From positions 620,001 to 684,000 of the forward strand of contig JAVTLE010000016.1 in the NCBI GenBank assembly GCA_033439295.1: a DNA stretch of 64,000 nt, written 5' to 3'. The position numbers and the translations under genes are program-made. Below, in pieces: positions 1-64,000 of the stretch; position 1 is the first letter of the stretch; each line of letters begins with the position of its first letter. The stretch comes from Deuterostichococcus epilithicus. Taxonomy: Eukaryota; Chlorophyta; Trebouxiophyceae; Prasiolales; Stichococcaceae. The notes under the pieces were generated by a model. The model had not been told where the DNA came from. It worked only from the letters and a program-made list of their open reading frames with translations, and made no database searches.

Positions 1-1506
1 CCTGCGTGAATGGCCTAGACACAGCATGACCACCGTGTACTGGAGCGGCATCATAGCGCTCAGTGCGCCACATTGTCGCTTGGCACAGGGGCATGGCGTG
101 TGTGACCATAATGATTTTGAGAGGACAGCGAACATTGTGACCAGTCTACCGTACATGGCGGTCGGGCTGCACACCATGCGGTGAGGACATTTCTGCATCT
201 GAACATGCGCCAGCGGATTCTTGGACACATGGCTTTGCCGTGTTTGCTGATGCCCTTGCGCCAATACAGCGCATGTTTGCCCAGTTCGCAAAATCTGGAT
301 GGCCTTCATGGTCTTGCGGCATTGGCAAGTTGGTTCCTACCGGGATCTGCCGTGTTTACTTGCACAGGAAACGTCAGACGGCCGAAGGGCGGGTCTTCGG
401 CGCCAGCCTCGTGGGCGTTGGCGCAGGCAGCATGACCTATCACGCCAGCCGCGGCAGGTGGGCGGTTTCTAACCTGGACGGCCAGCATGCAGCTGTGCTT
501 GTTCCATGGGCAATGCTATTTTTGCCACTGCACTGACACTCCCGCCGCCGGCCATACCATCTCGCCAAGTCAAATGGTTGTGTGTGTGTGTGTGGGGCCA
601 CACAATGCCTGTGCAAGCACGGAGGTCAGGCTGCACTTGTGTCTGCCGGCAAGAGAGGGAGGTTCTGCTGATCAATCTTCCGCGGCCACAAGCACGGGAC
701 GACGCTGGAGCACCACACGCATCACTGCTGGCTGCCAGCAGGTGGCGCGCCTTTGGGCGGAAGCTGGACTACTGGGCCATAGCCCTGGCGAGCGCGGCGC
801 TGGTGCGGGCCTCGCGGCCGGGCACGCCCAAGGCTGCGACGGCGCTGTCCCTGGCGCTGACGCCCTTCCAGCCGTTTGCTGTCGTCAGCACCAACGGCGC
901 GGTCGCGGAGGTGAGGTCTCACGAGGGGCGGCAGCCTGGGCTGGTGTTAGGACAACGGGCTTCCACAGCGATTCCACAGCAATTCCACATGCGGTGCTGC
1001 GGCAGGGCCCTTGCGAGCTGCGAACCCGCATGCGCGTCAGGGCTCGGGGTTGAGACCGCTCCGGCAGAGGGCGGGTGCAGCGATGCATGGCGGGCAGGCC
1101 AGGATAAGGTCGCTGGACGTGCGCTGTGCTGCACGAACTCGATGGGCAGACGGCGCATGTGCAGCCGGGTCTTCCAGCCTGCGCCTGGCATTGACGTGCG
1201 CTGCTCCCCTTCCCAGGATTCCATGCCTCCTTCCATGTGTAGCCTGTCAGTCTCTACATTGAAGCCATGTTGCGCTCTGCCATGCAGGTGGATTTTCTCA
1301 GGCGTGCGCAGCAGCGGCCACACCTGCGGCGGGCTCATCGGCTGCACGTCGCGACATCGCTAGCCGGCGGCGTCGCCTTTGTCGGCGAGGAGTTTGCGCC
1401 GCGGGCGCCGCTCATCCACACTGCGTGGCACCTGCTGTCAGCGGCCAGCCTTGTGGCGAATGGCGCGTTCCTGGCCGACATAGAGCAAACCGGGCCGCTG
1501 CGGTGA
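1..1506 (+). CDS. CREST-superfamily multi-pass membrane protein (ceramidase/PAQR/Per1-like), 5' truncated by the window
   Basis: Exons seen are up to 180, 368-457, 742-910 and 1288-1506; all junctions keep phase and the gene ends at TGA 1504-1506. The start lies left of the window. The visible protein is mostly hydrophobic helices. It carries the spaced residues that define the CREST superfamily (alkaline ceramidases, PAQR receptors, Per1): a Ser-x3-His pair in GSMTYH (exon 2), an Asp at the start of the next helix in KLDYWA (exon 3), and a closing HTAWH pair in the last exon. In that superfamily these side chains bind a metal and support lipid amide or lipid hydrolysis, so a lipid-modifying enzyme or receptor of the endomembrane system is likely. 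Which branch it belongs to cannot be told from this fragment. It converges with the GT61 gene on the opposite strand. Confidence 0.7.
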
Positions 1507-2505
1507 AGTCGCGCCTTTGGTAGCTTGGGGGGGCTCTCGGTCCTCTGACGGGCTGGCGGACTGCGGCGCCAGCTGCAACTGCTGGCAGCGGGCGCTGCAG
1601 GTCTGCCGGCGGGCTCCTGCCCGCCTCTGGGTGAAGCAAGCGCCCGAGTGTGGCGCAGAACAGACTCAAAACGTGCAGCACATACAGCCGCAACGCCAGC
1701 CCTCTCCGGCGCCCATCCAGCCGTGCAGCCGCTGAACGCTGCCAGTGGTCGGCGCCGTGGCGACTGGCCCGGCCGTGACTCTGCCAAGCGCGTCACTTGC
1801 TGGACTGCTGACTGCGCAACTCCGTGGCAGCAGTTGCGCTGCGCAGCGGGCATAGCCCATGCAGGTGCTGTGCCAATTATAGTATAATGCGTCGAGAACG
1901 CGCCACACGTTTTGAAACGCGGCTGTGGGAGAGTGAGAGTTTACGAAATAGGACTGACAATTGTGGCAGTGAAATGTCGGTGCTGACTGACGTGGTTTTC
2001 AACTGGCTGGATTGAATTTGTGAGGAGTCGTGGTACCATAGTGCGAGAATGAGTGCAGGCAGGGCATAATTCGCAGCAGCACAATTGCCTGGACTTCTTC
2101 ACTGTGCTTTGACATTTGAAGACAGACAGTGGCACTTCCGTGTGGCTGTGCCTAGCTACCTCGTCGGTTCTGAATGGCCTGCCCACCAATGTCATACGCT
2201 GCTCGTCCCCCCTGCTTGCTCCTCTGAAACCGCCACAAACTCTCTAGAGAGAGTGACAGCTGAGAGAAGCCCGGCAGGCTCACGTAGCCGCTGCGTCACA
2301 CTCGGCAGCATGCATCGGCTACAGCTCCCAACGAGCTTCCGTCACCCTCCAGTCGCAGACCCCAGCTGCGCGACGAGCGCCGCGGCGACGCTACCCCACT
2401 CGAGCCGCACGCGCTGATCCAGTGGCCAGATCCCCGCTCGGTCCAGCTCTGCACATCAGAACGACAGAGCTTCGGCATCCAGCCGTGGCCCTGTGCAATA
2501 CCTTG
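1507..2505. other. Intergenic region between convergent genes
   Basis: About 1 kb between the stop of the CREST gene and the 3' end of the minus-strand GT61 gene. Open frames here are short and lack splice-consistent partners. I take it as two 3' UTRs and spacer, and see no further gene. Confidence 0.5.
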
Positions 2506-5500
2506 CTATGCCCTGCCGCCCCTGGCCTCGCAGGTGTGCGGGGGATGTCGCAGTGCAGCCTGCTGCCTGTCACCAGTGCGGCCGCCACGCCCCGCCGCTG
2601 CCTGGCGCACTGCAGCCGGCACACGGGGGGACCCGCAGCGGAGCCGCCTGGGTCGAGGTAGGAGCGCTGGAGCTGCGACCGCACCTCGCTGGCGCATTTC
2701 TGCGGGGTCGGGCTGCCACTGCTCCGCACCAGGCGCCAGCGTCACGAGCTTGACGGCGCCCTCTGCCTCGAATGCGCGCTGCAGCGCCCCTTCGTCTGCG
2801 CCGCAGATGCCAGGCTTCCGGAATCCGTACCATACACCGCAGGAGGGAAAGTCGAGGCGAAGCCGGTTGCGGCGCTCTCCTCGAAACCTCGACCTGCTGG
2901 CTTGTGCATTTCAGATGTACCAGCTGGGCAGGCGTGATGTGAGCGCAAGGATTGTGTCCAATCTGTGCTGTCACCGCCGACGAGGAGTGGCCTGCTGGCG
3001 CAGCAGAGGCACTCGGCACTTGCCCAAATGCTGCAGAGAGTGCAGCTGCAGCAGAGTCAGAGGTTGAGCACTGCGCCTTCGGATGGCAGCGCCAGGCCTA
3101 TGCCCACGGATCCTCTGCGCCTGTACAGACTAGCTTGGCGGGTGGCGGGCCAGCAAGGACACAGCCAAGTCAGGGCACCAGGCCGTGAACTGGACCAGCG
3201 CCAGGCTGCGCACCTTCCGGCACGCCGGGCGGCCGCAGCTGCAGCACGGTCGAGCCCCGCCGCATCATCAGGCCGTACGCGAGGGGCGCCGCAGGCGTGC
3301 CCACCTGCGTCACGGCGTCCCTGTCAGGCCCACGGATCAGATGAGGCTCCGGGGGGCCCTCGACAGGCAGCGCATGTCGCATCACCAGCGCAGAACTTGC
3401 GAGATGCTGCACTTCCAGGTCCTTCCAGTCAGACGCCAGGGCTACCCGTGAGGTATGACAGTCTTTCCACTGCATGCGGTAAAAATGTAGTAGAAATCAG
3501 TAGGGCAGCAGTACCCCTGCACCCACCAGGACATTTGCCCTCCGGAGCGCCGCGACATCTGCCGGCATCCCGCCGTCGGCAAAGTTGGTGCCCCCGCACA
3601 CCGCCGGCGCCGCCGCGCCGGGCGGGACCCACTTGCCGCACGCCTCCAGCGCCGCCTCAGGATTCAGCAGCTGGCCCGTGGCGAGCAGCACGCGCAGGGC
3701 GCCGGACGGCGCCGGCGCCGGCGCGGCGGCGGGGTACGCCCGCTCGTAGAACTTCGCCACCTGCCAGGCGCATGGGTAATGTAAGTCACATCCAGCCCCC
3801 TTTCTCCGGCATGACTGCAGCCAGCAGATTGTGGAGGCATGACGCTGATGATGCCCCTTTCGGGTGCAGGCACATGATGCGCGCGCGGTGCACTGACACC
3901 GGGGTCCGCCGCCCGGCAGCGGCAGTGGAAGTCGGGAGCGCGCTGCACGACCCACCCACTGCCCGGCCTCGAAGGGCCGTTGGGGCGCCGTCGCGACGAC
4001 GTCCAGCGATGGCGGCGGCGGCTCNCNGGCGNNNNCCGNNCCGGCCGCCCNGGCGCTGCTGGAGCCGCCGGCGCCGCACAGCAGGACGCGCCGGAAGCAG
4101 CGGCGGCTGGGCGCATTGGCTGTCCGCCGCGCCGAGAAGTCGCGCAGCTCCTGCACCTAGAGGTCAGGGGGAGACGAGTTTCGTCCCGTGTGTCCCAGAA
4201 GCATCCCCGGGCAGCGACGCGGGGCTCCCCCTGTATGCGAGTGGTCCTCTCTGAACCAGGGATTCGCAAATGAAGCAATCGCTCCACTGCGCCGATGCTG
4301 CTCGTGACTGCGACACTCGGGGTCCCGGGTTTGGACCGACCTCAACATAGGCTGCACCACCCGAATGGAGAGATGCCGGTGGCTCAACGAGCACGGGTGT
4401 GAGCCCACCGTGCGCTTGGAAAACGGCAGCAGCAGCCAGTGCAGATGGTTGGGCAGCGCGAAGCCGTCCAGGTCGGGCACAAACTTGAGCTTTCGGTCCG
4501 CCAGCAGCGGCGCGTCGCCCGCGGCAGCGGCGTGCAGCCATGCGAGCGTGGTCACGAAGCTGACGCTGGCGTCCGACGCCCTGCGTGGCCCGCAAGGCAC
4601 ATTGCGTCAGGGGCAGTGGAGTCGCAAACCGTGTGTTTGCTTCCCAGGGGGGAGCCTCTGCAACGGAAGCGCCGCGCAGCCGTCGGCGGCCAGGGCTGCC
4701 GCTTGCCCTGCAGCACACCCGGCTCACGGCGCCGCGCCGGGCCTTCGTGTCTGCCGCCGTCTCTGCTGCCATCGTGACCAGTCCGCAGCAGCAGGCAGTC
4801 AGCAGCGGGCGCACGGCTCGGGCCACCAGACGAGCGGCAGCGTGCAGCCCGAGAAGCGGCGCGCCTCGACGTCTGGCTGCTCCGCACCGCCCAGCAGCGC
4901 CGCCGGACGCATGACGGGGTCCCGCACCTCGTACTGTGCACCCTGCATCGAAATGGCGTCCCAACCCCATCATTCAGTCAACACGGCTGATGTGCTGGCC
5001 GACGGCTGGGGCGTTCCTTGACTGGTCGCTAAGGCAGCGCTGGAATGGCACAGGCATGCGGTCGTTGCGAGCGACTGGGCCGCTGGCAGCGCCGGAGCCT
5101 CCCGCCACTGATGACCCCTCCTGCTGCCATGCCGCAGCAGCGAGGCAGCAGGAGGGTGGGGAATCCGCTGAAGCGAGGCAGCAGGAGGGCGGGGAATCCG
5201 CTGAAGCGGGGCAGCAGGAGGGCGGAATGCCGCAGAAGCAAGGCAGCAGGAGGGTGGAGAGGGAGCACACCGACAGGTCGGGGGGATAGCCGGGCAGCGC
5301 CGCGCGCGGCCGCGCCGCCAGCAGCACACGGTCCGAGAAGTTTGCGGCGCCCGGCATGCGCTCATGCGCCCAGCTGATCAGGCGGCCCTGGAGTCAGGGT
5401 AGGGAGCTGGGGCGTGCACAAACCACTCTGACGCTGCGACTCTCGCCCTTTAGTGAAGAAGCAGGCGCCCCAATGGTATGCTGATCGAGTCCGCAGCGGC

Positions 5501-6145
5501 GCGCGGCCGCGACTCCGCATTGATTGCAGGGGGTTGGAGCCTGGAGTCCGCAGGCCGTGCCTTGCCGGCTGCATGTACAGGCGCTCGCAAGTCGTGGCGG
5601 CCATGCAGCGCCTCACCTGGTCTATGCACATGTCGGCCCACAGCTCGCAGCCGTGCGCCGCCAGGTTCTCCGTCTGCAGCTGCGGCGGCATGCAGCCCGG
5701 TGGGTCCCACTCCTCTGCACAAAGAGAAACAGGCAAAAATCAGAGGTGTCGTTGCCGGCGTGGCGGGGATTGACAGCAAACGCTGCGACCTTGTAGAGTG
5801 GACTAGTTGGTGCGCTGGCGCTTGCACCCGTTGCAGTGCCTTGCGGCGCTTCCCCTTCGCATGCCATCGCAACAGTGGCATGGCATACACAGACAGAACC
5901 TTGCCTGTGGTAAATGGCACCGCCGTGTCGAGAACCTCAGCGCTCGGCTGCGCTGCAGGACACGCAGCGCCGCGCACCAGGCCGAGCGCTGCATACAGCC
6001 ACCGCTGCGCCAGTGCCGTTGTCAGCACAGTGCCCAACAGCACGATGATCGCGGCGGTGAAGGGGCGCGGCCGCCGCTTGCTGCCGGGCTGGCCGCGCTC
6101 CGCTGCCGCTGGCTGCACAGGCGCCCAAGCCGCGTGGGCGTGCAT
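2506..6145 (-). CDS. GT61-family glycosyltransferase A, type II membrane protein (diverged)
   Basis: Starts at ATG 6143-6145 with a basic N-terminus and a signal anchor (AAIIVLLGTVLTTALAQRW), as in Golgi type II transferases. Phase-consistent exons: 5905-6145, 5617-5714, 5271-5387, 4815-4942, 4409-4580, about 3956-4154, 3527-3760, 3214-3304; the last exon(s) below 3214 are not resolved and the 3' end near 2506 is tentative. Exons 2 and 3 are 98 and 117 bp, exactly as in copy B at 23-28 kb, with similar protein (EEWDPPGC against DEWDAPGC). GT61 (DUF563) enzymes transfer xylose, arabinose or GlcNAc onto glycans in the secretory pathway. The motif before the last domain reads VGTPAAPLAYGLMMRRGS, whereas copy B has VGLHGAPLIFGFLMRPGS, so the family's His-Gly is absent here. 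Exon 1 ends in a GC-AG intron. Ambiguous bases lie in exon 6. Confidence 0.72.
4025..4051. other. Run of ambiguous bases inside a GT61-A exon
   Basis: Nine N positions between 4025 and 4051 fall within exon 6 of GT61-A, between the residues CGAGGSS and PPSLDVV. The local protein and frame across the Ns cannot be trusted. Confidence 0.95.
5141..5257 (+). repeat. Minisatellite, unit about 33 bp, in a GT61-A intron
   Basis: About three and a half head-to-tail units, each beginning CGAGGCAGCAGGAGGG or close to it (5141, 5174, 5207, 5239). The array lies in the intron between exons 3 and 4 and ends just short of the exon 3 donor. Confidence 0.85.
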
Positions 6146-6779
6146 GGGGCCTGTGGGTGCCTGGTGGTCACGCCCTCGACACGCCGCTGCTAGGGCCTGA
6201 CATGTCGCCTTGAGCTGCCAGCAGGCATGCTGCGCTGTTGGAGCGACAAGGCCAATTCAGTTGTAAAGAATGCTGGCTTCCAGCGGTTGTTGCACTGCCT
6301 TTGTGCGCTTAGGTAACGTAACGTAGGCTGTTACCAAGTTGAGACGACTGTTGTGCGTCAAATCCGATCGAACACCTCGCCACTCTTGAGAACGGAGCAA
6401 AGTTCGCGGGCCGAGTTGCTGCGAGTGCTGCATCAGCTCGCGGACAGAGGATCTCATGGGATCTCTCCTTTTGCGCGCGTAGTTTCATCTGCGCCATCTG
6501 AGCCATCGCTGTGCACATGCAAACGCGTCCATGGATGACTGACTGAAAGCGCTTCAGAATTCTCGTAGTCCATTCAGCATTGCACTCTTCTGGGTCGCAG
6601 CTCGAAAGCATCGTCGCGAACTCTGCTATGACGCACCTCCCTCCCTGATCGTGTCGTCCGCCACCTACGGCAGCGAAACGTCCAGCGCAGGTGCTGCGGC
6701 AGTTCTTCTGATATCATACGTTGGATCCAACGGGATTCATCTACAACAGCAGCGGTAGCGGGGTTTGAAACCCAGCACC
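6146..6779. other. Divergent intergenic region (shared upstream region)
   Basis: 634 bp between the start codons of GT61-A (minus) and the first F-box gene (plus). It must hold both promoters. No clear TATA box or other element stands out. Confidence 0.5.
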
Positions 6780-9549
6780 ATGCGAACTTGCTTGTCGGAC
6801 CTGCCGCTGGAGTTGCAAGACTCGATCCTGGACTTTTTGCCTTGGACAGAAGAGGCCAGGCAAGTAAATTCCATACTACCATCTGACATTGACCACCGTG
6901 GTTTGGCTCAAGTCGCCCGAGTTATGATTTGAACTTGCGTTCCGGCCTTTGCCCTGCAGGTTCAACGTTGCCCTGGTGTGCAAGCATTGGGCGCTGCGGC
7001 TGCGGCGGCCCGACAACGTCTGCTTGCACCAGATGCTCGCCGGTTACACGATCCCCAATTCGATATGATCGGCGTGATCCCACCAGGATGTGGCGGCGCA
7101 TCTGGCCACAGGCTGCCGAGCGCCTGTCGCTGGACTTGCAGGTGCGCACACTGTGGATGCATCCTTTAGCCACGTTGTAGAACCCAACAAGTATGTCGCC
7201 TGCCATCCAGTACAGCTCTGGATTGTTCAGAACACTGCCGTGTCTGCGCCGCAAGCAACCAGTCTGACGAATTCGCTGGTGGCATGGCTTGCTGCAGTGG
7301 CATCACGACTATCCGCACGCATCTGAGGATTTTGTCGCGCATCCTCACGATATACTTCGGGGTTTGCGCCTGGAGGAGCCTCATCCTGGGAGCAGACGTT
7401 CTCTACAGGCTGGGACTGGAAAGGCGTCCTGCAGCATTGTGGACGCCTGCGGCAGCTTCAGCCGCACATCGGCGATCAAGGACTCGGCTGGATTGCGAAT
7501 GCACTCCGCCACCTCACCAATCTGCAGGCACGTCCAACCTGCTTTTTTGGTTGCACAACTGCAAGGCACTCGTGGTTGGTGTGCATGCATGGAGCAGCTA
7601 CCTCGTGCTCCGGTGGACTGTTTCCCTCCGGAGCAAACGGGCGTTTTCCAGATCGACCAGATGGCGGTTCGACCATCATGTATCATGCAGGGCCTGGCGC
7701 TCAGCGTCTCTATTGCAAGCAATCTGGCTTCGACATCCTCTGGCGGTCGCCGGGCTCGCTGCCGCAGCTTCAGGTGCTGCGCCTCGTGCGGACGGACAAC
7801 AGCATCCACCGAAACTGGTTGACACCCATCAAGGGCTGGACGCAGGTGCGCAGCGCCCTGCACGAGCATCCAACACATGCAACCGACTTTGTATTTTGAG
7901 GCATGTCGCAAAGCAGAAAGTCACCGTGTGCCGCCGTGGTGCACGCTCACAATCATGCAGGCCCGAAACTTCGGGAACGCCTTCTGGTGACGCCTTTGTA
8001 GTGCACTCTATGCACAGGGCGGCATCCGAGGCCCTGCGCTCTTCACCGCGCTGTGCCACCGGTTGCTGCTCGGCTGGAACACGCTCAGCCTCGGCATACA
8101 CAAGCAGCGCTGCCGGCTGGCCAGCCTGCGCACATTGTGCATGGACAGTGACGACCTGGGACCGCGCCGAGGTGAGTGAAGCTTGGAACTTGACTCGTAG
8201 ATTCTGGGTCATGGAATCGTGGAGATGGGTTCCCGATATTGCAGCGCCTGAGCTACGTGTTGCGAGGACCGGTGCACCATGTTGATGGCTGCCCGCGCAT
8301 CTTTGCGGCGGCTGGAGCAGTGGGGGCAGCAAGAAGGGGTTGTCTGCAATTTTAAAGGACAGATGGAAAGGCAATCTATACCTGTTGAAGTGCCAGGTGA
8401 CCGCTGCAGGTGCCAGGGGACTCAGTGGAGGAGCCCATGTTCAGCCTCTCGGGACTGCCCCAGACGCGCCTCAACCTCAAGCTCACCGGCAAAGCAGCTC
8501 TGTTTTTCTGTGAGACGCCGTCTGACACGCCTGCCCTGAACCGTGCTGCATGATGTGCAACTCGTCGCCTGCACATGCACACACACTTGCATGTGCGACA
8601 TTGCATCATGCTCATGCTTGGGCTGTTCCTGCAGGCAGAATGCTTTGCCCCGAATTTCTTACCCCTGAGACCACACTTCTGATGTCTGCTGCGCCCATTG
8701 CCTGGCCTGCAGACACGGACTCTGGCACCTACGACCCGCGGCCGAACGTTGAAACGCTGGAGCTTGGCAGCCTGTCCAAAAACTTCTGCATCCAGATCTG
8801 CCGCAACCTGATGATGTGGGACGCCGCCAGCCTGGCACACCTCACGATGCGGGTGCCGGCGCTGCTGGAGACGTCCGTGTTTGCGCTGCGCAGCCCGATG
8901 CCGTCGTCGCCACTGCCGGCACTTGTGAGCCTGAACCTCAGCGGCATAAGGCTGCTGCAGCTGCCGGCCGCGCCTTTCTGGGCCAGCTCACGGCGCTGGA
9001 TCTCAGCTGGAAAACGATGGGCGGCTGTGACGGCGTGTTCTACGGCACGCTGACCAAGTGCCAGGTGCTCGACATGTCGTTCCACGTGAACTGGACGCTA
9101 ACGGATTCTGCCAGGGTGCAGTCGGCGCTGGGCACCTCCGCGCCGTGTCTCGATGTGCTGGGCCTACGGCAGCTGGAGGCGGCTGCCAGCGCCGCCACGG
9201 CGCCGGCCGGCGCTGCGGCTAGCGATGCTGCAGGCCCCTCGGGCGCCGCGCCCCCAAGTCTGCTGCTGGCAAAGTTGCCGGCGCTGGCACTCCCGCGGAA
9301 GATGCTGCAGCCGAGGGCGGCGATACTGCTGCCGATGCAGCCGTGTGGGAGGCCAGGCACAGCATGCGGTTCAGGGTGGTGGACTCTCCGCAGGCGTGCA
9401 TGCCGCAGGCGCATGCTGCCGCCGACCTGGCGCCGATCACAGACCAAGAGGCAGATCTGAGGCGGGGGCCGGTGTCGTCGTGGAAGCCGCTCGTGTACAG
9501 ATGGCGATCCGTTTGTCTCTGTAAAACAAGGAGGAGCTACATTCCATAG
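6780..9549 (+). CDS. F-box/LRR protein A, with frame breaks (possible decaying copy)
   Basis: ATG 6780 opens an F-box: LSDLPLELQDSILDFLPW in exon 1 (6780-6859, ending in a GC-AG intron), then RFNVALVCKHWALRLRRP from 6960. F-box proteins link Skp1-Cullin ubiquitin ligases to substrates. Later exons carry leucine-rich segments, for example LPQLQVLRLVRTDNS (about 7770), LASLRTLCMDSDDLG (about 8140), VETLELGSLSKNF (about 8750) and LTALDLSWKTMGG (about 8990). The order of domains follows F-box gene B at 10004-13902, including a shared C-terminal block (RFRVVDSPQA here, RFRVVDAPEA in B). Two places lose frame: near 8960-8975, where B has an intron, and near 9310-9345. Either the assembly has single-base errors or the copy is decaying. 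Middle exon borders are approximate. Confidence 0.65.
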
Positions 9550-9812
9550 TTATACAAAGGATTCTCCTAACTCGCACCGCCCAAGTAGTCCTCCCGTTTT
9601 GTGCACCTCAAATCTCGATCAGGACAGCAGCAAAGCGAAGCGGAAGCCGACACTTCAAAGTGGTTACAGCACATGCAAGGCAGCGGCTGTTGCAAATTGG
9701 CGGCGCGAATCTGAGAGCTTTCGAATCGCAGTCGTGTTCGATCAGATCAGATCGCTACAGTGCCTGCATATTGAGCACCAGAGCCTGGCCCTTCAGTTTG
9801 ATAATAACTTTG

Positions 9813-10003
9813 CTGTCCTCGGCTTTCGTTGAGCAGATCGGCCTCAGACGTGCAGACCAACTACAGGAGTAACTCATTTGCAAGCGTCAGCGTCCCAAAA
9901 GATCACTTCCTGCCCTCGGCTGTCGTTGAGCAGGTCGGCCTCAGACGCGCAGATCAATGGCAGGAATGCACTGACAGCAAGTGTCAGCGTCCCATGATCA
10001 GGC
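9813..10003 (+). repeat. Tandem duplication (about 97 bp) directly upstream of F-box gene B
   Basis: Copy 1 begins at 9813 (CTGTCCTCGGCTTTCGTTGA) and copy 2 at 9910 (CTGCCCTCGGCTGTCGTTGA). Both continue through CGGCCTCAGACG to a shared AGCGTCCC. The second copy ends at the start codon at 10004, so the duplicated segment is the presumed 5' UTR or promoter. The rest of 9550-9812 shows no gene. Confidence 0.8.
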
Positions 10004-13000
10004 ATGCACCATGGGCTGGCACTGCCGGACGCCGTTCTGGCCGACATCTTCGGCCGCCTGCCATTGCACGACAGGTGTCGTCAGTCGTGATGTTGTCGTC
10101 TATCGGCTTCTTTGAAACCGCCTCGTGGCGGCAAATTGGAAAATTGCAAGGCGCTAACGGTGCTCTAGCGGTGTACCACCTACAGATGCAGCTGCGCCGC
10201 AGTGTGCAAGGAATGGGCAGCGGTGGTGCACCCCAAGCCGTTGGTGGTGCGCGTGGACGCTGGCACCGGCACCATCCAGCTGGTGCGCTGACTGACTGCT
10301 GGCAATTGGCATGGGCCACTCGCCTTTGACGAAAAGTCGCACTGTATGTTCCTGAAGCCTAGAGTATGACGCTGTGGGTTTGCGCAGTAACAAGCACCAC
10401 TCGATCTGCACCCAGATGTCGACTGACGGACGAGAATCTTGCCACTGCCACACAGATCAGCGGAGCGAACGTGCGCGGCGCCGCCGCGGGCGTCAGCTGG
10501 CACACCATGATCAGGGCGTCCTCGGCGCAGCGGCTGTGGCTGGGGCTCGCAGGGACCACGACCGGCCTCATGCCGACGGTGAGTGTCGTTGAACCATATG
10601 CCAGGATTTCACGATCCCTCACCGAGATTGCCTTGGAAACCGCCCTTGACTTGCAGCAAACACGCACATATGCAGCACGGTAATGTGCAGCCACGCAGCA
10701 CTTCCGCTGAGGACATAGAAGCCGTCTGCCAATGCAGGCGGCTCGTGCTGTGCAGCCCCCAACCTGGGCGAAGAAAGGCAACACGGCGGGCAACAAACCC
10801 CTGGGCCTGGTGTCTGGCAGGGGCAAGGCGGCCCCGCGCCGGGCGTCGCAGTGATGGCAGCCCTGCATGACCTGGCGGCGACGCGCGGATGGGCGGGCCT
10901 GGTGCTGGACCCGCTCGCCGGTCGCTGGCTGCAGCAGCAGGTGCTCCTTCCAACCGAAGCCCGCAAAAATCCTCTCACGCGCGGGCGTGTGCGGCAGCCC
11001 TGAGGTGGCGGTGGCTGATCGTGGCTCCCTGTTGCTGCCACACCTCCTGAAGCGGCCGCCGGCACCTGGTCCTGAGCGCCGCTGCAGCGCGGTCAGCTCG
11101 CGTGCGTGCATGCTGCAGGGCGTGCAGCCGCCCACCAGCCGAGGCAGCCGCAGCTGGCAGCAGGACACCCTTCTCAGCAGACGCTGTGCGGGGATGCGCG
11201 ATGCGACCGTGCTGTGCTGCCACAGGGGCGGCTGCGTGCCATCGGCATGTTCAGCCGGCTGGAGCACCTTCAGCTGAGGGAGGTGTACGCGGACGAGGCT
11301 CTGAGCGCGCTGCTAGAGCGCCTTACCGACCTGCAGGTGATGGGCCGCTGCACTTGCACCGCCTGATTGAAAACGATGCACTGTCACGTGATCGATCGCA
11401 AAGACAGGACGGCTTTTGACATCGAGCAGCGCGCCCTTGAGACAGCGGTCGTCGGCGGCTGCCGTTGGCGCTTGCCGGGGCGGCTGCGCAGGCGCTCGCC
11501 CGCTGCTGCCGTGCCTGTGTCTCTTGGCAGTGTGCGGCAGTCACAGGAGGACCCGTGCTGCTGCTGCTGCAGGGTTTGACGCTGGGCATGACGCGGTGCG
11601 GCACCCGCCGCTTCGACGACCAGTGGCGCACCATCGGCACATACAAGAACCTGCGTGCCCTGCGACTGGAGGGCACCCACAGCAATTTGGCCGTCCGCGC
11701 GCTGCCGGGTGCGTAACTGTCTTCCACAGGGCTTTTGTTCTTGGCTGGATCTGGCAATGAATGTCGATTTTTCCGTTTGTCCCTTAGAGCCCCAGAAGAT
11801 GTTTCCATGGCAGCACGGTGTGCTGCCATGACAAGGTCGAAGGGTGGGCTGATTTCCAGTGCGATGTGATGCCAGTATCACAAGGCACACAGCGCATCGG
11901 CCGAGGGACAACTTGAGGCAGTAGGGCTGGGTGCCGCACATCTAATGGACCAATTGGGGCGTCTGACCTGCAGAGCGACTCCATGGCAGCGCCCGCAAAC
12001 CCCGTCCTACCTGTCCGCCCTGCCTGCCCTGCGCAGGCGGGCCACACGGCGCCGGCGCCCGCTCCAGGGTGGAGTCCCTGGCGCTGGTCGACGTCGGCTG
12101 CGGCGACGTGTCCAACGCGCTGCAGCGCGGCCAGATGCCGCTGCTCAAGACCCTCATCGTGGAGGAGCCCGACATGGACAGCTCCGCCGAGCAGCCGCTG
12201 GCGTGGGACTCTAGCGCCCAGGAGGTCGTCCGGCGGGCGGCGGTGGACTCCCAGGTGGAAACAGAGGCGGCGGCGGCTGCGCGCAAAGCCGGCGGCAGGA
12301 AGCGGAAGCAGCTGCTGCGGCTACGGGACTGGGGCGGCGGCAGCGCCAGCAAGGCGCTGCGGCTGGCGGGCCGCGCGGCGTGCTGCGTGGCCTGGCGCGG
12401 TGTCAATGGCATCACGCGATTGGAGGTGGAGTCGTCGGCGCATCTTGACCCCCAGCTGGCCGGCATCCTGCTGCGGGTGCGGCTGCTGTCGCCTCCTCTC
12501 GTTGGACCCCCTATCAGCGAGACCACGCACCCTGCGGGAAGAAACCCTCAACCCATGCCTCCGCCTCCCTTTCCGCAATGGCGTTCAGACTCAGAAACTG
12601 CTCGCTCCGTGCACACAGGACATGCTGGACGCTGCTGCCGCGGTGGAGTCGCTGACGCTGCGGTGGCCGGGCATGGGCCCAGCGCTGCTGTTCCGGCTGC
12701 GGCTGCCGCCGGACGCCTGTCGGCGGCCGCTGCTGCCCGCACTTCGCAGCCTGGACCTCAGCGGGTGTGGCCTCACAGGTCAGCGCTCCTTTCACCTCGG
12801 TTTGTAGTTCATGGACCGCTGGGGCAAGTTCCCTGTCGGCAACATTCCCGGCGATCGGGAACATGTGGGTGGTGGCGGCGTGAGCCTGCATCTGGACCGC
12901 GCCGCAGCCAGTGGCGCAAGCTGAACCCCCCTTCCGGCTTCCGACATGCCAGGAGCCACGAGGGAGTCAGCTACCAAGCGCTGCACTGTGAACTCGTGCC

Positions 13001-13902
13001 CTCTCTGTGAGCGAAAGGCCGCACCGCCGCCAATGTCTGGAGCAGCAATATGTGCCTGGCAGTCACTGGCAGTCGTTCGGTGTGCTTCTGCTGCATGAGT
13101 GTTGCGCAAGTATCTCTACTGTCTCTGCTTCACTGCAGAGCTGCCGGGCAGGGCGGCCGCCACATATGCTGGTCGTTCGTGGTCCATGCCATCCGTTGTT
13201 CCAGAACTGTTTCTTGGTGCGCCACAGAACTGCCGGAGTGCCCAGAGCTGTGGCCGCGGCTTGTGAGGTTGGACTTGAGCCGAAACGCCTTTGGCGGCGC
13301 AATTCCGGAGTCCACCCTTGCGTCGTTGCGGCAGTGCGAGGTCCTCGACCTGAGCTTCCAGGTGCCTCTTCGTTGCCCACCGAGGTCTGGTTTTGGGTGC
13401 ACCATCGCCAGGCCGCCAGAGCTTCTCGCATCAAAAGCACCAGCAGCGCGCAGGGAAACCCACAGCAGTTCCTCGTCTGGCGTCTTGCAAAGTGCCATCC
13501 TTGCTGCAGGCGCACAAGCTTCACATGTGTGGCAGGCGGCATGACTTCATATGTCTGCGCAGCCGGGCTGCCGGGCTGCCGTAGCTCGCTTTCAAATCTG
13601 ATGAAGCTCTGCCCTTGCACTCACACAGGCCCATACACAAGTTGCCGGTGCTGTGGCCGCAGGCGGGCTGGAGCCTGGCGTCTGCCGTGCTGACCCTGGT
13701 GGCCGCGACCAACCTGCCGCGCCTGAAGACCCTCGGGCTGCGCCACGGCCTGCCCCTGTTGGGGGCCGAGGCAGCGGGCGCTGACGGCGGCGTCGCGCGC
13801 ATATGGCACGCCCGCCACCGGCTGCGGTTCAGGGTGGTGGACGCCCCGGAGGCCGCGATGCCGCCGCCGCACCCCTTTGTGGAGCTGTCGCCGATGGGGT
13901 GA
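10004..13902 (+). CDS. F-box/LRR protein B
   Basis: Start ATG 10004. Exons 10004-10074, 10192-10282 and 10456-10578 join in phase to give an F-box: LALPDAVLADIFGRLPLHDR, then SCAAVCKEWAAVVHPKP. Following exons hold LRR-type segments: FSRLEHLQLREVYADEAL (about 11250), YKNLRALRLEG (about 11650), VESLALVDVGCGDVSNAL (about 12070), LPALRSLDLSGCGLT (ends 12778), WPRLVRLDLSRNAFGG (about 13250) and LPRLKTLGLRHGLPLL (about 13710). It is probably a substrate receptor of an SCF ubiquitin ligase. It lies head to tail behind paralogue A and shares its C-terminal block. The stop at 13900-13902 cuts the protein shorter than A. Shifting one base past it continues a stretch resembling A's tail, so a late frameshift is likely. 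Confidence 0.72.
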
Positions 13903-14991
13903 CAGACGCTGGAGGGGACGAACTGGAGGCGGCCGTTTGGAGGGGCCTGGTGTCGCGCTGCGGCAGCGGCAGATGCCCGGATGACTGTTGTGGAGTTGTA
14001 GTTGGAAGCAGAATTGTGGGTTTTCACCCCGGACCAGCCCTAAGGCGGAGCTGCCTGCAACTGTTGAAGGCAATCTGAAGAACTGGAACTCACGACAATA
14101 ATGATAGCTGCGGCCATTGCTCACCGAAGCATCACGTTGAAAAAAGAGTACACGTACCTTGAAATCTACCTGTTCAATTCAACCGAACTGCAGGCTCGTT
14201 GAGCTCTAAATAAAGTTTCGAGCATCCACAGCACCTGATGAATACTCTAGACGCTACACACCCAGCATGATATGCAGAGTTGCACGATGCCGAAGGCACC
14301 AGAGGGGCCAAGCGCAAGTGGTTACAGCTACTATCTAGGAAAGAGGTACGAGGTTTGACGACCCATGGATTCATATCTACATACACAGCATTGCTCCAGA
14401 CCTGAGGCACCTCTGATGGTTGTATCTGTGAGCAGCACCAGTCCTCAAAAATGGGCAAGGCCAGAAAAGGCGACCGTCTGGTCTGTCAGCGTACAAAGCA
14501 TCGACAAACGACGCACTGGAAATACCACCACCAGTAGCTCAGCTGGTGCGAACCCTCTTCCGACGTCAGTCATCCGCGGCTTTGTCATAAAAGCACAAGC
14601 TGCGCGGGAAATTGAACATGAACCCCACCCTTGTTGCTTGGAGGCCGACGCCCGACAAGCTACCAGTTTGCCAGCCCCGACGATACTTCTCCAGCAACCT
14701 CCCGGCTGATGACAGTGGTTGCCACCTCGGGCGTTTGGTCATACATCGTGTCACGTTGTGTCTCGCCAAGGCGGCGGCTCGTGCTGCCGCCGCCGCTGCT
14801 GCCGACATCTGCAAGTGCTCCCGAGTTGGTCAACGACGCACGTCTACCCGACTGCCTGCTACCATGGTGTCGCAAAGATACAAAAGGAGCCACTTGCTCC
14901 TTGATGCCGCAAAAGGCAGCCCGCACCACAGTGCCGGCGTGTAGCCACCAAGTTCCCGTCCGCGGAACCTTTCTCCCCCTTCCTCATTCCC
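13903..14991. other. Intergenic region between convergent F-box/LRR genes
   Basis: About 1.1 kb, locally AT-richer than its flanks. Open frames are short and show no domain or splice partner. I see nothing beyond 3' UTR and spacer. Confidence 0.5.
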
Positions 14992-16925
14992 CTAGCGGTT
15001 CTGCCAGTGCGGCCAATGGCGCAGCGGCGGCCGCAGGAAGGCGGTCAGCAGGCGCCGGTCGCACGCGGGGTCGCAGATGAGCAGGTGCGACTGCCGCGGC
15101 GGCGGGGCGGCAGGGCCCACCGCGAGGAACGCTGTGTCGGCCGGCGTGTTGCCGCGAGGCGCCGTGCCCGCCTCCACCAGGCAGCGCAGCGGCGGCGGCC
15201 AGGCCGCAACGTCCTCCACGGTCGTGCAGTCCTGGGGGATTTAGGTACAGGAACTGCCCTGAGGGGTGCAGTCCTGAGGGGTCTAGGTACAGGCGCTGTC
15301 ATGCCGGAATCGAGTGCAAGTCACGCGCCCGCAGCCAGCAAGCGGGGCGCGAGCAGCGGAACGCTGGCCCGCCCCGCTTTCGACCCTCTGCCGCGGGCAA
15401 GCCTGTCCGTGGCGCGCCCTCATGCGATCGACTCCGCACAGCTCGTCCCTCCGCACCCAGCAGCTGGCCTCCGGTTTCTTGACACCGCAAACCGCACCTG
15501 GAGCTTGAGCAGCTGCAGGGCGGGCGGCAGGTCGCGGTGGCTGAGGCGCCAGCCGCCGAGCCACAGGCAGCGCAGCCGGGCGAGGTGCGCCAAGGCCGAC
15601 CCGAGGGACGGGTGCGGCCGCTGCGCGTGCGGCGCGTAGGGCGCCCACAGCGACAGCTTGACCAGCGTGGGAGGCAGCGCCGCCGGGTGCCTGCGCCATG
15701 TTTTAGGGTTCAGGTTTTGGGCTTCGGGCGGGTGAGGCTGTGCACTAGGGTTTGGGATCATGGCTATGCACTGCAACCTGCCCGTGGGCTTGCTGACATT
15801 GTCAAGTGCATGGGTGTGCTGCTGAGCACGCGCCTTGCGCCATCAGAGTAGCATGGCCGGCTCCGTTGGGTCATGCACTTGGCAGGGGCGAGCAAGGGAC
15901 GCATGGTTCAAACAGCTCAGGCCCGTGCCTGGGGATGCCTATGAGGTCGCCGAGGGACTGCAGCGCCGGCCACGCACCGGGCGGCGCCGCGAAGCGGAAG
16001 CCGAACGCCATCTCCGCCGCCGTGAGGTGGCGGCCCGACACGCGCTGGAAGTGCGGCGCGCACAACAGCTGCTGCAGCTGCGGCATTGCGGCAAGGGCAT
16101 AGTCAGGCGAGGACGGGCCTCACCTTGCAGATGTATCATCACGTGAAACCAGTGGTGGCTGCTTGAGCAAGCCGCTGGCTTGACTACTGCTGCAGTGCGT
16201 GCGTGTGTGCGAGGGGCACACTGGCAGAATGGTGAGGAGCGGCATTGCAAGGCTGTCCAGCGTTTCAAGTGCTGCATCGAGGCTCAGGCGCTTGGATCCA
16301 TGAGCATGATCACACGACGAGGGCTGCCACCGCCTAGGCGGCACCTGCTGCGCGGCGCGGCCGTCGGCGGCGTTCAGCTGCAGCGACACCAGCGGCACGT
16401 GCGTATTGGACAGCCACGCCCGCACGCCCGGCCAGCGGTCCCCACCCACGGCCACCGCGACCGGCTCCTCCAGCATCTGCCGCCGCCACCTGCGACAGCA
16501 GGGACCACGACTTGGCGCATGCGCATGAAGTTCAGGGTTTAGCAATGGTCCTGGCCGGAACCCGGCTCCTCTCTGCATGCGTGACGGCTCCAGGCAGAGC
16601 ACGCTTCGCTGGTGTGCATACGTGATGGACGAAGCAAGCGGGAGGCCAAACTCTGCAGACTCCAGCAGCTCCTGCAGCACTGCTGGCAGCCACGGCGCTG
16701 CACTTCGATCCAGGCGGCCCCTCGCATCGAGGTCACAGGACCGGAGCCTCTCGGCCGTCACCTGGTGCAGACGAGGGCGAGCTGCGTCCACTGACGCACC
16801 ACCACCGCGGCGCCGCCCACGCCGGCGCGCAGCGGCGCCGCCGCCATGTGCAGGATCTTGGTGAGCAGGTGCTCGTCCAGGTCATTGACGCTGGGCACCC
16901 AGGCGGACGCCGTCGTGATGCTCAT
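14992..16925 (-). CDS. F-box/LRR-like protein C
   Basis: The first supported exon (16762-16925) reads MSITTASAWVPSVNDLDEHL and continues TKILHMAAAPLRAG to WTQLALVCTR, an F-box-like start. Next comes an exon around 16330-16490 with RWPGVRAWLSNTHVPLVSLQ. Then one around 15930-16090 has LPQLQQLLCAPHFQRVSG, one around 15490-15690 has the LRR run LARLRCLWLGGWRLSHRDLP, and the last exon is 14992-15231, ending at the stop 14992. It belongs to the same general class as the two plus-strand genes but is much diverged. The exon after 16762 is not resolved. The start is uncertain: an upstream Gln-rich exon at 17583-17726 on the same strand could be its true 5' end. Confidence 0.6.
15224..15293 (-). repeat. 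Duplicated 3' splice site of the last exon of F-box/LRR gene C
   Basis: On the minus strand the last exon begins CAG|GACTGCAC at 15231. The same border, with its upstream pyrimidine stretch, recurs 42 bp away (15266-15293), giving two near-identical acceptors in tandem. Confidence 0.8.
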
Positions 16926-18274
16926 CGCCTGTGCAGGCATCCAGGTGGCATGGTTGGAGCCAGTCTCATGCGTATGGGCAAACAGTCATTGCCTGCGGGA
17001 CAGTCGAGGCATGTTTGGCGCATCTGAAGGCCGGCACCGCGGCACCGAGTACCAGCCAATACGATGCACAGTGGCTGTCTCAAGTCGCGAAGCCTGGTGA
17101 ACAGCATAGCGCCATGGCCGAAGAGCTAGCCCTTTCCGGGCGTCATGCAGCTTGATGGTGCGAGTGTGCTGGGGTGCCGGCCGAGTGCAGCACGTCTGTC
17201 AGCATTCGCGGCATGCCAGTTTGACGGCTGATGCGCCAAGCCCGTCCGCGGAGGCATTGCACGACAAGCGATAGGGCACGTCCTCACCTGGGGGCCGCTG
17301 CTGAATGTGATGGCAGCATGTGAGCTGGGGCGCGGCAGGTAGTGCCGCAGCCCGTGGTCCCCATCTCGGCGGCTGTCGCGGCGGTCGACCTTCTTGAGGC
17401 GCACCTGCAGCTCGATCGGGACAATCACGGTGACTGGAACTGTGGGCGCATGCGGCATGCGGCATGCCTCGTTGGGATGCATGCAGGGTGGCGCAAGGGT
17501 GCGGTCGTGAACGGGGGTCTACATCATGGGAGAATGCAGATGGGAATGAAAGAGAGCGACGCACGTCCTGAATGCAGCGCACGGCTCTGATGCGGGGCCG
17601 CCGGATGGGCGCTGGCAGGTGGCGCTCGACCTCCTGCTGTTGCTGCTGCTGCCACCAGGTCCGGATCGCGGAAACGCTGGACGACATCTCAGAAACAACG
17701 AGCGGAGCTGGTTGGACGTCCATCATATCGAAACAGGATCAGATCGCTGCTTCCTTGCTTTCGGGTCCCAAACGGGGGTCAGACGACACCGTCAGCGCAG
17801 CACCACGCCGGCTGCGAGCGTAGCCTCGTCTAGCTGTTGTAAGACCAGGCAGGATGGATCGACGAGCTGGTCCGTGCGCATTGTTAGTGTCAGAGCACCG
17901 TCGAGGCTCTGCCTCGTCACAAACTCCGGAACCTGTCGAAGGTAAACGGCTTCAGCGAAGCTACTCGAGGCAAAGCTGTTGGCGCATAGGTCAAACGCTG
18001 AAAGTACTTTGGTATGTTGCGCACTTCCTGTTCCTCCTGAAACGAGGCACGCTCACGAGGTCTTCAAAGCATGACGTAACCCCAGATTTGGGCACGTGAC
18101 CCGTGTCCAACCGACTGTTCGGCCACTCGGGCACTCCCATACATGCGGATTCGCATTTCGATCGTTGTATGCTTGTATCGACATCGGACGAGCTGCCGCC
18201 ATCTGTGCTGGGTCCCCCAAAACCAGCTTCCAATCCCACCCAGCCACCAACGCCGTTCAGCATCGCCGTCGCTG
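16926..18274. other. Divergent region with one possible minus-strand exon
   Basis: On the minus strand 17583-17726 starts with two ATG codons and encodes MMDVQPAPLVVSEMSSSVSA, then a Gln run and PAPIRRPRIRA before a GTGCGC donor. A second coding-looking stretch at about 17290-17440 reads VTVIVPIELQVRLKKVDRRD. These may be 5' exons of F-box/LRR gene C or a separate small gene. I could not join them in phase. Nothing else is recognisable before the next gene's start at 18275. Confidence 0.35.
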
Positions 18275-20782
18275 ATGGGCGAGAAGAAGGCGAAGAACCA
18301 CAAAGACAAGAAGCGCAAGAAGTCTGCCTCTGACAGCGAGCCAGGCGCGTGCGCTCGTCGGTGGACCCATATGGCGGCATGGCCTGTTGCCGCATGACCT
18401 GGTGCGGCATCATTAGCATGACTCGACAGGCTGTGTGACCCCTCGATGCGCAGACTCGGACGATCACAAGAGCAAGCACAGGCACAAGGAGAAGAAGCAC
18501 AAGAAGGACAAGGACAAAAGGAAGGATGCCGCCGCCGCGGCAGAGGAGAAGCGCCTCGTCAAGGAGGCAAAAAAGTTTCTGAAGCAGCGTGAGTGCACAA
18601 CGAAACCAAACGGGTGTCACACCAGCTGCTTTCTGGCAGGCAGGGACAGCGCGTGGATGCTGCAAGGCGGAAGCTGAGCGCTGAGTGCAAGAGGAGTGGT
18701 ACGTGCCATGCAGGTCTCAAGGAGGATGGCGGCGCGCAGCCTTCAGGGCCAGCGGCGCCGGACAACTCCTTACCGCCCGCGGACTTTGAGGTGAACACGT
18801 GGGACCACGCATGCACTGCCGATCGGCAGTCGCTTCAGCGGGGAGTTGAATCGCTGGCCGGTGACGTGCCGCCTGATCTCACAGATGCATCAAGCATCAG
18901 CGAACGCTCCACATCCTAACTTCAGCAAGTGGTGCGGAAGCCCTGCTCTGGCCTTGACGTCTCTTGACCCTGCCTGCCTCAGGTGACGCTCATCAGCGAT
19001 GACGACTATTTTGCCAAAAACCCAGAGTTCAGCGCCTGGCTGCGCGACCTGAAGCACATCCACTTCAATGAGCTGGCCGCAGAGGCGGCGCGGGACCACT
19101 TCAAGGTGGGTTCTGGGGAAGTTCACGTGCCATCACGGTGCAGGACAGTCTACAACGATTGTGACATGGAAGCTCTGCAATGCGTGTCTTCTCTGGTGTG
19201 CTGTTCGTCAGACGGCAGCTGCGTGCGTGATCTGGCTTTAAATGGCGGTTCTTCGTGGCACTGCTGCAGGACTTTGTAGGTCTGTGGAACGCGCTCAAGC
19301 TGCCCGCCCGGCTGTACGCCGGCGTGGATGGCGGCAGCCTGCGACGCACGCAACACTCCTGGGGCAGACTGGGTGAGCACAGCTTTCCAGCGCCAATGCC
19401 CGCACATGCGAGCGATCTCCCATGTGTGCATGTTGTTTCAGCATGCACAGCTACCGAGTTTGAGAGTTTCCAGGTGTCGCCTCCAGGTGGGCAACAGATG
19501 CGCAGGGACACTTGCAGTCGTGGGAGCAGCGGCCCGGACTCGGCCTGCACCGCCGATGTCAGTTCCTCTTGCACTGCCGGAGGCGCCCCCAGCGGCGGCG
19601 CCGTGACGGGCATGGCAGCACCGCAAATGAGTGACTGCGCTGCCGACGACACCGAACCCCTGCTGTCGCGCAGGCGCCCCCGCCGGCGGCGTCGTGAGGG
19701 GCATGGCGGCCGCGGCGGAGGAGGAAAGGGAGGCCGCGGCGGCGGCGGCGGCGGGGCGCGCTGTCGAGCGCCGCAAGTGGAAGGCGGAGCAGAAGGACCT
19801 CCTTGAGGAGATGCTTCCTGCTGCCACCGCCGGCACCAGGTGGGCGCCCGGGAGAGCGGCTTAGTGGGGTTCAGGAGGGCATGGTAACCGGGTAGAATGC
19901 CAAGGATGCGACTGGGGCTAGACCGCAGCAAGGACAGGTGCTACCAGAATGCGCCTGAATGGCAGTGTCGCTCGCCACTGCCGCCTCTGGCGGTATGCAC
20001 ACACACGAGGTCGCCGGCTGCAGAGATCTGCTGCGACGAGGCCACTCGGCCATGCATTGCTGACATGCAACTCCTGATAGCCTGCAGCCCTGAGGTGGTG
20101 CACCTGTCCAGATGAAGCGCTGGCTGCGCATAAGCTTTCCCAGGATGATGTTGATTCCGCAGGGAGGCACGCGTGGAGGCGAAGTTTGCGCGGCGGGAGG
20201 ATGCTAGGGCGCGCGAGGCCAGCCCGGATGTGGTGCACCTGCCCGGTGGCGGCGACGCCATGGGCCTCGGCGACGGCGACAGCTTCCAGGCGGCGCAGGC
20301 CAGGTGTACTTTGCATTCTGTAAATTTCGGTCTTGTTCAAATGCTCGTGTTCCAGAAAGCGCCCAATGAGGGCCGGGGTGCCGGGGTGCTGACTGGGAAC
20401 GTCTTGACAGTCAATGCTGCACCGCGGTTGGACCCGGCAGACTGGTTGCTCTGCTTCGAGGCACAACTGGCTTCTCACCGCATTCGCCTGGGCTCCTAAT
20501 GCTGGCTGCACAGCTGGTACGTTGCAGCTCCAGCTGAGCGGAACAATGTTGGCCAGCTCGCAGGGCAGCGACCGTTTCATAAAGCAACTCGGCCCTGAAC
20601 GGGGTGTGCTCCTGCGCTCCTGCAGGCAGGCCGCGGCATTGCAGCGGCGGGGGCGCTTCGGCGCGGCACGCGCTGAGGAGAACGCCAAGAAGGTGGCGGA
20701 GTACGGCCAGAAGGAGGACGCCACGATGGCGCAGTTCCGCGCGCTGCTGGATCGCGGCCCCATCGCAATCCCCAAGCGCTGA
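18275..20782 (+). CDS. SCI1-like nuclear protein (style cell-cycle inhibitor 1 family)
   Basis: ATG 18275. Exons 18275-18344 (GC-AG donor), 18454-18588, one or two unresolved exons up to about 18900, then 18983-19105, 19270-19372, 19674-19839, 20163-20303 and 20626-20782; the last five join perfectly in phase. The N-terminus is a Lys-rich nuclear-type tract (MGEKKAKNHKDKKRKKSA, later HRHKEKKHKKDKDKRKD). The core matches plant SCI1: ISDDDYFAKNPEFSAWLRDL, then HFNELAAEAARDHFKDFVGL and LYAGVDGG. In tobacco SCI1 is a nuclear/nucleolar protein that restrains cell proliferation. The algal protein has a longer C-terminal part, charged and Ala-rich, ending FRALLDRGPIAIPKR, whose role I do not know. 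Confidence 0.72.
19581..19710 (+). repeat. Duplicated exon start in the SCI1-like gene
   Basis: The exon beginning at 19674 (CAG|GCGCCCCCGCCGGCGGCG) has a diverged copy 91 bp upstream at 19581-19619, inside the intron. It includes the G-rich start and the later GGGCATGGC. Confidence 0.85.
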
Positions 20783-21015
20783 CTGCCATCTCAATCTGCA
20801 GCTGACCCCGCCGCGGCTGACCGGTCAGCCGGCGGCTGATCTGAGCGGTGCTGCGCCGCGGCCCTATCGCCGTCCCCGAGCACGGCTGACCGCCGTCCCA
20901 GTGTGCGGCTGCCTGTGCGGCAACAGCGGCATGCCGGTACCACGTCGCCGGCACCTGCAGCCTCGAGCGCTGCCGGGACCGCGGCCCCAGCGCCATCCCC
21001 AAGCGCGGCTGACCA
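20753..21015 (+). repeat. Two degenerate copies of the SCI1-like gene's last codons in its 3' flank
   Basis: The coding end from 20753 (CGCGGCCCCATCGCAATCCC) is echoed at about 20857 (CGCGGCCCTATCGCCGTCCC) and 20980 (CGCGGCCCCAGCGCCATCCC). Each copy is followed by AAGCGC or GAGCAC and then a TGA. The copies lie after the stop codon, in the presumed 3' UTR. Confidence 0.75.
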
Positions 21016-21557
21016 TGCGGCTCACCGTGGGGCGGAGGCGGACCCTCAGCGCAGCTGGGCTGTGACTTTGTGGCCAACCCCGAGCTCAGGACCGCGGCAG
21101 CGGGGCTGCGCGTGAGACCGGCAGCTGCAGCCGTTTTTGGGCTGTTGCGTGGGGCTCATGTGTGCTGTTCGCAGTGGCTGTCGTCAGCCACAGGAAGGCG
21201 GGTGGTGGCGGCGGTGAAGAGATGGTCTCGCCCCCAAGCATCTAGCCCTGATAGCTGGGGGTGGTGGTCAGGCGCGTGTGCCCCTCAGCCCAGCTGGCAT
21301 TTGGCAAGGCACACTCGGCAGGAAGCGCTAGGGCAGTTCACGATGCATCGCAGAGCCCAGCTGAACGTGGTCCTGGAGATTTGGATCAGTTGTCGTGCAC
21401 CCATGAGCCATGTCCATTTTGGTACGAAACCGGGGGGCTGAGCTGGCAGCTGCATGGAGCATCTGCTGCTTCACGCCACATTCCGTCAATTTGTCTCACT
21501 GCTTGAGAGGACATCAGATCCATCCATTCACAGAGCAGCCTGCAGAGGTCAGCAGCC
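21016..21557. other. Intergenic region upstream of the Gln/Pro-rich membrane protein
   Basis: No coding signal that survives splice-phase checks. Presumed spacer and promoter for the gene at 21558. Confidence 0.45.
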
Positions 21558-22660
21558 ATGGGTCTCTCAAACCCAGTAACCTCTGACAGTAACACAGCAT
21601 CTCCTTCTCAGCCCTTTGATGAAGCGGCTGCATATGCGCAGCAGCAGCGCGAGGAGGCCGCACTAGCGAATTCTGGACAGCAGAACGGTGCGGCAGCCGT
21701 GCCCGACCAGTCCTCGAACGCATCAGGCACAGATCTGGCTGGGGCTTCCAAGACCTCCCAGCCAGCAGTGGAACCGCAGCACCAGCAAGCGGCTCAGCCG
21801 CAGACGCATTATCAGCCGCCGCCGCAGCACGCGCAGCCGGTTGGGCAGCAATCCTTCACTCAACCGGTGACTGGAGTTCCAATCCGGTGAGGCCTGGGAC
21901 TTTCCGACCAACACAACGTGGCCACCGCACACCTAACCACCGTGTTCGAGATCTGCAGTGACGTTTGTGCGCCGTCTGCTCACACGGGGTGAGATCCTAC
22001 GTAACTTCACTTTGCGCAGGGGCCCAGCGGCACAGCCGGCGCCGCAACATGTTATCATTGGATACCAGCTGGTTCGGGCTGACGTGCGCCTTCCGGCTGC
22101 TCCTCACATTCTGCTACCACATGATGTTGTCTCCTGTGCTGATGCTGATCAGCTGCGGCTGCTGACAAGACGCTGCGGCACGCACTGGGACATTGCGCCT
22201 CCGCTGCGGTGCTGAGACCCTGAGCTCGCTGCCTTCGCGCTGACGCGCTGTACCTTGCACGCCCATATAGGAGGCCTGCTCGTGCGACCTGCGACTGGAG
22301 GGGTGGCTCTCGGTGTTCCTCCTCCTTATCATCTTCCCGCCCATTGCATGGATTCCGTGCTTCATCCCGGATTGTTTCCAGGTGTGTTTCGTGCCAATGT
22401 TTTGTTATTATCATTGTTATTGTTGAGCCTTCGACCCAGTGACCGTGGCCTGCATGAAGTCAACTGCTGAACACAATCAAGCCTCATGTTCACTCATGCA
22501 CCTCAAAGTGGGCTTGGTGCACCCGCTGTGTCACATATCTGACCCTGATCGCCCTCGTGTCTCGCTGCAGACATACCAGGTGCCCATCTATGGACCACCG
22601 GGATCAATGCCGCCCGGCGTGCCGGTGGGCGTGCCGGTGGGCGTGGCATATCGCTATTGA
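21558..22660 (+). CDS. Small Gln/Pro-rich protein with one Cys-flanked membrane segment, function unknown
   Basis: Exons 21558-21886, from 22020 (ending at 22072 or 22081), 22271-22381 and 22571-22660, all in phase; about 195 residues. The first 110 residues are polar and rich in Gln, Pro and Ser (QQREEAALANSGQQNGAA, PQTHYQPPPQHAQP) and look disordered. Then come HVIIGYQL, a Cys pair (EACSCDLRLEG), one strong hydrophobic helix (WLSVFLLLIIFPPIAWIPCF) with Cys and Pro at its far end, and a short tail with a VPVG repeat ending VAYRY. The layout resembles small tail-anchored or Cys-hairpin membrane proteins with a disordered cytosolic arm. I do not recognise the family. Confidence 0.65.
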
Positions 22661-23268
22661 GGCAGGCGCCACTACGTGGTTCGCATGTGCGTTAACGAGC
22701 TCTTCAAGTGAAGGGATGGGGGGTTGAGACTTAAGGGTCTGCTGACCGGCAGAGCGACCAGGATTTCATGGATGCGGCTTTTACAGCTGAGCGAGGTCAG
22801 CTTCGCTTTGAGCACTTGCGATGGCGTCTAGCACGCCGCAAGGCCCTCTGTCTGATATCCTGTTGTTTCACATGTCAATGTCGGGTTCACAAGTCCTCTT
22901 CTAGCACCAGCGAACCTGATTTGGGCGTCGTTCGCAATGCCGTTGCACAATGCTCGTTTGGTTCTTGCCGAGTTTGTGATTCAAAATTTACATCTGTACA
23001 CAACATCGCCATAGTCCGATACTTCATCACCACAATGCAGCCTCTGCTGCCCCACGCCAGTGAAGGTTAGCTGTCGAAATCCTCGCTGTTGAAATCCTTG
23101 CTATTCATGCACATCCCTTGCGCCAGTGCTCCTCCTGCCGACCGGTAAGGGTACTTCCAGAGCACACCGCAACTCCAGCCAAGATCATGTCAAGCCGCCC
23201 GCAAGAACCCCCTGCAACACACCGCTGCCAGCCCTGCTGTGGGGCTCCTACTCCGCCGCCAGCTGCCG
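22661..23268. other. Intergenic region between convergent genes
   Basis: About 600 bp between the stop of the membrane protein gene and the stop of GT61-B on the other strand. No gene seen. Confidence 0.5.
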
Positions 23269-26200
23269 TCACCGATCATCGTTGTCAGAGTAGTGCGGCG
23301 CCTCTTCCGCCGTCAGCGTGCGCTCATAGCCCGGCTTGCCTGACGCGGCATCCGCCAGCACCTGTGTGGGCAACGAACATACAGCACAAGTTTGCGTGCG
23401 CCACCTGCTGTGGCTCTGCCAGATGCGGCAATGCATCTTGAAAGCACTGGACGCCATGCAGAAGCGATTGCAACTGTGGAACACTGAACATGGTCACCGC
23501 AGTGGGCGTACTCAAGCAGAACACTCCTGCGCAGTGTGTTGCTTGACGTTTCTTGAGGCAGCCACCTACTGCCCGCAGCGCGTCTGACGCAGCAGGGCAG
23601 GACGCCCACCTTTGCCAGCTTGGTCCAGTCGACGATGGTGTTGCGGTCCCGTGGCGAGCCTGCGGCGCAGCAACATCAGTAGAGCCGGCGGAGAAGCATG
23701 CACGCCCAGCAGCAGCCGAAACTCATTCGCCACACAGGCCCAAGCCTTCTGTGCAGTGTGCAGCAGGAGTGATAGAGCAAGGCTACATACCACAAGGTGC
23801 AATGTGAAAGGTTGCAGGCTGGCGGCACAAAGGAGCGAAACCCGGCCGACAGGCACCAAGGCACTAAGCAGCTGATTGAAGGCCGCACCGGGTCCGCGCT
23901 TCTCCCAGTCACCGGCCTGCCAGTTCAGGTCGCTGGTGTGCAGGTAGAAGAAGCGCACCACCTTCTCGATGTTGTACGTCGTCTGGCTGTAGTGGTTGGG
24001 CCACCAGCCTGCACAGTGGCGACGTCTCAGCCGCAAGGCCTTGAAGCACAACCAGGGCGCAGACGGAAGGTTCCAATGCAGGTGCTGTTCCCACCCCTTC
24101 GTTCCCGAAGGCCTGAGTTGCGTCGTAAGACTTCCAGGCGGGTGAGCGCCAGCTAAGCGATGCCATATCGGCACTGCAAAGCCTGGTGTGCGCATGCGGG
24201 GCGGCGTGCGAGCTCGCCCCAAGAGCTTGCGGAATGTCGCGCACCTTCGAACTTGTGGGGCCGGATCTCTAACAGCGCCGAGCCCGGCCTCATGAGGAAG
24301 CCGAAGATGAGCGGCGCGCCATGCAGCCCCACCTACGTGTTCACAGCCGCGGCGGTGTCAGCAATTAGGGAGCATGCAACCCCACCTGCGGAGTCACTGG
24401 GGCCAGCTGTGTCAAGAATCCAGCATCAGTGCTCTGTGGCGGCAGCACCACGCTCTGAAGCACGGCCCTTGCGGCTGTCTTGTGACAGTAGCAACCTGCG
24501 CCATCCTTCCTTTGCTATGCGATATCATATACAATCGATCATGTGCAAATGACACTGCTACCGAGAGAATTCCCAAGCTGCGGAGCCCGGCTCCGGGCTC
24601 GACAAGCACTGAGCATGGACTTGTTGTTGGTGCACAGCTTCCAAGCCTGCTAAAGCCCAGCCGCCATCAGTCTCGATGGTTGTACCCCAAAGCCTGGCAG
24701 CACTGCCAGCTGCCGTCTGCTTCTCCAGCAGGCTGACAGCTTGCCCGACAGAGAGAGCCATCCGTACAGCGCGCCACCTGTGATGTGGGTGCGCTGCAGC
24801 GCTGCCAGGTGTGCCAAAAAGTGTCAAAAGGTACACAAAAGAACCATGCAATCGGCGCACCATGATGTGGGCGCGCTGCAGCGCCGCCAGGTCCTCCAGA
24901 AACGACCCATCCTGGAACTCTATGGTGCGGCAGCGCGCAGACCTGTAGCCGCCAACGCCCGGCGCCCAGGCGTTGCACGCTGCCAGCACCTGCTCCATGT
25001 TCAGCAGCCGCCGCGAGCCGTGCGGCCGGTAGATGATCAGGATCTGCGGTGGAATTGCGTGAGCCTGTGGTCAGGGGCCTTAGGAAATTGGCATCCAACT
25101 CCAAATTCACTGGGCTTGCTGGAGATACATTTGAAGCAGTCAGCGGCTGCTCCATGTTCAGCAGCTATTGCGAGATGTGTACTGATGAGGAAAGCAGAAC
25201 TCCAGAGAGGGAGTCTGCGTCAGAGGTTTGCCGAGCTGCCAGCCTCCGGCCTTTTACAGAATATTAGGGTTTTGGAATGCAATGCGCGCAAAGCAAGGAA
25301 GCTTAAAGAAGCAGCGGCAGAACTGGAAGCCGGCTTGCGAAGGTGTGATTGCAGACGCACCTCCAGCACGTCCTTGGCGGCGTGCTGCTTGAAGCGCTGT
25401 GGGTAGCGCTGCCGGTAAAAGTTCACTACTAGTTGCCCCAGGGCAGCAGGCCGCATGGCGGCCCTACAGGTGGCAAGGAAAGGACAGTAGCCTCTGTGAG
25501 GCGACATACAACGCAACAGCACCTGGAAGCAAGCTAAATGCGGCCGAGGCTCTGACTGCAGCCCAATCACACAGCTAAAGTGCATGCAGCCCTGAATGAT
25601 GCAGCACGGCCTGTCACCCGCAGGTCGATACAAACTGTGTGGCGTCTCTCTCCCAGCCGCGACATATAGTGAAACGCGCCAGCAGGCACCGAGCCTGACC
25701 TGCGGCAATCCGGGATGTATTCACTTTTGGGGCCATTCGGATAGGGCTTCACGGACCTGTAGTCCTCGTTGGAGATGCCGCGCGGCGGGCTCATGTTGTT
25801 GTGCAGCGCGCACAACATGACACGGCGGAAACAGCGGCTGCGCTCCGGCGCCGCCGCATGCCGCCGCGCCGACAGCTCGTGGAGCTCCTCTGCCTGCAGG
25901 CGCCACCAGGGTTTCAAGAGGCTATGCCCTCCAGTACACAAGCGGGGAGCAGCCCGGAGGACACTATCAGCTCCAATCGCCTCGAGGCAGATCCGAATTT
26001 AGGCTCCAGGACGCACAGATTGGCGGGCTGCTATGCTGTCGGCGACCCAGGTCTGCGGCCTTGGCGCATGTGACCGATGCTGGTCAGGACCCGCTACATG
26101 CGAAATTTGGAGCGCCCCAGATTCCTCAAACCACATGTGCAAAATGGACACGTGTTCAGGTAAGCCTCGCCGACGGAACGTGAGCAAGATGCGGTGCATG

Positions 26201-28058
26201 CCTCACCGGGCGCTGTGAGAAGGGGAACAGCAGCCAGTGGTAGAAGTCGGGAAGCTGGAAGCCATCGGTGACTGGTGTCAGCTTGGCAGACCGGTCCAGC
26301 AGCAGCGGCGCCACGGAGCCGGCAGCGGTCATCTTCCAGAGCGGCTCCAGGGTGTCTGTCAAAAATTCGCCCACGTTCATGTACCTGCAGCACAAAGGGG
26401 TTTTGACTCCAGGGTGAGGAGATCGTTTGTGAAAATCTTTAATGACGGTGGTGCACATCTTCCACAGCGGCTTCAGGGTGTCCGTCCGATATGCCCCCAT
26501 GTTCATGCACCTGCGAGAAACAGAGGGGCGCATGTTGAGCGGAAATGACAAGAACAAACCAGTAGCCGTCATCTTCCACAGGGCTTGGGGGTGTCCATCG
26601 GGAACCTGCCCACCTCCTGTGGCTGGGAAGCAGGGGGTAACGCAACCGTCCACAGCGGGCAAGTGAACAGTGGTGGGATGGGTGGACTGATGAGGGACTG
26701 CGCCTCTTTGAGCCCCTGCTCCCACCTCAGCACACCTGACTGGACCCGGAGGGTGGGGGGGAGGGGAGGGGGGGGGTTCTGNNCNCTGCGCTGTCTGCCT
26801 CTGCGACTCAGCACGCCTGTACTTATCTGGGGTGGAGGGCATCGCATGCAAGCAAGAGTGCGGCTCCCAGCGCCTGGGGGTTTGCTGCATCACCAACTCT
26901 TCTCTGCAGCTCCCTCTGAAGAGGTTCCCAGCGGCTCGTGTGGACACGGCTGTGTCCAATTGGCGCACCAGTAGGGCCAGAAGACGACGGGCACGGTGCA
27001 GCGCGAGAATCGGGGCGCCGCGACGTCGGGCTGCTCCTGGCGCAGCGCCGCCGGCCGGAAGCGCGGCTGCGGCTGGCAGTAGTGTATCTCGTACGGGCCC
27101 TGTGGCGCGCAGGGTTTAGATGTTGTGCAAGGGTTGAAGTGGTTTGTTTGACGCTTGCCCAGGCAAATCTCCGGCAAGACCTCGTCGGGAACGCCGGGCA
27201 TCTGCAGGGACAGTAACTGTGCTGCTTGCAGGCAAACGTGTGCTGTTCAAGCGGCACACACACTCCCACGAGTCAGAATTGCGCCAGCATGGCCGCCAGC
27301 AGCCTGCAGTTGGCACCTGCAGCGCATCTGGGTGACCCGGCAAGGCGGTTGGCGCGTTGTCAAAGCGCCACGCCACTTCGCTGAAATTGCCCGCGCCCGG
27401 CTGATGGTGTGGCGCCCAGCTGATGAAGCGCCCCTGCGTGGATGCACGGCGCGTTTGCCGTCTCACGAGTGCGGCGGTCCTCTCTGCACACGGCCGCACG
27501 ACCAGAGTTGCAAAGTCGGCGCATGGGTGATGCACTGCTGCCCTCCCTCCATTACAACACCGGCCCCGAGGCGAAACCTGCAGCATCCGCTGCTCTACCG
27601 GGTACCTGATCGATGCACAGATCGGTCTCGATGTGGCAGCGGTGCACGCCCAGGCTGGTCTCGTTGATCGCCGGCGGCTGACACCCTGGCGCATCCCACT
27701 CGTCTGCGAACCCGCATCTCGGCATCACAGCACCACCGCAGCAGCATGTCCTCGTGAATGTTCACTGGTATCATGCGTGACTGCATTGCCCATTGCTCGA
27801 CGCAGCGACTGCCAGCCAAGTTGGGCGCCTAAATTGCCTCGATGTTGGCAGGATACGCATTTGGCACATGCAACGGTCACCTGTGGTGTCTGGCCTGGCT
27901 GTGGGTGTGCCCTGGAGCGCAGCCGCCGTGTCCACGCTGCCGCCGCACGTGCCACCTCCGCCTGCACCGCCCCGCAGGAAGAAGTGCTGCACGAAAGCCG
28001 TCAGCAGCGCAGCGGCGGCGGCGGCCGCTACGCCACCGCACCTGCCGCGGCCGCGCAT
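23269..28058 (-). CDS. GT61-family glycosyltransferase B, type II membrane protein
   Basis: The first ATG in frame is 28056-28058, followed by a basic stretch and a signal anchor (GGVAAAAAAALLTAFVQHFF). Exons 27881-28058, 27606-27703 (98 bp) and 27317-27433 (117 bp) match copy A in length, phase and protein (LCIDQ; ISWAPHHQPGAGNFSE). Further exons include EQPDVAAPRFSRCTVPVVFW (about 27000), DGFQLPDFYHWLLFPFSQRP (about 26240), RRCFRRV-type text SRCFRRVMLCALHNNMSPP (about 25830), YRPHGSRRLLNMEQVLAACN (about 25000) and the GT61 signature VGLHGAPLIFGFLMRPGS (about 24320). The C-terminal part has TYNIEKVVRFFYLHTSDLNW (about 23960), RDRNTIVDWTKLAK and a final exon ending at stop 23269. It probably transfers a sugar to secreted glycans in the Golgi. 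It keeps the HG motif that copy A lost, so it is the better candidate for an active enzyme. Confidence 0.8.
24770..24892 (-). repeat. Duplicated exon end and donor site in GT61-B
   Basis: The exon end coding for LAALQRAHIM and its GTGCGC donor (24851-24892) is repeated at 24770-24810 as LAALQRTHIT followed by GTGGCG, about 82 bp downstream on the minus strand, now in the intron. Confidence 0.8.
24990..25174 (-). repeat. Duplicated fragment of the LLNMEQ exon in GT61-B
   Basis: A 19-base identical core, CTGCTCCATGTTCAGCAGC, occurs at 24990 and 25148, with similarity continuing a few bases (CGCGAG against TGCGAG). One copy is in the exon and the other in the neighbouring intron. Confidence 0.8.
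26325..26630 (-). repeat. Tandem triplication of a splice acceptor plus exon start in GT61-B
   Basis: On the minus strand three units about 120 bp apart read MNVGEFLTDTLEPLWKM (26325-26385), MNMGAYRTDTLKPLWKM (26450-26512) and a more worn VPDGHPQALWKM (26570-26620). The first two are preceded by CAG|GTACATG or CAG|GTGCATG. Only the most downstream unit continues into the long exon ending SQRP. The others look like extra, perhaps unused, exon starts. Confidence 0.85.
26782..26785. other. Ambiguous bases in a GT61-B intron
   Basis: Three N positions after a G-rich run (from about 26750). They lie outside the exons I can define. Confidence 0.9.
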
Positions 28059-29124
28059 GCGGCGTGGGTGATGTGCCGCCGCCAAACGGCGGTCATGCAG
28101 CGGCCCGCCTCGCCGCTGCGGTGCCCATCAGCAGCGGCTGGCCGCTGCACTTCCCGCTCTGGCTGGTGCTGTCCTAAGTGCACCGTCGCTCGGCGGCGTC
28201 AGCACTGTACCGCTGATGCTCTAAGTGCTGATCGCTCAGTTTTGCGTCCCGGACGCAGACGCGCTGTGCGCCTATCCACTTTCAATCCTGTTCGAGACGC
28301 GCTGCCGTGGATAGCCGTGGAGAATGGAGCTGTGTGCGTCAAGGTGACAAGTGAACGTGGCGGGTCCACAACACTGTGAATCGGCGGAGCGCAAGGCGCC
28401 GAGAAGAGACGCGGCGATTTCGAGCCCTTGCGTTCACCAGTGTTACAGCGTCCCTCGGATCGACAGCGCTTGACGACGCTGCAGCGCTGGCTGTGCCAGC
28501 TCAGCTGATCGCTGATGCCAGGCGCAAGAATGCGGCTTCGAATTTCTTGTGTTACGGCATTTGCTTCACCTGTGCATTACGAAGAAGGGTTGTGAGAACG
28601 GTCATGCAAAGGGTTTGCGTTGGCTTTCAGGTTTCAGCGCTGCCAATGCACGTGACTGAAGCTTGCACAGAACCAGTTCGTTGCACCCCGTGCCAAGCAA
28701 AAATGTGATTTTTCGAATGCAAATGCAAGCATTCTTCTGCAGTTGGGCTTGTGCTAAGATATCTTGGTGGGTAGCGATTACCATCCCGTACGTGCCTGTC
28801 ACCGAAGGCTTCTTGAGCTCACAAAGAAGCCCAGGCCGACCTTTAGCTTGTGGCACCAGGTGTAATACTGTCTGGCAGTGCCCTAAAGATTTGACACTGC
28901 TCGATGCCGTTTCTGTATCGATCAGCCGACCTGCGGCGGCGGCCTGCGGCAAGTAATTTGGGCCGCCGACTCGTCACCGGTTCGTGATCGCCCTTTGAAC
29001 AGCCCTGCTGCGCAAAGGGCATTGGATGTGTTCTCAGACGCTGCGGACGTTCTCCCATGTGTCAGCGGCAGCGTGTCGGTCACGAACATAGCCGCACGAG
29101 CACAGCAGACTACATCTGGTGCCA
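28059..29124. other. Divergent intergenic region between GT61-B and the exostosin gene
   Basis: About 1.07 kb holding the upstream regions of both genes. The middle (about 28600-28780) is less GC-rich. No coding frame with splice support and no obvious regulatory motif. Confidence 0.5.
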
Positions 29125-32100
29125 ATGGATGCCCTACGGGCGCGCTCCGGCCCCAGGAGGCGGCGCTTCCGAAATCCCGCGTGCCTGGCGGCGCTGGTGG
29201 TGGCGGTCGGGCTGACGGCCTTCTTATTGGTCGCTAACCTCGTCTGGACCGCCGCTGCGGGGTCTGAGGCGCCGTCGCTGCTTAGCCTGGTGCGTGCGAA
29301 CACGGAAGGACACACGCACACTATTTGCTCAAAAGATGATGGCAATGCGCTGACGCAGATGCAGTCATTTCAGCCCCACAAAATGAGTCAACTGTCCATC
29401 AACACAAGGACGCAATGACACGTTTGCGGCACGGCACCACGGTTCATCGTTCAGGCAGTTGCACACGGTTGCCGACACCATGAGGCATGCCAGCCCCTTT
29501 GAGCCCTCGACGTGCAGCTCAACAGCTACTTGAACTTCCTGCCGGCTGGGTACGGCGGCTCGAGGCACCACGCCAGTGGCGCCTCGGCGGTCGTGGCGCG
29601 TGAGGCCCTGGAGACGCTTACAGCGGCGCTTGCAAAGGACGGCGGCAGCGGCGGCAACGGCGGCAGCGGCGGCGCCGGCGCGGCGCAGCACCTGCAGTTT
29701 CTGCGGGTGAGTAGACTTTGGTGGAGCAGGGCCAGGTAGCGTGGTAGTCCCTACTGCACAGCCGCTGTCCAGCTGCTCGACGCTTCCAGTGCTGGCACGC
29801 AGAGCGAGCGGCGGCGCAGGTGCCTTCATTCTCATTGGGAGCCATATCCACAGTCGCCTGGTCAGGGTCGACGGGGAACTGGTGTGTGCATTATGAACAT
29901 CATTTGCTTAACCTTGTGGAACACCAACTGGAGCGGACAACTTCACCCACACCTGGAGCGTTTGAGGAGATCTCGGAGTGTGCAGTGCTTGAGAGGGTGC
30001 ACATTCCCTGCCGCTGCAGGACCTCGTGGACAGCCAGCAGCATCAGGAGGATGCAAAAGCACGACTGACGGCGGACGCCCGGCAGCCCGGCGCGTCATCG
30101 GGTGCCACCACTGGGTCATCAGGTACTTGGCCACTGACATTTGGGCTCGCTACAAGGCCTGCCCTTCGGAGCTGCATGTCGTCAGGGCACGCATCTGCGA
30201 TGGCACCTTCACAGCCGGCCTGCGGTGCTGGCCTCGATTGCCGTCTGCCTGTCCGATGCTCGAGCAAGCCATGTCAGGCACTCACACCGAGGAACAAGAC
30301 ACTGGCCCTGAAGCCAGTGCCAGATCTTCCCAGGCGTGTTCATGTGTTTGAGCCGCGCTCTTGCAACTAGGGATAACCTAGCACCAGCTCCGATTCCTGC
30401 AGTCAGCACCGAGGGCGGCTTCGCCTCGATGTTCGGCTGGCTGACGGGCGGCGGGAGCGACGGCGACTCCGGCGCTGCCAGTGGCGCTAGCTCCGGCGGT
30501 GACCAGCTTTCTACAGGGACAGCCCGGCTGCCAAAGGTACTTGTTATAAGACCCCCTGAGCACGGCTACAAATCCTGTGTGTTCCTTCGAGGCAAACAGC
30601 CATTGCGCGCTATGAGGGGTTCAGTGGTTAGAAATGCACAGCTGGAAGTCAAGACGACAGAACAAAGCAGACGCGCATGCCTCGTCTTTGCAGTACTCTG
30701 CAGCAGATCAGCGTCAGGGCACTCGGCACATGCGGCGCAGGTGCTGCCGCCAGATGTGGCAGCGCGGTGCGAGGGCACCATCGGTGGCTGGTGCGGGCGC
30801 TACCTGCTGCAGGAAGAGATTCCCACCAAGGCAAGTGCCAGCCTCCACATCTGGTCCTGGCCATCTTCCAAGGCCTTGACGGAAGCCGCTGACGAGCTGC
30901 ACAGCTGCCAGCAGTGCAAGTCGAGTCTGTGGATGCTCCGGCCACGCGAATCCGACGAATCGACACCTAGGGCAATTGCCCCTGGTCTCGCCAGCGCAAG
31001 CTTTGCTGAGATGGACGCAAAAGGGTACAATAGAAGCTGCGCGACATCTTCTCACTTCTCGCTCCGCAGCCGCCACCGCGCGGCAGCCTGCAGTGCGCGC
31101 ACAACTGCAACGGCGTCGGCAACTGCCACGCCGGCTTCGGCTACTGCCAGTGTCCTGCAGGCGCGACCTCCTTGGCTCTTGAGCGCCTGGTCACCGGCCG
31201 CCATCCCCTCCAACTGCATTTCGGCGACCCACGGCAGGATGCAAGCGCGTTGGCTGTCTGTCTGCACAGCGCCCTGCCAGGCTCCGAGACCGCCCGGCAT
31301 GCTGCCATGTGGCGTGGCCCGTCAGGAACCCTGAAGCCTGTTTCCCGGTGGCCCACTGCAGGGTGGACTGGGCCGGACTGCATGACGCGGCAGCGGCGGC
31401 CGTGCACCAATGGCGTGCGCGGCGAGGGGTGGGCGCCGCGGGAGAACCCGCCCACTCTGTCGGAGGGCGGCTGGATGGCCTCACGCTGCGCAGGCATGGC
31501 ACCCTGAATCACCCGCCCACCCATACCGGCACACGGGTCCCTACCGGAAACTTGCAGCTACGGGCATTGAGCGCGGGTCGCTCCATGCAGGAGGGTCATC
31601 CACTGCAGCCGTCATGGGAGCAGGGTCTTGTCGCACCCAGCAGAGCTTAAGCCCTCATATGAGGAAGGAGCTTGGGCGCCTGGCTGCAGGCGTGTGCGAC
31701 GACGACATTGCGGCATGCTACTGCGCCGGCGACAAGTACGGGCGCATCCCCGCGCCCGAGGGGTCGCCGCCTGGCACGCCCCCCGTGCGCCGCGGCCGCC
31801 CCATGATCCTGGAGGCCTGCATGCCCATGTATGGTGAGCTAGACCCTGAAACTTCCTCTTCAGGCTGCAGGTCCAGTATGGCTAGCATGAGGTTCGCTGC
31901 TCCCTGCCCTCACGACCCTGTGGAATGTTGCACGCCGCTGCAACCGTGCAACATCCGCAGGGTGTATTCTTTCGCCCAGAGCCCTCTGCATGTGCCCCCA
32001 GGTGAGGACGGAAAAAGGAACAACTGGGGCCACGTGGAGAACCACCTCATCCTGGGTGGCGACGGCTGGTGCAACGCAGACAGGCCGGAGCACAGGTGCG

Positions 32101-35100
32101 GGTGCTGCCCGTCGCAGCTCAAATTTGCGGTGCACAAGTTCATCTCGAATCCGCCGCAGCTGAACTTTACTTTGCTGCGCAATGCACAAGGAGGTAGTTT
32201 GCAAGGTCTCCTGCACTGCTGCGAGCGCTTCACATTGCTGATTCCACAGGTGCCCATGCCACCTGGATGGCATGACTGGCGATTTCTGCGATCAGGTGCG
32301 CTGCGCTGTCGCCAGCTCCCCGACCCTGTCACAGGTCCCTTCTGCGGTCGGCAGCCCGGCGGCAGCCGCGCCCTTGCACCCGCTGCGCTCAGAACTTACT
32401 GGGATCTCTTAGACTTTGTTGTTTCTGCTGCTGCTGCTGCTGCCACTGCTGCTGCTGCCGCGGCAGCTGTAGCCGCCGCTGCCGCAGCCGCCGCCTCCGC
32501 TGCGACTGCCACTTCTGCTGCTGAGGTGGCATCCATTCAAACTTCTGCCTCCTGGGCACAGGTGCACGAGGCGATGTGCATCAGCCAGTGCTCGGGGCAC
32601 GGGGAGTGCCACATCGGCTTCTGCAAGTGCCACGACGGCTGGTATGGCTCGGACTGCTCGCAGCGTGTGGCCGGGCTGCCGCACGAGCCAGGTGACAATC
32701 GAGCAGTGCTTCCTGCAGCGCTCTCTGTGATTGCACCAGGGATGGGAATTGTTTGAGGCCTTGAAACTTGCATGCAGATCTGGTGGCTGCTATGCCTGCT
32801 GTGTTTGCCAGGCAACAGGCATTGCAGGGTGGCATAACACGAGGGAGCCATCCCGACAGAGGACCCGTCCGACGCTGCACGGGACGCACGAGGGGCAGCA
32901 ACGATGATGGAAGGTCGAGAACCGATCGTAGGTACTCGGAAATGCCAGCACTCTGCCGCAGGCCTGCACGAGACGGAGCGGCCATGGCTCAACCCGCATG
33001 CGGCGCTGCCGCCGGCTGCGGCGGACCCACCGGCGGCGCCGGCACGCAAGCGCCCGCTCATTTTCGTGCACGAGCTGCCTGCGGACTACAACACCCGCAT
33101 GCTGCAGTACCGCGTGCAGCACAAGTCCTGCGTACACAGGTGGGAGCTGTGCTTGCGAGCTGCTCTGCGAAGACCAAAGGCTGAAGCGGCCAACGCGCAG
33201 ATGGATGCGCGCCGCGTCGCTTGAAGAGCCTGCACCCCCAATTCAAATGATCCGGAAGAGGAACGACCACCATTGAGCAAATGCTCAGCAGTTGGCAGTT
33301 GTTCAAGCTCAACGTTGTGCGCAGGCTTTTTGACGCCCAGAACAGCACGATGCACAACGGCGGCAACTACTTCCTGGAGACTGCGCTCCACGAGTACCTC
33401 CTGCAGGCAAGTGGCCTGTTCCGCCTGTTCCGTTCTCATGCCATCCGTGGTGGATGATCCGCAACAAAGGATAGGCGTCCTGGAGCAACATAGAACTGCG
33501 GCTGTCTTACGCATGTGTCGTCCAGTTCTGCATGGCTGCCAGGCTGCCGGGTGGAATTGAGCGCCACAGCCGTGCCGCGGCCTTCCTGCGCCAAGGCTGC
33601 TGTGCGCGCTGCATCATCGCCCAGCTGCCTGGCAGTGGACGGCTCGGAAACCCCACTGCAATACGCCGGAGCATTCGAGTCCTGGTGGCCTGCAGAGCGA
33701 GCACCGCACCTACGACTGGGAGGAGGCGGATTACTTCTACGTGCCCGCCTACACCGGCTGCCTCATGCACCCCGTCTTCGGCTGGGCGGACCACCCCTGG
33801 TGGCACGGCCCCTCCTGTGCGCCCCCTCTGTGTCCTAGGGTTCCGAGATCGAATAACTTCATCGCATTCCAGCAGTGGGTGTGGGGACCGACGACATGAC
33901 TGCTGCTGTTCTCGCCAGTGCCATTGCTGCGCAAACAGTGGCGCCGTGCTGTTGCATCGTCGCGCAGGCCTGCCTGCGCCCGGTGGTGCCCAGCACATCG
34001 ATGCCCCGCTGGTTCTGGCGCAACCCCATCAGACACTGCCGCCCCCCTGACTCGTGCGGCGTGCTGCACGGTGGCAGGAGTAGTGACATACTTCAGACAA
34101 TACAGATCCAGAATCAAGCGTAAACGATTGTATATCATTCCTTGATTCTGCAACAGGGCTGCGCGTGTTCCACGGCACCAACCTGCTGCTGGAGGTCAAG
34201 CGCTGGATCGAGCGGGTGCACCCGGCCATCTGGGCGCGCCGTGGCGGCCGCGACCACATCTGGCTGCTCAACCACGACGAGGGCGCCTGCTGGGCGCCCT
34301 CGGAGATCTGGCAGGGTGTGATGCTGACACACTGGGGGCGCACCGACCCCGATCACGCCTCCATGACGGTGCGTGCGCTGGTCACGCCTTTGCGTTGCTC
34401 CGACCACGCCTTTGCATCGAAGAGGCAGTCGCATCTTGACCTAATCGCAACATCGCATCGCCGGCGGGGGAGCGGAAGCGCAATCTGCCGAAATGTGCCA
34501 CGCTGCAGCACCTTCCTGTGCCGCCACCATGCGATGCGGCCGCCTGGCTGCACGGAGCTGAGCGGCAGCGTCGCCAGCGGATCCGCAGCCTCCCGATCCC
34601 TGCCGGCGCAGCGACGCTGCGCCACCCCGGCTGCCGGCCCTTGCTCATCCAAGCAAGTTTTTCTGCTGCCTGCAACCCCGTGAGTGTCCCTGTGTGCCTG
34701 CCGACAGGCGTACCCGCCGGACAATTACACGGAGCCTTATATCCCGGGTGACCCAGCCTGGCAGAAGGACCCCGACGACTGGCGGGACTCGATCAAGGGG
34801 CACCCCTGCTTCGATCCTAAAAAGGTGCGCGACTGGTTCCCGCACCCCGCAAGCGCAAGCCCATCCCCTGGTGCACTGCCGGTGCGCATGCCTGAATGGT
34901 TCCCTGGCTTGGTCCATTGGCGCAGCGTGCCGGACAGCCTCGCAACATATCGACCACCCCGTGCAAGCTTCTGAGATATGCATCAAGGGACGCACACCAG
35001 CAGCTGGGGAAGCCAGGCTGCAGCATGAGATGTGAATGGCGGCTGGCAGCTCGAACGGGCCTCTGTGAGGTCGGCGCCTGCATTCAGCGTCCCTTGTCTG

Positions 35101-37567
35101 GGCCTCCACTCTCGTCGTGGTCACATCGCAGGATCTGGTGGTTCCGACAATATCGCCACCAGGCGGGCTGCGCCACTCGCCGCTGCTGGGGGCGCCACCG
35201 CTGCAGCGCGACAAGCTCCTGTTCCTGCGTGGAGACGTCGGCAAGTGGGTGCTCCTGTGCCTCTGCCTCGTCGAACCCCCTTTCCGTCCCGTCGGCCCTG
35301 GCACTGGCGTCGAGGGGGCTGCCCATGCCCAGGCTGCGCTGTCGCCGCTAGGGCAATCTGCTGCAGAGGCAACGCCAGCAGGCAAGCAGCGCGCGGGTCC
35401 TGCGGGCGAGGCATCTCCAGGTCATGGGAGCGTGCTGCTGGGCCGGCAGTCCACTCGCCCAGAGGCATGGGTCACGGAGCCGCAGCAGCAGGTCAGTGTG
35501 CCCGCGGGCACCAGCCGTCACGCTGCCGGCACGTCGTCCGGCAGAAGCTGTAGGACCTCGCCCGGGCGCCGGCCCTGCATGAAGTGAAACCCCGATGACG
35601 CTCTCTGTCCACTTTTTGCAGAGTCGCCCTGTCGAGCCTGCTCGTTTCGATTGCGCCGCCGCAGGCACCGGCTGCCCTGGTACTCACGCGGGATCCGACA
35701 GAAGCTGTGGAACCTCACGCGGGAGCTCAAGTGGGACGAGAAGCACAACGTGCGTGTGGATGGCTATGACGACCATGCGCCGGAGCCCTACTCCTGGTGT
35801 GTGACTCAAATATGCTCACACCTCCCAGCCCCTAGTTCATGCAAGCGGGGCGGTGTCACTGGCACCTCAGCAGAGTCCACCACTGGAGGGGTCGGCTGCA
35901 TGAGTCGCCACCGACGGTTTCACCCCGCGGGGTCAGGCACGCCCTGCAGTCTTGCAGGGGGGCTTCTGCTGCTGGCGGCCCGAGCAGCTGGTGCCAGCAA
36001 GCCCCGCAGCAGGCAGGGGTGGTCTGAGGCCCATCGCCCACTGACATTGCCACCCTGCGCTGGCGTGCAGGATGCTGGCGTCGTCGAAATTCTGCGCCGT
36101 CGTGCCGGGTGCGTGCTGAACTGTCAGCTGTTTGAGTCTTGGAGACCGCACTCCGGTTTTGACACGGTGAAGCCCTTGGCTTGGGCTGGCACCTGCACAA
36201 GCGACCCACGATCGGCACAGCATCCTTCAGCAAACCAGCGTCGCTGCCGCTCAAATGCCATGTGTGTTTGAAGGCGTGCATCTGCAGATGCCGTGTTGAG
36301 CCGCCATTTTGCGCAGCTCAATGTGCCGCCTTTCCAGGCGTCCGCCCTTGCGATGCAGGCGAAGGACGCTGTGCTGCGCGGCTGCGCAGCATTCCTGATT
36401 CAGCTGGATGCTGACCCTAGCTGAACTCCTCCACGTGCAGCATGTTTAATTAAGCTAAATACTGATGAAGCTGGCTTCTTACGGTCTTTCCAGGCGACGG
36501 CTTTGCGAAGCGCGCGGAGGATGCCGTGTTGCATGGCTGCCTGCCGGTGCAGATCGGCGACGACATCACCGACAAGTTCGAGACCGTCCTGGGCTGGGCC
36601 GACTTCACGACCAAAATCCCGGAGGCGGACATCGAGCGGGTGCCCGAGATCCTGCTGGCCTACAGCGACGCAAAGGTACCCCGCCGCGACTTCGCATTGC
36701 ATCCAGCACTACAGTGCTGAAAGCTGGCATCCCGCCCGAGCAGTGCCGCCCGACTCCTTTTCTTTTGAAATTGTCTCTTTTGTGAGCAGGTGGAGGCGAT
36801 GCAGACAGCGCTCGGCAAGGTGTGGCACAGGTGAGGTTTTCGTAGTTTGGTTGATTGCTTCGTGCGCCGCAGCGCCCTTTGCCCTCTGGTTCCAGCGCTG
36901 CCAGTGTCTTCGACCGTGCCCCATGCCTCATGCCCCGATGAAGCACCAGTGGGCAGCACACCAGCAGGCCTGCAGGGTGGCGCAGGATGGCTGAGAAGCT
37001 TCTGGCTGTCCAGTGTGCGACCATCTGTATGCCGCCGAATGGCGCAGGTACCAGCATGCGTCCATGCCAGTATATGGCGAGGCGACGGAGAAGATCCAGG
37101 CGGAGAATCTGGCAAAGCCGCAGCACGAGGAGCCGCCGGCATCGCTGCCGCACGCCTTCCGTGGCAACCTGTCGCAGGTAAGCGGCGCACCATGGCGGCA
37201 CGCCCATACAGTCAGATCAGATTTCTGACCACTTCGCCGAGACTGCATTGCGAGCTGACGAGGGGGCAGCAACCCTGGCGGGTGTCGGGCAGACTGTTGT
37301 GCCAAGCGCTCGTAGCTCCGCACTCCGGCAAGGGTCGCTGATCCAACTCAGGAAGAGCAAGAGTGCGACAGGCGCGGCAGGGTGACCGAACGCAGGAGGA
37401 TGCGTTGAGCAAGACGTAGTTCCCAGGCAGCGATGAGAGGCAAGGTCTTCTGCAGTGTGCACCTATGAACCTCCAGATCATGATGTATGGAATGCAATCT
37501 GGCGCAGGATGACGCTTTCAGCACCATCATCCAGTGGCTGTACCACAAGATCGACGACACGCGATGA
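29125..37567 (+). CDS. Exostosin-like (GT47) glycosyltransferase with EGF-like repeats, type II membrane protein
   Basis: ATG 29125; exon 1 (29125-29289) has an Arg-rich head and a signal anchor (CLAALVVAVGLTAFLLVANL). About twenty exons follow. EGF-like modules appear at about 31080-31140 (QCAHNCNGVGNCHAGFGYCQ), 31362-31395 (GWTGPDC), 32250-32295 (CPCHLDGMTGDFCDQ) and 32565-32660 (CSGHGECHIGFCKCHDGWYG). The exostosin domain runs from RPLIFVHELPADYNTRMLQY (33050) through DWEEADYFYVPAYTGCLMHP (33715), DHIWLLNHDEGACWAP (34250), LVVPTISPPGG (35130), SSKFCAVVP-GDGF (36075 and 36495), QIGDDITDKFETVLGWADF (36550) to the stop at 37565-37567. The EGF-exostosin layout matches the large Chlamydomonas family of exostosin-like proteins. 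GT47 enzymes build glycan chains in the Golgi; donor and acceptor are unknown. At least three introns start with GC (30831, 33407, 35241). Confidence 0.82.
32424..32525 (+). repeat. (CTG/CCG)n-rich trinucleotide tract in an exostosin-gene intron
   Basis: Imperfect GCTGCTGCTGCC-type repeats just before the exon VHEAMCISQCSGHG. An open alanine frame through it is a product of the repeat, not evidence for an exon. Confidence 0.8.
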
Positions 37568-38706
37568 CGCTGGAGGGGCGAGGGAAGTGGAAGGGTCCAG
37601 GACAGATAGCCGTGCGCCCTGTGACCTGTGACCTGCGGGCATGGCTGTGTGCAGCCCGGAATGCCGACTCGGTGGGGTACACCGCCGAAGCCCAGTTGAC
37701 GAGAGGAGTTTGCAGTGAAAGGCTGCGTGACTAGCAAACCCCAATATCATAATCACAACATCCTTGCTGATGTGGGGATCGAAATGGCTTAAAGTGCCAA
37801 ATCCCTCTCGCGAAACAATACACGCACTACAAGTCGCTGCCCAGCACAAATCCCGCTCTAGGCAACATGTGTGTAAGACTTATTACTTAGGAGACAGATA
37901 CCTGCGTCAGTGAAATCGGCCATGGCGACGTATTGCACGTGACCTTGGATGACGCTGATGCCAGCTGACTAGCAAGTCCTTCAGCATCGAACGTCTTCAC
38001 AATAAGTCAAAAAGACCTGCACTTTCCACAGAATCCGCAACCTTCAGTGGTGCTGGAGGGCTGCCGCTGCCACAGTTTCGGCGCGCTGGGAGGGGGGGAA
38101 CACGCGTCGTCACCCGAACAGCTGGGTCGCCCCATTCGCGCGCCCACCCTCAGAACTCCTGGAGGCTCCTTAAGGTATCGTGAGCCAGCATTCTGACGCA
38201 TTGATGGCAGGCGGCATGGCAAGATGCCTCACTGTGAACCGTGTGAGAGGTTGCGGCGGGCGACGCGTGCACGCAGGCTGTGGTATTCGACTGGGCCCAC
38301 AACGCGCGCTGGTGGCACACAATAAACATCTTTGTAACGCCTGTTCAGGCAGACGCGCTCGAGCAGCAAATTCGTACGGACTGTTGACTAGCTGGAGGCG
38401 TGTCAGACCGCTGTCTGACCACTGCGGAATTTTGCTCACGGGGTTTTGCTTTGCCAGCAAGTCGCCTTAGGCCTGCACCAATAGCTCGCTATGTTATCTG
38501 AATCTGGGCCAGAAATCTTTGGCACTACGTCACAGAACCAGCCTTGCAGCCCACAGGATGCTGCGGCCACTCGAAGCAATCGATCTGCACTTGTCAGTGG
38601 CAGTGCCGGTGCGATCTGCCTGCCGAGCATGCTCACGAGTGAAGCTCGTCCCATCGATATCATTTGATCGTACCATGCAGCAGGCGCCAAGTCTCTTTCA
38701 GCAGCC
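37568..38706. other. Intergenic region between the exostosin and glycosidase genes
   Basis: 1.1 kb between two genes in the same orientation, AT-richer in parts (about 37740-38010). No gene, RNA or clear promoter motif recognised. Confidence 0.5.
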
Positions 38707-41700
38707 ATGCCGGCAGCTGTGGCGGCCGTGGCGCACCGGCGCAAAGGGCCCGGCAGAATGCTGGCAGCGGCGCTGCTACTGCTGCTGGGTGCGGCATTGC
38801 CGCGGCAGGCAACTTCGCAGACTACATACGCGGTGACGGCCACAGGAGCCACAAACGGAACAACGCCAGACCTCATGGGCCTCAGCTTGGGCCACGCATA
38901 CGTGGACTCTAACTGGTGAGACTGCAGGATGTGTGCCGGTATCCTGCACATCTGCATCAGTTGATGCTCGCCGAACCTTTGCCGGTGGTCCATTGGTCGC
39001 GCAAGTACACGAAGGACCTGCAGGTGGCATCAGGATGCATGTCGCTGCTCACAATATGAGGGAAACACAAGTGGCCTGCCCTCAGCACATGCTCTGCAGA
39101 TGTCCTGCAGGCAAACGACCAGAAGTCAACCACCTGTCTGCAGGCTCACATGGCTGGACTGGATGGGCGTCAACTACGCTCGGCTGTTTGTGAACACGCG
39201 CACCGATCTTCGTCCAGCGCTCGGGGCCACTTTCGGTGAGCAGACTGTCCTTGCGGCATTGACGGATCGTAGACGGATTCAGCAGAAGTCTGTAACAACC
39301 TGTCGCCAGTAAAAGCACTTCCATCTCAACAAGCGAACTTACCTGGTCAAACAGCACGGGTGCACCATCAGCGAAGATCAACCAGTACCTTCTGTGCGCA
39401 CAGGTCAAAATCTGGCTGGTGCCGCAGTGGGCTCGATGGCCGCATACAGCGCGGCAGTCGCTCAGCTGCGCACACCTGCAGGTGCATGAAGTCTATATGA
39501 CAGCGCGCACCGGCATCCGCAAACTCACACTGCCCAAGCCTGCTCTGTGCCGTTGCTGCAATGCACACCGCGCACCGCGCCAGCCGCTCCTGCCCTGCAC
39601 GTCCTACTTGTGACGCTTGTTCTGCCCATGAACGCTCGGCCTCAGTGCCAACAATCCCGCTGCAGGTCACGATCCGGGCAGTGCCTCCAAGTTCAAGGTT
39701 CCGGTGGTGTTCCGCTGGTGGGAGCGGCTGGACGATTCGAAGGTGATGCTTCGAATGGGGGCTTTGGAGGCATCAAACTCAGCCACACATCTCCCCTTGG
39801 AAGCCGCGGTCTGATGTGCTGAGTGTTTTGTGCCGGCCCGGCTCTTCGAGTTCGTGCCCAGCATAAGGTTACAGCCGCTCGGATGTTTTGGGCATTCTGC
39901 GATCCTGGTTTGATGTTTCAGCCTGCGTTTTTGACCTTGGAGATGTCTCGATGCAGGCCAACTATGAGGCACTTGGCGCGCCGTCAGATGTTTTCCTGAA
40001 GCTGCGGGCCAAGGGCATTGCGACGTTGATGGTGCTGCAGCTGACATGTTCCACCGCCACGCGCTACTCCCTGGAGGTATGCACTGCAGATGCTCAGGCT
40101 CTGATCGCAGTTGTGCTTCTGAATGAAGCTTCGGTTTGGCTGCAGTCGTTAGGCATTGCATCAGTGTTGCCGGACTGCGCTCCCTGCTTGAGCTAAGTCC
40201 GATTCACTTCTGGCCTGCTGGACAACTGCAGGAAACCAACAGTGGCTCAGCGGCGTACTGGGCAGAGCGGTGAAGCTTTTTGCATCGTCACCTCCTGACA
40301 TGGTTATCATGCTTGTATGATATAAAAGCCAGGCAAATGGTCATTGATGCACAGCCTCACCCTGGGCATGGCAGCGTCCTGGATCATGCCAGATGCAGAG
40401 GACACCCACATGCATATTGTGTCAACCGAGCATATCTGCGCGTGCAGATGGGAGCTGTACAAATATGTGTATGTGAGCGGCGCGTGGGCGTACGACCATT
40501 ACGGTGCGCTTTGCACATCATTAAATAACAGGCTTATGAACCATCGTAAGTCATTGCGCATTGACATGTGCTGTGAGCAATTTTCACAGGAACAACGGAG
40601 CAAATAAGTGCAACAGCAAAAAAGGTGCAACTCTGTGGAACGTGCAGTGGAAAACATTGAGATCTACAACGAGCCAAACCTGGATGCGCTGCGGCCGGGC
40701 TGCGCTAAGGTGGCGGACACGTGGCTCGACAACATGCGCATCCGGTCGACGGCGCTGCAGGTGCAAAGGAGATCATTGGCGGTGGTGCAGACAACCAAAC
40801 ACCTGTGCACGCCCCTTCCCTGCTGGTCCCACGCCGTCTTCGAGTGCAAGCTGGGGTGGACCCTTCTGTGCAGCCGTCTTATGTAACTTACCGCCATCGT
40901 CTTGGGTGCAGGACGCCTATGCGGACAGGCAGGGCGAGACGCCGCACACCCCAGCGCTCAGGCTCACGGTCATCGGCCCACCCATGAGCAGTCCGAACTA
41001 CCTCAACACACTGGGGCAGGTGCGCACTCCTGACGAGACTGTCTAATCTTTCAGCAGTACACATGTGCGCGCACCAATTGCTGTGCAGTCGCGCTGTGCC
41101 TAGCAGCGGGCACTGCCGCCTTGCTTGCAACGCCCGCAGCAACTGCCGGCCCTGCCAGAGCTGCCTCTGCGGCAATTCTAGACGACGCCTACTCAACCTG
41201 CTGTCGCCCGTTTTACAGTAAGCTGACATACAGCATCTGAACCCGATGCGTGCTCAAAACCAGAGGTGCGCGACATGTGCAGATCGCCGTCAAGAACCTG
41301 CACAGCCGCTTCCCAAGCAAAACCAACGATGTCGGATACTCCAACCTCAAGCGCTACTCGTACCATGTCGCCGGCGGCTCAGGTGAGCTAAGATGCAGCT
41401 ACCTGTAATGGAACTCCTCGTCTGCCAGTGCAACTTCAGCTCGTCGCGCATACGGTGCCTCGCAGTGGCGGCGGGTCGTCGCTCGACGGCTGCATCGCGG
41501 TCATTCCCTTCTGTCCTGCCCTCGCCAGTGCTCCCTATGTCCAAGAACGACTCGCAGCAGCTGACACGGTGGCCCTGAGCAAGACAGGCTATTACTACGG
41601 CGTGCGCTACTTCCAGACCAGCCCGGCGGTGAAGGCGGATGCGAAGAGCTCTGCCTTCCCGGTCGACATCACCGAGTACGCTGTAAATTCCGCCACCTCT

Positions 41701-44700
41701 TTTGAGACGGTGCGCACTCCTCGTTGCCACGAACTCCACGCCGTGGTAGACTTCCTTGTATGTGTCCGCATGAAAGATGTGCCGGTGCGCAAACCATTGC
41801 AGGCTGGCGCCAGCCCGCACAAAGGAACCTGCTGCTGCACAGTCACTCCGACCAGCAGCTGCACACAACACCCAGCGAAGGGTTGAGCAGCATACAACGA
41901 CAACTGCCGAAAGGAGGAGAAGAACTTTGAACAAGCGCACATGTTGGTTGCAATACTGTGGGCCTGCCACTTTGCAGTCGCCGAAGACGCTGGACGATGC
42001 AGACCAGGCGTCCCGCTTCGCGTCCATGACAGCCTACTTGCTGCGAGCAAACGTGCCCCGCACAACTGTCTTCAAGATGACCCAGGTGCGCTGTAGCACC
42101 CTTCCACTGCCTCAATGCAGCACCCTGGCACCTTCTACTGTCCAGCTGCCTGCAAACTGTCCCTGTGAAGTCCGTAGACGCCAAGCCAGGCTTTGGCAAT
42201 GTCATTGCATAGCATGCATTCGCCAGCCGCCATGTCACAGCGATGTGTTTCGATCCGCAGACGGCGTCGTCGGTGGATCGGGCGCACGAGTCGGGTGTGC
42301 TCAAGAACGGCATCATGTTTGCCGACAACTTCAATGCGCCGTACGACATCGGCGACACCACACTGGCAGCCGAGGCGCACGGCCTGGTCGTGCGCAAGCT
42401 CGCCTCCAAGCAGTCGCTGCTTCAGGTGAGCAACCGTGCAAACATCAAATGATCTTATGCTTGGCAGCCGGTCCTGCATCAGAGTAGTCGTTCAGTACTC
42501 TAATTCTCCTACCACCCTGCGCAGCCAGGCCTCCCAACCTGCCAAGCTGGCTCCAGCGGCATGGGCGAGGCGGCTAGTCCTTGAGGGCAGCTGGCGACCG
42601 CTCCGCGGCTGGATCCTGGCACAGACTTGCTCAAATCGCAGACGCAGAGGGAAGAGCTCCAAGGCAAGAGCGCATGGCCGCAGGTGTCGACGCCAGCAGA
42701 GCGAGTGTCCAATTTCACAGCTTTCGGCGCGGCAGACGCCAACAGCTACTATCTGTACGTGGTCAACGACAACACAGCCTCCCGACGCCTTTCCGTCAGA
42801 CTGACAAAGTGGAAGAACGTGCCCACTGGCGGCACCTGCATGGTCAACCAGGTACGCTGGTACCTTTGCCCTGATTGCTCTGATGTTGCGCCAGAACAAG
42901 CCCAGACACCTGCAGTATCTACCCCTCTGCTCGTGCATTTGGCTCACAACCTTGCGCCGCTCACTTCCCTGCCGGTCCGTGCATGTTCGCCAGTGCAGGA
43001 AGCAGAGACAACATTGCCCAGATGCCATGCAACTTTACATTGATCCTGGCTGTACATCATGCACAGGTGTCCACAGGCTTTCGCGCGGAGGTCGCAGCCA
43101 CGCTGAAGATTCCTTCGTCCAAGACCCTGACCTACACACAGGTCAGCAGCTGAACTTTTAGAATGCCGGTTGGGCGGCAGAATGCATGAGCTGCGACTGC
43201 TAAGCAGCCTGGCCCGGGGACGACGTACGCTGCACCCTGCATTGCCATTGAGATGTGTTTGCTGTCCTCTAACAGACTCTTGCCCTTACAGCGCCTTGCC
43301 ATGCCGCGCAGCCCAAGAACAGTCTGGTGCAGTTTGTGTGCCCCAAGGCCGCAAAGGCGCCCACCGCAAAGAAGTACATCCCCACAGACGACGCCACCGT
43401 CAAAGCCGGCGCCGCCAGCGGCAGCAACTTCGGGTCCCAGAAGACGCTGCAAGTGCGGCTCAGCCCCAGCAGCGACCACAGCTCGACGGCAGCGGCGCTG
43501 CTGAAGTTCAACTTGGCCGGCGTAAACCCCGCTAAGGTATATGTTTGGCGTTGCCTGCTGCTGCCATGCTGCTGACTGCCGAGCCTCAAGGCTATTGCGG
43601 TCATTGTTGACGGCTGCAGCTCAGCTGCTGCAAGGAGGTGCCTGGGGTGATGCCATTGGATCCCAGCATGCACCTGCAGCATGCTGTTGTGACCTTCGTG
43701 AGGGAATGCACCCACCCCTTGGGGGTCGTGTGCCCACCCCCTTGACGCATGCTGCTGTGCATAGTGCACAGACGCTTGCTTCACACCATCAACCTTGTCC
43801 GCACAGGTCCAGGTGGCGGTGCTGCAACTGCACGTCGCGTCCTCAGGCCCAGCGGCATGCACGCTGTTGGCGCTCGCCGTCGGCAACGCTACTCGCTGGA
43901 ACGAGGTGCGCCTGGTTTCTGAACTGCAAACACCTTCAAGCGGATCCAAACGTGCAGTACCGACCCGCATTCGATGCATCTCATCGTGCATCGCGTCTGC
44001 TGTCCAGCTGGCTTGCCTCCTGAAACGTTGAGCAGAAGCTGTTGGCAACTCGCGCCTGCCTTTCACTGCAGACCAAGTGCAGGAGCATCAAGGACTCGGC
44101 AGAGCGACAACCATGCTATTTGCCACCCTGCAGGGCACGGTGTCATGGAACTCCGCGCCGGCGCTGGCGCGCCTGACTTCAGGCGTCGTGGACCGCATCT
44201 CTCAAAACTACATCAAATATGGCGCGCTGCCGCGGCCGCGCATCGCCGGCCACATCAGCGTCGGCGCCAACACGAAGAATGCCTACAAGTCCATAGACGT
44301 CACCGCCGCGGTGCGTGGAGCGCACAAGCGGTATTCAGGACATGTCGTGGGACCCTTCAGCTGGAAGCTTTTCGCAGGCTGAGGCCTTATTTGGGTCTGT
44401 CTGCATCGCAGAGTCATTACCTGCAGAGACACTGCGGGCTCATGCTGCTCGGGTCGTGGCTGCCCACCGCAGTCGTGTGGCCGCATGTCGCTGCAGCTCC
44501 CGAGGCAGCTGTGCAGACCGTCCATGGCCTGACTGCGTGTCGCTGATCAGCGAGTCTCCATTGCTGTCCTTGCAGCTCCTGAAGCAGCTGCGCGGGCCGA
44601 CGACGGCGTATGAGGTGGCAGACGCTGCGGCCGCCGTGCCGCAAAACCCACAGCAGTTTGCGTTGCTGCTGGCGCGGGTCGTGCGCCGCAATCCCTCCGG

Positions 44701-44868
44701 CCAGGTGCCGCATCCTTCTGGCTAGCATGGTTCCATGGGCACCACACCCTGAAGACCTACCGTCTCCAGCAAAACTGTCTTAATCCTGTGCGGCTGATGT
44801 CTGTGTGGCACCTGTTCGTGTTGCTGTAGCCAGCCAGCCAGCCAGCCAGCCAGGCGCTTCGCCGCCGG

Positions 44869-44901
<33 letters not shown>

Positions 44902-45081
44902 ACACAGAAGCAGTTCTAGCACTGCTGCCAGGCGTGGCGAGTGACTGCAAGGCTGTTTGTTGCGTAGGGTGCGGGCGCAACGAAGGCGGATCCAATAGGC
45001 AACAACCTGGTGACCTTCGACTCGGCGGAGGCCACCAATGTGGCCTTCAGGCCAACGCTGACAATCTACAGCACCTCATGA
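38707..45081 (+). CDS. Secreted glycosidase-like protein (GH-A-type barrel) with C-terminal CBM96/DNRLRE modules
   Basis: ATG 38707; a cleavable signal peptide is plausible (MLAAALLLLLGAALPRQATS). Exons 38707-38915, 39144-39235, then about fifteen more, checked for phase where possible. The catalytic part reads WMGVNYARLFVNTRTDLRP (39170), KVPVVFRWWERLDDSK (39700), GIATLMVLQL (40010), IEIYNEPNLDALRPGCA (40660), YYYGVRYFQTSP (41590) and FPVDITEYAVNSATSFE (41660). The Asn-Glu-Pro and the later ITEY glutamate match the acid/base and nucleophile of clan GH-A enzymes; the exact family is not clear. From 43370 a CBM96-like module begins (KKYIPTDDATVKAGAASGSN, then FGSQKTLQVRLS and ALLKFNL), continuing to VTFDSAEATNVAFRPTLTIY before TGA 45079-45081. 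It is probably an extracellular polysaccharide-acting protein. Confidence 0.75.
44829..44905 (+). repeat. (AGCC)n and (CTG)n microsatellites in an intron
   Basis: Six AGCC units followed after a short gap by about ten CTG units, in the intron before the last CBM96 exon. Confidence 0.9.
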
Positions 45082-45447
45082 CTCGTGGCGCCGCCGCCGC
45101 CGCCGCCCGGAAGGTCGCCAGGCGGCGGCGGCGGCGGCTTGAATAGCACTGGATCCGTCCCTGGTGCCAACATGACAGCCTCTCGAGAGGCATGGTCGGA
45201 GCCAGGAGTCTTTAATCCGCCGGCATTCATGGACTATCCCGGCCTGCCGCCGTGGCCGCCGCCGCCGGGCGGAACGAGCAGCGAGGGCAGCTCTGTAGGT
45301 GGCAGCTCCGGACAGGAGTCTGGCGATGGGGACACGATAACGGTGCTGGATATTCAGGGCGTTGGCAGCGGCGCACCCCTGCGATGGACAATTTTGGCGG
45401 CTCTCACGAGTGCTGCTGCGGCTGCGCTGCAGTTGGCTGTGGTTTGA
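45082..45447 (+). other. Open frame behind the glycosidase stop, with a GPI-signal-like end
   Basis: In the same frame as the last CBM96 exon and directly after its TGA, 120 further codons stay open. They encode a Pro-rich then Gly-rich stretch (APPPPPPGRSPGGGGGG), a Ser/Gly-rich linker (GGTSSEGSSVGGSSGQESG) and a closing hydrophobic tail (WTILAALTSAAAAALQLAVV) ending at TGA 45445-45447. Such a stalk and tail are what a GPI-anchored wall protein would have. It may be true 3' UTR, a readthrough extension, or coding sequence cut off by one base change or error. Confidence 0.5.
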
Positions 45448-46249
45448 AGTGACCAGGACCGAGAGGAGCGCCCTGTGCTGTGACTTTGTTGAATTGTTTT
45501 GCATTGTTGTGTAGGCAGGCATGTATGCAACGTGGAACACCTGTCGGTAGGTATTAAACGCGTAATATGGAGGACATGAGGGCTGTCGAACGATGCCAGC
45601 AACCAATGAAGCGATCAACGACACCGAAAGCAACTGTACCTGCTCCGTCACGATCTCAACAGCAAATAAATGAAAGTCCTGGGGGCCGCAACACCAGGCC
45701 GCAAACAAAAAAGGCACTCCTCCTGGTTGCCCATTGGCAAGCCGTCAGAACCAAGGTGAACATGCGAAATCAAAGGACTGGTGTCTGCTGAAGGACTAAA
45801 CTCTGCACATACGCTGCGGCTGAGCCACGCATCAGAAGCGAGCGTGGGGCGCATGTCAACACTACCTCATGCCTGCGGGACGGCCTGCTGCCTATTCAGG
45901 ACCTGCTGTACAGTTCCGAAACGAGGGAAACCCGAGACGTCGTCAAGGAAGCCTTGCTCTGTCCCTCCACCCTTCTGCCGCTGCCGGCGGATCAACGACA
46001 TCGTCTCACATGATGCTGAGCGTTGTACTTCCGTTCCCACCCACGACCCCTCCTTGAGCGTGCATGTGGTTGTCGACCGTTCCTGAGGGATCTCCTTCTG
46101 TGTGAACCTTCCATGTGATCGCTGCCAACTCAGACTTCCTGCTTCAACGATTGCGGCGGTGCGGCGGTGGCGCAGCGCTGCTGCTGTGGTTCCTCCTGAG
46201 CGGCGCCGAGCGGCACGCCTTCTGGCGAGTCTGCGAGCAGCGCCAAGAT
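45448..46249. other. Intergenic region between convergent genes
   Basis: 3' flanks of the glycosidase gene and of the bZIP gene. Frames present are short and unsupported. The exact end of the bZIP gene may reach into this stretch (to about 46130). Confidence 0.4.
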
Positions 46250-49200
46250 TACTTCTTCACACCCCAGGCGTGTACGCCGCGAGCACCCGGGACGAGCGAC
46301 AGACGGATGGCAGGCAGGCATGGCGGCGGATCTTTGCACATCCACAACTTGCAAACCTCTGCAAACAATGTACAGGCAGCTCTTGTTGAGGACCGAAAGA
46401 GCCGAGAACGTGTCGAAAGGAAGCTTTTGTAAGAGGAGGCGCGCACCGATCTGCATGGGGCGGAACAGTTCGTTACCATCCATCATGCGGAAGGGGGAGT
46501 CCGCTGGCAGCGCCGCTACCTGCGCCTCCTCCAGCCCGCCGCTGCCCGCCTCCCCCATGTCGGCTGTACGTGAGCAGGATGGAGAATTTAGCAAGCCGGC
46601 GGTCCAAAAGAGTGGCCTGGCGGTCTTGTGTGCCAGTGCCGCCTGCCTTTGCAAGCCTACCCCGTGTTCGCTGGAGGAAAGGCAAGTTGCCACCATCAAT
46701 ACGAGAAGGAAACATCCGGCCGCACTTGGGCCCGCACAAGGTAGTAGTGGAAGCAGAGGATAGGTTCGAGATCCGACACGACAAGAATGGACAGCAGGCC
46801 CCATTTGACGCAAGGCGTCTGGCAGCGGGGATGCACATCCAGAGTCGACGAGCCAGCGCCATCGGCCACACGACAACGCACCCGCGAGCACGTTGCACAT
46901 CGCCAGCGAGTCGGTGGAGTGGGGAAAGGCGGCCACCAGACCCGCTGCCTCCTGCCAGGGGGCCAGCAGGTCCTCATGGACTGCCTGCCAGTAGGCGACG
47001 ACGGCTGCCCGCTCTGCATCCAAGTTGCCGCGCAGCTCCTCCGCAGCTTGGGCGGCCTGCGGTTCGAGATGGACGAGGTGAAGCCGCGAAGAGGTCAGCT
47101 ACATGATGTGGTCCCTGGGTGCTGCGGCATAAGTTGCACCTCTGCCACCGCAGCAGGCGGGACCTCATCATACAGCCGCCCTCATGTGTGCTGAACTCGT
47201 CGTTGGTCGGCTGGCTGCCGGTTGCCTGGCTCTCCTCCAGGCACCTCAACAGCACAGCGATCGCGTCCTTGGGCAGCATCGATGTTTCAGTATGTATGGT
47301 ATTGCGCGAGGGGCGCGGCGGCCGCGCGCGGCGGCCGCCATTCCGTCAGGAGCGCACGTTAGCGGGGCGCGTGTGGGGCCCTACAGGCGTGCCGCACCTG
47401 CACGAACTGCACGTTGGCGCACAGGGTGTCGCGCGCCGGCGCTGCGGGGGCCGCTGCTGCCAGCATGTCCACGATGCGGCCGCGGTGGCGCATAAGCGCC
47501 CCCATGTCGCCGAGCAGCCGCCTCCGGGCGTCCAGCATCCCCCGCCGCTGCGCCTCTGTGAGCTCCATCGCCGCCTGGACGCAACGACGCAAGGATCAGG
47601 GTCTACCCCACACAGCACGAGCGTGTCGCGGACGCTTCTGGACGCGGCAACTTAAGAATCAGGGACTGAGGCCCCCAGACGGCATGAGCCTGTCTTGAAT
47701 CCGCCTGGACGCACCAATGCAAGCATCAGGATGACAGGCTCATGCAGCATGAGCCTGTCGTGCATTCAAGATGATGCGGAGTGGGGCTGGTCGGCAGCGG
47801 CCGGTCCGCCCTCCCCCTCCCCGGCGCAGGGTTAGTTGCTGTCCTGCGCCGCGGTGTCGCCAGCGCAGCATCCTGTGCCATCCGCATGTGTCCACGCCGC
47901 TCGAGCTCGCTGAGCATGGGGTCGCGTGCACGAGGCGCGGCGCGATGCCCCGTCCGCTGCCGGCGCACACAGCCTGAGACCGCAGCTTGTTGTCTGTCTT
48001 TCAAGGAGGGATGCCCATCTCACCAGGGTGCGGCGCCACAGGGTGGGTGTGCGCGGCCCCAGGCGCGCCTGCTGCTCGTCGTGCAGCGCGTCGAACTGCG
48101 AGGGGGGCACCTTGTCTGGCCCCTCCGGCCGCCACACCCATATCTTGTCCAGGTCCCCCGGTGTCTCCTGCTTCAGCCACGCCCAGGTCTGCGCGCAAGG
48201 GTGCAGGTTTCAGGCGTGCACCGTCCTCGGCTGGGCCGCCAAGTGGGCTGTGGATGGGTGCTGCGGAATTGTAGCAGTCGTCAGGCTGCGCCGTGGGCGA
48301 CGCGTGCGGCAGATGGGCATTGGCGTCCAGCGGCTCCTCGGCCGACTCCTCTCGTTCAGTTGGTGACTCCGAGGACAGGACGTTAGCAAGCTGTGGACAG
48401 CGCTGGGGGCCTTGAGAGGCGACCCAGATGCGTGCAAGCAGTTACCTGCGGCAGCAAGGTATGTGGGTGGGTGCAAATGTGAAGGCGGAACCACACCAGG
48501 CGGAAGGGGCGCATGATGCGGTGGTAGCCAACCAGCTGCGCCAGGCGCTGCCCGGCGGGCGAGGCCTCATTGCGGGCGCCCTCGTTCAGCAGCCCCTCCA
48601 ATATGTCCTTCATCTCCTGCACCGTGGCGGGGGGCACACGATCAGGAAAGCAGTGCAAGAGGTTGCGCCCTTAAGGTCGCGCCGTAGGGAATCAAGCACC
48701 TTCGGGCTGTCGTTTGAGGACAACCCATTCAGCACCTCTTCCCATCTCCTGCGAGCGGCGGGCGTGCAACAGCGGCTGAGCAGTCAACAGGGTCTGATGC
48801 CCTTGCAACACAAAGCCCAACACTGCAGAAGGCTTCATGAGCAGCTTGACCGGGGCAGCTGTGGTGGACGTCGATGCCGCCTCAGGTGTCCATCTCTGGT
48901 GTCGTGACCTCCGCCCCGAGCATGTTTGATGGACCCGCCCAGGAGTCTTGCATGCGACGTGCAAAATCCACTGGAGGAGGTGTTGCAAACAGCAGCACAT
49001 GCAGGGCCAGCACCTCGAGAGGAGTCTTTGACGACTCGTTCCTCACTTTCACGTGAGATTACCAAGTCGAAAAGCGACCAGAGAACAGAAAGTAGCAAGT
49101 CGAGGCAGCGGCACCCGCGCGAGGCCCAGCACCTCAACGGCATCCTCGGACTGCTTTCTCACTGGTTGTTCTTGAGACTGACATCTCGCATGGCATACTG

Positions 49201-51770
49201 GGAATTTTGGGAAGTCCCAGTGAATCGTTGTTGGGACTGACATGTTGGGAGACGTTGGGGACTGGTTCTCAATCGTTGTTGAGACTGACATCTCGGGGAA
49301 TATGGGGCAGTGGCACCTGTGCGAGGCCGAGCATCTCGATCGCGTCCATGGCCTCCACTTCGGCGATGGTGACGGGCTCCGCCTCCCGCCGCCGCATGAG
49401 CGTCAACACCTCTGCCATCCGCGCCTGCATGTACTGCCGCTCCTTCTGCTGCTTCCGCCGGTGCTCCTCCTGCTCGCATCAGGGTTTCGGAGTTGGGCCG
49501 GGATGTGAGCGCCAAGTGAGGGGGCCTAGGAGTCCTGCACCAACGATGACTGGTGCGGACTTGGGAGGCCGCAGAGCCTGCTGCCATCCTGCTTCCTGCT
49601 TCCCCTCGAGACCCGCCCACAGGGCTGGTTCCGCTTCGAGCCTGGGTCGCACGCACAGGCACTCCTTGGGCGGGGAAACCTGTCAGGGAATCAACATGAC
49701 AGCCGCGGCACCTGGGCGTAGATGGCCGCCTGCGACGGCGCCGTAGGCTGCGCGCCCTGCAGGCTGGCCACCTTCTGCAGCAGGCTGTTGCGCGCCTCGA
49801 GGTCTGACGCCTCCACCTCCAGCGACGCCACCTTGCTGCTCAGCTCCGCGATGCGCGACTCGGCCTCCGACATCTTCTCCTGTTGTTGGATGCACCATCG
49901 AATGCTGTCGGTGAACACAAGGATGGCGAGATGGCGGGCGTGCAAGGGAGGGGTCGTCCGTCATGGGAGCCTGAAGCGACCATCGCCCGCAGTCTTGCTG
50001 GCGAGATCAACAGGTGCAACGAGTTCACACGGACCGTCGAGGGTATGTGTGGCGCTCAGCTCAGCTCTTTGCAGTTGCTGACAGTGCACACAGTTCACTA
50101 CACAGGCTGTCGGGATGAGTCGATTGTAGAATGGCGGAGCGGCAGGCCGCATCTGGCTGGAAGACGCTCGCCTTCTTGCGGCGGCGCGCATTGGCCTGCG
50201 CCCGCCGGTTCTTCTCGCGAAGCATGGTGTGACGCCGCTGCTCCTTGGCCGTCGCATCTGGGTCCGCACTGCCGGCCGCATCGCAGCTGCCGTCCGTGGG
50301 CGCGGCTGCTGGCTGCGGCTGCGGCGGCGATGGCGACGAGTTGAGGCTCACCATCGCATGCTTGCGGCGGCCGCGCACAGCCGGCGCGGCCTTGGCCGGG
50401 CCAGCGCGCAGCCGCTGCGCGTTGGCGGCCTTCACTGCCGATTGCCGCTGCCGCTGCTGCGACAGCGGCGGCGGCGCCACCTGCTGCTCCTGCTGCAGCG
50501 GCAGCGGCATCACGGCCGCTGCCGCGGCCGGCTGCATCAGGCCGTCGCCCGGCTGGCTCTGCGGCACCCCGCCGGCGGAGGAGCAGCTGAGCGACACGAC
50601 CTTAGGGTGGGTGGGGCTGCCCAGCGACCTCCCAGCGTCTAGCGGGGAGCACCAGGAGGTGTCAAAGCCCGGCGAAAGGTAGGAGCCCTGCTGCGAGTCG
50701 TGCGACCCGACGCCGCTGCTGCTGCTGCACTGGCCCCTGCCGGCGGGCGTCTGCTGCGCCTGGACAGGAGCATCGCCGCCGCTGCCGCTGCCGCTGAAGA
50801 CATCGCTGGGCCGCAGCACCGCTGCGGCGTGACTGCCGGGCTGCTGCGGCATGCTGAAGTAGTCTGACGATGCCGGCTGGAAGGCGTTGACATCCCGCTG
50901 CGGGCCCGGGGGCTCAAAATCAAACGACGATGCCATTGCCCCAGCGTCCGGTAGACGCACGCCCTGCAGCGATCCGCCGAGCAGCTGCTGCATGGCATCG
51001 GAGTACGGAGGGCCGTCGCACGCCCCCATGCCGTACTGGCCGCCAAGGCTGCCCAGCTGGGGGTACAGCTGCTGCTGCTGCTCCAGCTGCTGCTGCTGCC
51101 GCTGCTGCAGCTGGATCTGCTGCCGAAGGTAGCTGGGCTGCCCGCCATGGCCGCATGGCTGCTGATACATCATGTGGTCAGCAGGTGGCGCCCCACCGTA
51201 AGGCGACTGGTGCGCAAAGGGCTGCTGGAGCTGCGGCTGCATGCGGGCCGGCTCAAAGCAGTCACTGGATCCTGGCCGGTGCAGGCCGCCAGCGCTGCTG
51301 CCGTCAAAGCCCGGCATATCGCCAAGCACCTGGCCAGCGGCGCCCAGAAGGCCGCTGCATGCTGTCATGTGCAGCTGCGCAGCGTACGCCTGCTGCGCGG
51401 CCGCCTCGGCGGACTGCTGTGGGATGGGGTCGCTGAAGGACCTGCCGTGCACGTTGCCCGCATTGACTGCAGCACTGCCGCCGCCGCCAGCTGCCTGCTG
51501 CGCATCCGGAGCGGAGCGAATGCCAAAGCCGCCGGCGCTGGTGCGCTGCTGCCGTGCAACGGAGGCCGGTGCGGATGCCAGGGGCGGCAGCAGGGTATGC
51601 AGTGGGGTTGCCAACAGATCCCCCAGCTGCAGCGAGGGCGCCCTATCAAAGTCCAGCGTCCCGTCGGCCGTGAGCACCGCATCGATGAAGCTGGCGCCCT
51701 GCGAAGTCGGCGGCGCGGGGAGGCGGCTACCCGGCATTGGGGCTGTACCAGGCTGCACGTCCGCCTGCAT
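46250..51770 (-). CDS. bZIP transcription factor with long Gln-rich N-terminus and algal C-terminal domain
   Basis: ATG 51768-51770. Exon 1 (50172-51770) gives 533 residues rich in Gln, Ser, Pro and Ala, with LYPQLGSLGGQYGM between poly-Gln tracts, ending in the basic region REKNRRAQANARRRKK. Exon 2 (49712-49879) continues EKMSEAESRIAELSSKVASL, then EVEASDLEARNSLLQ. The N-x7-R spacing is right, and Ala-Leu-Leu-Leu-Leu fall at exact sevens across the junction, confirming the splice. Later exons: 49317-49472, 48497-48616, 48024-48188, one near 47850-47960, 47398-47574, 47140-47267 and about 46900-47085. They are helical and charged, ending ERAAVVAYWQAVHEDLLAPW, a tail I associate with green-algal bZIPs. 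It should bind DNA as a dimer in the nucleus. The first intron starts GCGAGC. The last exon and stop (46130-46580) are unresolved. Confidence 0.78.
49108..49345 (-). repeat. Duplicated exon end and donor of bZIP exon 3
   Basis: The end of exon 3 (49308-49345; EMLGLAQ then GTGCCA on the minus strand) recurs in the following intron at 49108-49145 (EVLGLAR then GTGCCG), 200 bp apart. Between them the motif TTGAGACTGACATCTCG also appears twice (about 49170 and 49280), with a third worn copy near 49230. Confidence 0.8.
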
Positions 51771-52940
51771 GTCAGCTGGCGTTCCGCATCAGCCTGGCGT
51801 TTCGGGCTCCCAGATCGGAAGCAAGCTATGTGCTGCCACGTTGCAGCCGCGACAGCCTTGCTCGGTCGGGTCGTCGGGCACGACACAGGCCCGAGCACTC
51901 CCGTCACTTCATCGGGCAGCGTATTGCCTCAGTGTTCTCTCGTCTGAGGCTGCACAGGCCCATGCTCTGCTCGGCGTGCGACCGGCACATGAGCGGGCGA
52001 TCAGTGCTCATCGCCCGCTGATGAACCCCCGGAAAGCGACAGCCAGCCGCAGTCCGTCACTTCATGTTTACAGGCATCTCGCTCGAGGACGGGGAGGCCC
52101 CACCTGAGCAACAGCGCCCAGAATTATCCTCGAGGACCCGCCGCTTCGAAGCTGAGATAAGCTGGGAACAAGCTTGGGACAAGCCCACGCGTTCGGTCAG
52201 CTAGCTTTTGGGAAAGCGCAGGCTGACGCGCATTCCGGTCCATGCTTCCGAGCGCGCCAGGGCCAAGCACGAAGTTGTTAACGGTGCCTCCGCCTGCGCT
52301 GCCTGCTCCCCAAGGTCGCAGCTTGCAGATCAGGCCGCAGTTACTCCCCCACATGGCGCGAGGCAAGTTGGTAAAAAAGGGGGTGAACGAACGCCTCTCG
52401 CAATAATGACGTAACGGGTACTCCGTATTGATCAATCTGAACTCGATCGCGAGCACAGGGGCGCAAGTGCACGCACAGACACATGAACGTATGTACGATT
52501 GTACGCAGGGTCAACGACTGTTTGAAAAGGAGATTTCGCAGCTTCGCTTTGCCCACGATCACCACCAGCTTGTGCAAGGCTAGCTTGTTTTTCACCGATA
52601 GGTTTACAAAGCAGCTGCGACTGCCTGACAATTGCTAACTGAGATTTCTGAAAGGTTCGAAAGTTTAACTTGAACTTCACGGCTTCCATCGACCGGTGAC
52701 ACGAGATGTGCGGGCAGTAGTGCGTCCATGCAGCGCACGGCTACTGCTGCGCCGTACAGGTGGTGCTGCAGTTCACCAGCCCTGCCAACTTTCCAGCTGC
52801 CGCAGCTCGACGCTGCGGCATTCGGTTGAAGCTGCACGTTGTGGCTGCGCAGAAATCCTCTTCGTGGTGGCGGCGCACACGAGACGGCTGGGCAGCATCA
52901 GCGGCGTCGCGACCGGCGATCAGCATGCCGTCCAGCGCTG
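51771..52940. other. Divergent intergenic region between the bZIP and GDPD genes
   Basis: About 1.2 kb with both upstream regions; AT-richer around 52380-52680. Open frames here are unsupported. No clear element recognised. Confidence 0.5.
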
Positions 52941-55311
52941 ATGCTGCTTGGAGGCGCTGCCGTGCTCGTCATAATCTCGGCGGCACTGTATCTCCGGGCT
53001 CCAGGGCCTGGTGCAAAGGCGCAGCACCATACAGCAGCAGCAGGGCGAACTGCCGATGATGATGCGCAGCGCCACCGCCCGCCGGCCCACTACTGCAACG
53101 AGGTGAGAAGCCATTGCCCGCAGAGCGCGGAGCTGCTACGTCTGCTGTCTGCTGCAGATGCACACGAGTGAGGTGAACACCACTGTGATCATGCATCACT
53201 GACGCCCCGAACTCCAACCACGCAGTCGCCGGCGCTGCCAATGGTGTGTGCGCACGGCGGCGACAGCAGCGTCGGCGCCCCTGCTGGCACGCTGGCCGCG
53301 TTCCGCGCCGCCGCGGACGCGGGCTACCCCTGCGTTGAGGTGGATGTCGCGGCGACCGCCGACGACGATCTGCTGGTGCTGCACGTGCGGCAGCTGCGCC
53401 AGCTGCTGCCCGCCCGGCCGCTTGTGCAGGTATAGGATGCTCGAGCACATCAGCTTGAAGCTGAAGGCGAACGGCGGGAGTCACCCGGGCAGCAGGCTCC
53501 GGGGCCGACAGCAGGGGCCTCTTGCAACAGGGTGTTGCGGTGAGGCTTGCCAACGCCTCCCATGGGGCATGCGTCCCGGAACGCCACAGCGCAAGCCGAC
53601 AGCGTGTGCACAGACGCGCAGGCATGGGAGCTGACCGCGGCTGAGGTGGCGGTGCTGGCATGGCCCAGCGGCGAGCACGTGCCGCGCGTAGAGGACGTCC
53701 TGGCGGCAGTCGCGCCGCGCTTCAGGCGCGTCATCCTGGACGTAAAGCCAATGGAGAAGGCAAGCTGGCCTTTTTTATCATCCTTGTGCTTCTGAGCATG
53801 CTCAGCGCAGCGTTCCCCCTGTTTCTGGCCACATGGACTGGATACTCACAGGTTGGGTTGCGTCCTCCCAGTGGGTGTCTGAACAGGCACCAGCGACCTG
53901 CACCACCCCAGATTCTTGCGGCTCGGTGTTCTTGCCCATCCTTAAACCTCTCCTGTCGCAGCTCCGTGGTGATCCTACCATACTGCATCCCCGTCTGCAG
54001 GGCGGGCGGACCTTTGACGAGGCAAGAACGGTGCGGCTGGTGGCAGCGCTGCTGCGCCGCGTCGCATGCCCTGCCTGCCTCGTCTGGTGCAAATCCGACA
54101 CCCTGGTGCGAGGCCGATGCCCAAACTGGTCCCAGCTCCATGGCAACTGCACTGCTCGAGACCATGAGGGGCCCTTGCTGCCAAAGACGCTGCACGGCAG
54201 ACTTTGGCATGCAGTGCAGCGACTGTCAACTTTGCCCAGCTTCACACTGTGACCAGCGCCGCACAGCACGAGACTGAACTGCAGCAGCAACACGATGCAC
54301 TGGCAGACTCTTGTTCGTGGGTCTTCTGCACAGGTCTCCGCCATCGCGGCTGAGCGCCCTGGCATGGCGCTTGGCTATGTCGTCATCAACGAGACTGCCG
54401 GGCACCAGGCAGCCAAGATGGATTGCCTCATCCGCCTGCCGCCGGCAAAGGTGCTTCATGTAGCCTTGCCACCAGTGGGGACCTTTGGCATGGGCTGTGC
54501 TGCTGTGTTTGGGACAGGGCGCACAGGATGCGTTCCTTGCTTCGGTGTTGCATACAAGTCGCAAGACAGTAGCATCACATGCGATGCCGGTTGGTTACAG
54601 TGTCACATTGGTCAAGCGGCAAAGCCGTTGAGATGAAACAATGCGCTCCATGGACTATTTGCTGCAATATGAGGTACCGCACATGTATGCAATATCTTGC
54701 GTACGTGACGATGTCCATACATCTGGACATTTCACAGGCGATTGCGATGCACCACGAGATGGCATCTCCTGCCGTCACCGCCGTGGCGCACGCCGGCGGC
54801 AAAGCAGTGTACGCCTTCACCGCCAACACCGCCGCGATGATGCACAGGGTGCTGGACGCCCGGGTGGACGCTGTGGTCACGGACGTGCCGCAGCAGCTGC
54901 TGCAGGTGAGAGGTTTCCCGCTAGAGAGAGTGCTTGCTGGCAGGACGGAGGCTAGGGTCCGGTGGAGGGCTGCCCAGCACGCAACCTTTTGCTGCGGCAA
55001 GAGAGTCTCGCCCTCTCTCCTTTCGACACTTCGCAGGTTGGACTGCGGGTACCCTGCGCTAGCAACACAGAGCACGTATTCCAGCTGGCGCCAAATCCTC
55101 ATTTGCAGTTTCTCAGGTCGACCCTTGCAGAGCTCAACGAATGCGAGTCCATTGACAGGCGCGAACCCGCAGAGCACCCGCCAATGTTGCTCCTACCCTA
55201 CGCATGGCTTTTGGTGGAGGAGACATGACACCTGCATTGGACTTTGTCCTGGCACAGGTCATCGAAGACAGGCAGAGTCAGTGCTCATCTTCGGCCCAAG
55301 AGGAGCTCTGA
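52941..55311 (+). CDS. Glycerophosphodiester phosphodiesterase (GDPD), N-terminally anchored
   Basis: Seven exons in perfect phase: 52941-53102, 53226-53429, 53622-53759 (GC-AG donor), 54001-54105, 54334-54450, 54738-54905 and 55258-55311; 315 residues. A single N-terminal helix (LLGGAAVLVIISAALYLRA) suggests a membrane anchor or uncleaved signal. The catalytic barrel shows VCAHGGDSS, GYPCVEVDVAATADDDLLVL, then HVRQL, RVILDVKPMEK, ALGYVVINE and DARVDAVVTDVPQQLL. GDPDs split glycerophosphodiesters into glycerol-3-phosphate and an alcohol, useful for lipid turnover and phosphate recovery. The usual HRG is HGG and the usual HD is HV, so the metal- and acid-base-site His and the ExD are kept but neighbouring residues differ. 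A divergent, perhaps altered, enzyme. Confidence 0.8.
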
Positions 55312-56967
55312 ATGCAAGGTCGGTGGTCGATGGCGAATTTTATGGTGGGCATGGGGCAGGAAATATGAGTGGATTGCATTACTGCGCGCCGCCTAGATAT
55401 GTGGTCCATTAAGTGCTGCTGCGACCAGTGCAAGTGTCACTACACTTCCTGTCAGTCTGACCCTCGAGTCAGGTGCCTTTTCTGTCGTGTGCATGCTGCT
55501 TGGCCAGCCCCGCCTGACTGCATTCCACCCTCGCACTTTGGTTCTCGTTTCCTTAGTTGCGGGGACAGTAGCAAGTGTCACTACAGCAGAACGAGGGACT
55601 CAACAAGTCATCTTCGTAAGATACACCTTTCATGTTTCCCGGTTGTTTTGCTTTTGGCAATCTTTGCTGATGCCTTGATAATGATTCGGCTGCAACCTGG
55701 CAAGAAAGGGCCCCATCCTCGACAAAACCTATCTGGCGGAAATTAATGTCCAACACCTGATGCTATCGGTTGTTTGGCTTCGGGATACAGGCTGGACTTT
55801 CCTCTCAGGCGCTCGGTTCTGAATTCTATGCGTTCTCAGGTACTCGTCACTTCTTCGGATGAAGCGGCGCCAGCAACGCTCAGAAATTGTAGGATGGCTC
55901 GACCCTGCAGTGTGACGACAGAACACACTGTAGCAGGTGCTAGCATGGCGGACGGACAGCAGCTGCTGGAGCGTCTGGCGTTGCCAGCAGGCCGTCAGAA
56001 GAAGACGAAGATGCCGTAGCGGCTCTCAAAGACTTCCGGTATTCCCCTTGAGCTCCCTTTCCACGGCTTGGGCCCGCTTGTTGGCAAAGCAGCGCCTCTG
56101 AATCCTGAGTTGTAATACCTACAGAGCCTTTCCGGACATTTGCTTTCAGCGATGGGTGTTCTGAATGTACCTGGGCGTCCCTGCTGACAGCCCACCCTAG
56201 CACTACACCCGGATGTCGCTGACGTCTGGCGACTCAGCCGGCCTCCTCTCTCTCACATCCCGATGTGAAGATTTCGCTGCGCTCAGACAGCAGACAGCAA
56301 CAGCGGCTCGTACGTCGGCTGAAACGTGGCAGTTTCTGGAGGAAATGAAGACGATGACACGAGGGTGAAACTTCTCAGCGGTCGTGATCGTGTATCAAAG
56401 CTTGTTTCGGGCTGTGCATCGAGCTTGTAGAGAGTTGCAGAAGAGTGCGACGGTGAGCCATAGCACGTTCATGGAAGAATATAAAAATCTGACGGCAGGG
56501 ACTCCGGCGACAATTCCCCCTCGCACTCCCCTGCGCATGTGCGTGCAGTGCCTTGCTCATCACAGCCGATGAGACATAGATTTTGTCAGGGACCGAACGC
56601 GCCAAGCCAGGATGCTCAGACGCACGCAGCCGCATCTCGAACCAAAATGCGGCGCACACGTATGTATCTGACGTACGCCTCCGCCCCAGGTTGTTACCTC
56701 GCCGGTTTGGCGATCACCTTCTGTGCCTTCCCCTCCTCCTCGCCCTGATTATGCGACCGCTGAGGGATTGCAGCCTTTGGAGCGGTCCGCCTTGATTGCC
56801 TGTCCTGTCAGACAACAGTGTGTACGGGGGAGACGCGGTTTCTTTTGGCCAACTCCGTCTGTTTGTAGACGAAATCTCGTAGATTCGATACAGATAGTGG
56901 TGGCATGCGCATGCGCATGCGCGCTGTGGTGCCCGCCGCGCCCGTGCTGTACTCCCTTGCTGTGCAG
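55312..56967. other. Region between GDPD and the polytopic membrane protein; possible 5' exon(s)
   Basis: About 1.65 kb. A short frame from ATG 56647 encodes MYLTYASAPGCYLAGLAITF and could be a signal-type first exon of the next gene, but I could not connect it in phase. The stretch CAAGTGTCACTACA occurs twice (about 55433 and 55575). Otherwise nothing recognisable. Confidence 0.35.
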
Positions 56968-59900
56968 CCGGGCCGTCGAGCAGCGGCCCAACGTTTTGGC
57001 GCGCTTTGGGATGTACAATGGCGCATGCCGTACGGCGGAGCCCATGAGGCCGGCCACCTTAATTGACGCTGCAATCGATCTACTGCAGGGCCGGGTGACA
57101 CGGTCGAGACGCTGACGCTGCCACTGCCGCTTCTGGCGGCATCTGCATCATCGAGCATGCAGCGGTCGGCGAACGGCGGCGCTCCGCAAGACCGGCCTGG
57201 CACTGCAGCTACGCTGCTGGCGGGCCTCGCCAACCAATTGTCGAGGGCTTTTGCCGCTGGCGCGGTGCCGCAGCAGCTAATTGCCAACCTTGGTCGAGTG
57301 TTTCCGGGCGCTGCGTCCATCAGGTGATAATGAATCCAGTGCTTTGTCAGCTGTGTGTCCTAACCACAGGAGGTGATGCATCATGCGTGTCTGTGATGAT
57401 CCCTATGGCGAGATATCCAATGGTCGTGAACGCCTGCCACGCAGCGTGACGGTGCCGCTGTCAGCCCAAGCCACCTCGCTGCTGGCGCTTGATGCTGGCC
57501 TGCGCGACGGCGGCGGCAGCGCTGCCGCTACACTCGGCAGCGGCCTTTTGCTACTGCCGACGCAAGCTTCCGCAGCAGGCCGCTGCCTCGCTAGCTGCAG
57601 CATAGTGCACGCCTTCCCTCCTTCAGCTGCAGGGTGGGTTGCGCCTCACCCTCAAAAGCACAAGCGCCTGACCAGCCAGAGCAGCTGGATGACAAATCTG
57701 TACTGCCTCTCGCATTTGTCACGCTTCCCTCTGCTGTTCGACAGCTCTTGATAAGTCTTCACCCCACAGGCACGGCGAGCATCTGGCCGATGTGGCAAGA
57801 CATGCGCAGTCGCATGCGGCCGCATCCCTGCTGTTGCTGCCGGTGCCGGCGCTCACAACGTGGCCGCCAGCAGCGTCGCCGGCGGCAGAACAGCCATTCG
57901 AGGCGGCAGGCGTGCTGAGCATTGGCCTCGGCCCCAGTGCCACGGCAGGCCGAGCGTGAGTGCCTCTGCAATCGACCTGCAGTGCGTGTGGTGCTGTCCC
58001 GCGAAACCTGCTCGCAGAACCTCATTGAAGCCAATAGCATTGCCACCTCTGCAAGTATGCCTGGAGCGAGATGCTTCAGGGTTGAGATCCTGGCTGCACA
58101 CAGCAGTCTGGACCGTACTACCTGCTGCCTGCTGACTGACTGACTGCTGAAGCTCACACACACAAGTGCTCGTCGAGCCTAAGCATTGCATTGACGTTGG
58201 AAGCCAATTTCCTGCGAACAGTTCAGTCGATAAGGTGCTCTCATGTTGCCGTCAGGCTGGTGGCGCGGGCGGCATGCATGTCCATGGCCCTGTCGTGGAC
58301 GCTGGCGCTCGACTCGGCTGCGCTGCGTCACGAGGCGGCCGCTGCCGTCGTCGCCATGCACCCTTCAGCAGACGCCGTGCCCTTCCTGCCAGCTCGGCGG
58401 CAGGCGAGCGCTGAGGCGGAGGGTTCAGGGTCCGACCTGCTGTCAGCTCCGCTGTCAGGGCCGGGGGCCGGCGGCTCCCCGGAGCTGGACTCGCAGGACG
58501 CAGAGCGTGAAACAGAGGCGGCGGTGCGACCATACATCAAGGCGGTGTCGCTGCCGCATGGCACGCTACTGCCGATAGCTGAGGAACTAGAGGGGCTTGC
58601 GCCACATGGCTCAACTGCTGCGGCGCCCACCTGGGCTCCCGACCGGCAGGAACTTGGTGACAGCGCGGCGAGGAGCAGCCCAGAGCCGGCAGCGGCGGCT
58701 GCGGCAGCAACACCGGGGCAGCTCGGCGACCTGGCACATCAGGCGGCGGCGGCGGCGGACCCAGGAGGGGAGCGACCGCTGTGGCAGATGCCGCCGCACG
58801 ACAAGGTGCCGGTGAGCTGCTGCGCGGCCGCAATACTACCCTTGCCTGCTTGATTGGGCTGCCTTGTGTGCCTTGCCTGCGTCCGCTCCTGCTCCCCAGG
58901 CCATCAGTCAACCTGTGCTCCTCTCGGAGCTCGCCTCCGCTTCTGTACTCTACTGCAATTGCAGCGTCCAGACCCCGGCTGGAATGTTTCAATGGGTTTG
59001 TCCGCAGGAGCAGGCGAGTGCGGCATATACGCCGGAACTGGTGCCCTGGGCCAAGGCGGCGGCCGCCGCTGGCGAGTCGCCGCTGCATGCCGCTGGCGCC
59101 CGCTCCGCCGTAACGCTGCGCTTCGTGTCGCCGCGCCTAGAGGCGGAGTTTGCGGCGGAGCACTCTGTGTTCTTGGCCCGCTGGGTACGCTGCCAAAACC
59201 CAAGCTGTCATTCATACACCCAGAAGGAAGAGGGGGGTGATTGAGCACCAGGGAAGAGAGCGAGCCCGGCTGCTCAGGATGGCTCGAGTGTATTAAGGCA
59301 TTGTATCAATGCATCAGTCTTCACCAACCCCGGCTTGACAGCACATGCGTCCTGTTTGTGTAATGTTTGAATGCATGCAAGGCGAAAGCATCAGACGGGA
59401 CAATTGTGTGCAGGTGGATACGGTCGTCATGCTGCTGGCGCTTGCATATATTGCTGCCCATTGGATCGCGCCGGCCTGGTTTGCCGGCTCTGGCCTTGGC
59501 TCCTGCATTTTGCCGGCGGCCGCCACGATCGCCGCAGCGGCCTGGCGCCTTGCAGAGCCGGCGAGGTCGGACAATGCTGTGAATTGCATTGTTCTTGTTG
59601 CACAAGGCTCTGACCCTGCGCAGCTGGCCCCCACCCGCTTGCCTGCTACGTCTGGAGAGGCATGTGTTTCCTTGTGGCTGCCATGTGACTGATCCCGCCT
59701 GCTACACCTCGGCCTTGCATCAAAGCTCATGCCTGTTGCAGCCCAGCCTTTGTCAAGCATCCACCCTGCGAATTCTAGCTCATGTCTCTCATATCGGTAC
59801 AGAAGGCACATATTCGACCTCGAGTCCGGTCCTCAACATTCTCCATTGATGCAGGTACCTGGAGCGCCGCGAGTGGGTCGTCACCGCCGTGCGCCTTGCC

Positions 59901-60616
59901 TGGCTGCTGCACTTTGCGGCGACAACAGAATATGTCGGCGCCGATCTGGCAACCGCACCGTCGAGCCTTGGCCAGCTGGTGTCCATGGCGCGCCTCACAT
60001 GCACCGACATGCTGCTAGCACTGTCGCTGCTGTTCCCGGTGAGCCGAGTACCCTAGTGACTGCCTGCCTGCCTGCCTGCCTGCCTGCCAGGGAACGGGAT
60101 GCACGCCTGGGAGGCATATGATCGCAGCGTGTTAGGCCGTGCTTCAAAGCCGACGTACAGAGGTGGCTGCTGGGCTTCAGGCTGTGCTGCTGCTGTGCTC
60201 GGTAATCCAGCACTCTCTCAAATCGAATGATTGGCCTAAGCGATGTGCAGCCAGCCGCACACGTTCTCATGTGTCTGAATCGGCGATGTGCGTCACAGGT
60301 GCGGCTGCAGAGCCTGCTGCTCCTGGGCTCGGCGTCGGCTGCGCTGGTCGCCAGCCGTGGCCCGCTGCGGGCATGCGTCCTCGTCGAGGGCGGCGGCCGT
60401 CGCGCCGCCTGCGCCGCGCGGCAGGCCTGCCTGGCGCTGGGCGTTGGCTTCCTGGTTCCTGCCGCCGCCGTGTACGCCGCCGAGGGCGCTGCACGGCGGC
60501 GCTTCCTGCGCCGCCGCTCCGCCGGTGCGGTGGCGCACACGGCGGCGGCCGGCCCCAACCTCAGCAGGGGCGTGGGTGGGGTCCGTCCCTTGCTGCCGGC
60601 AGCGCCCGTGCACTGA
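56968..60616 (+). CDS. Polytopic membrane protein with long lumenal or extracellular N-region, function unknown
   Basis: Well-supported exons: 57089-57323, from 57445, about 57770-57957, about 58230-58811, 59008-59184, 59414-59565, 59855-60038 and 60299-60616 (stop); the last five join in phase. The true start is not found; 56968 is the acceptor of the earliest likely exon (EQRPNVLARFG). The N-terminal half repeats a pattern of a short apolar run ending in Leu-Pro (TLPLPLLAAS, GLLLLPTQAS, SLLLLPVPAL, DAVPFLPARR), then a long Ala/Ser/Glu-rich linker. The C-terminal half has five or six membrane helices (VVMLLALAYIAAHWIAPAW, CILPAAATIAAAAW, VRLAWLLHFAATTEYV, LLALSLLFP, SLLLLGSASAAL, ACLALGVGFLVPAAAVYAA). 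I do not recognise the family. It is possibly one of the large lineage-specific algal membrane proteins. Confidence 0.6.
60061..60088 (+). repeat. (TGCC)7 microsatellite in an intron
   Basis: Seven perfect TGCC units just after the donor at 60039. Confidence 0.95.
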
Positions 60617-61488
60617 GGCCCTGGGGCGCACAGAGTCGACCACCCGTCATCTGAGCGTCAGCCATCAATAGTGCAGATGCCACCGTCGCCTGCGCCAAGG
60701 CCCAATGAACGCAGCCGTCAAACCTGTACCGGAACAGCAGCACTCCTGACTTTAGATGCGAGGCGCAGCTACTTGATGTGGCTTCTGCACATGCCTCGGC
60801 GTTCGCTGCATCCTGCAGTGACCAGCCTGCTCTTGGCCGCAGTGCTGAAGGAGATGACAGCATCGTTGTTCATGTTACCCTGAAGGATGAGCAGGCAGAG
60901 AGGGTCAGAGTCAGGCAGCAGGGTCGCCACACAACGGTCTGAGATGATAGTTAGGTAGGATGTCGTGACAGCAGCAAATTCATTGTATGTGCCGAAGTTT
61001 AGTTTCTTGTGGCACTTCAGAATCACAATTGCTTGAGTCTATAGTTTTATCGTGGCGATGATTCGACCGAGAAACGAATGCCTTACACATCGGTCGATGT
61101 CGTGATCTGCCAAACTAAGAAGCATTTGTCGCAGCGGTCAGTTGACTGAGGCGCAGCACCCTCGGTTCAAAGGTTTCATTGCAGTTCAACTTCATTCTGG
61201 AAAGTCAGCGGCAGGTAGAGCGCACGCTAACAGATATCCCATCTTCTCGATAGCCAGTTGCCATCTGTGCTTCCACTGCGTGCCTGTCTGTTGCGGTGGT
61301 CGCCCCGACTCTGAAACGTCTCAAAACTTGTCAGCCTGTTGCCCGTTGCTGCAAAATTGTTGCACCGGCAGAACAATGGACCGCACCTGTGGCTCAGATG
61401 CGAGGAGCGACAGATGCTTCGTGGTAGTCCGCTCTTACACCAAACTACACCAACTCCCACGGCCGGACCACTCCGCCAACTCCTCCTT
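60617..61488. other. Intergenic region between convergent genes
   Basis: 3' flanks of the membrane protein gene and the CYP59 gene; lower GC than the flanking exons. No gene seen. Confidence 0.5.
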
Positions 61489-64000
61489 TCAGCGCCGGCT
61501 GCGGTGCGGCTCCTTGCTGTCCTCCTTGTGGCTCTTTTTGTGCTTTTTTGACTTTTTGAGGCCACCGTCGCCATTGCCGTCTGCCTCGCCTCTGTGCCGC
61601 CTGTGGCCTTTGCTGCCGCCGTCGTCGTCATCACCCATGCGGCGCCGCGGAGGCGAGCCATCCGGCGCCGCTGCCGCGCCAGCCACAGCACCGCGCGGCC
61701 GGCCGCTGCCAGATGCGTGCTGCGCATCTTCGCTGCCGCGCCGCCGCTCGCGCCGCGGACTGGCGGTGTCGCGAGGCCGCGCCCCGCCGTCGTCCCGCTC
61801 GTGGCGCCGCCGCTGCGGATCCCCGTCCCTATTACGCCGCCACTCGCCATGCCGCTCGTGGCTTCCCCCCTCAGCTCTCGTCCTCTCGTCCCTCCGCGCG
61901 CCGTCCCTGCGCGTGTCGTCATGTTGCTGGTCGCTGCTGCGGGGCTCGCGCCGCCGCTGGTCCGCCGGCGTTCCCTCACGCTGCCGCTGAGCGCCGCGCC
62001 TGTCGGGGCGCTCCTGCCGCGGCGGCGCCGATGGCCGCTCCAGGTGCGCGTCCGCTGCCGGGCCAGCACCGTCACCGCCGCCGCCATCCAGAAGGAGGTC
62101 GTAAGCGCGGCCGCCGTGCTGCGCCGGTCGCCGGTGGTCGGACTGCGTGCAGGGTACAGGAATAACGGTGGGACGGGTTGGTGCACACACGGATGCACCA
62201 TCAGAAGTAACTGTTAAAAGTTGTTGAATGCAAGGTCTTCGGACTTTGGTGCAGCAATAGCTGTTGGCGGCTTAAATTCTCCCTTTCAGGCGGCATGCAA
62301 GCGGTCCAGCAGTAAGTGCTGAATAGCAGCACACACGCTTGAGAAGCCGCCTCCCTGAGAGCTGCGTTCCTTCCAGCAGCGAAGAGAGGCGGCTGCTCAC
62401 CTTCAGCGCAAGCACGCTACCAGCCATGTTGGCGGCAGCACCGCCGCCGGGACCGCCGCCGCCTCTGGCGCCCTTGTTGGGGCACTCACGAGCCATGTGC
62501 CCCAGCTGCCCACACTCTGCAGCAGGGGATGCCAGGTTTTTAGAAGTTTCTTTGGCGCCCCTGTCAGGGCAATCACGTGCCATGGCCCAGCTGGTTGCAC
62601 TCTGCAGGCAGCAGCACGTGTGCCAGCCGTCAAAGAGAGACGGCTTCATTTTTCTCAAGGAAGCACAGGCAGCGGCAGTCAGCAGCAAGCCTTAAAGCAT
62701 TGCGCTGATGTGCCGCTGCGAGCAAGATTCAGAGCATCGCGCTGACATGCCGTTCCGTGCTTGATGCATCACAAGACAGGCAGGCAGCGGCAGAGCCGAC
62801 TTGGCGGCCAACAGTTGAAAGACTAGTGCCATCGTGACGCCATGCGCTTGCAGCAGCACTGTGCAGGTTTTCACCGAAGCAGCCGCCGCCACGGCCGCCG
62901 GGCACGCCGGAGTTGGCGGACTCGCCCGCCGCGGCATCCGCCTTGTTGCCAAAGGTCTTGAACTGGCGCCACAGGTGGCTTACACTCTGGCTGAAGTCCA
63001 CCTGCGCGGACGGGGACACAGACTGACAGATGGGTCAGGAAAAGACGAAGAAGAAAACCGGGAGCACGAGGCCTCGCTCCCTTGCCTCACGCCTCGTCCC
63101 CAGCAGCAGCAGCAGTCGCGAGGCGACAGGGAGGCTGACTCTGTCCAGCGACACGGTGGATGTGAGGATGTTCGATTCGTGGCACCAGCAGGGGGTCGCG
63201 CCTTGATGCGGCGGTCGTCGATGAGCACGTTGTTCATCTTGAAGTAGGCGTCCTCAGACGACTTGTCGTTATCAAAGCCGATGAAGGCATATTGCAGGCT
63301 GTCGCCTGCGAAACATGGCACACGGCAGTGTGTCTGAGGCAGCCTTCCAGGGAGGCCTCCACACCCTGGTGAAGTCGGTGATGCCATGGGCATGAACATT
63401 CTTGTGGCACCGGCTCTGAAGGTTGCACAACAGCTGCAGACCGCCGCGGGGAATAATAACGGCATCCTCATTGCATTGACATTCCTGGTTGCGCTGCCTT
63501 GCTCGCTGTCATGCTCTCGGTGTCCTGAGGGCGCGCCTGTCTTGTAGTCGCGGATGATGTCGCAGGAGGTGATTTTGCCGAAGCGGGAGAAGATGATCTC
63601 AAGATCCTCCTCTGTCGTCACCTGCACTTGCAGCGGCCCAGTCAGCATGACCTGACATGGTCAGCTGCATCAGCGGTCAGCTGGTTTTGCAGCCGCGGCT
63701 CGCACTGATGCAATTCCCGCCACACTCGAGCTTCCGGCGGTGACGTGTGACAACTGGGCTGGTTCCTCGGCGGCCAGGGCTGGGCGGGTCGCGCTGGGAC
63801 GCTGGGGGTAGATGGCACTCAGCCGATGACAGGGGGCCTAATCATCCTGGAGATCAGACAGGAGGTCACATTTGAAGTTCGGGGCTTCAGGGGTGTTGAA
63901 GGTCAGGTCGGCAGGACCTCACCTGGTTGAGCTTGCACACGAACAGCATGTTGGTGGGCGGCTTGCTGTCCGCCTCCGGCAGGTCGCCAATCATCTCCAG
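61489..64000 (-). CDS. CYP59: CYP59/PPIL4-type nuclear cyclophilin: RRM, CCHC zinc knuckle and RS/RD-rich tail (5' part outside window)
   Basis: Exons on the minus strand, all in phase: 63923 to beyond 64000 ([13 protein letters not shown]), 63537-63621, 63202-63305, 62875-63001, 62401-62516 and 61489-62142 (stop). They encode an RRM ([59 protein letters not shown]). A zinc knuckle built across a splice ([17 protein letters not shown]2CX4HX4C) and a long Arg/Asp/Ser/Lys-rich tail ([20 protein letters not shown]) follow. This is the layout of Arabidopsis CYP59 and human PPIL4, nuclear peptidyl-prolyl isomerases tied to RNA polymerase II transcription and splicing. The cyclophilin domain itself must lie beyond the right edge. 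Both RRM introns begin with GC (GCGCGC, GCGCGA) rather than GT. Confidence 0.88.
62463..62607 (-). repeat. Duplicated zinc-knuckle exon of CYP59, one copy decayed
   Basis: The used knuckle exon (62463-62522 with its CAG acceptor) has a tandem copy at 62550-62607, about 86 bp upstream on the minus strand. The copy keeps the acceptor and phase but is 2 bp shorter in the knuckle core, so splicing it in would break the frame soon after its Cys. It is best read as a dead spare exon now inside the intron. Confidence 0.8.

Follow-up and report, generated by a model that had tools for sequence, protein, structure and literature searches.

In the 64-kb window of the Deuterostichococcus epilithicus genome analysed here, introns of F-box/LRR C, an SCI1-like gene, GT61-B, a long predicted gene, a bZIP gene and CYP59 hold diverged copies of nearby exon sequence, either of exon interiors or of exon edges, and we refer to the latter as ghosts (Table 1). 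All nine pairs that a first-pass annotation of this DNA had cited as local copies do align, and four further exon-intron pairs had escaped it (20085/20220, 35537/35694, 44486/44565 and 47571/47701). One GT61-B copy had been described as lying within an exon; by the gene model, the second copy (25141-25165) belongs to the upstream intron.

Table 1. Local copies in the window (positions in the window; strand in brackets; lag in nt)
Gene	Used border or original	Copy	Exon or intron	Identity	Lag
Upstream of F-box/LRR B	97-bp true tandem duplication, 9810-9994			72/87; ungapped 68/88; 16 mismatches and 3 gaps over 93 aligned nt	
F-box/LRR C (-)	Used acceptor border 15224-15251	Intronic copy 15266-15293	Exon 14992-15231	25/28	42
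SCI1-like (+)	Used acceptor border 19669-19710	Intronic ghost of exon start 19578-19619	Exon 19674-19839	36/42	91
SCI1-like (+)	Exonic original 20220-20244	Intronic copy of exon interior 20085-20109	Exon 20163-20303	22/25	135
SCI1-like (+)	Last exon end, 20741-21014	Two more copies downstream, post-stop: 20845-20891, 20976-21014		45/51 in first alignment; 29/37, 31/36, 28/31	
GT61-B (-)	Used donor border 24863-24892	Ghost 24781-24810	Exon 24861-25043; 528-nt intron 24333-24860	28/30	82
GT61-B (-)	Exonic original 24984-25008, 35 nt inside exon	Intronic copy 25141-25165		23/25	157
GT61-B (-)	Used acceptor border 26330-26388	Ghost acceptor and exon edge 26456-26514	Exon 26207-26384; 584-nt intron	59/71; 49/59 ungapped	126
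Predicted gene 29125-45081 (+)	35694-35726	Intronic copy of exon interior 35537-35569		27/33	157
Predicted gene 29125-45081 (+)	44565-44607	Ghost acceptor and exon edge 44486-44528		33/43	79
bZIP (-)	Acceptor border 47571-47600	Ghost 47701-47730	Exon 47398-47574	26/30	130
bZIP (-)	Donor border 49306-49337	Ghost 49104-49135	Exon 49317-49469	27/32	202
CYP59 (-)	Used acceptor with start of the zinc-knuckle exon 62463-62522	Ghost 62550-62607	Exon 62401-62516	48/58	

In the gene models, it is the outer member of a pair that serves as exon border, while the inner one is the ghost. The zf-CCHC match of CYP59 starts at the exon whose edge is copied. In GT61-B, the ghost acceptor scores 5.7 (7.0 for the used one), and a further copy suspected by eye near 26570-26607 fell below threshold in the pair test. 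The best-scoring bZIP pair in the first alignment (34/37, gapped) is entirely intronic and is not the border copy.

Local pairs were scanned in 294 kb, consisting of the window plus 23 other stretches of the same genome, with exon and intron borders taken from predicted gene models of a self-trained ab initio HMM. The pair cut-offs (score 17 and dinucleotide entropy of at least 3.0) were chosen by us and excluded 10 low-entropy events; with the entropy filter removed, there are 63 near events against 4 in two distant bands. Three events that the HMM places exon-exon (L004 886, L022 649 and L024 5159) were counted as ghosts in later tests because one copy resembled an extra edge, and three other exon-exon events (L006 9330, L007 2198 and L017 6844) were set aside, being protein repeats. 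The exon-intron count does not include the bZIP donor pair, since this had been joined to an adjacent intronic repeat, and L003 9767 was typed as an acceptor in the intron-remainder, splice-site identity and far-exon tests, and as a donor in the spacer and splice-score tests.

We found 21 near pairs (lags 20-400) in the window, against none at lags 3000-3380 and none in one dinucleotide shuffle. The comparison of exon flanks with their own introns that the first-pass annotation had proposed does give an excess in the 294-kb sample: 21 of 1180 flank-intron comparisons match, against 2/11,740 with other introns and 0/1180 when reverse-complemented, and among 590 introns there are 20 in which a copy of the adjoining exon edge can be recognised. 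Exon-intron pairs number 32, against 21.6 by random placement (7/5000 permutations), and 22 against 15.6 expected in the 23 other stretches alone (96/5000). The copied pieces are 25-95 nt long in most pairs, in direct orientation, and lie mostly 79-175 nt from the original; within this lag bin, which was defined post hoc once the lags had been inspected, 27 of 33 events are exon-intron (expected 15.4; 0/3000) and 2 are intron-intron (expected 9.2). Border copies recur across the genome as had been proposed, at least one of 33 pairs being carried by 13 of the 23 other stretches, and the window is not exceptional, with 9 exon-intron pairs at lags of at least 79 for 6.7 expected from the 23 stretches (P=0.23). 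The observation is confirmed as real and not peculiar to this window.

That the copies are an artefact of assembly or of the self-trained gene models is scarcely credible: most copies diverge by 5-28%, unlike assembly echoes (a single pair shows no difference over its 31 nt), and in GT61-B, the L003 gene and the L010 gene Pfam domains span junctions that bear a ghost. Templating by mRNA or cDNA is not supported either, the ghosts showing no continuation into the far exon: over 32 pairs, the flank matches the edge of the far exon at an identity of 0.42 in the first 10 nt and of 0.28-0.32 thereafter. In L003 9767 and L023 the 'far exon' is itself one of the copies, and the remaining local scores lie under the control maximum of 24.

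Concerning the consequences for introns, the first-pass annotation had suggested that local duplication both makes and feeds them. Feeding is supported, as introns with copies are longer than others (median 418.5 nt against 227.5; length-weighted 292). The making of introns by local duplication of AG|GT segments has been described (PMC3443670, PMC2891723 and PMC4974935), and a border duplication in potato yielded a new intron (PMC4974935). Here it appears highly improbable, with no one-period signature above controls. Aligned in register over 587 introns, donor and acceptor regions share on average 20.41 of 60 positions, against 20.35 in random pairs (maxima 30 and 32). A looser local test gives 6 of 473 introns scoring at least 28, against 4/2830 controls; the six comprise one ghost pair, four cases of repetitive protein sequence and one intron, L008 6957-7176, whose borders are alignable 10 nt off register (score 33) and which may speak for intron birth. 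The lag-82 pair of GT61-B can be rejected as a newborn intron because the modelled splice 24861 -> 24332 (residue 409) falls within the Pfam GT61 match (326-429) and the ghost-bearing intron is shared with the paralogue GT61-A (alignment column 447, phase 0), where it is shorter. This shared intron is a single case.

The majority of ghosts lack the appearance of a tandem duplication preserved whole across a splice border; identity between the copies falls at the splice site. The claim of tandem duplication holds for a minority, 11 of 33 pairs passing at least one of four tandem tests, and fails for most, whose spacer is unrelated. It might be argued that the pairs began as plain tandem duplications spanning a border, 80-175 bp in size, and were neutrally eroded, the exon half remaining readable because one copy is constrained while the intron half was lost. 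The direct orientation fits this reading, as do a full tandem at L009 4019, unit homology in L008 4677, L022 649, L024 5159 and CYP59 by the spacer test (p 0.027 in CYP59, where the intron-only test gives p 0.41), and the addition of L010 434, L010 2240, L014 1907, L006 89, L008 9084 and L023 by other tests. However, each test singly stays under the rates obtained with simulated tandem duplications, namely 4/32 pairs plus one full tandem for spacer homology (64-91% in simulations of equal age), 5/30 for the intron remainder (74-97%) and 6/33 for a third unit-homology test (78-82%, or 47% in the harshest setting). A model of neutral tandem duplications whose ages are uniform fails for the majority of pairs. 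A simulation in which all events are old (0.1-0.2 substitutions per site) with 0.8 indels per substitution approaches the data (4.9 exon-intron events for each intron-intron event, with spacer homology at 26%), yet such a burst conflicts with the low indel to substitution ratio of 4:51 measured in nine non-coding true tandems. Moreover, young pairs also lack unit homology (L014 2127, 31/31; L003 9767, 39/41), and tandem pairs of such size are rare within introns (2). Overall, we consider the plain tandem reading somewhat unlikely. Recent paralogues that could calibrate intron decay were sought by DNA searches of the genome with three gene regions, and the sole match other than the query was a 102-nt piece of GT61-A (75%).

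Ghost acceptors match used ones in strength (median 5.6 against 5.5), 13 of 18 scoring at least 2, compared with 15% of random intron sites; identity between copies at -4 to -12 is 0.58, against 0.36 for unrelated acceptors, and the eight donor-type pairs retain some intron-side similarity at +10 to +49 (0.31-0.40 against 0.25-0.28). Ghosts might have been retained from old duplications as alternative or decoy splice sites, within poison or regulatory exons, with the exon edge and the acceptor surviving as the intron sequence becomes saturated. Acceptor strength and a similarity that declines from exon to acceptor to intron agree with such retention, and nine ghosts are called by the HMM as a small exon or part of one, seven of them a multiple of 3 in length, although this is expected because the HMM favours in-frame additions. 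Ghost mismatches, on the other hand, are even over codon positions 1, 2 and 3 (16.2, 16.0 and 18.6%; 69/426, 67/419 and 79/425), and 119 codon changes are nonsynonymous against 48 synonymous, and donors after ghost acceptors are not in excess (39% against 33% at a score of at least 3, P=0.19), which argues that most ghosts are not complete exons. We regard retention as quite improbable, and reject ghosts as coding duplicate exons; functional alternative exons under coding constraint are not supported. The splice phase that the copies were said to keep is little informative, since an exon edge brings its own phase along; exon-intron lags fall 10/13/9 at 0/1/2 mod 3, without frame bias.

The reading that we tentatively prefer, with less than even confidence, is local DNA copying that places pieces of exon edge into the adjoining intron. 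A minority would be tandem duplications across the border (about 5/33 in the local test, to which one full tandem is added, or 11/33 when any one of the four tests suffices). The others, which end near the splice site and have an unrelated spacer, would stem from short-range, same-strand template switching, in which a patch is copied before synthesis returns. Selection would remove copies that break exons and complete splice-site duplicates close to the used site, and the outcome would be longer introns with splice sites in reserve, and no birth of introns.

Template switching also predicts inverted copies, of which two were found (in a seeded scan that differed from the one for direct pairs) and none in the 1180 flank tests, as well as copies of intron by intron, of which there are two at lags 79-175; given this scarcity, the preference for exons is unexplained under template switching. 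Strong ghost acceptors are unexpected from chance patch ends unless the acceptor was copied too, and the intron-side similarity of donor-type pairs, like the 11 pairs passing some tandem test and the ab initio nature of the gene models, counts against patch copying.

It is also conceivable, though we hold it to be unlikely, that a genome-wide mutational process carries exon sequence into the neighbouring intron as far as the splice junction and hardly past it. If so, exon specificity would imply guidance by splicing, nascent RNA or splice-site motifs, and the process would steadily supply intron length as well as spare splice sites; a stop at the junction that is mutational rather than selective would point to a connection of splicing signals with DNA copying. 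Intron growth and the origins of cryptic splice sites are known mostly from single cases. With about one in thirty predicted introns carrying a copy of a neighbouring edge, their rates, ages and fates might become measurable in one genome, and the frequency of ghosts where one-period introns are not seen bears on the idea of local duplication as a main source of new introns.

The systems described in PMC3443670 and PMC2891723 likewise involve local direct duplication with splice-site sequence in genes; there, a duplicated exonic segment becomes a one-period intron, whereas here none stands out among 587 introns and the copies lie inside introns. In the potato RdRp gene, the duplication took in branch site, tract and acceptor, and a new intron was spliced (PMC4974935), while in the alga the intron side is mostly unduplicated and no new intron is seen. 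Short-range template switching (PMC7954356) would share with the present case a switch to a nearby template and a small scale; the copies found here are direct and of exon edges.

The genome (46.79 Mb in 21 contigs; GC of the window 62.5%) is intron-rich, its gene content agrees with the stated algal origin, and we sampled 294 kb of it (~0.6%). The sample comprises the window (positions 620,001-684,000 of its contig), sixteen 10-kb stretches, one from each of 16 large contigs at a single fixed position, and seven further stretches from a random list. Genes were predicted by a two-strand HMM gene finder trained on the sampled sequences themselves, giving 590 introns with both exons (median length 227.5 nt) and a GC content of 69% in exons and 59% in introns. 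Pfam matches were obtained for seven of the eight predicted proteins submitted, the exception being the SCI1-like protein. Pfam domains span the junctions that carry a diverged intronic copy of the adjoining exon edge (a ghost) in GT61-B, in a poly(A)-polymerase-like gene of stretch L003 and in an HRQ1-type helicase of L010, and in both CYP59 and a Sec24-like gene of L023 the domain starts with the used copy.

The local duplication of splice borders reported by the first-pass annotation is real and general: all nine pairs that it cited align, the bZIP border pair included, and beyond the window exon-edge pairs of lag (distance between copies) at least 79 occur in 13 of 23 stretches. An ungapped diagonal scan at lags of 20-400 recovered 21 pairs in the window and 68 in the first 16 other stretches (many are simple protein repeats, and two stretches have none); no pairs appeared in the window and these 16 stretches at lags of 3000-3380, or after one shuffle of each. 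With low-entropy repeats removed, the 294 kb hold 49 events at lags of 40-400, against one event for three equally wide bands at distant lags. Inverted local pairs numbered two in a seeded scan. The comparison of 60 exon bases with the adjoining intron, proposed in the same annotation, reached a score of at least 34 in 21 of 1180 cases; this score was attained in 2 of 11,740 comparisons with other introns matched for length, and in 0 of 1180 when reverse-complemented.

Over the 294 kb, random placement predicts 21.6 exon-intron and 14.5 intron-intron pairs, and we observed 32 (7 of 5000 permutations) and 8, respectively. The exon-intron excess persists in the 23 other stretches when the window is left out (22 versus 15.6; 96 of 5000), and is reduced but still present in a simulation with slower decay where one copy is constrained (P 0.003-0.03, intergenic pairs left out). 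Copies form two populations by lag: 14 of the 21 events at 15-78 are intronic or intergenic, whereas the 33 events at 79-175 include 27 exon-intron (15.4 expected) and two intron-intron pairs (9.2 expected). All exon-intron pairs of lag at least 79, plus three called exon on both sides by the HMM, make up a set of 33, nine in the window and the others spread over those 13 stretches.

Mismatches in the exonic part are even over codon positions (69/426, 67/419 and 79/425), and its 411 codons show 119 nonsynonymous and 48 synonymous changes and two stops, so the inner copy is free of coding constraint. Ghost acceptors equal used ones in strength (median 5.6 versus 5.5) and do not differ either from acceptors with 14% decay (P=0.20); downstream of the ghost acceptors, donors are not enriched. 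Spliced RNA is unlikely to have been the template, because no continuation of the ghost into the far exon edge was found.

The annotation had called these duplications tandem. If the duplicated unit equals the lag, the spacer between copies should match the flank. Local alignment detected such homology in 4 of 32 pairs (p<0.05), with one full tandem besides, versus 64-91% of age-matched simulated tandem duplications; a second test gave 6 of 33 pairs versus 78-82% (47% under the harshest setting), and a third 5 of 30 versus 74-97%. The sets of pairs selected overlap only in part between tests, and 11 of 33 are positive in one or more of the four tests run, so tandem duplication may account for about a third of the pairs at most and fits a minority of them. 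In fixed-lag splice-site alignments, whose profiles are blurred by indels, identity of acceptor pairs is 0.61-0.71 across the first 40 exon bases, 0.36 at -20 to -11 (0.27 for unrelated borders) and 0.24-0.28 at -21 to -60 (0.24-0.26), and the eight donor pairs retain more on the intron side (0.31-0.40 versus 0.25-0.28 at +10 to +49). Old tandems could be masked if indels were very frequent, but nine non-coding true tandems in the sample have 4 indels to 51 substitutions, a figure biased toward long ungapped repeats by the way they were found. Flank homology can be absent even beside near-perfect patches, as in one L014 pair.

Coordinates of individual features (window, or the sampled stretch named)
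Feature	Location	Observation
GT61-A	window 2342-6145	diverged paralog of GT61-B; several intron positions in common
GT61-B	window 23269-28058	
GT61-A intron	window 5132-5260	33-bp unit, about four copies (TRF period 33, score 180)
SCI1-like gene	window 20741-21014	last exon end copied twice into 3' region, spacings 104 and 123
Poly(A)-polymerase-like gene	L003 6291-9923	four exon-edge copies at four borders
Predicted intron	L008 6957-7176	220 nt; donor region alignable to acceptor region (score 33) with a 10-nt register offset
Repeat pair	L013 1956-2171 and 9750-9965	same lag-187 pair twice, 7.8 kb apart, HMM-intergenic
Exon-edge pair	L014 2127-2157/2247-2277	31/31 identical, no flank homology
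Sec24-like gene	L023 6966-7137	nine extra predicted exon bases precede the shared edge in first copy

Such copies were also proposed to make and to feed introns. The latter stands, the 20 introns with a copy in the flank scan being longer (median 418.5 nt) than introns overall. Of the former we see no clear sign: donor and acceptor regions compared in register across 587 introns are no more similar than random pairs. A looser local test of 473 introns gave six at a score of at least 28, compared with four among 2830 controls. Four of the six consist of repetitive coding sequence and a fifth is a ghost pair; the sixth, the L008 intron, may match by chance within GC-rich coiled-coil sequence. 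One intron has an identical alignment column and phase in both GT61 paralogs (222 nt in GT61-A; 528 nt, with a ghost, in GT61-B), and this shared position indicates that the ghost arose after the intron. The same is probably true of a second ghost-bearing GT61-B intron (584 nt), three columns from a GT61-A intron of the same phase (92 nt); both comparisons used the first version of the gene models. Of the two paralogs, only GT61-B showed exon-edge ghosts.

The L003 gene and an L014 gene have the most exon-edge copies per gene in the sample. The ancestral acceptor of the Sec24-like gene is ambiguous because of the extra bases in its first copy, and the L013 arrangement suggests a dispersed repeat.

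Most copies are limited to exon sequence. None of the literature matches listed, which comprise intron-gain work and single cases, treats intronic exon-edge copies as a genome-wide feature. In nine pairs the gene finder itself took the ghost for all or part of a small exon; some of these may be spliced in, as in the potato case of a border duplication (PMC4974935).
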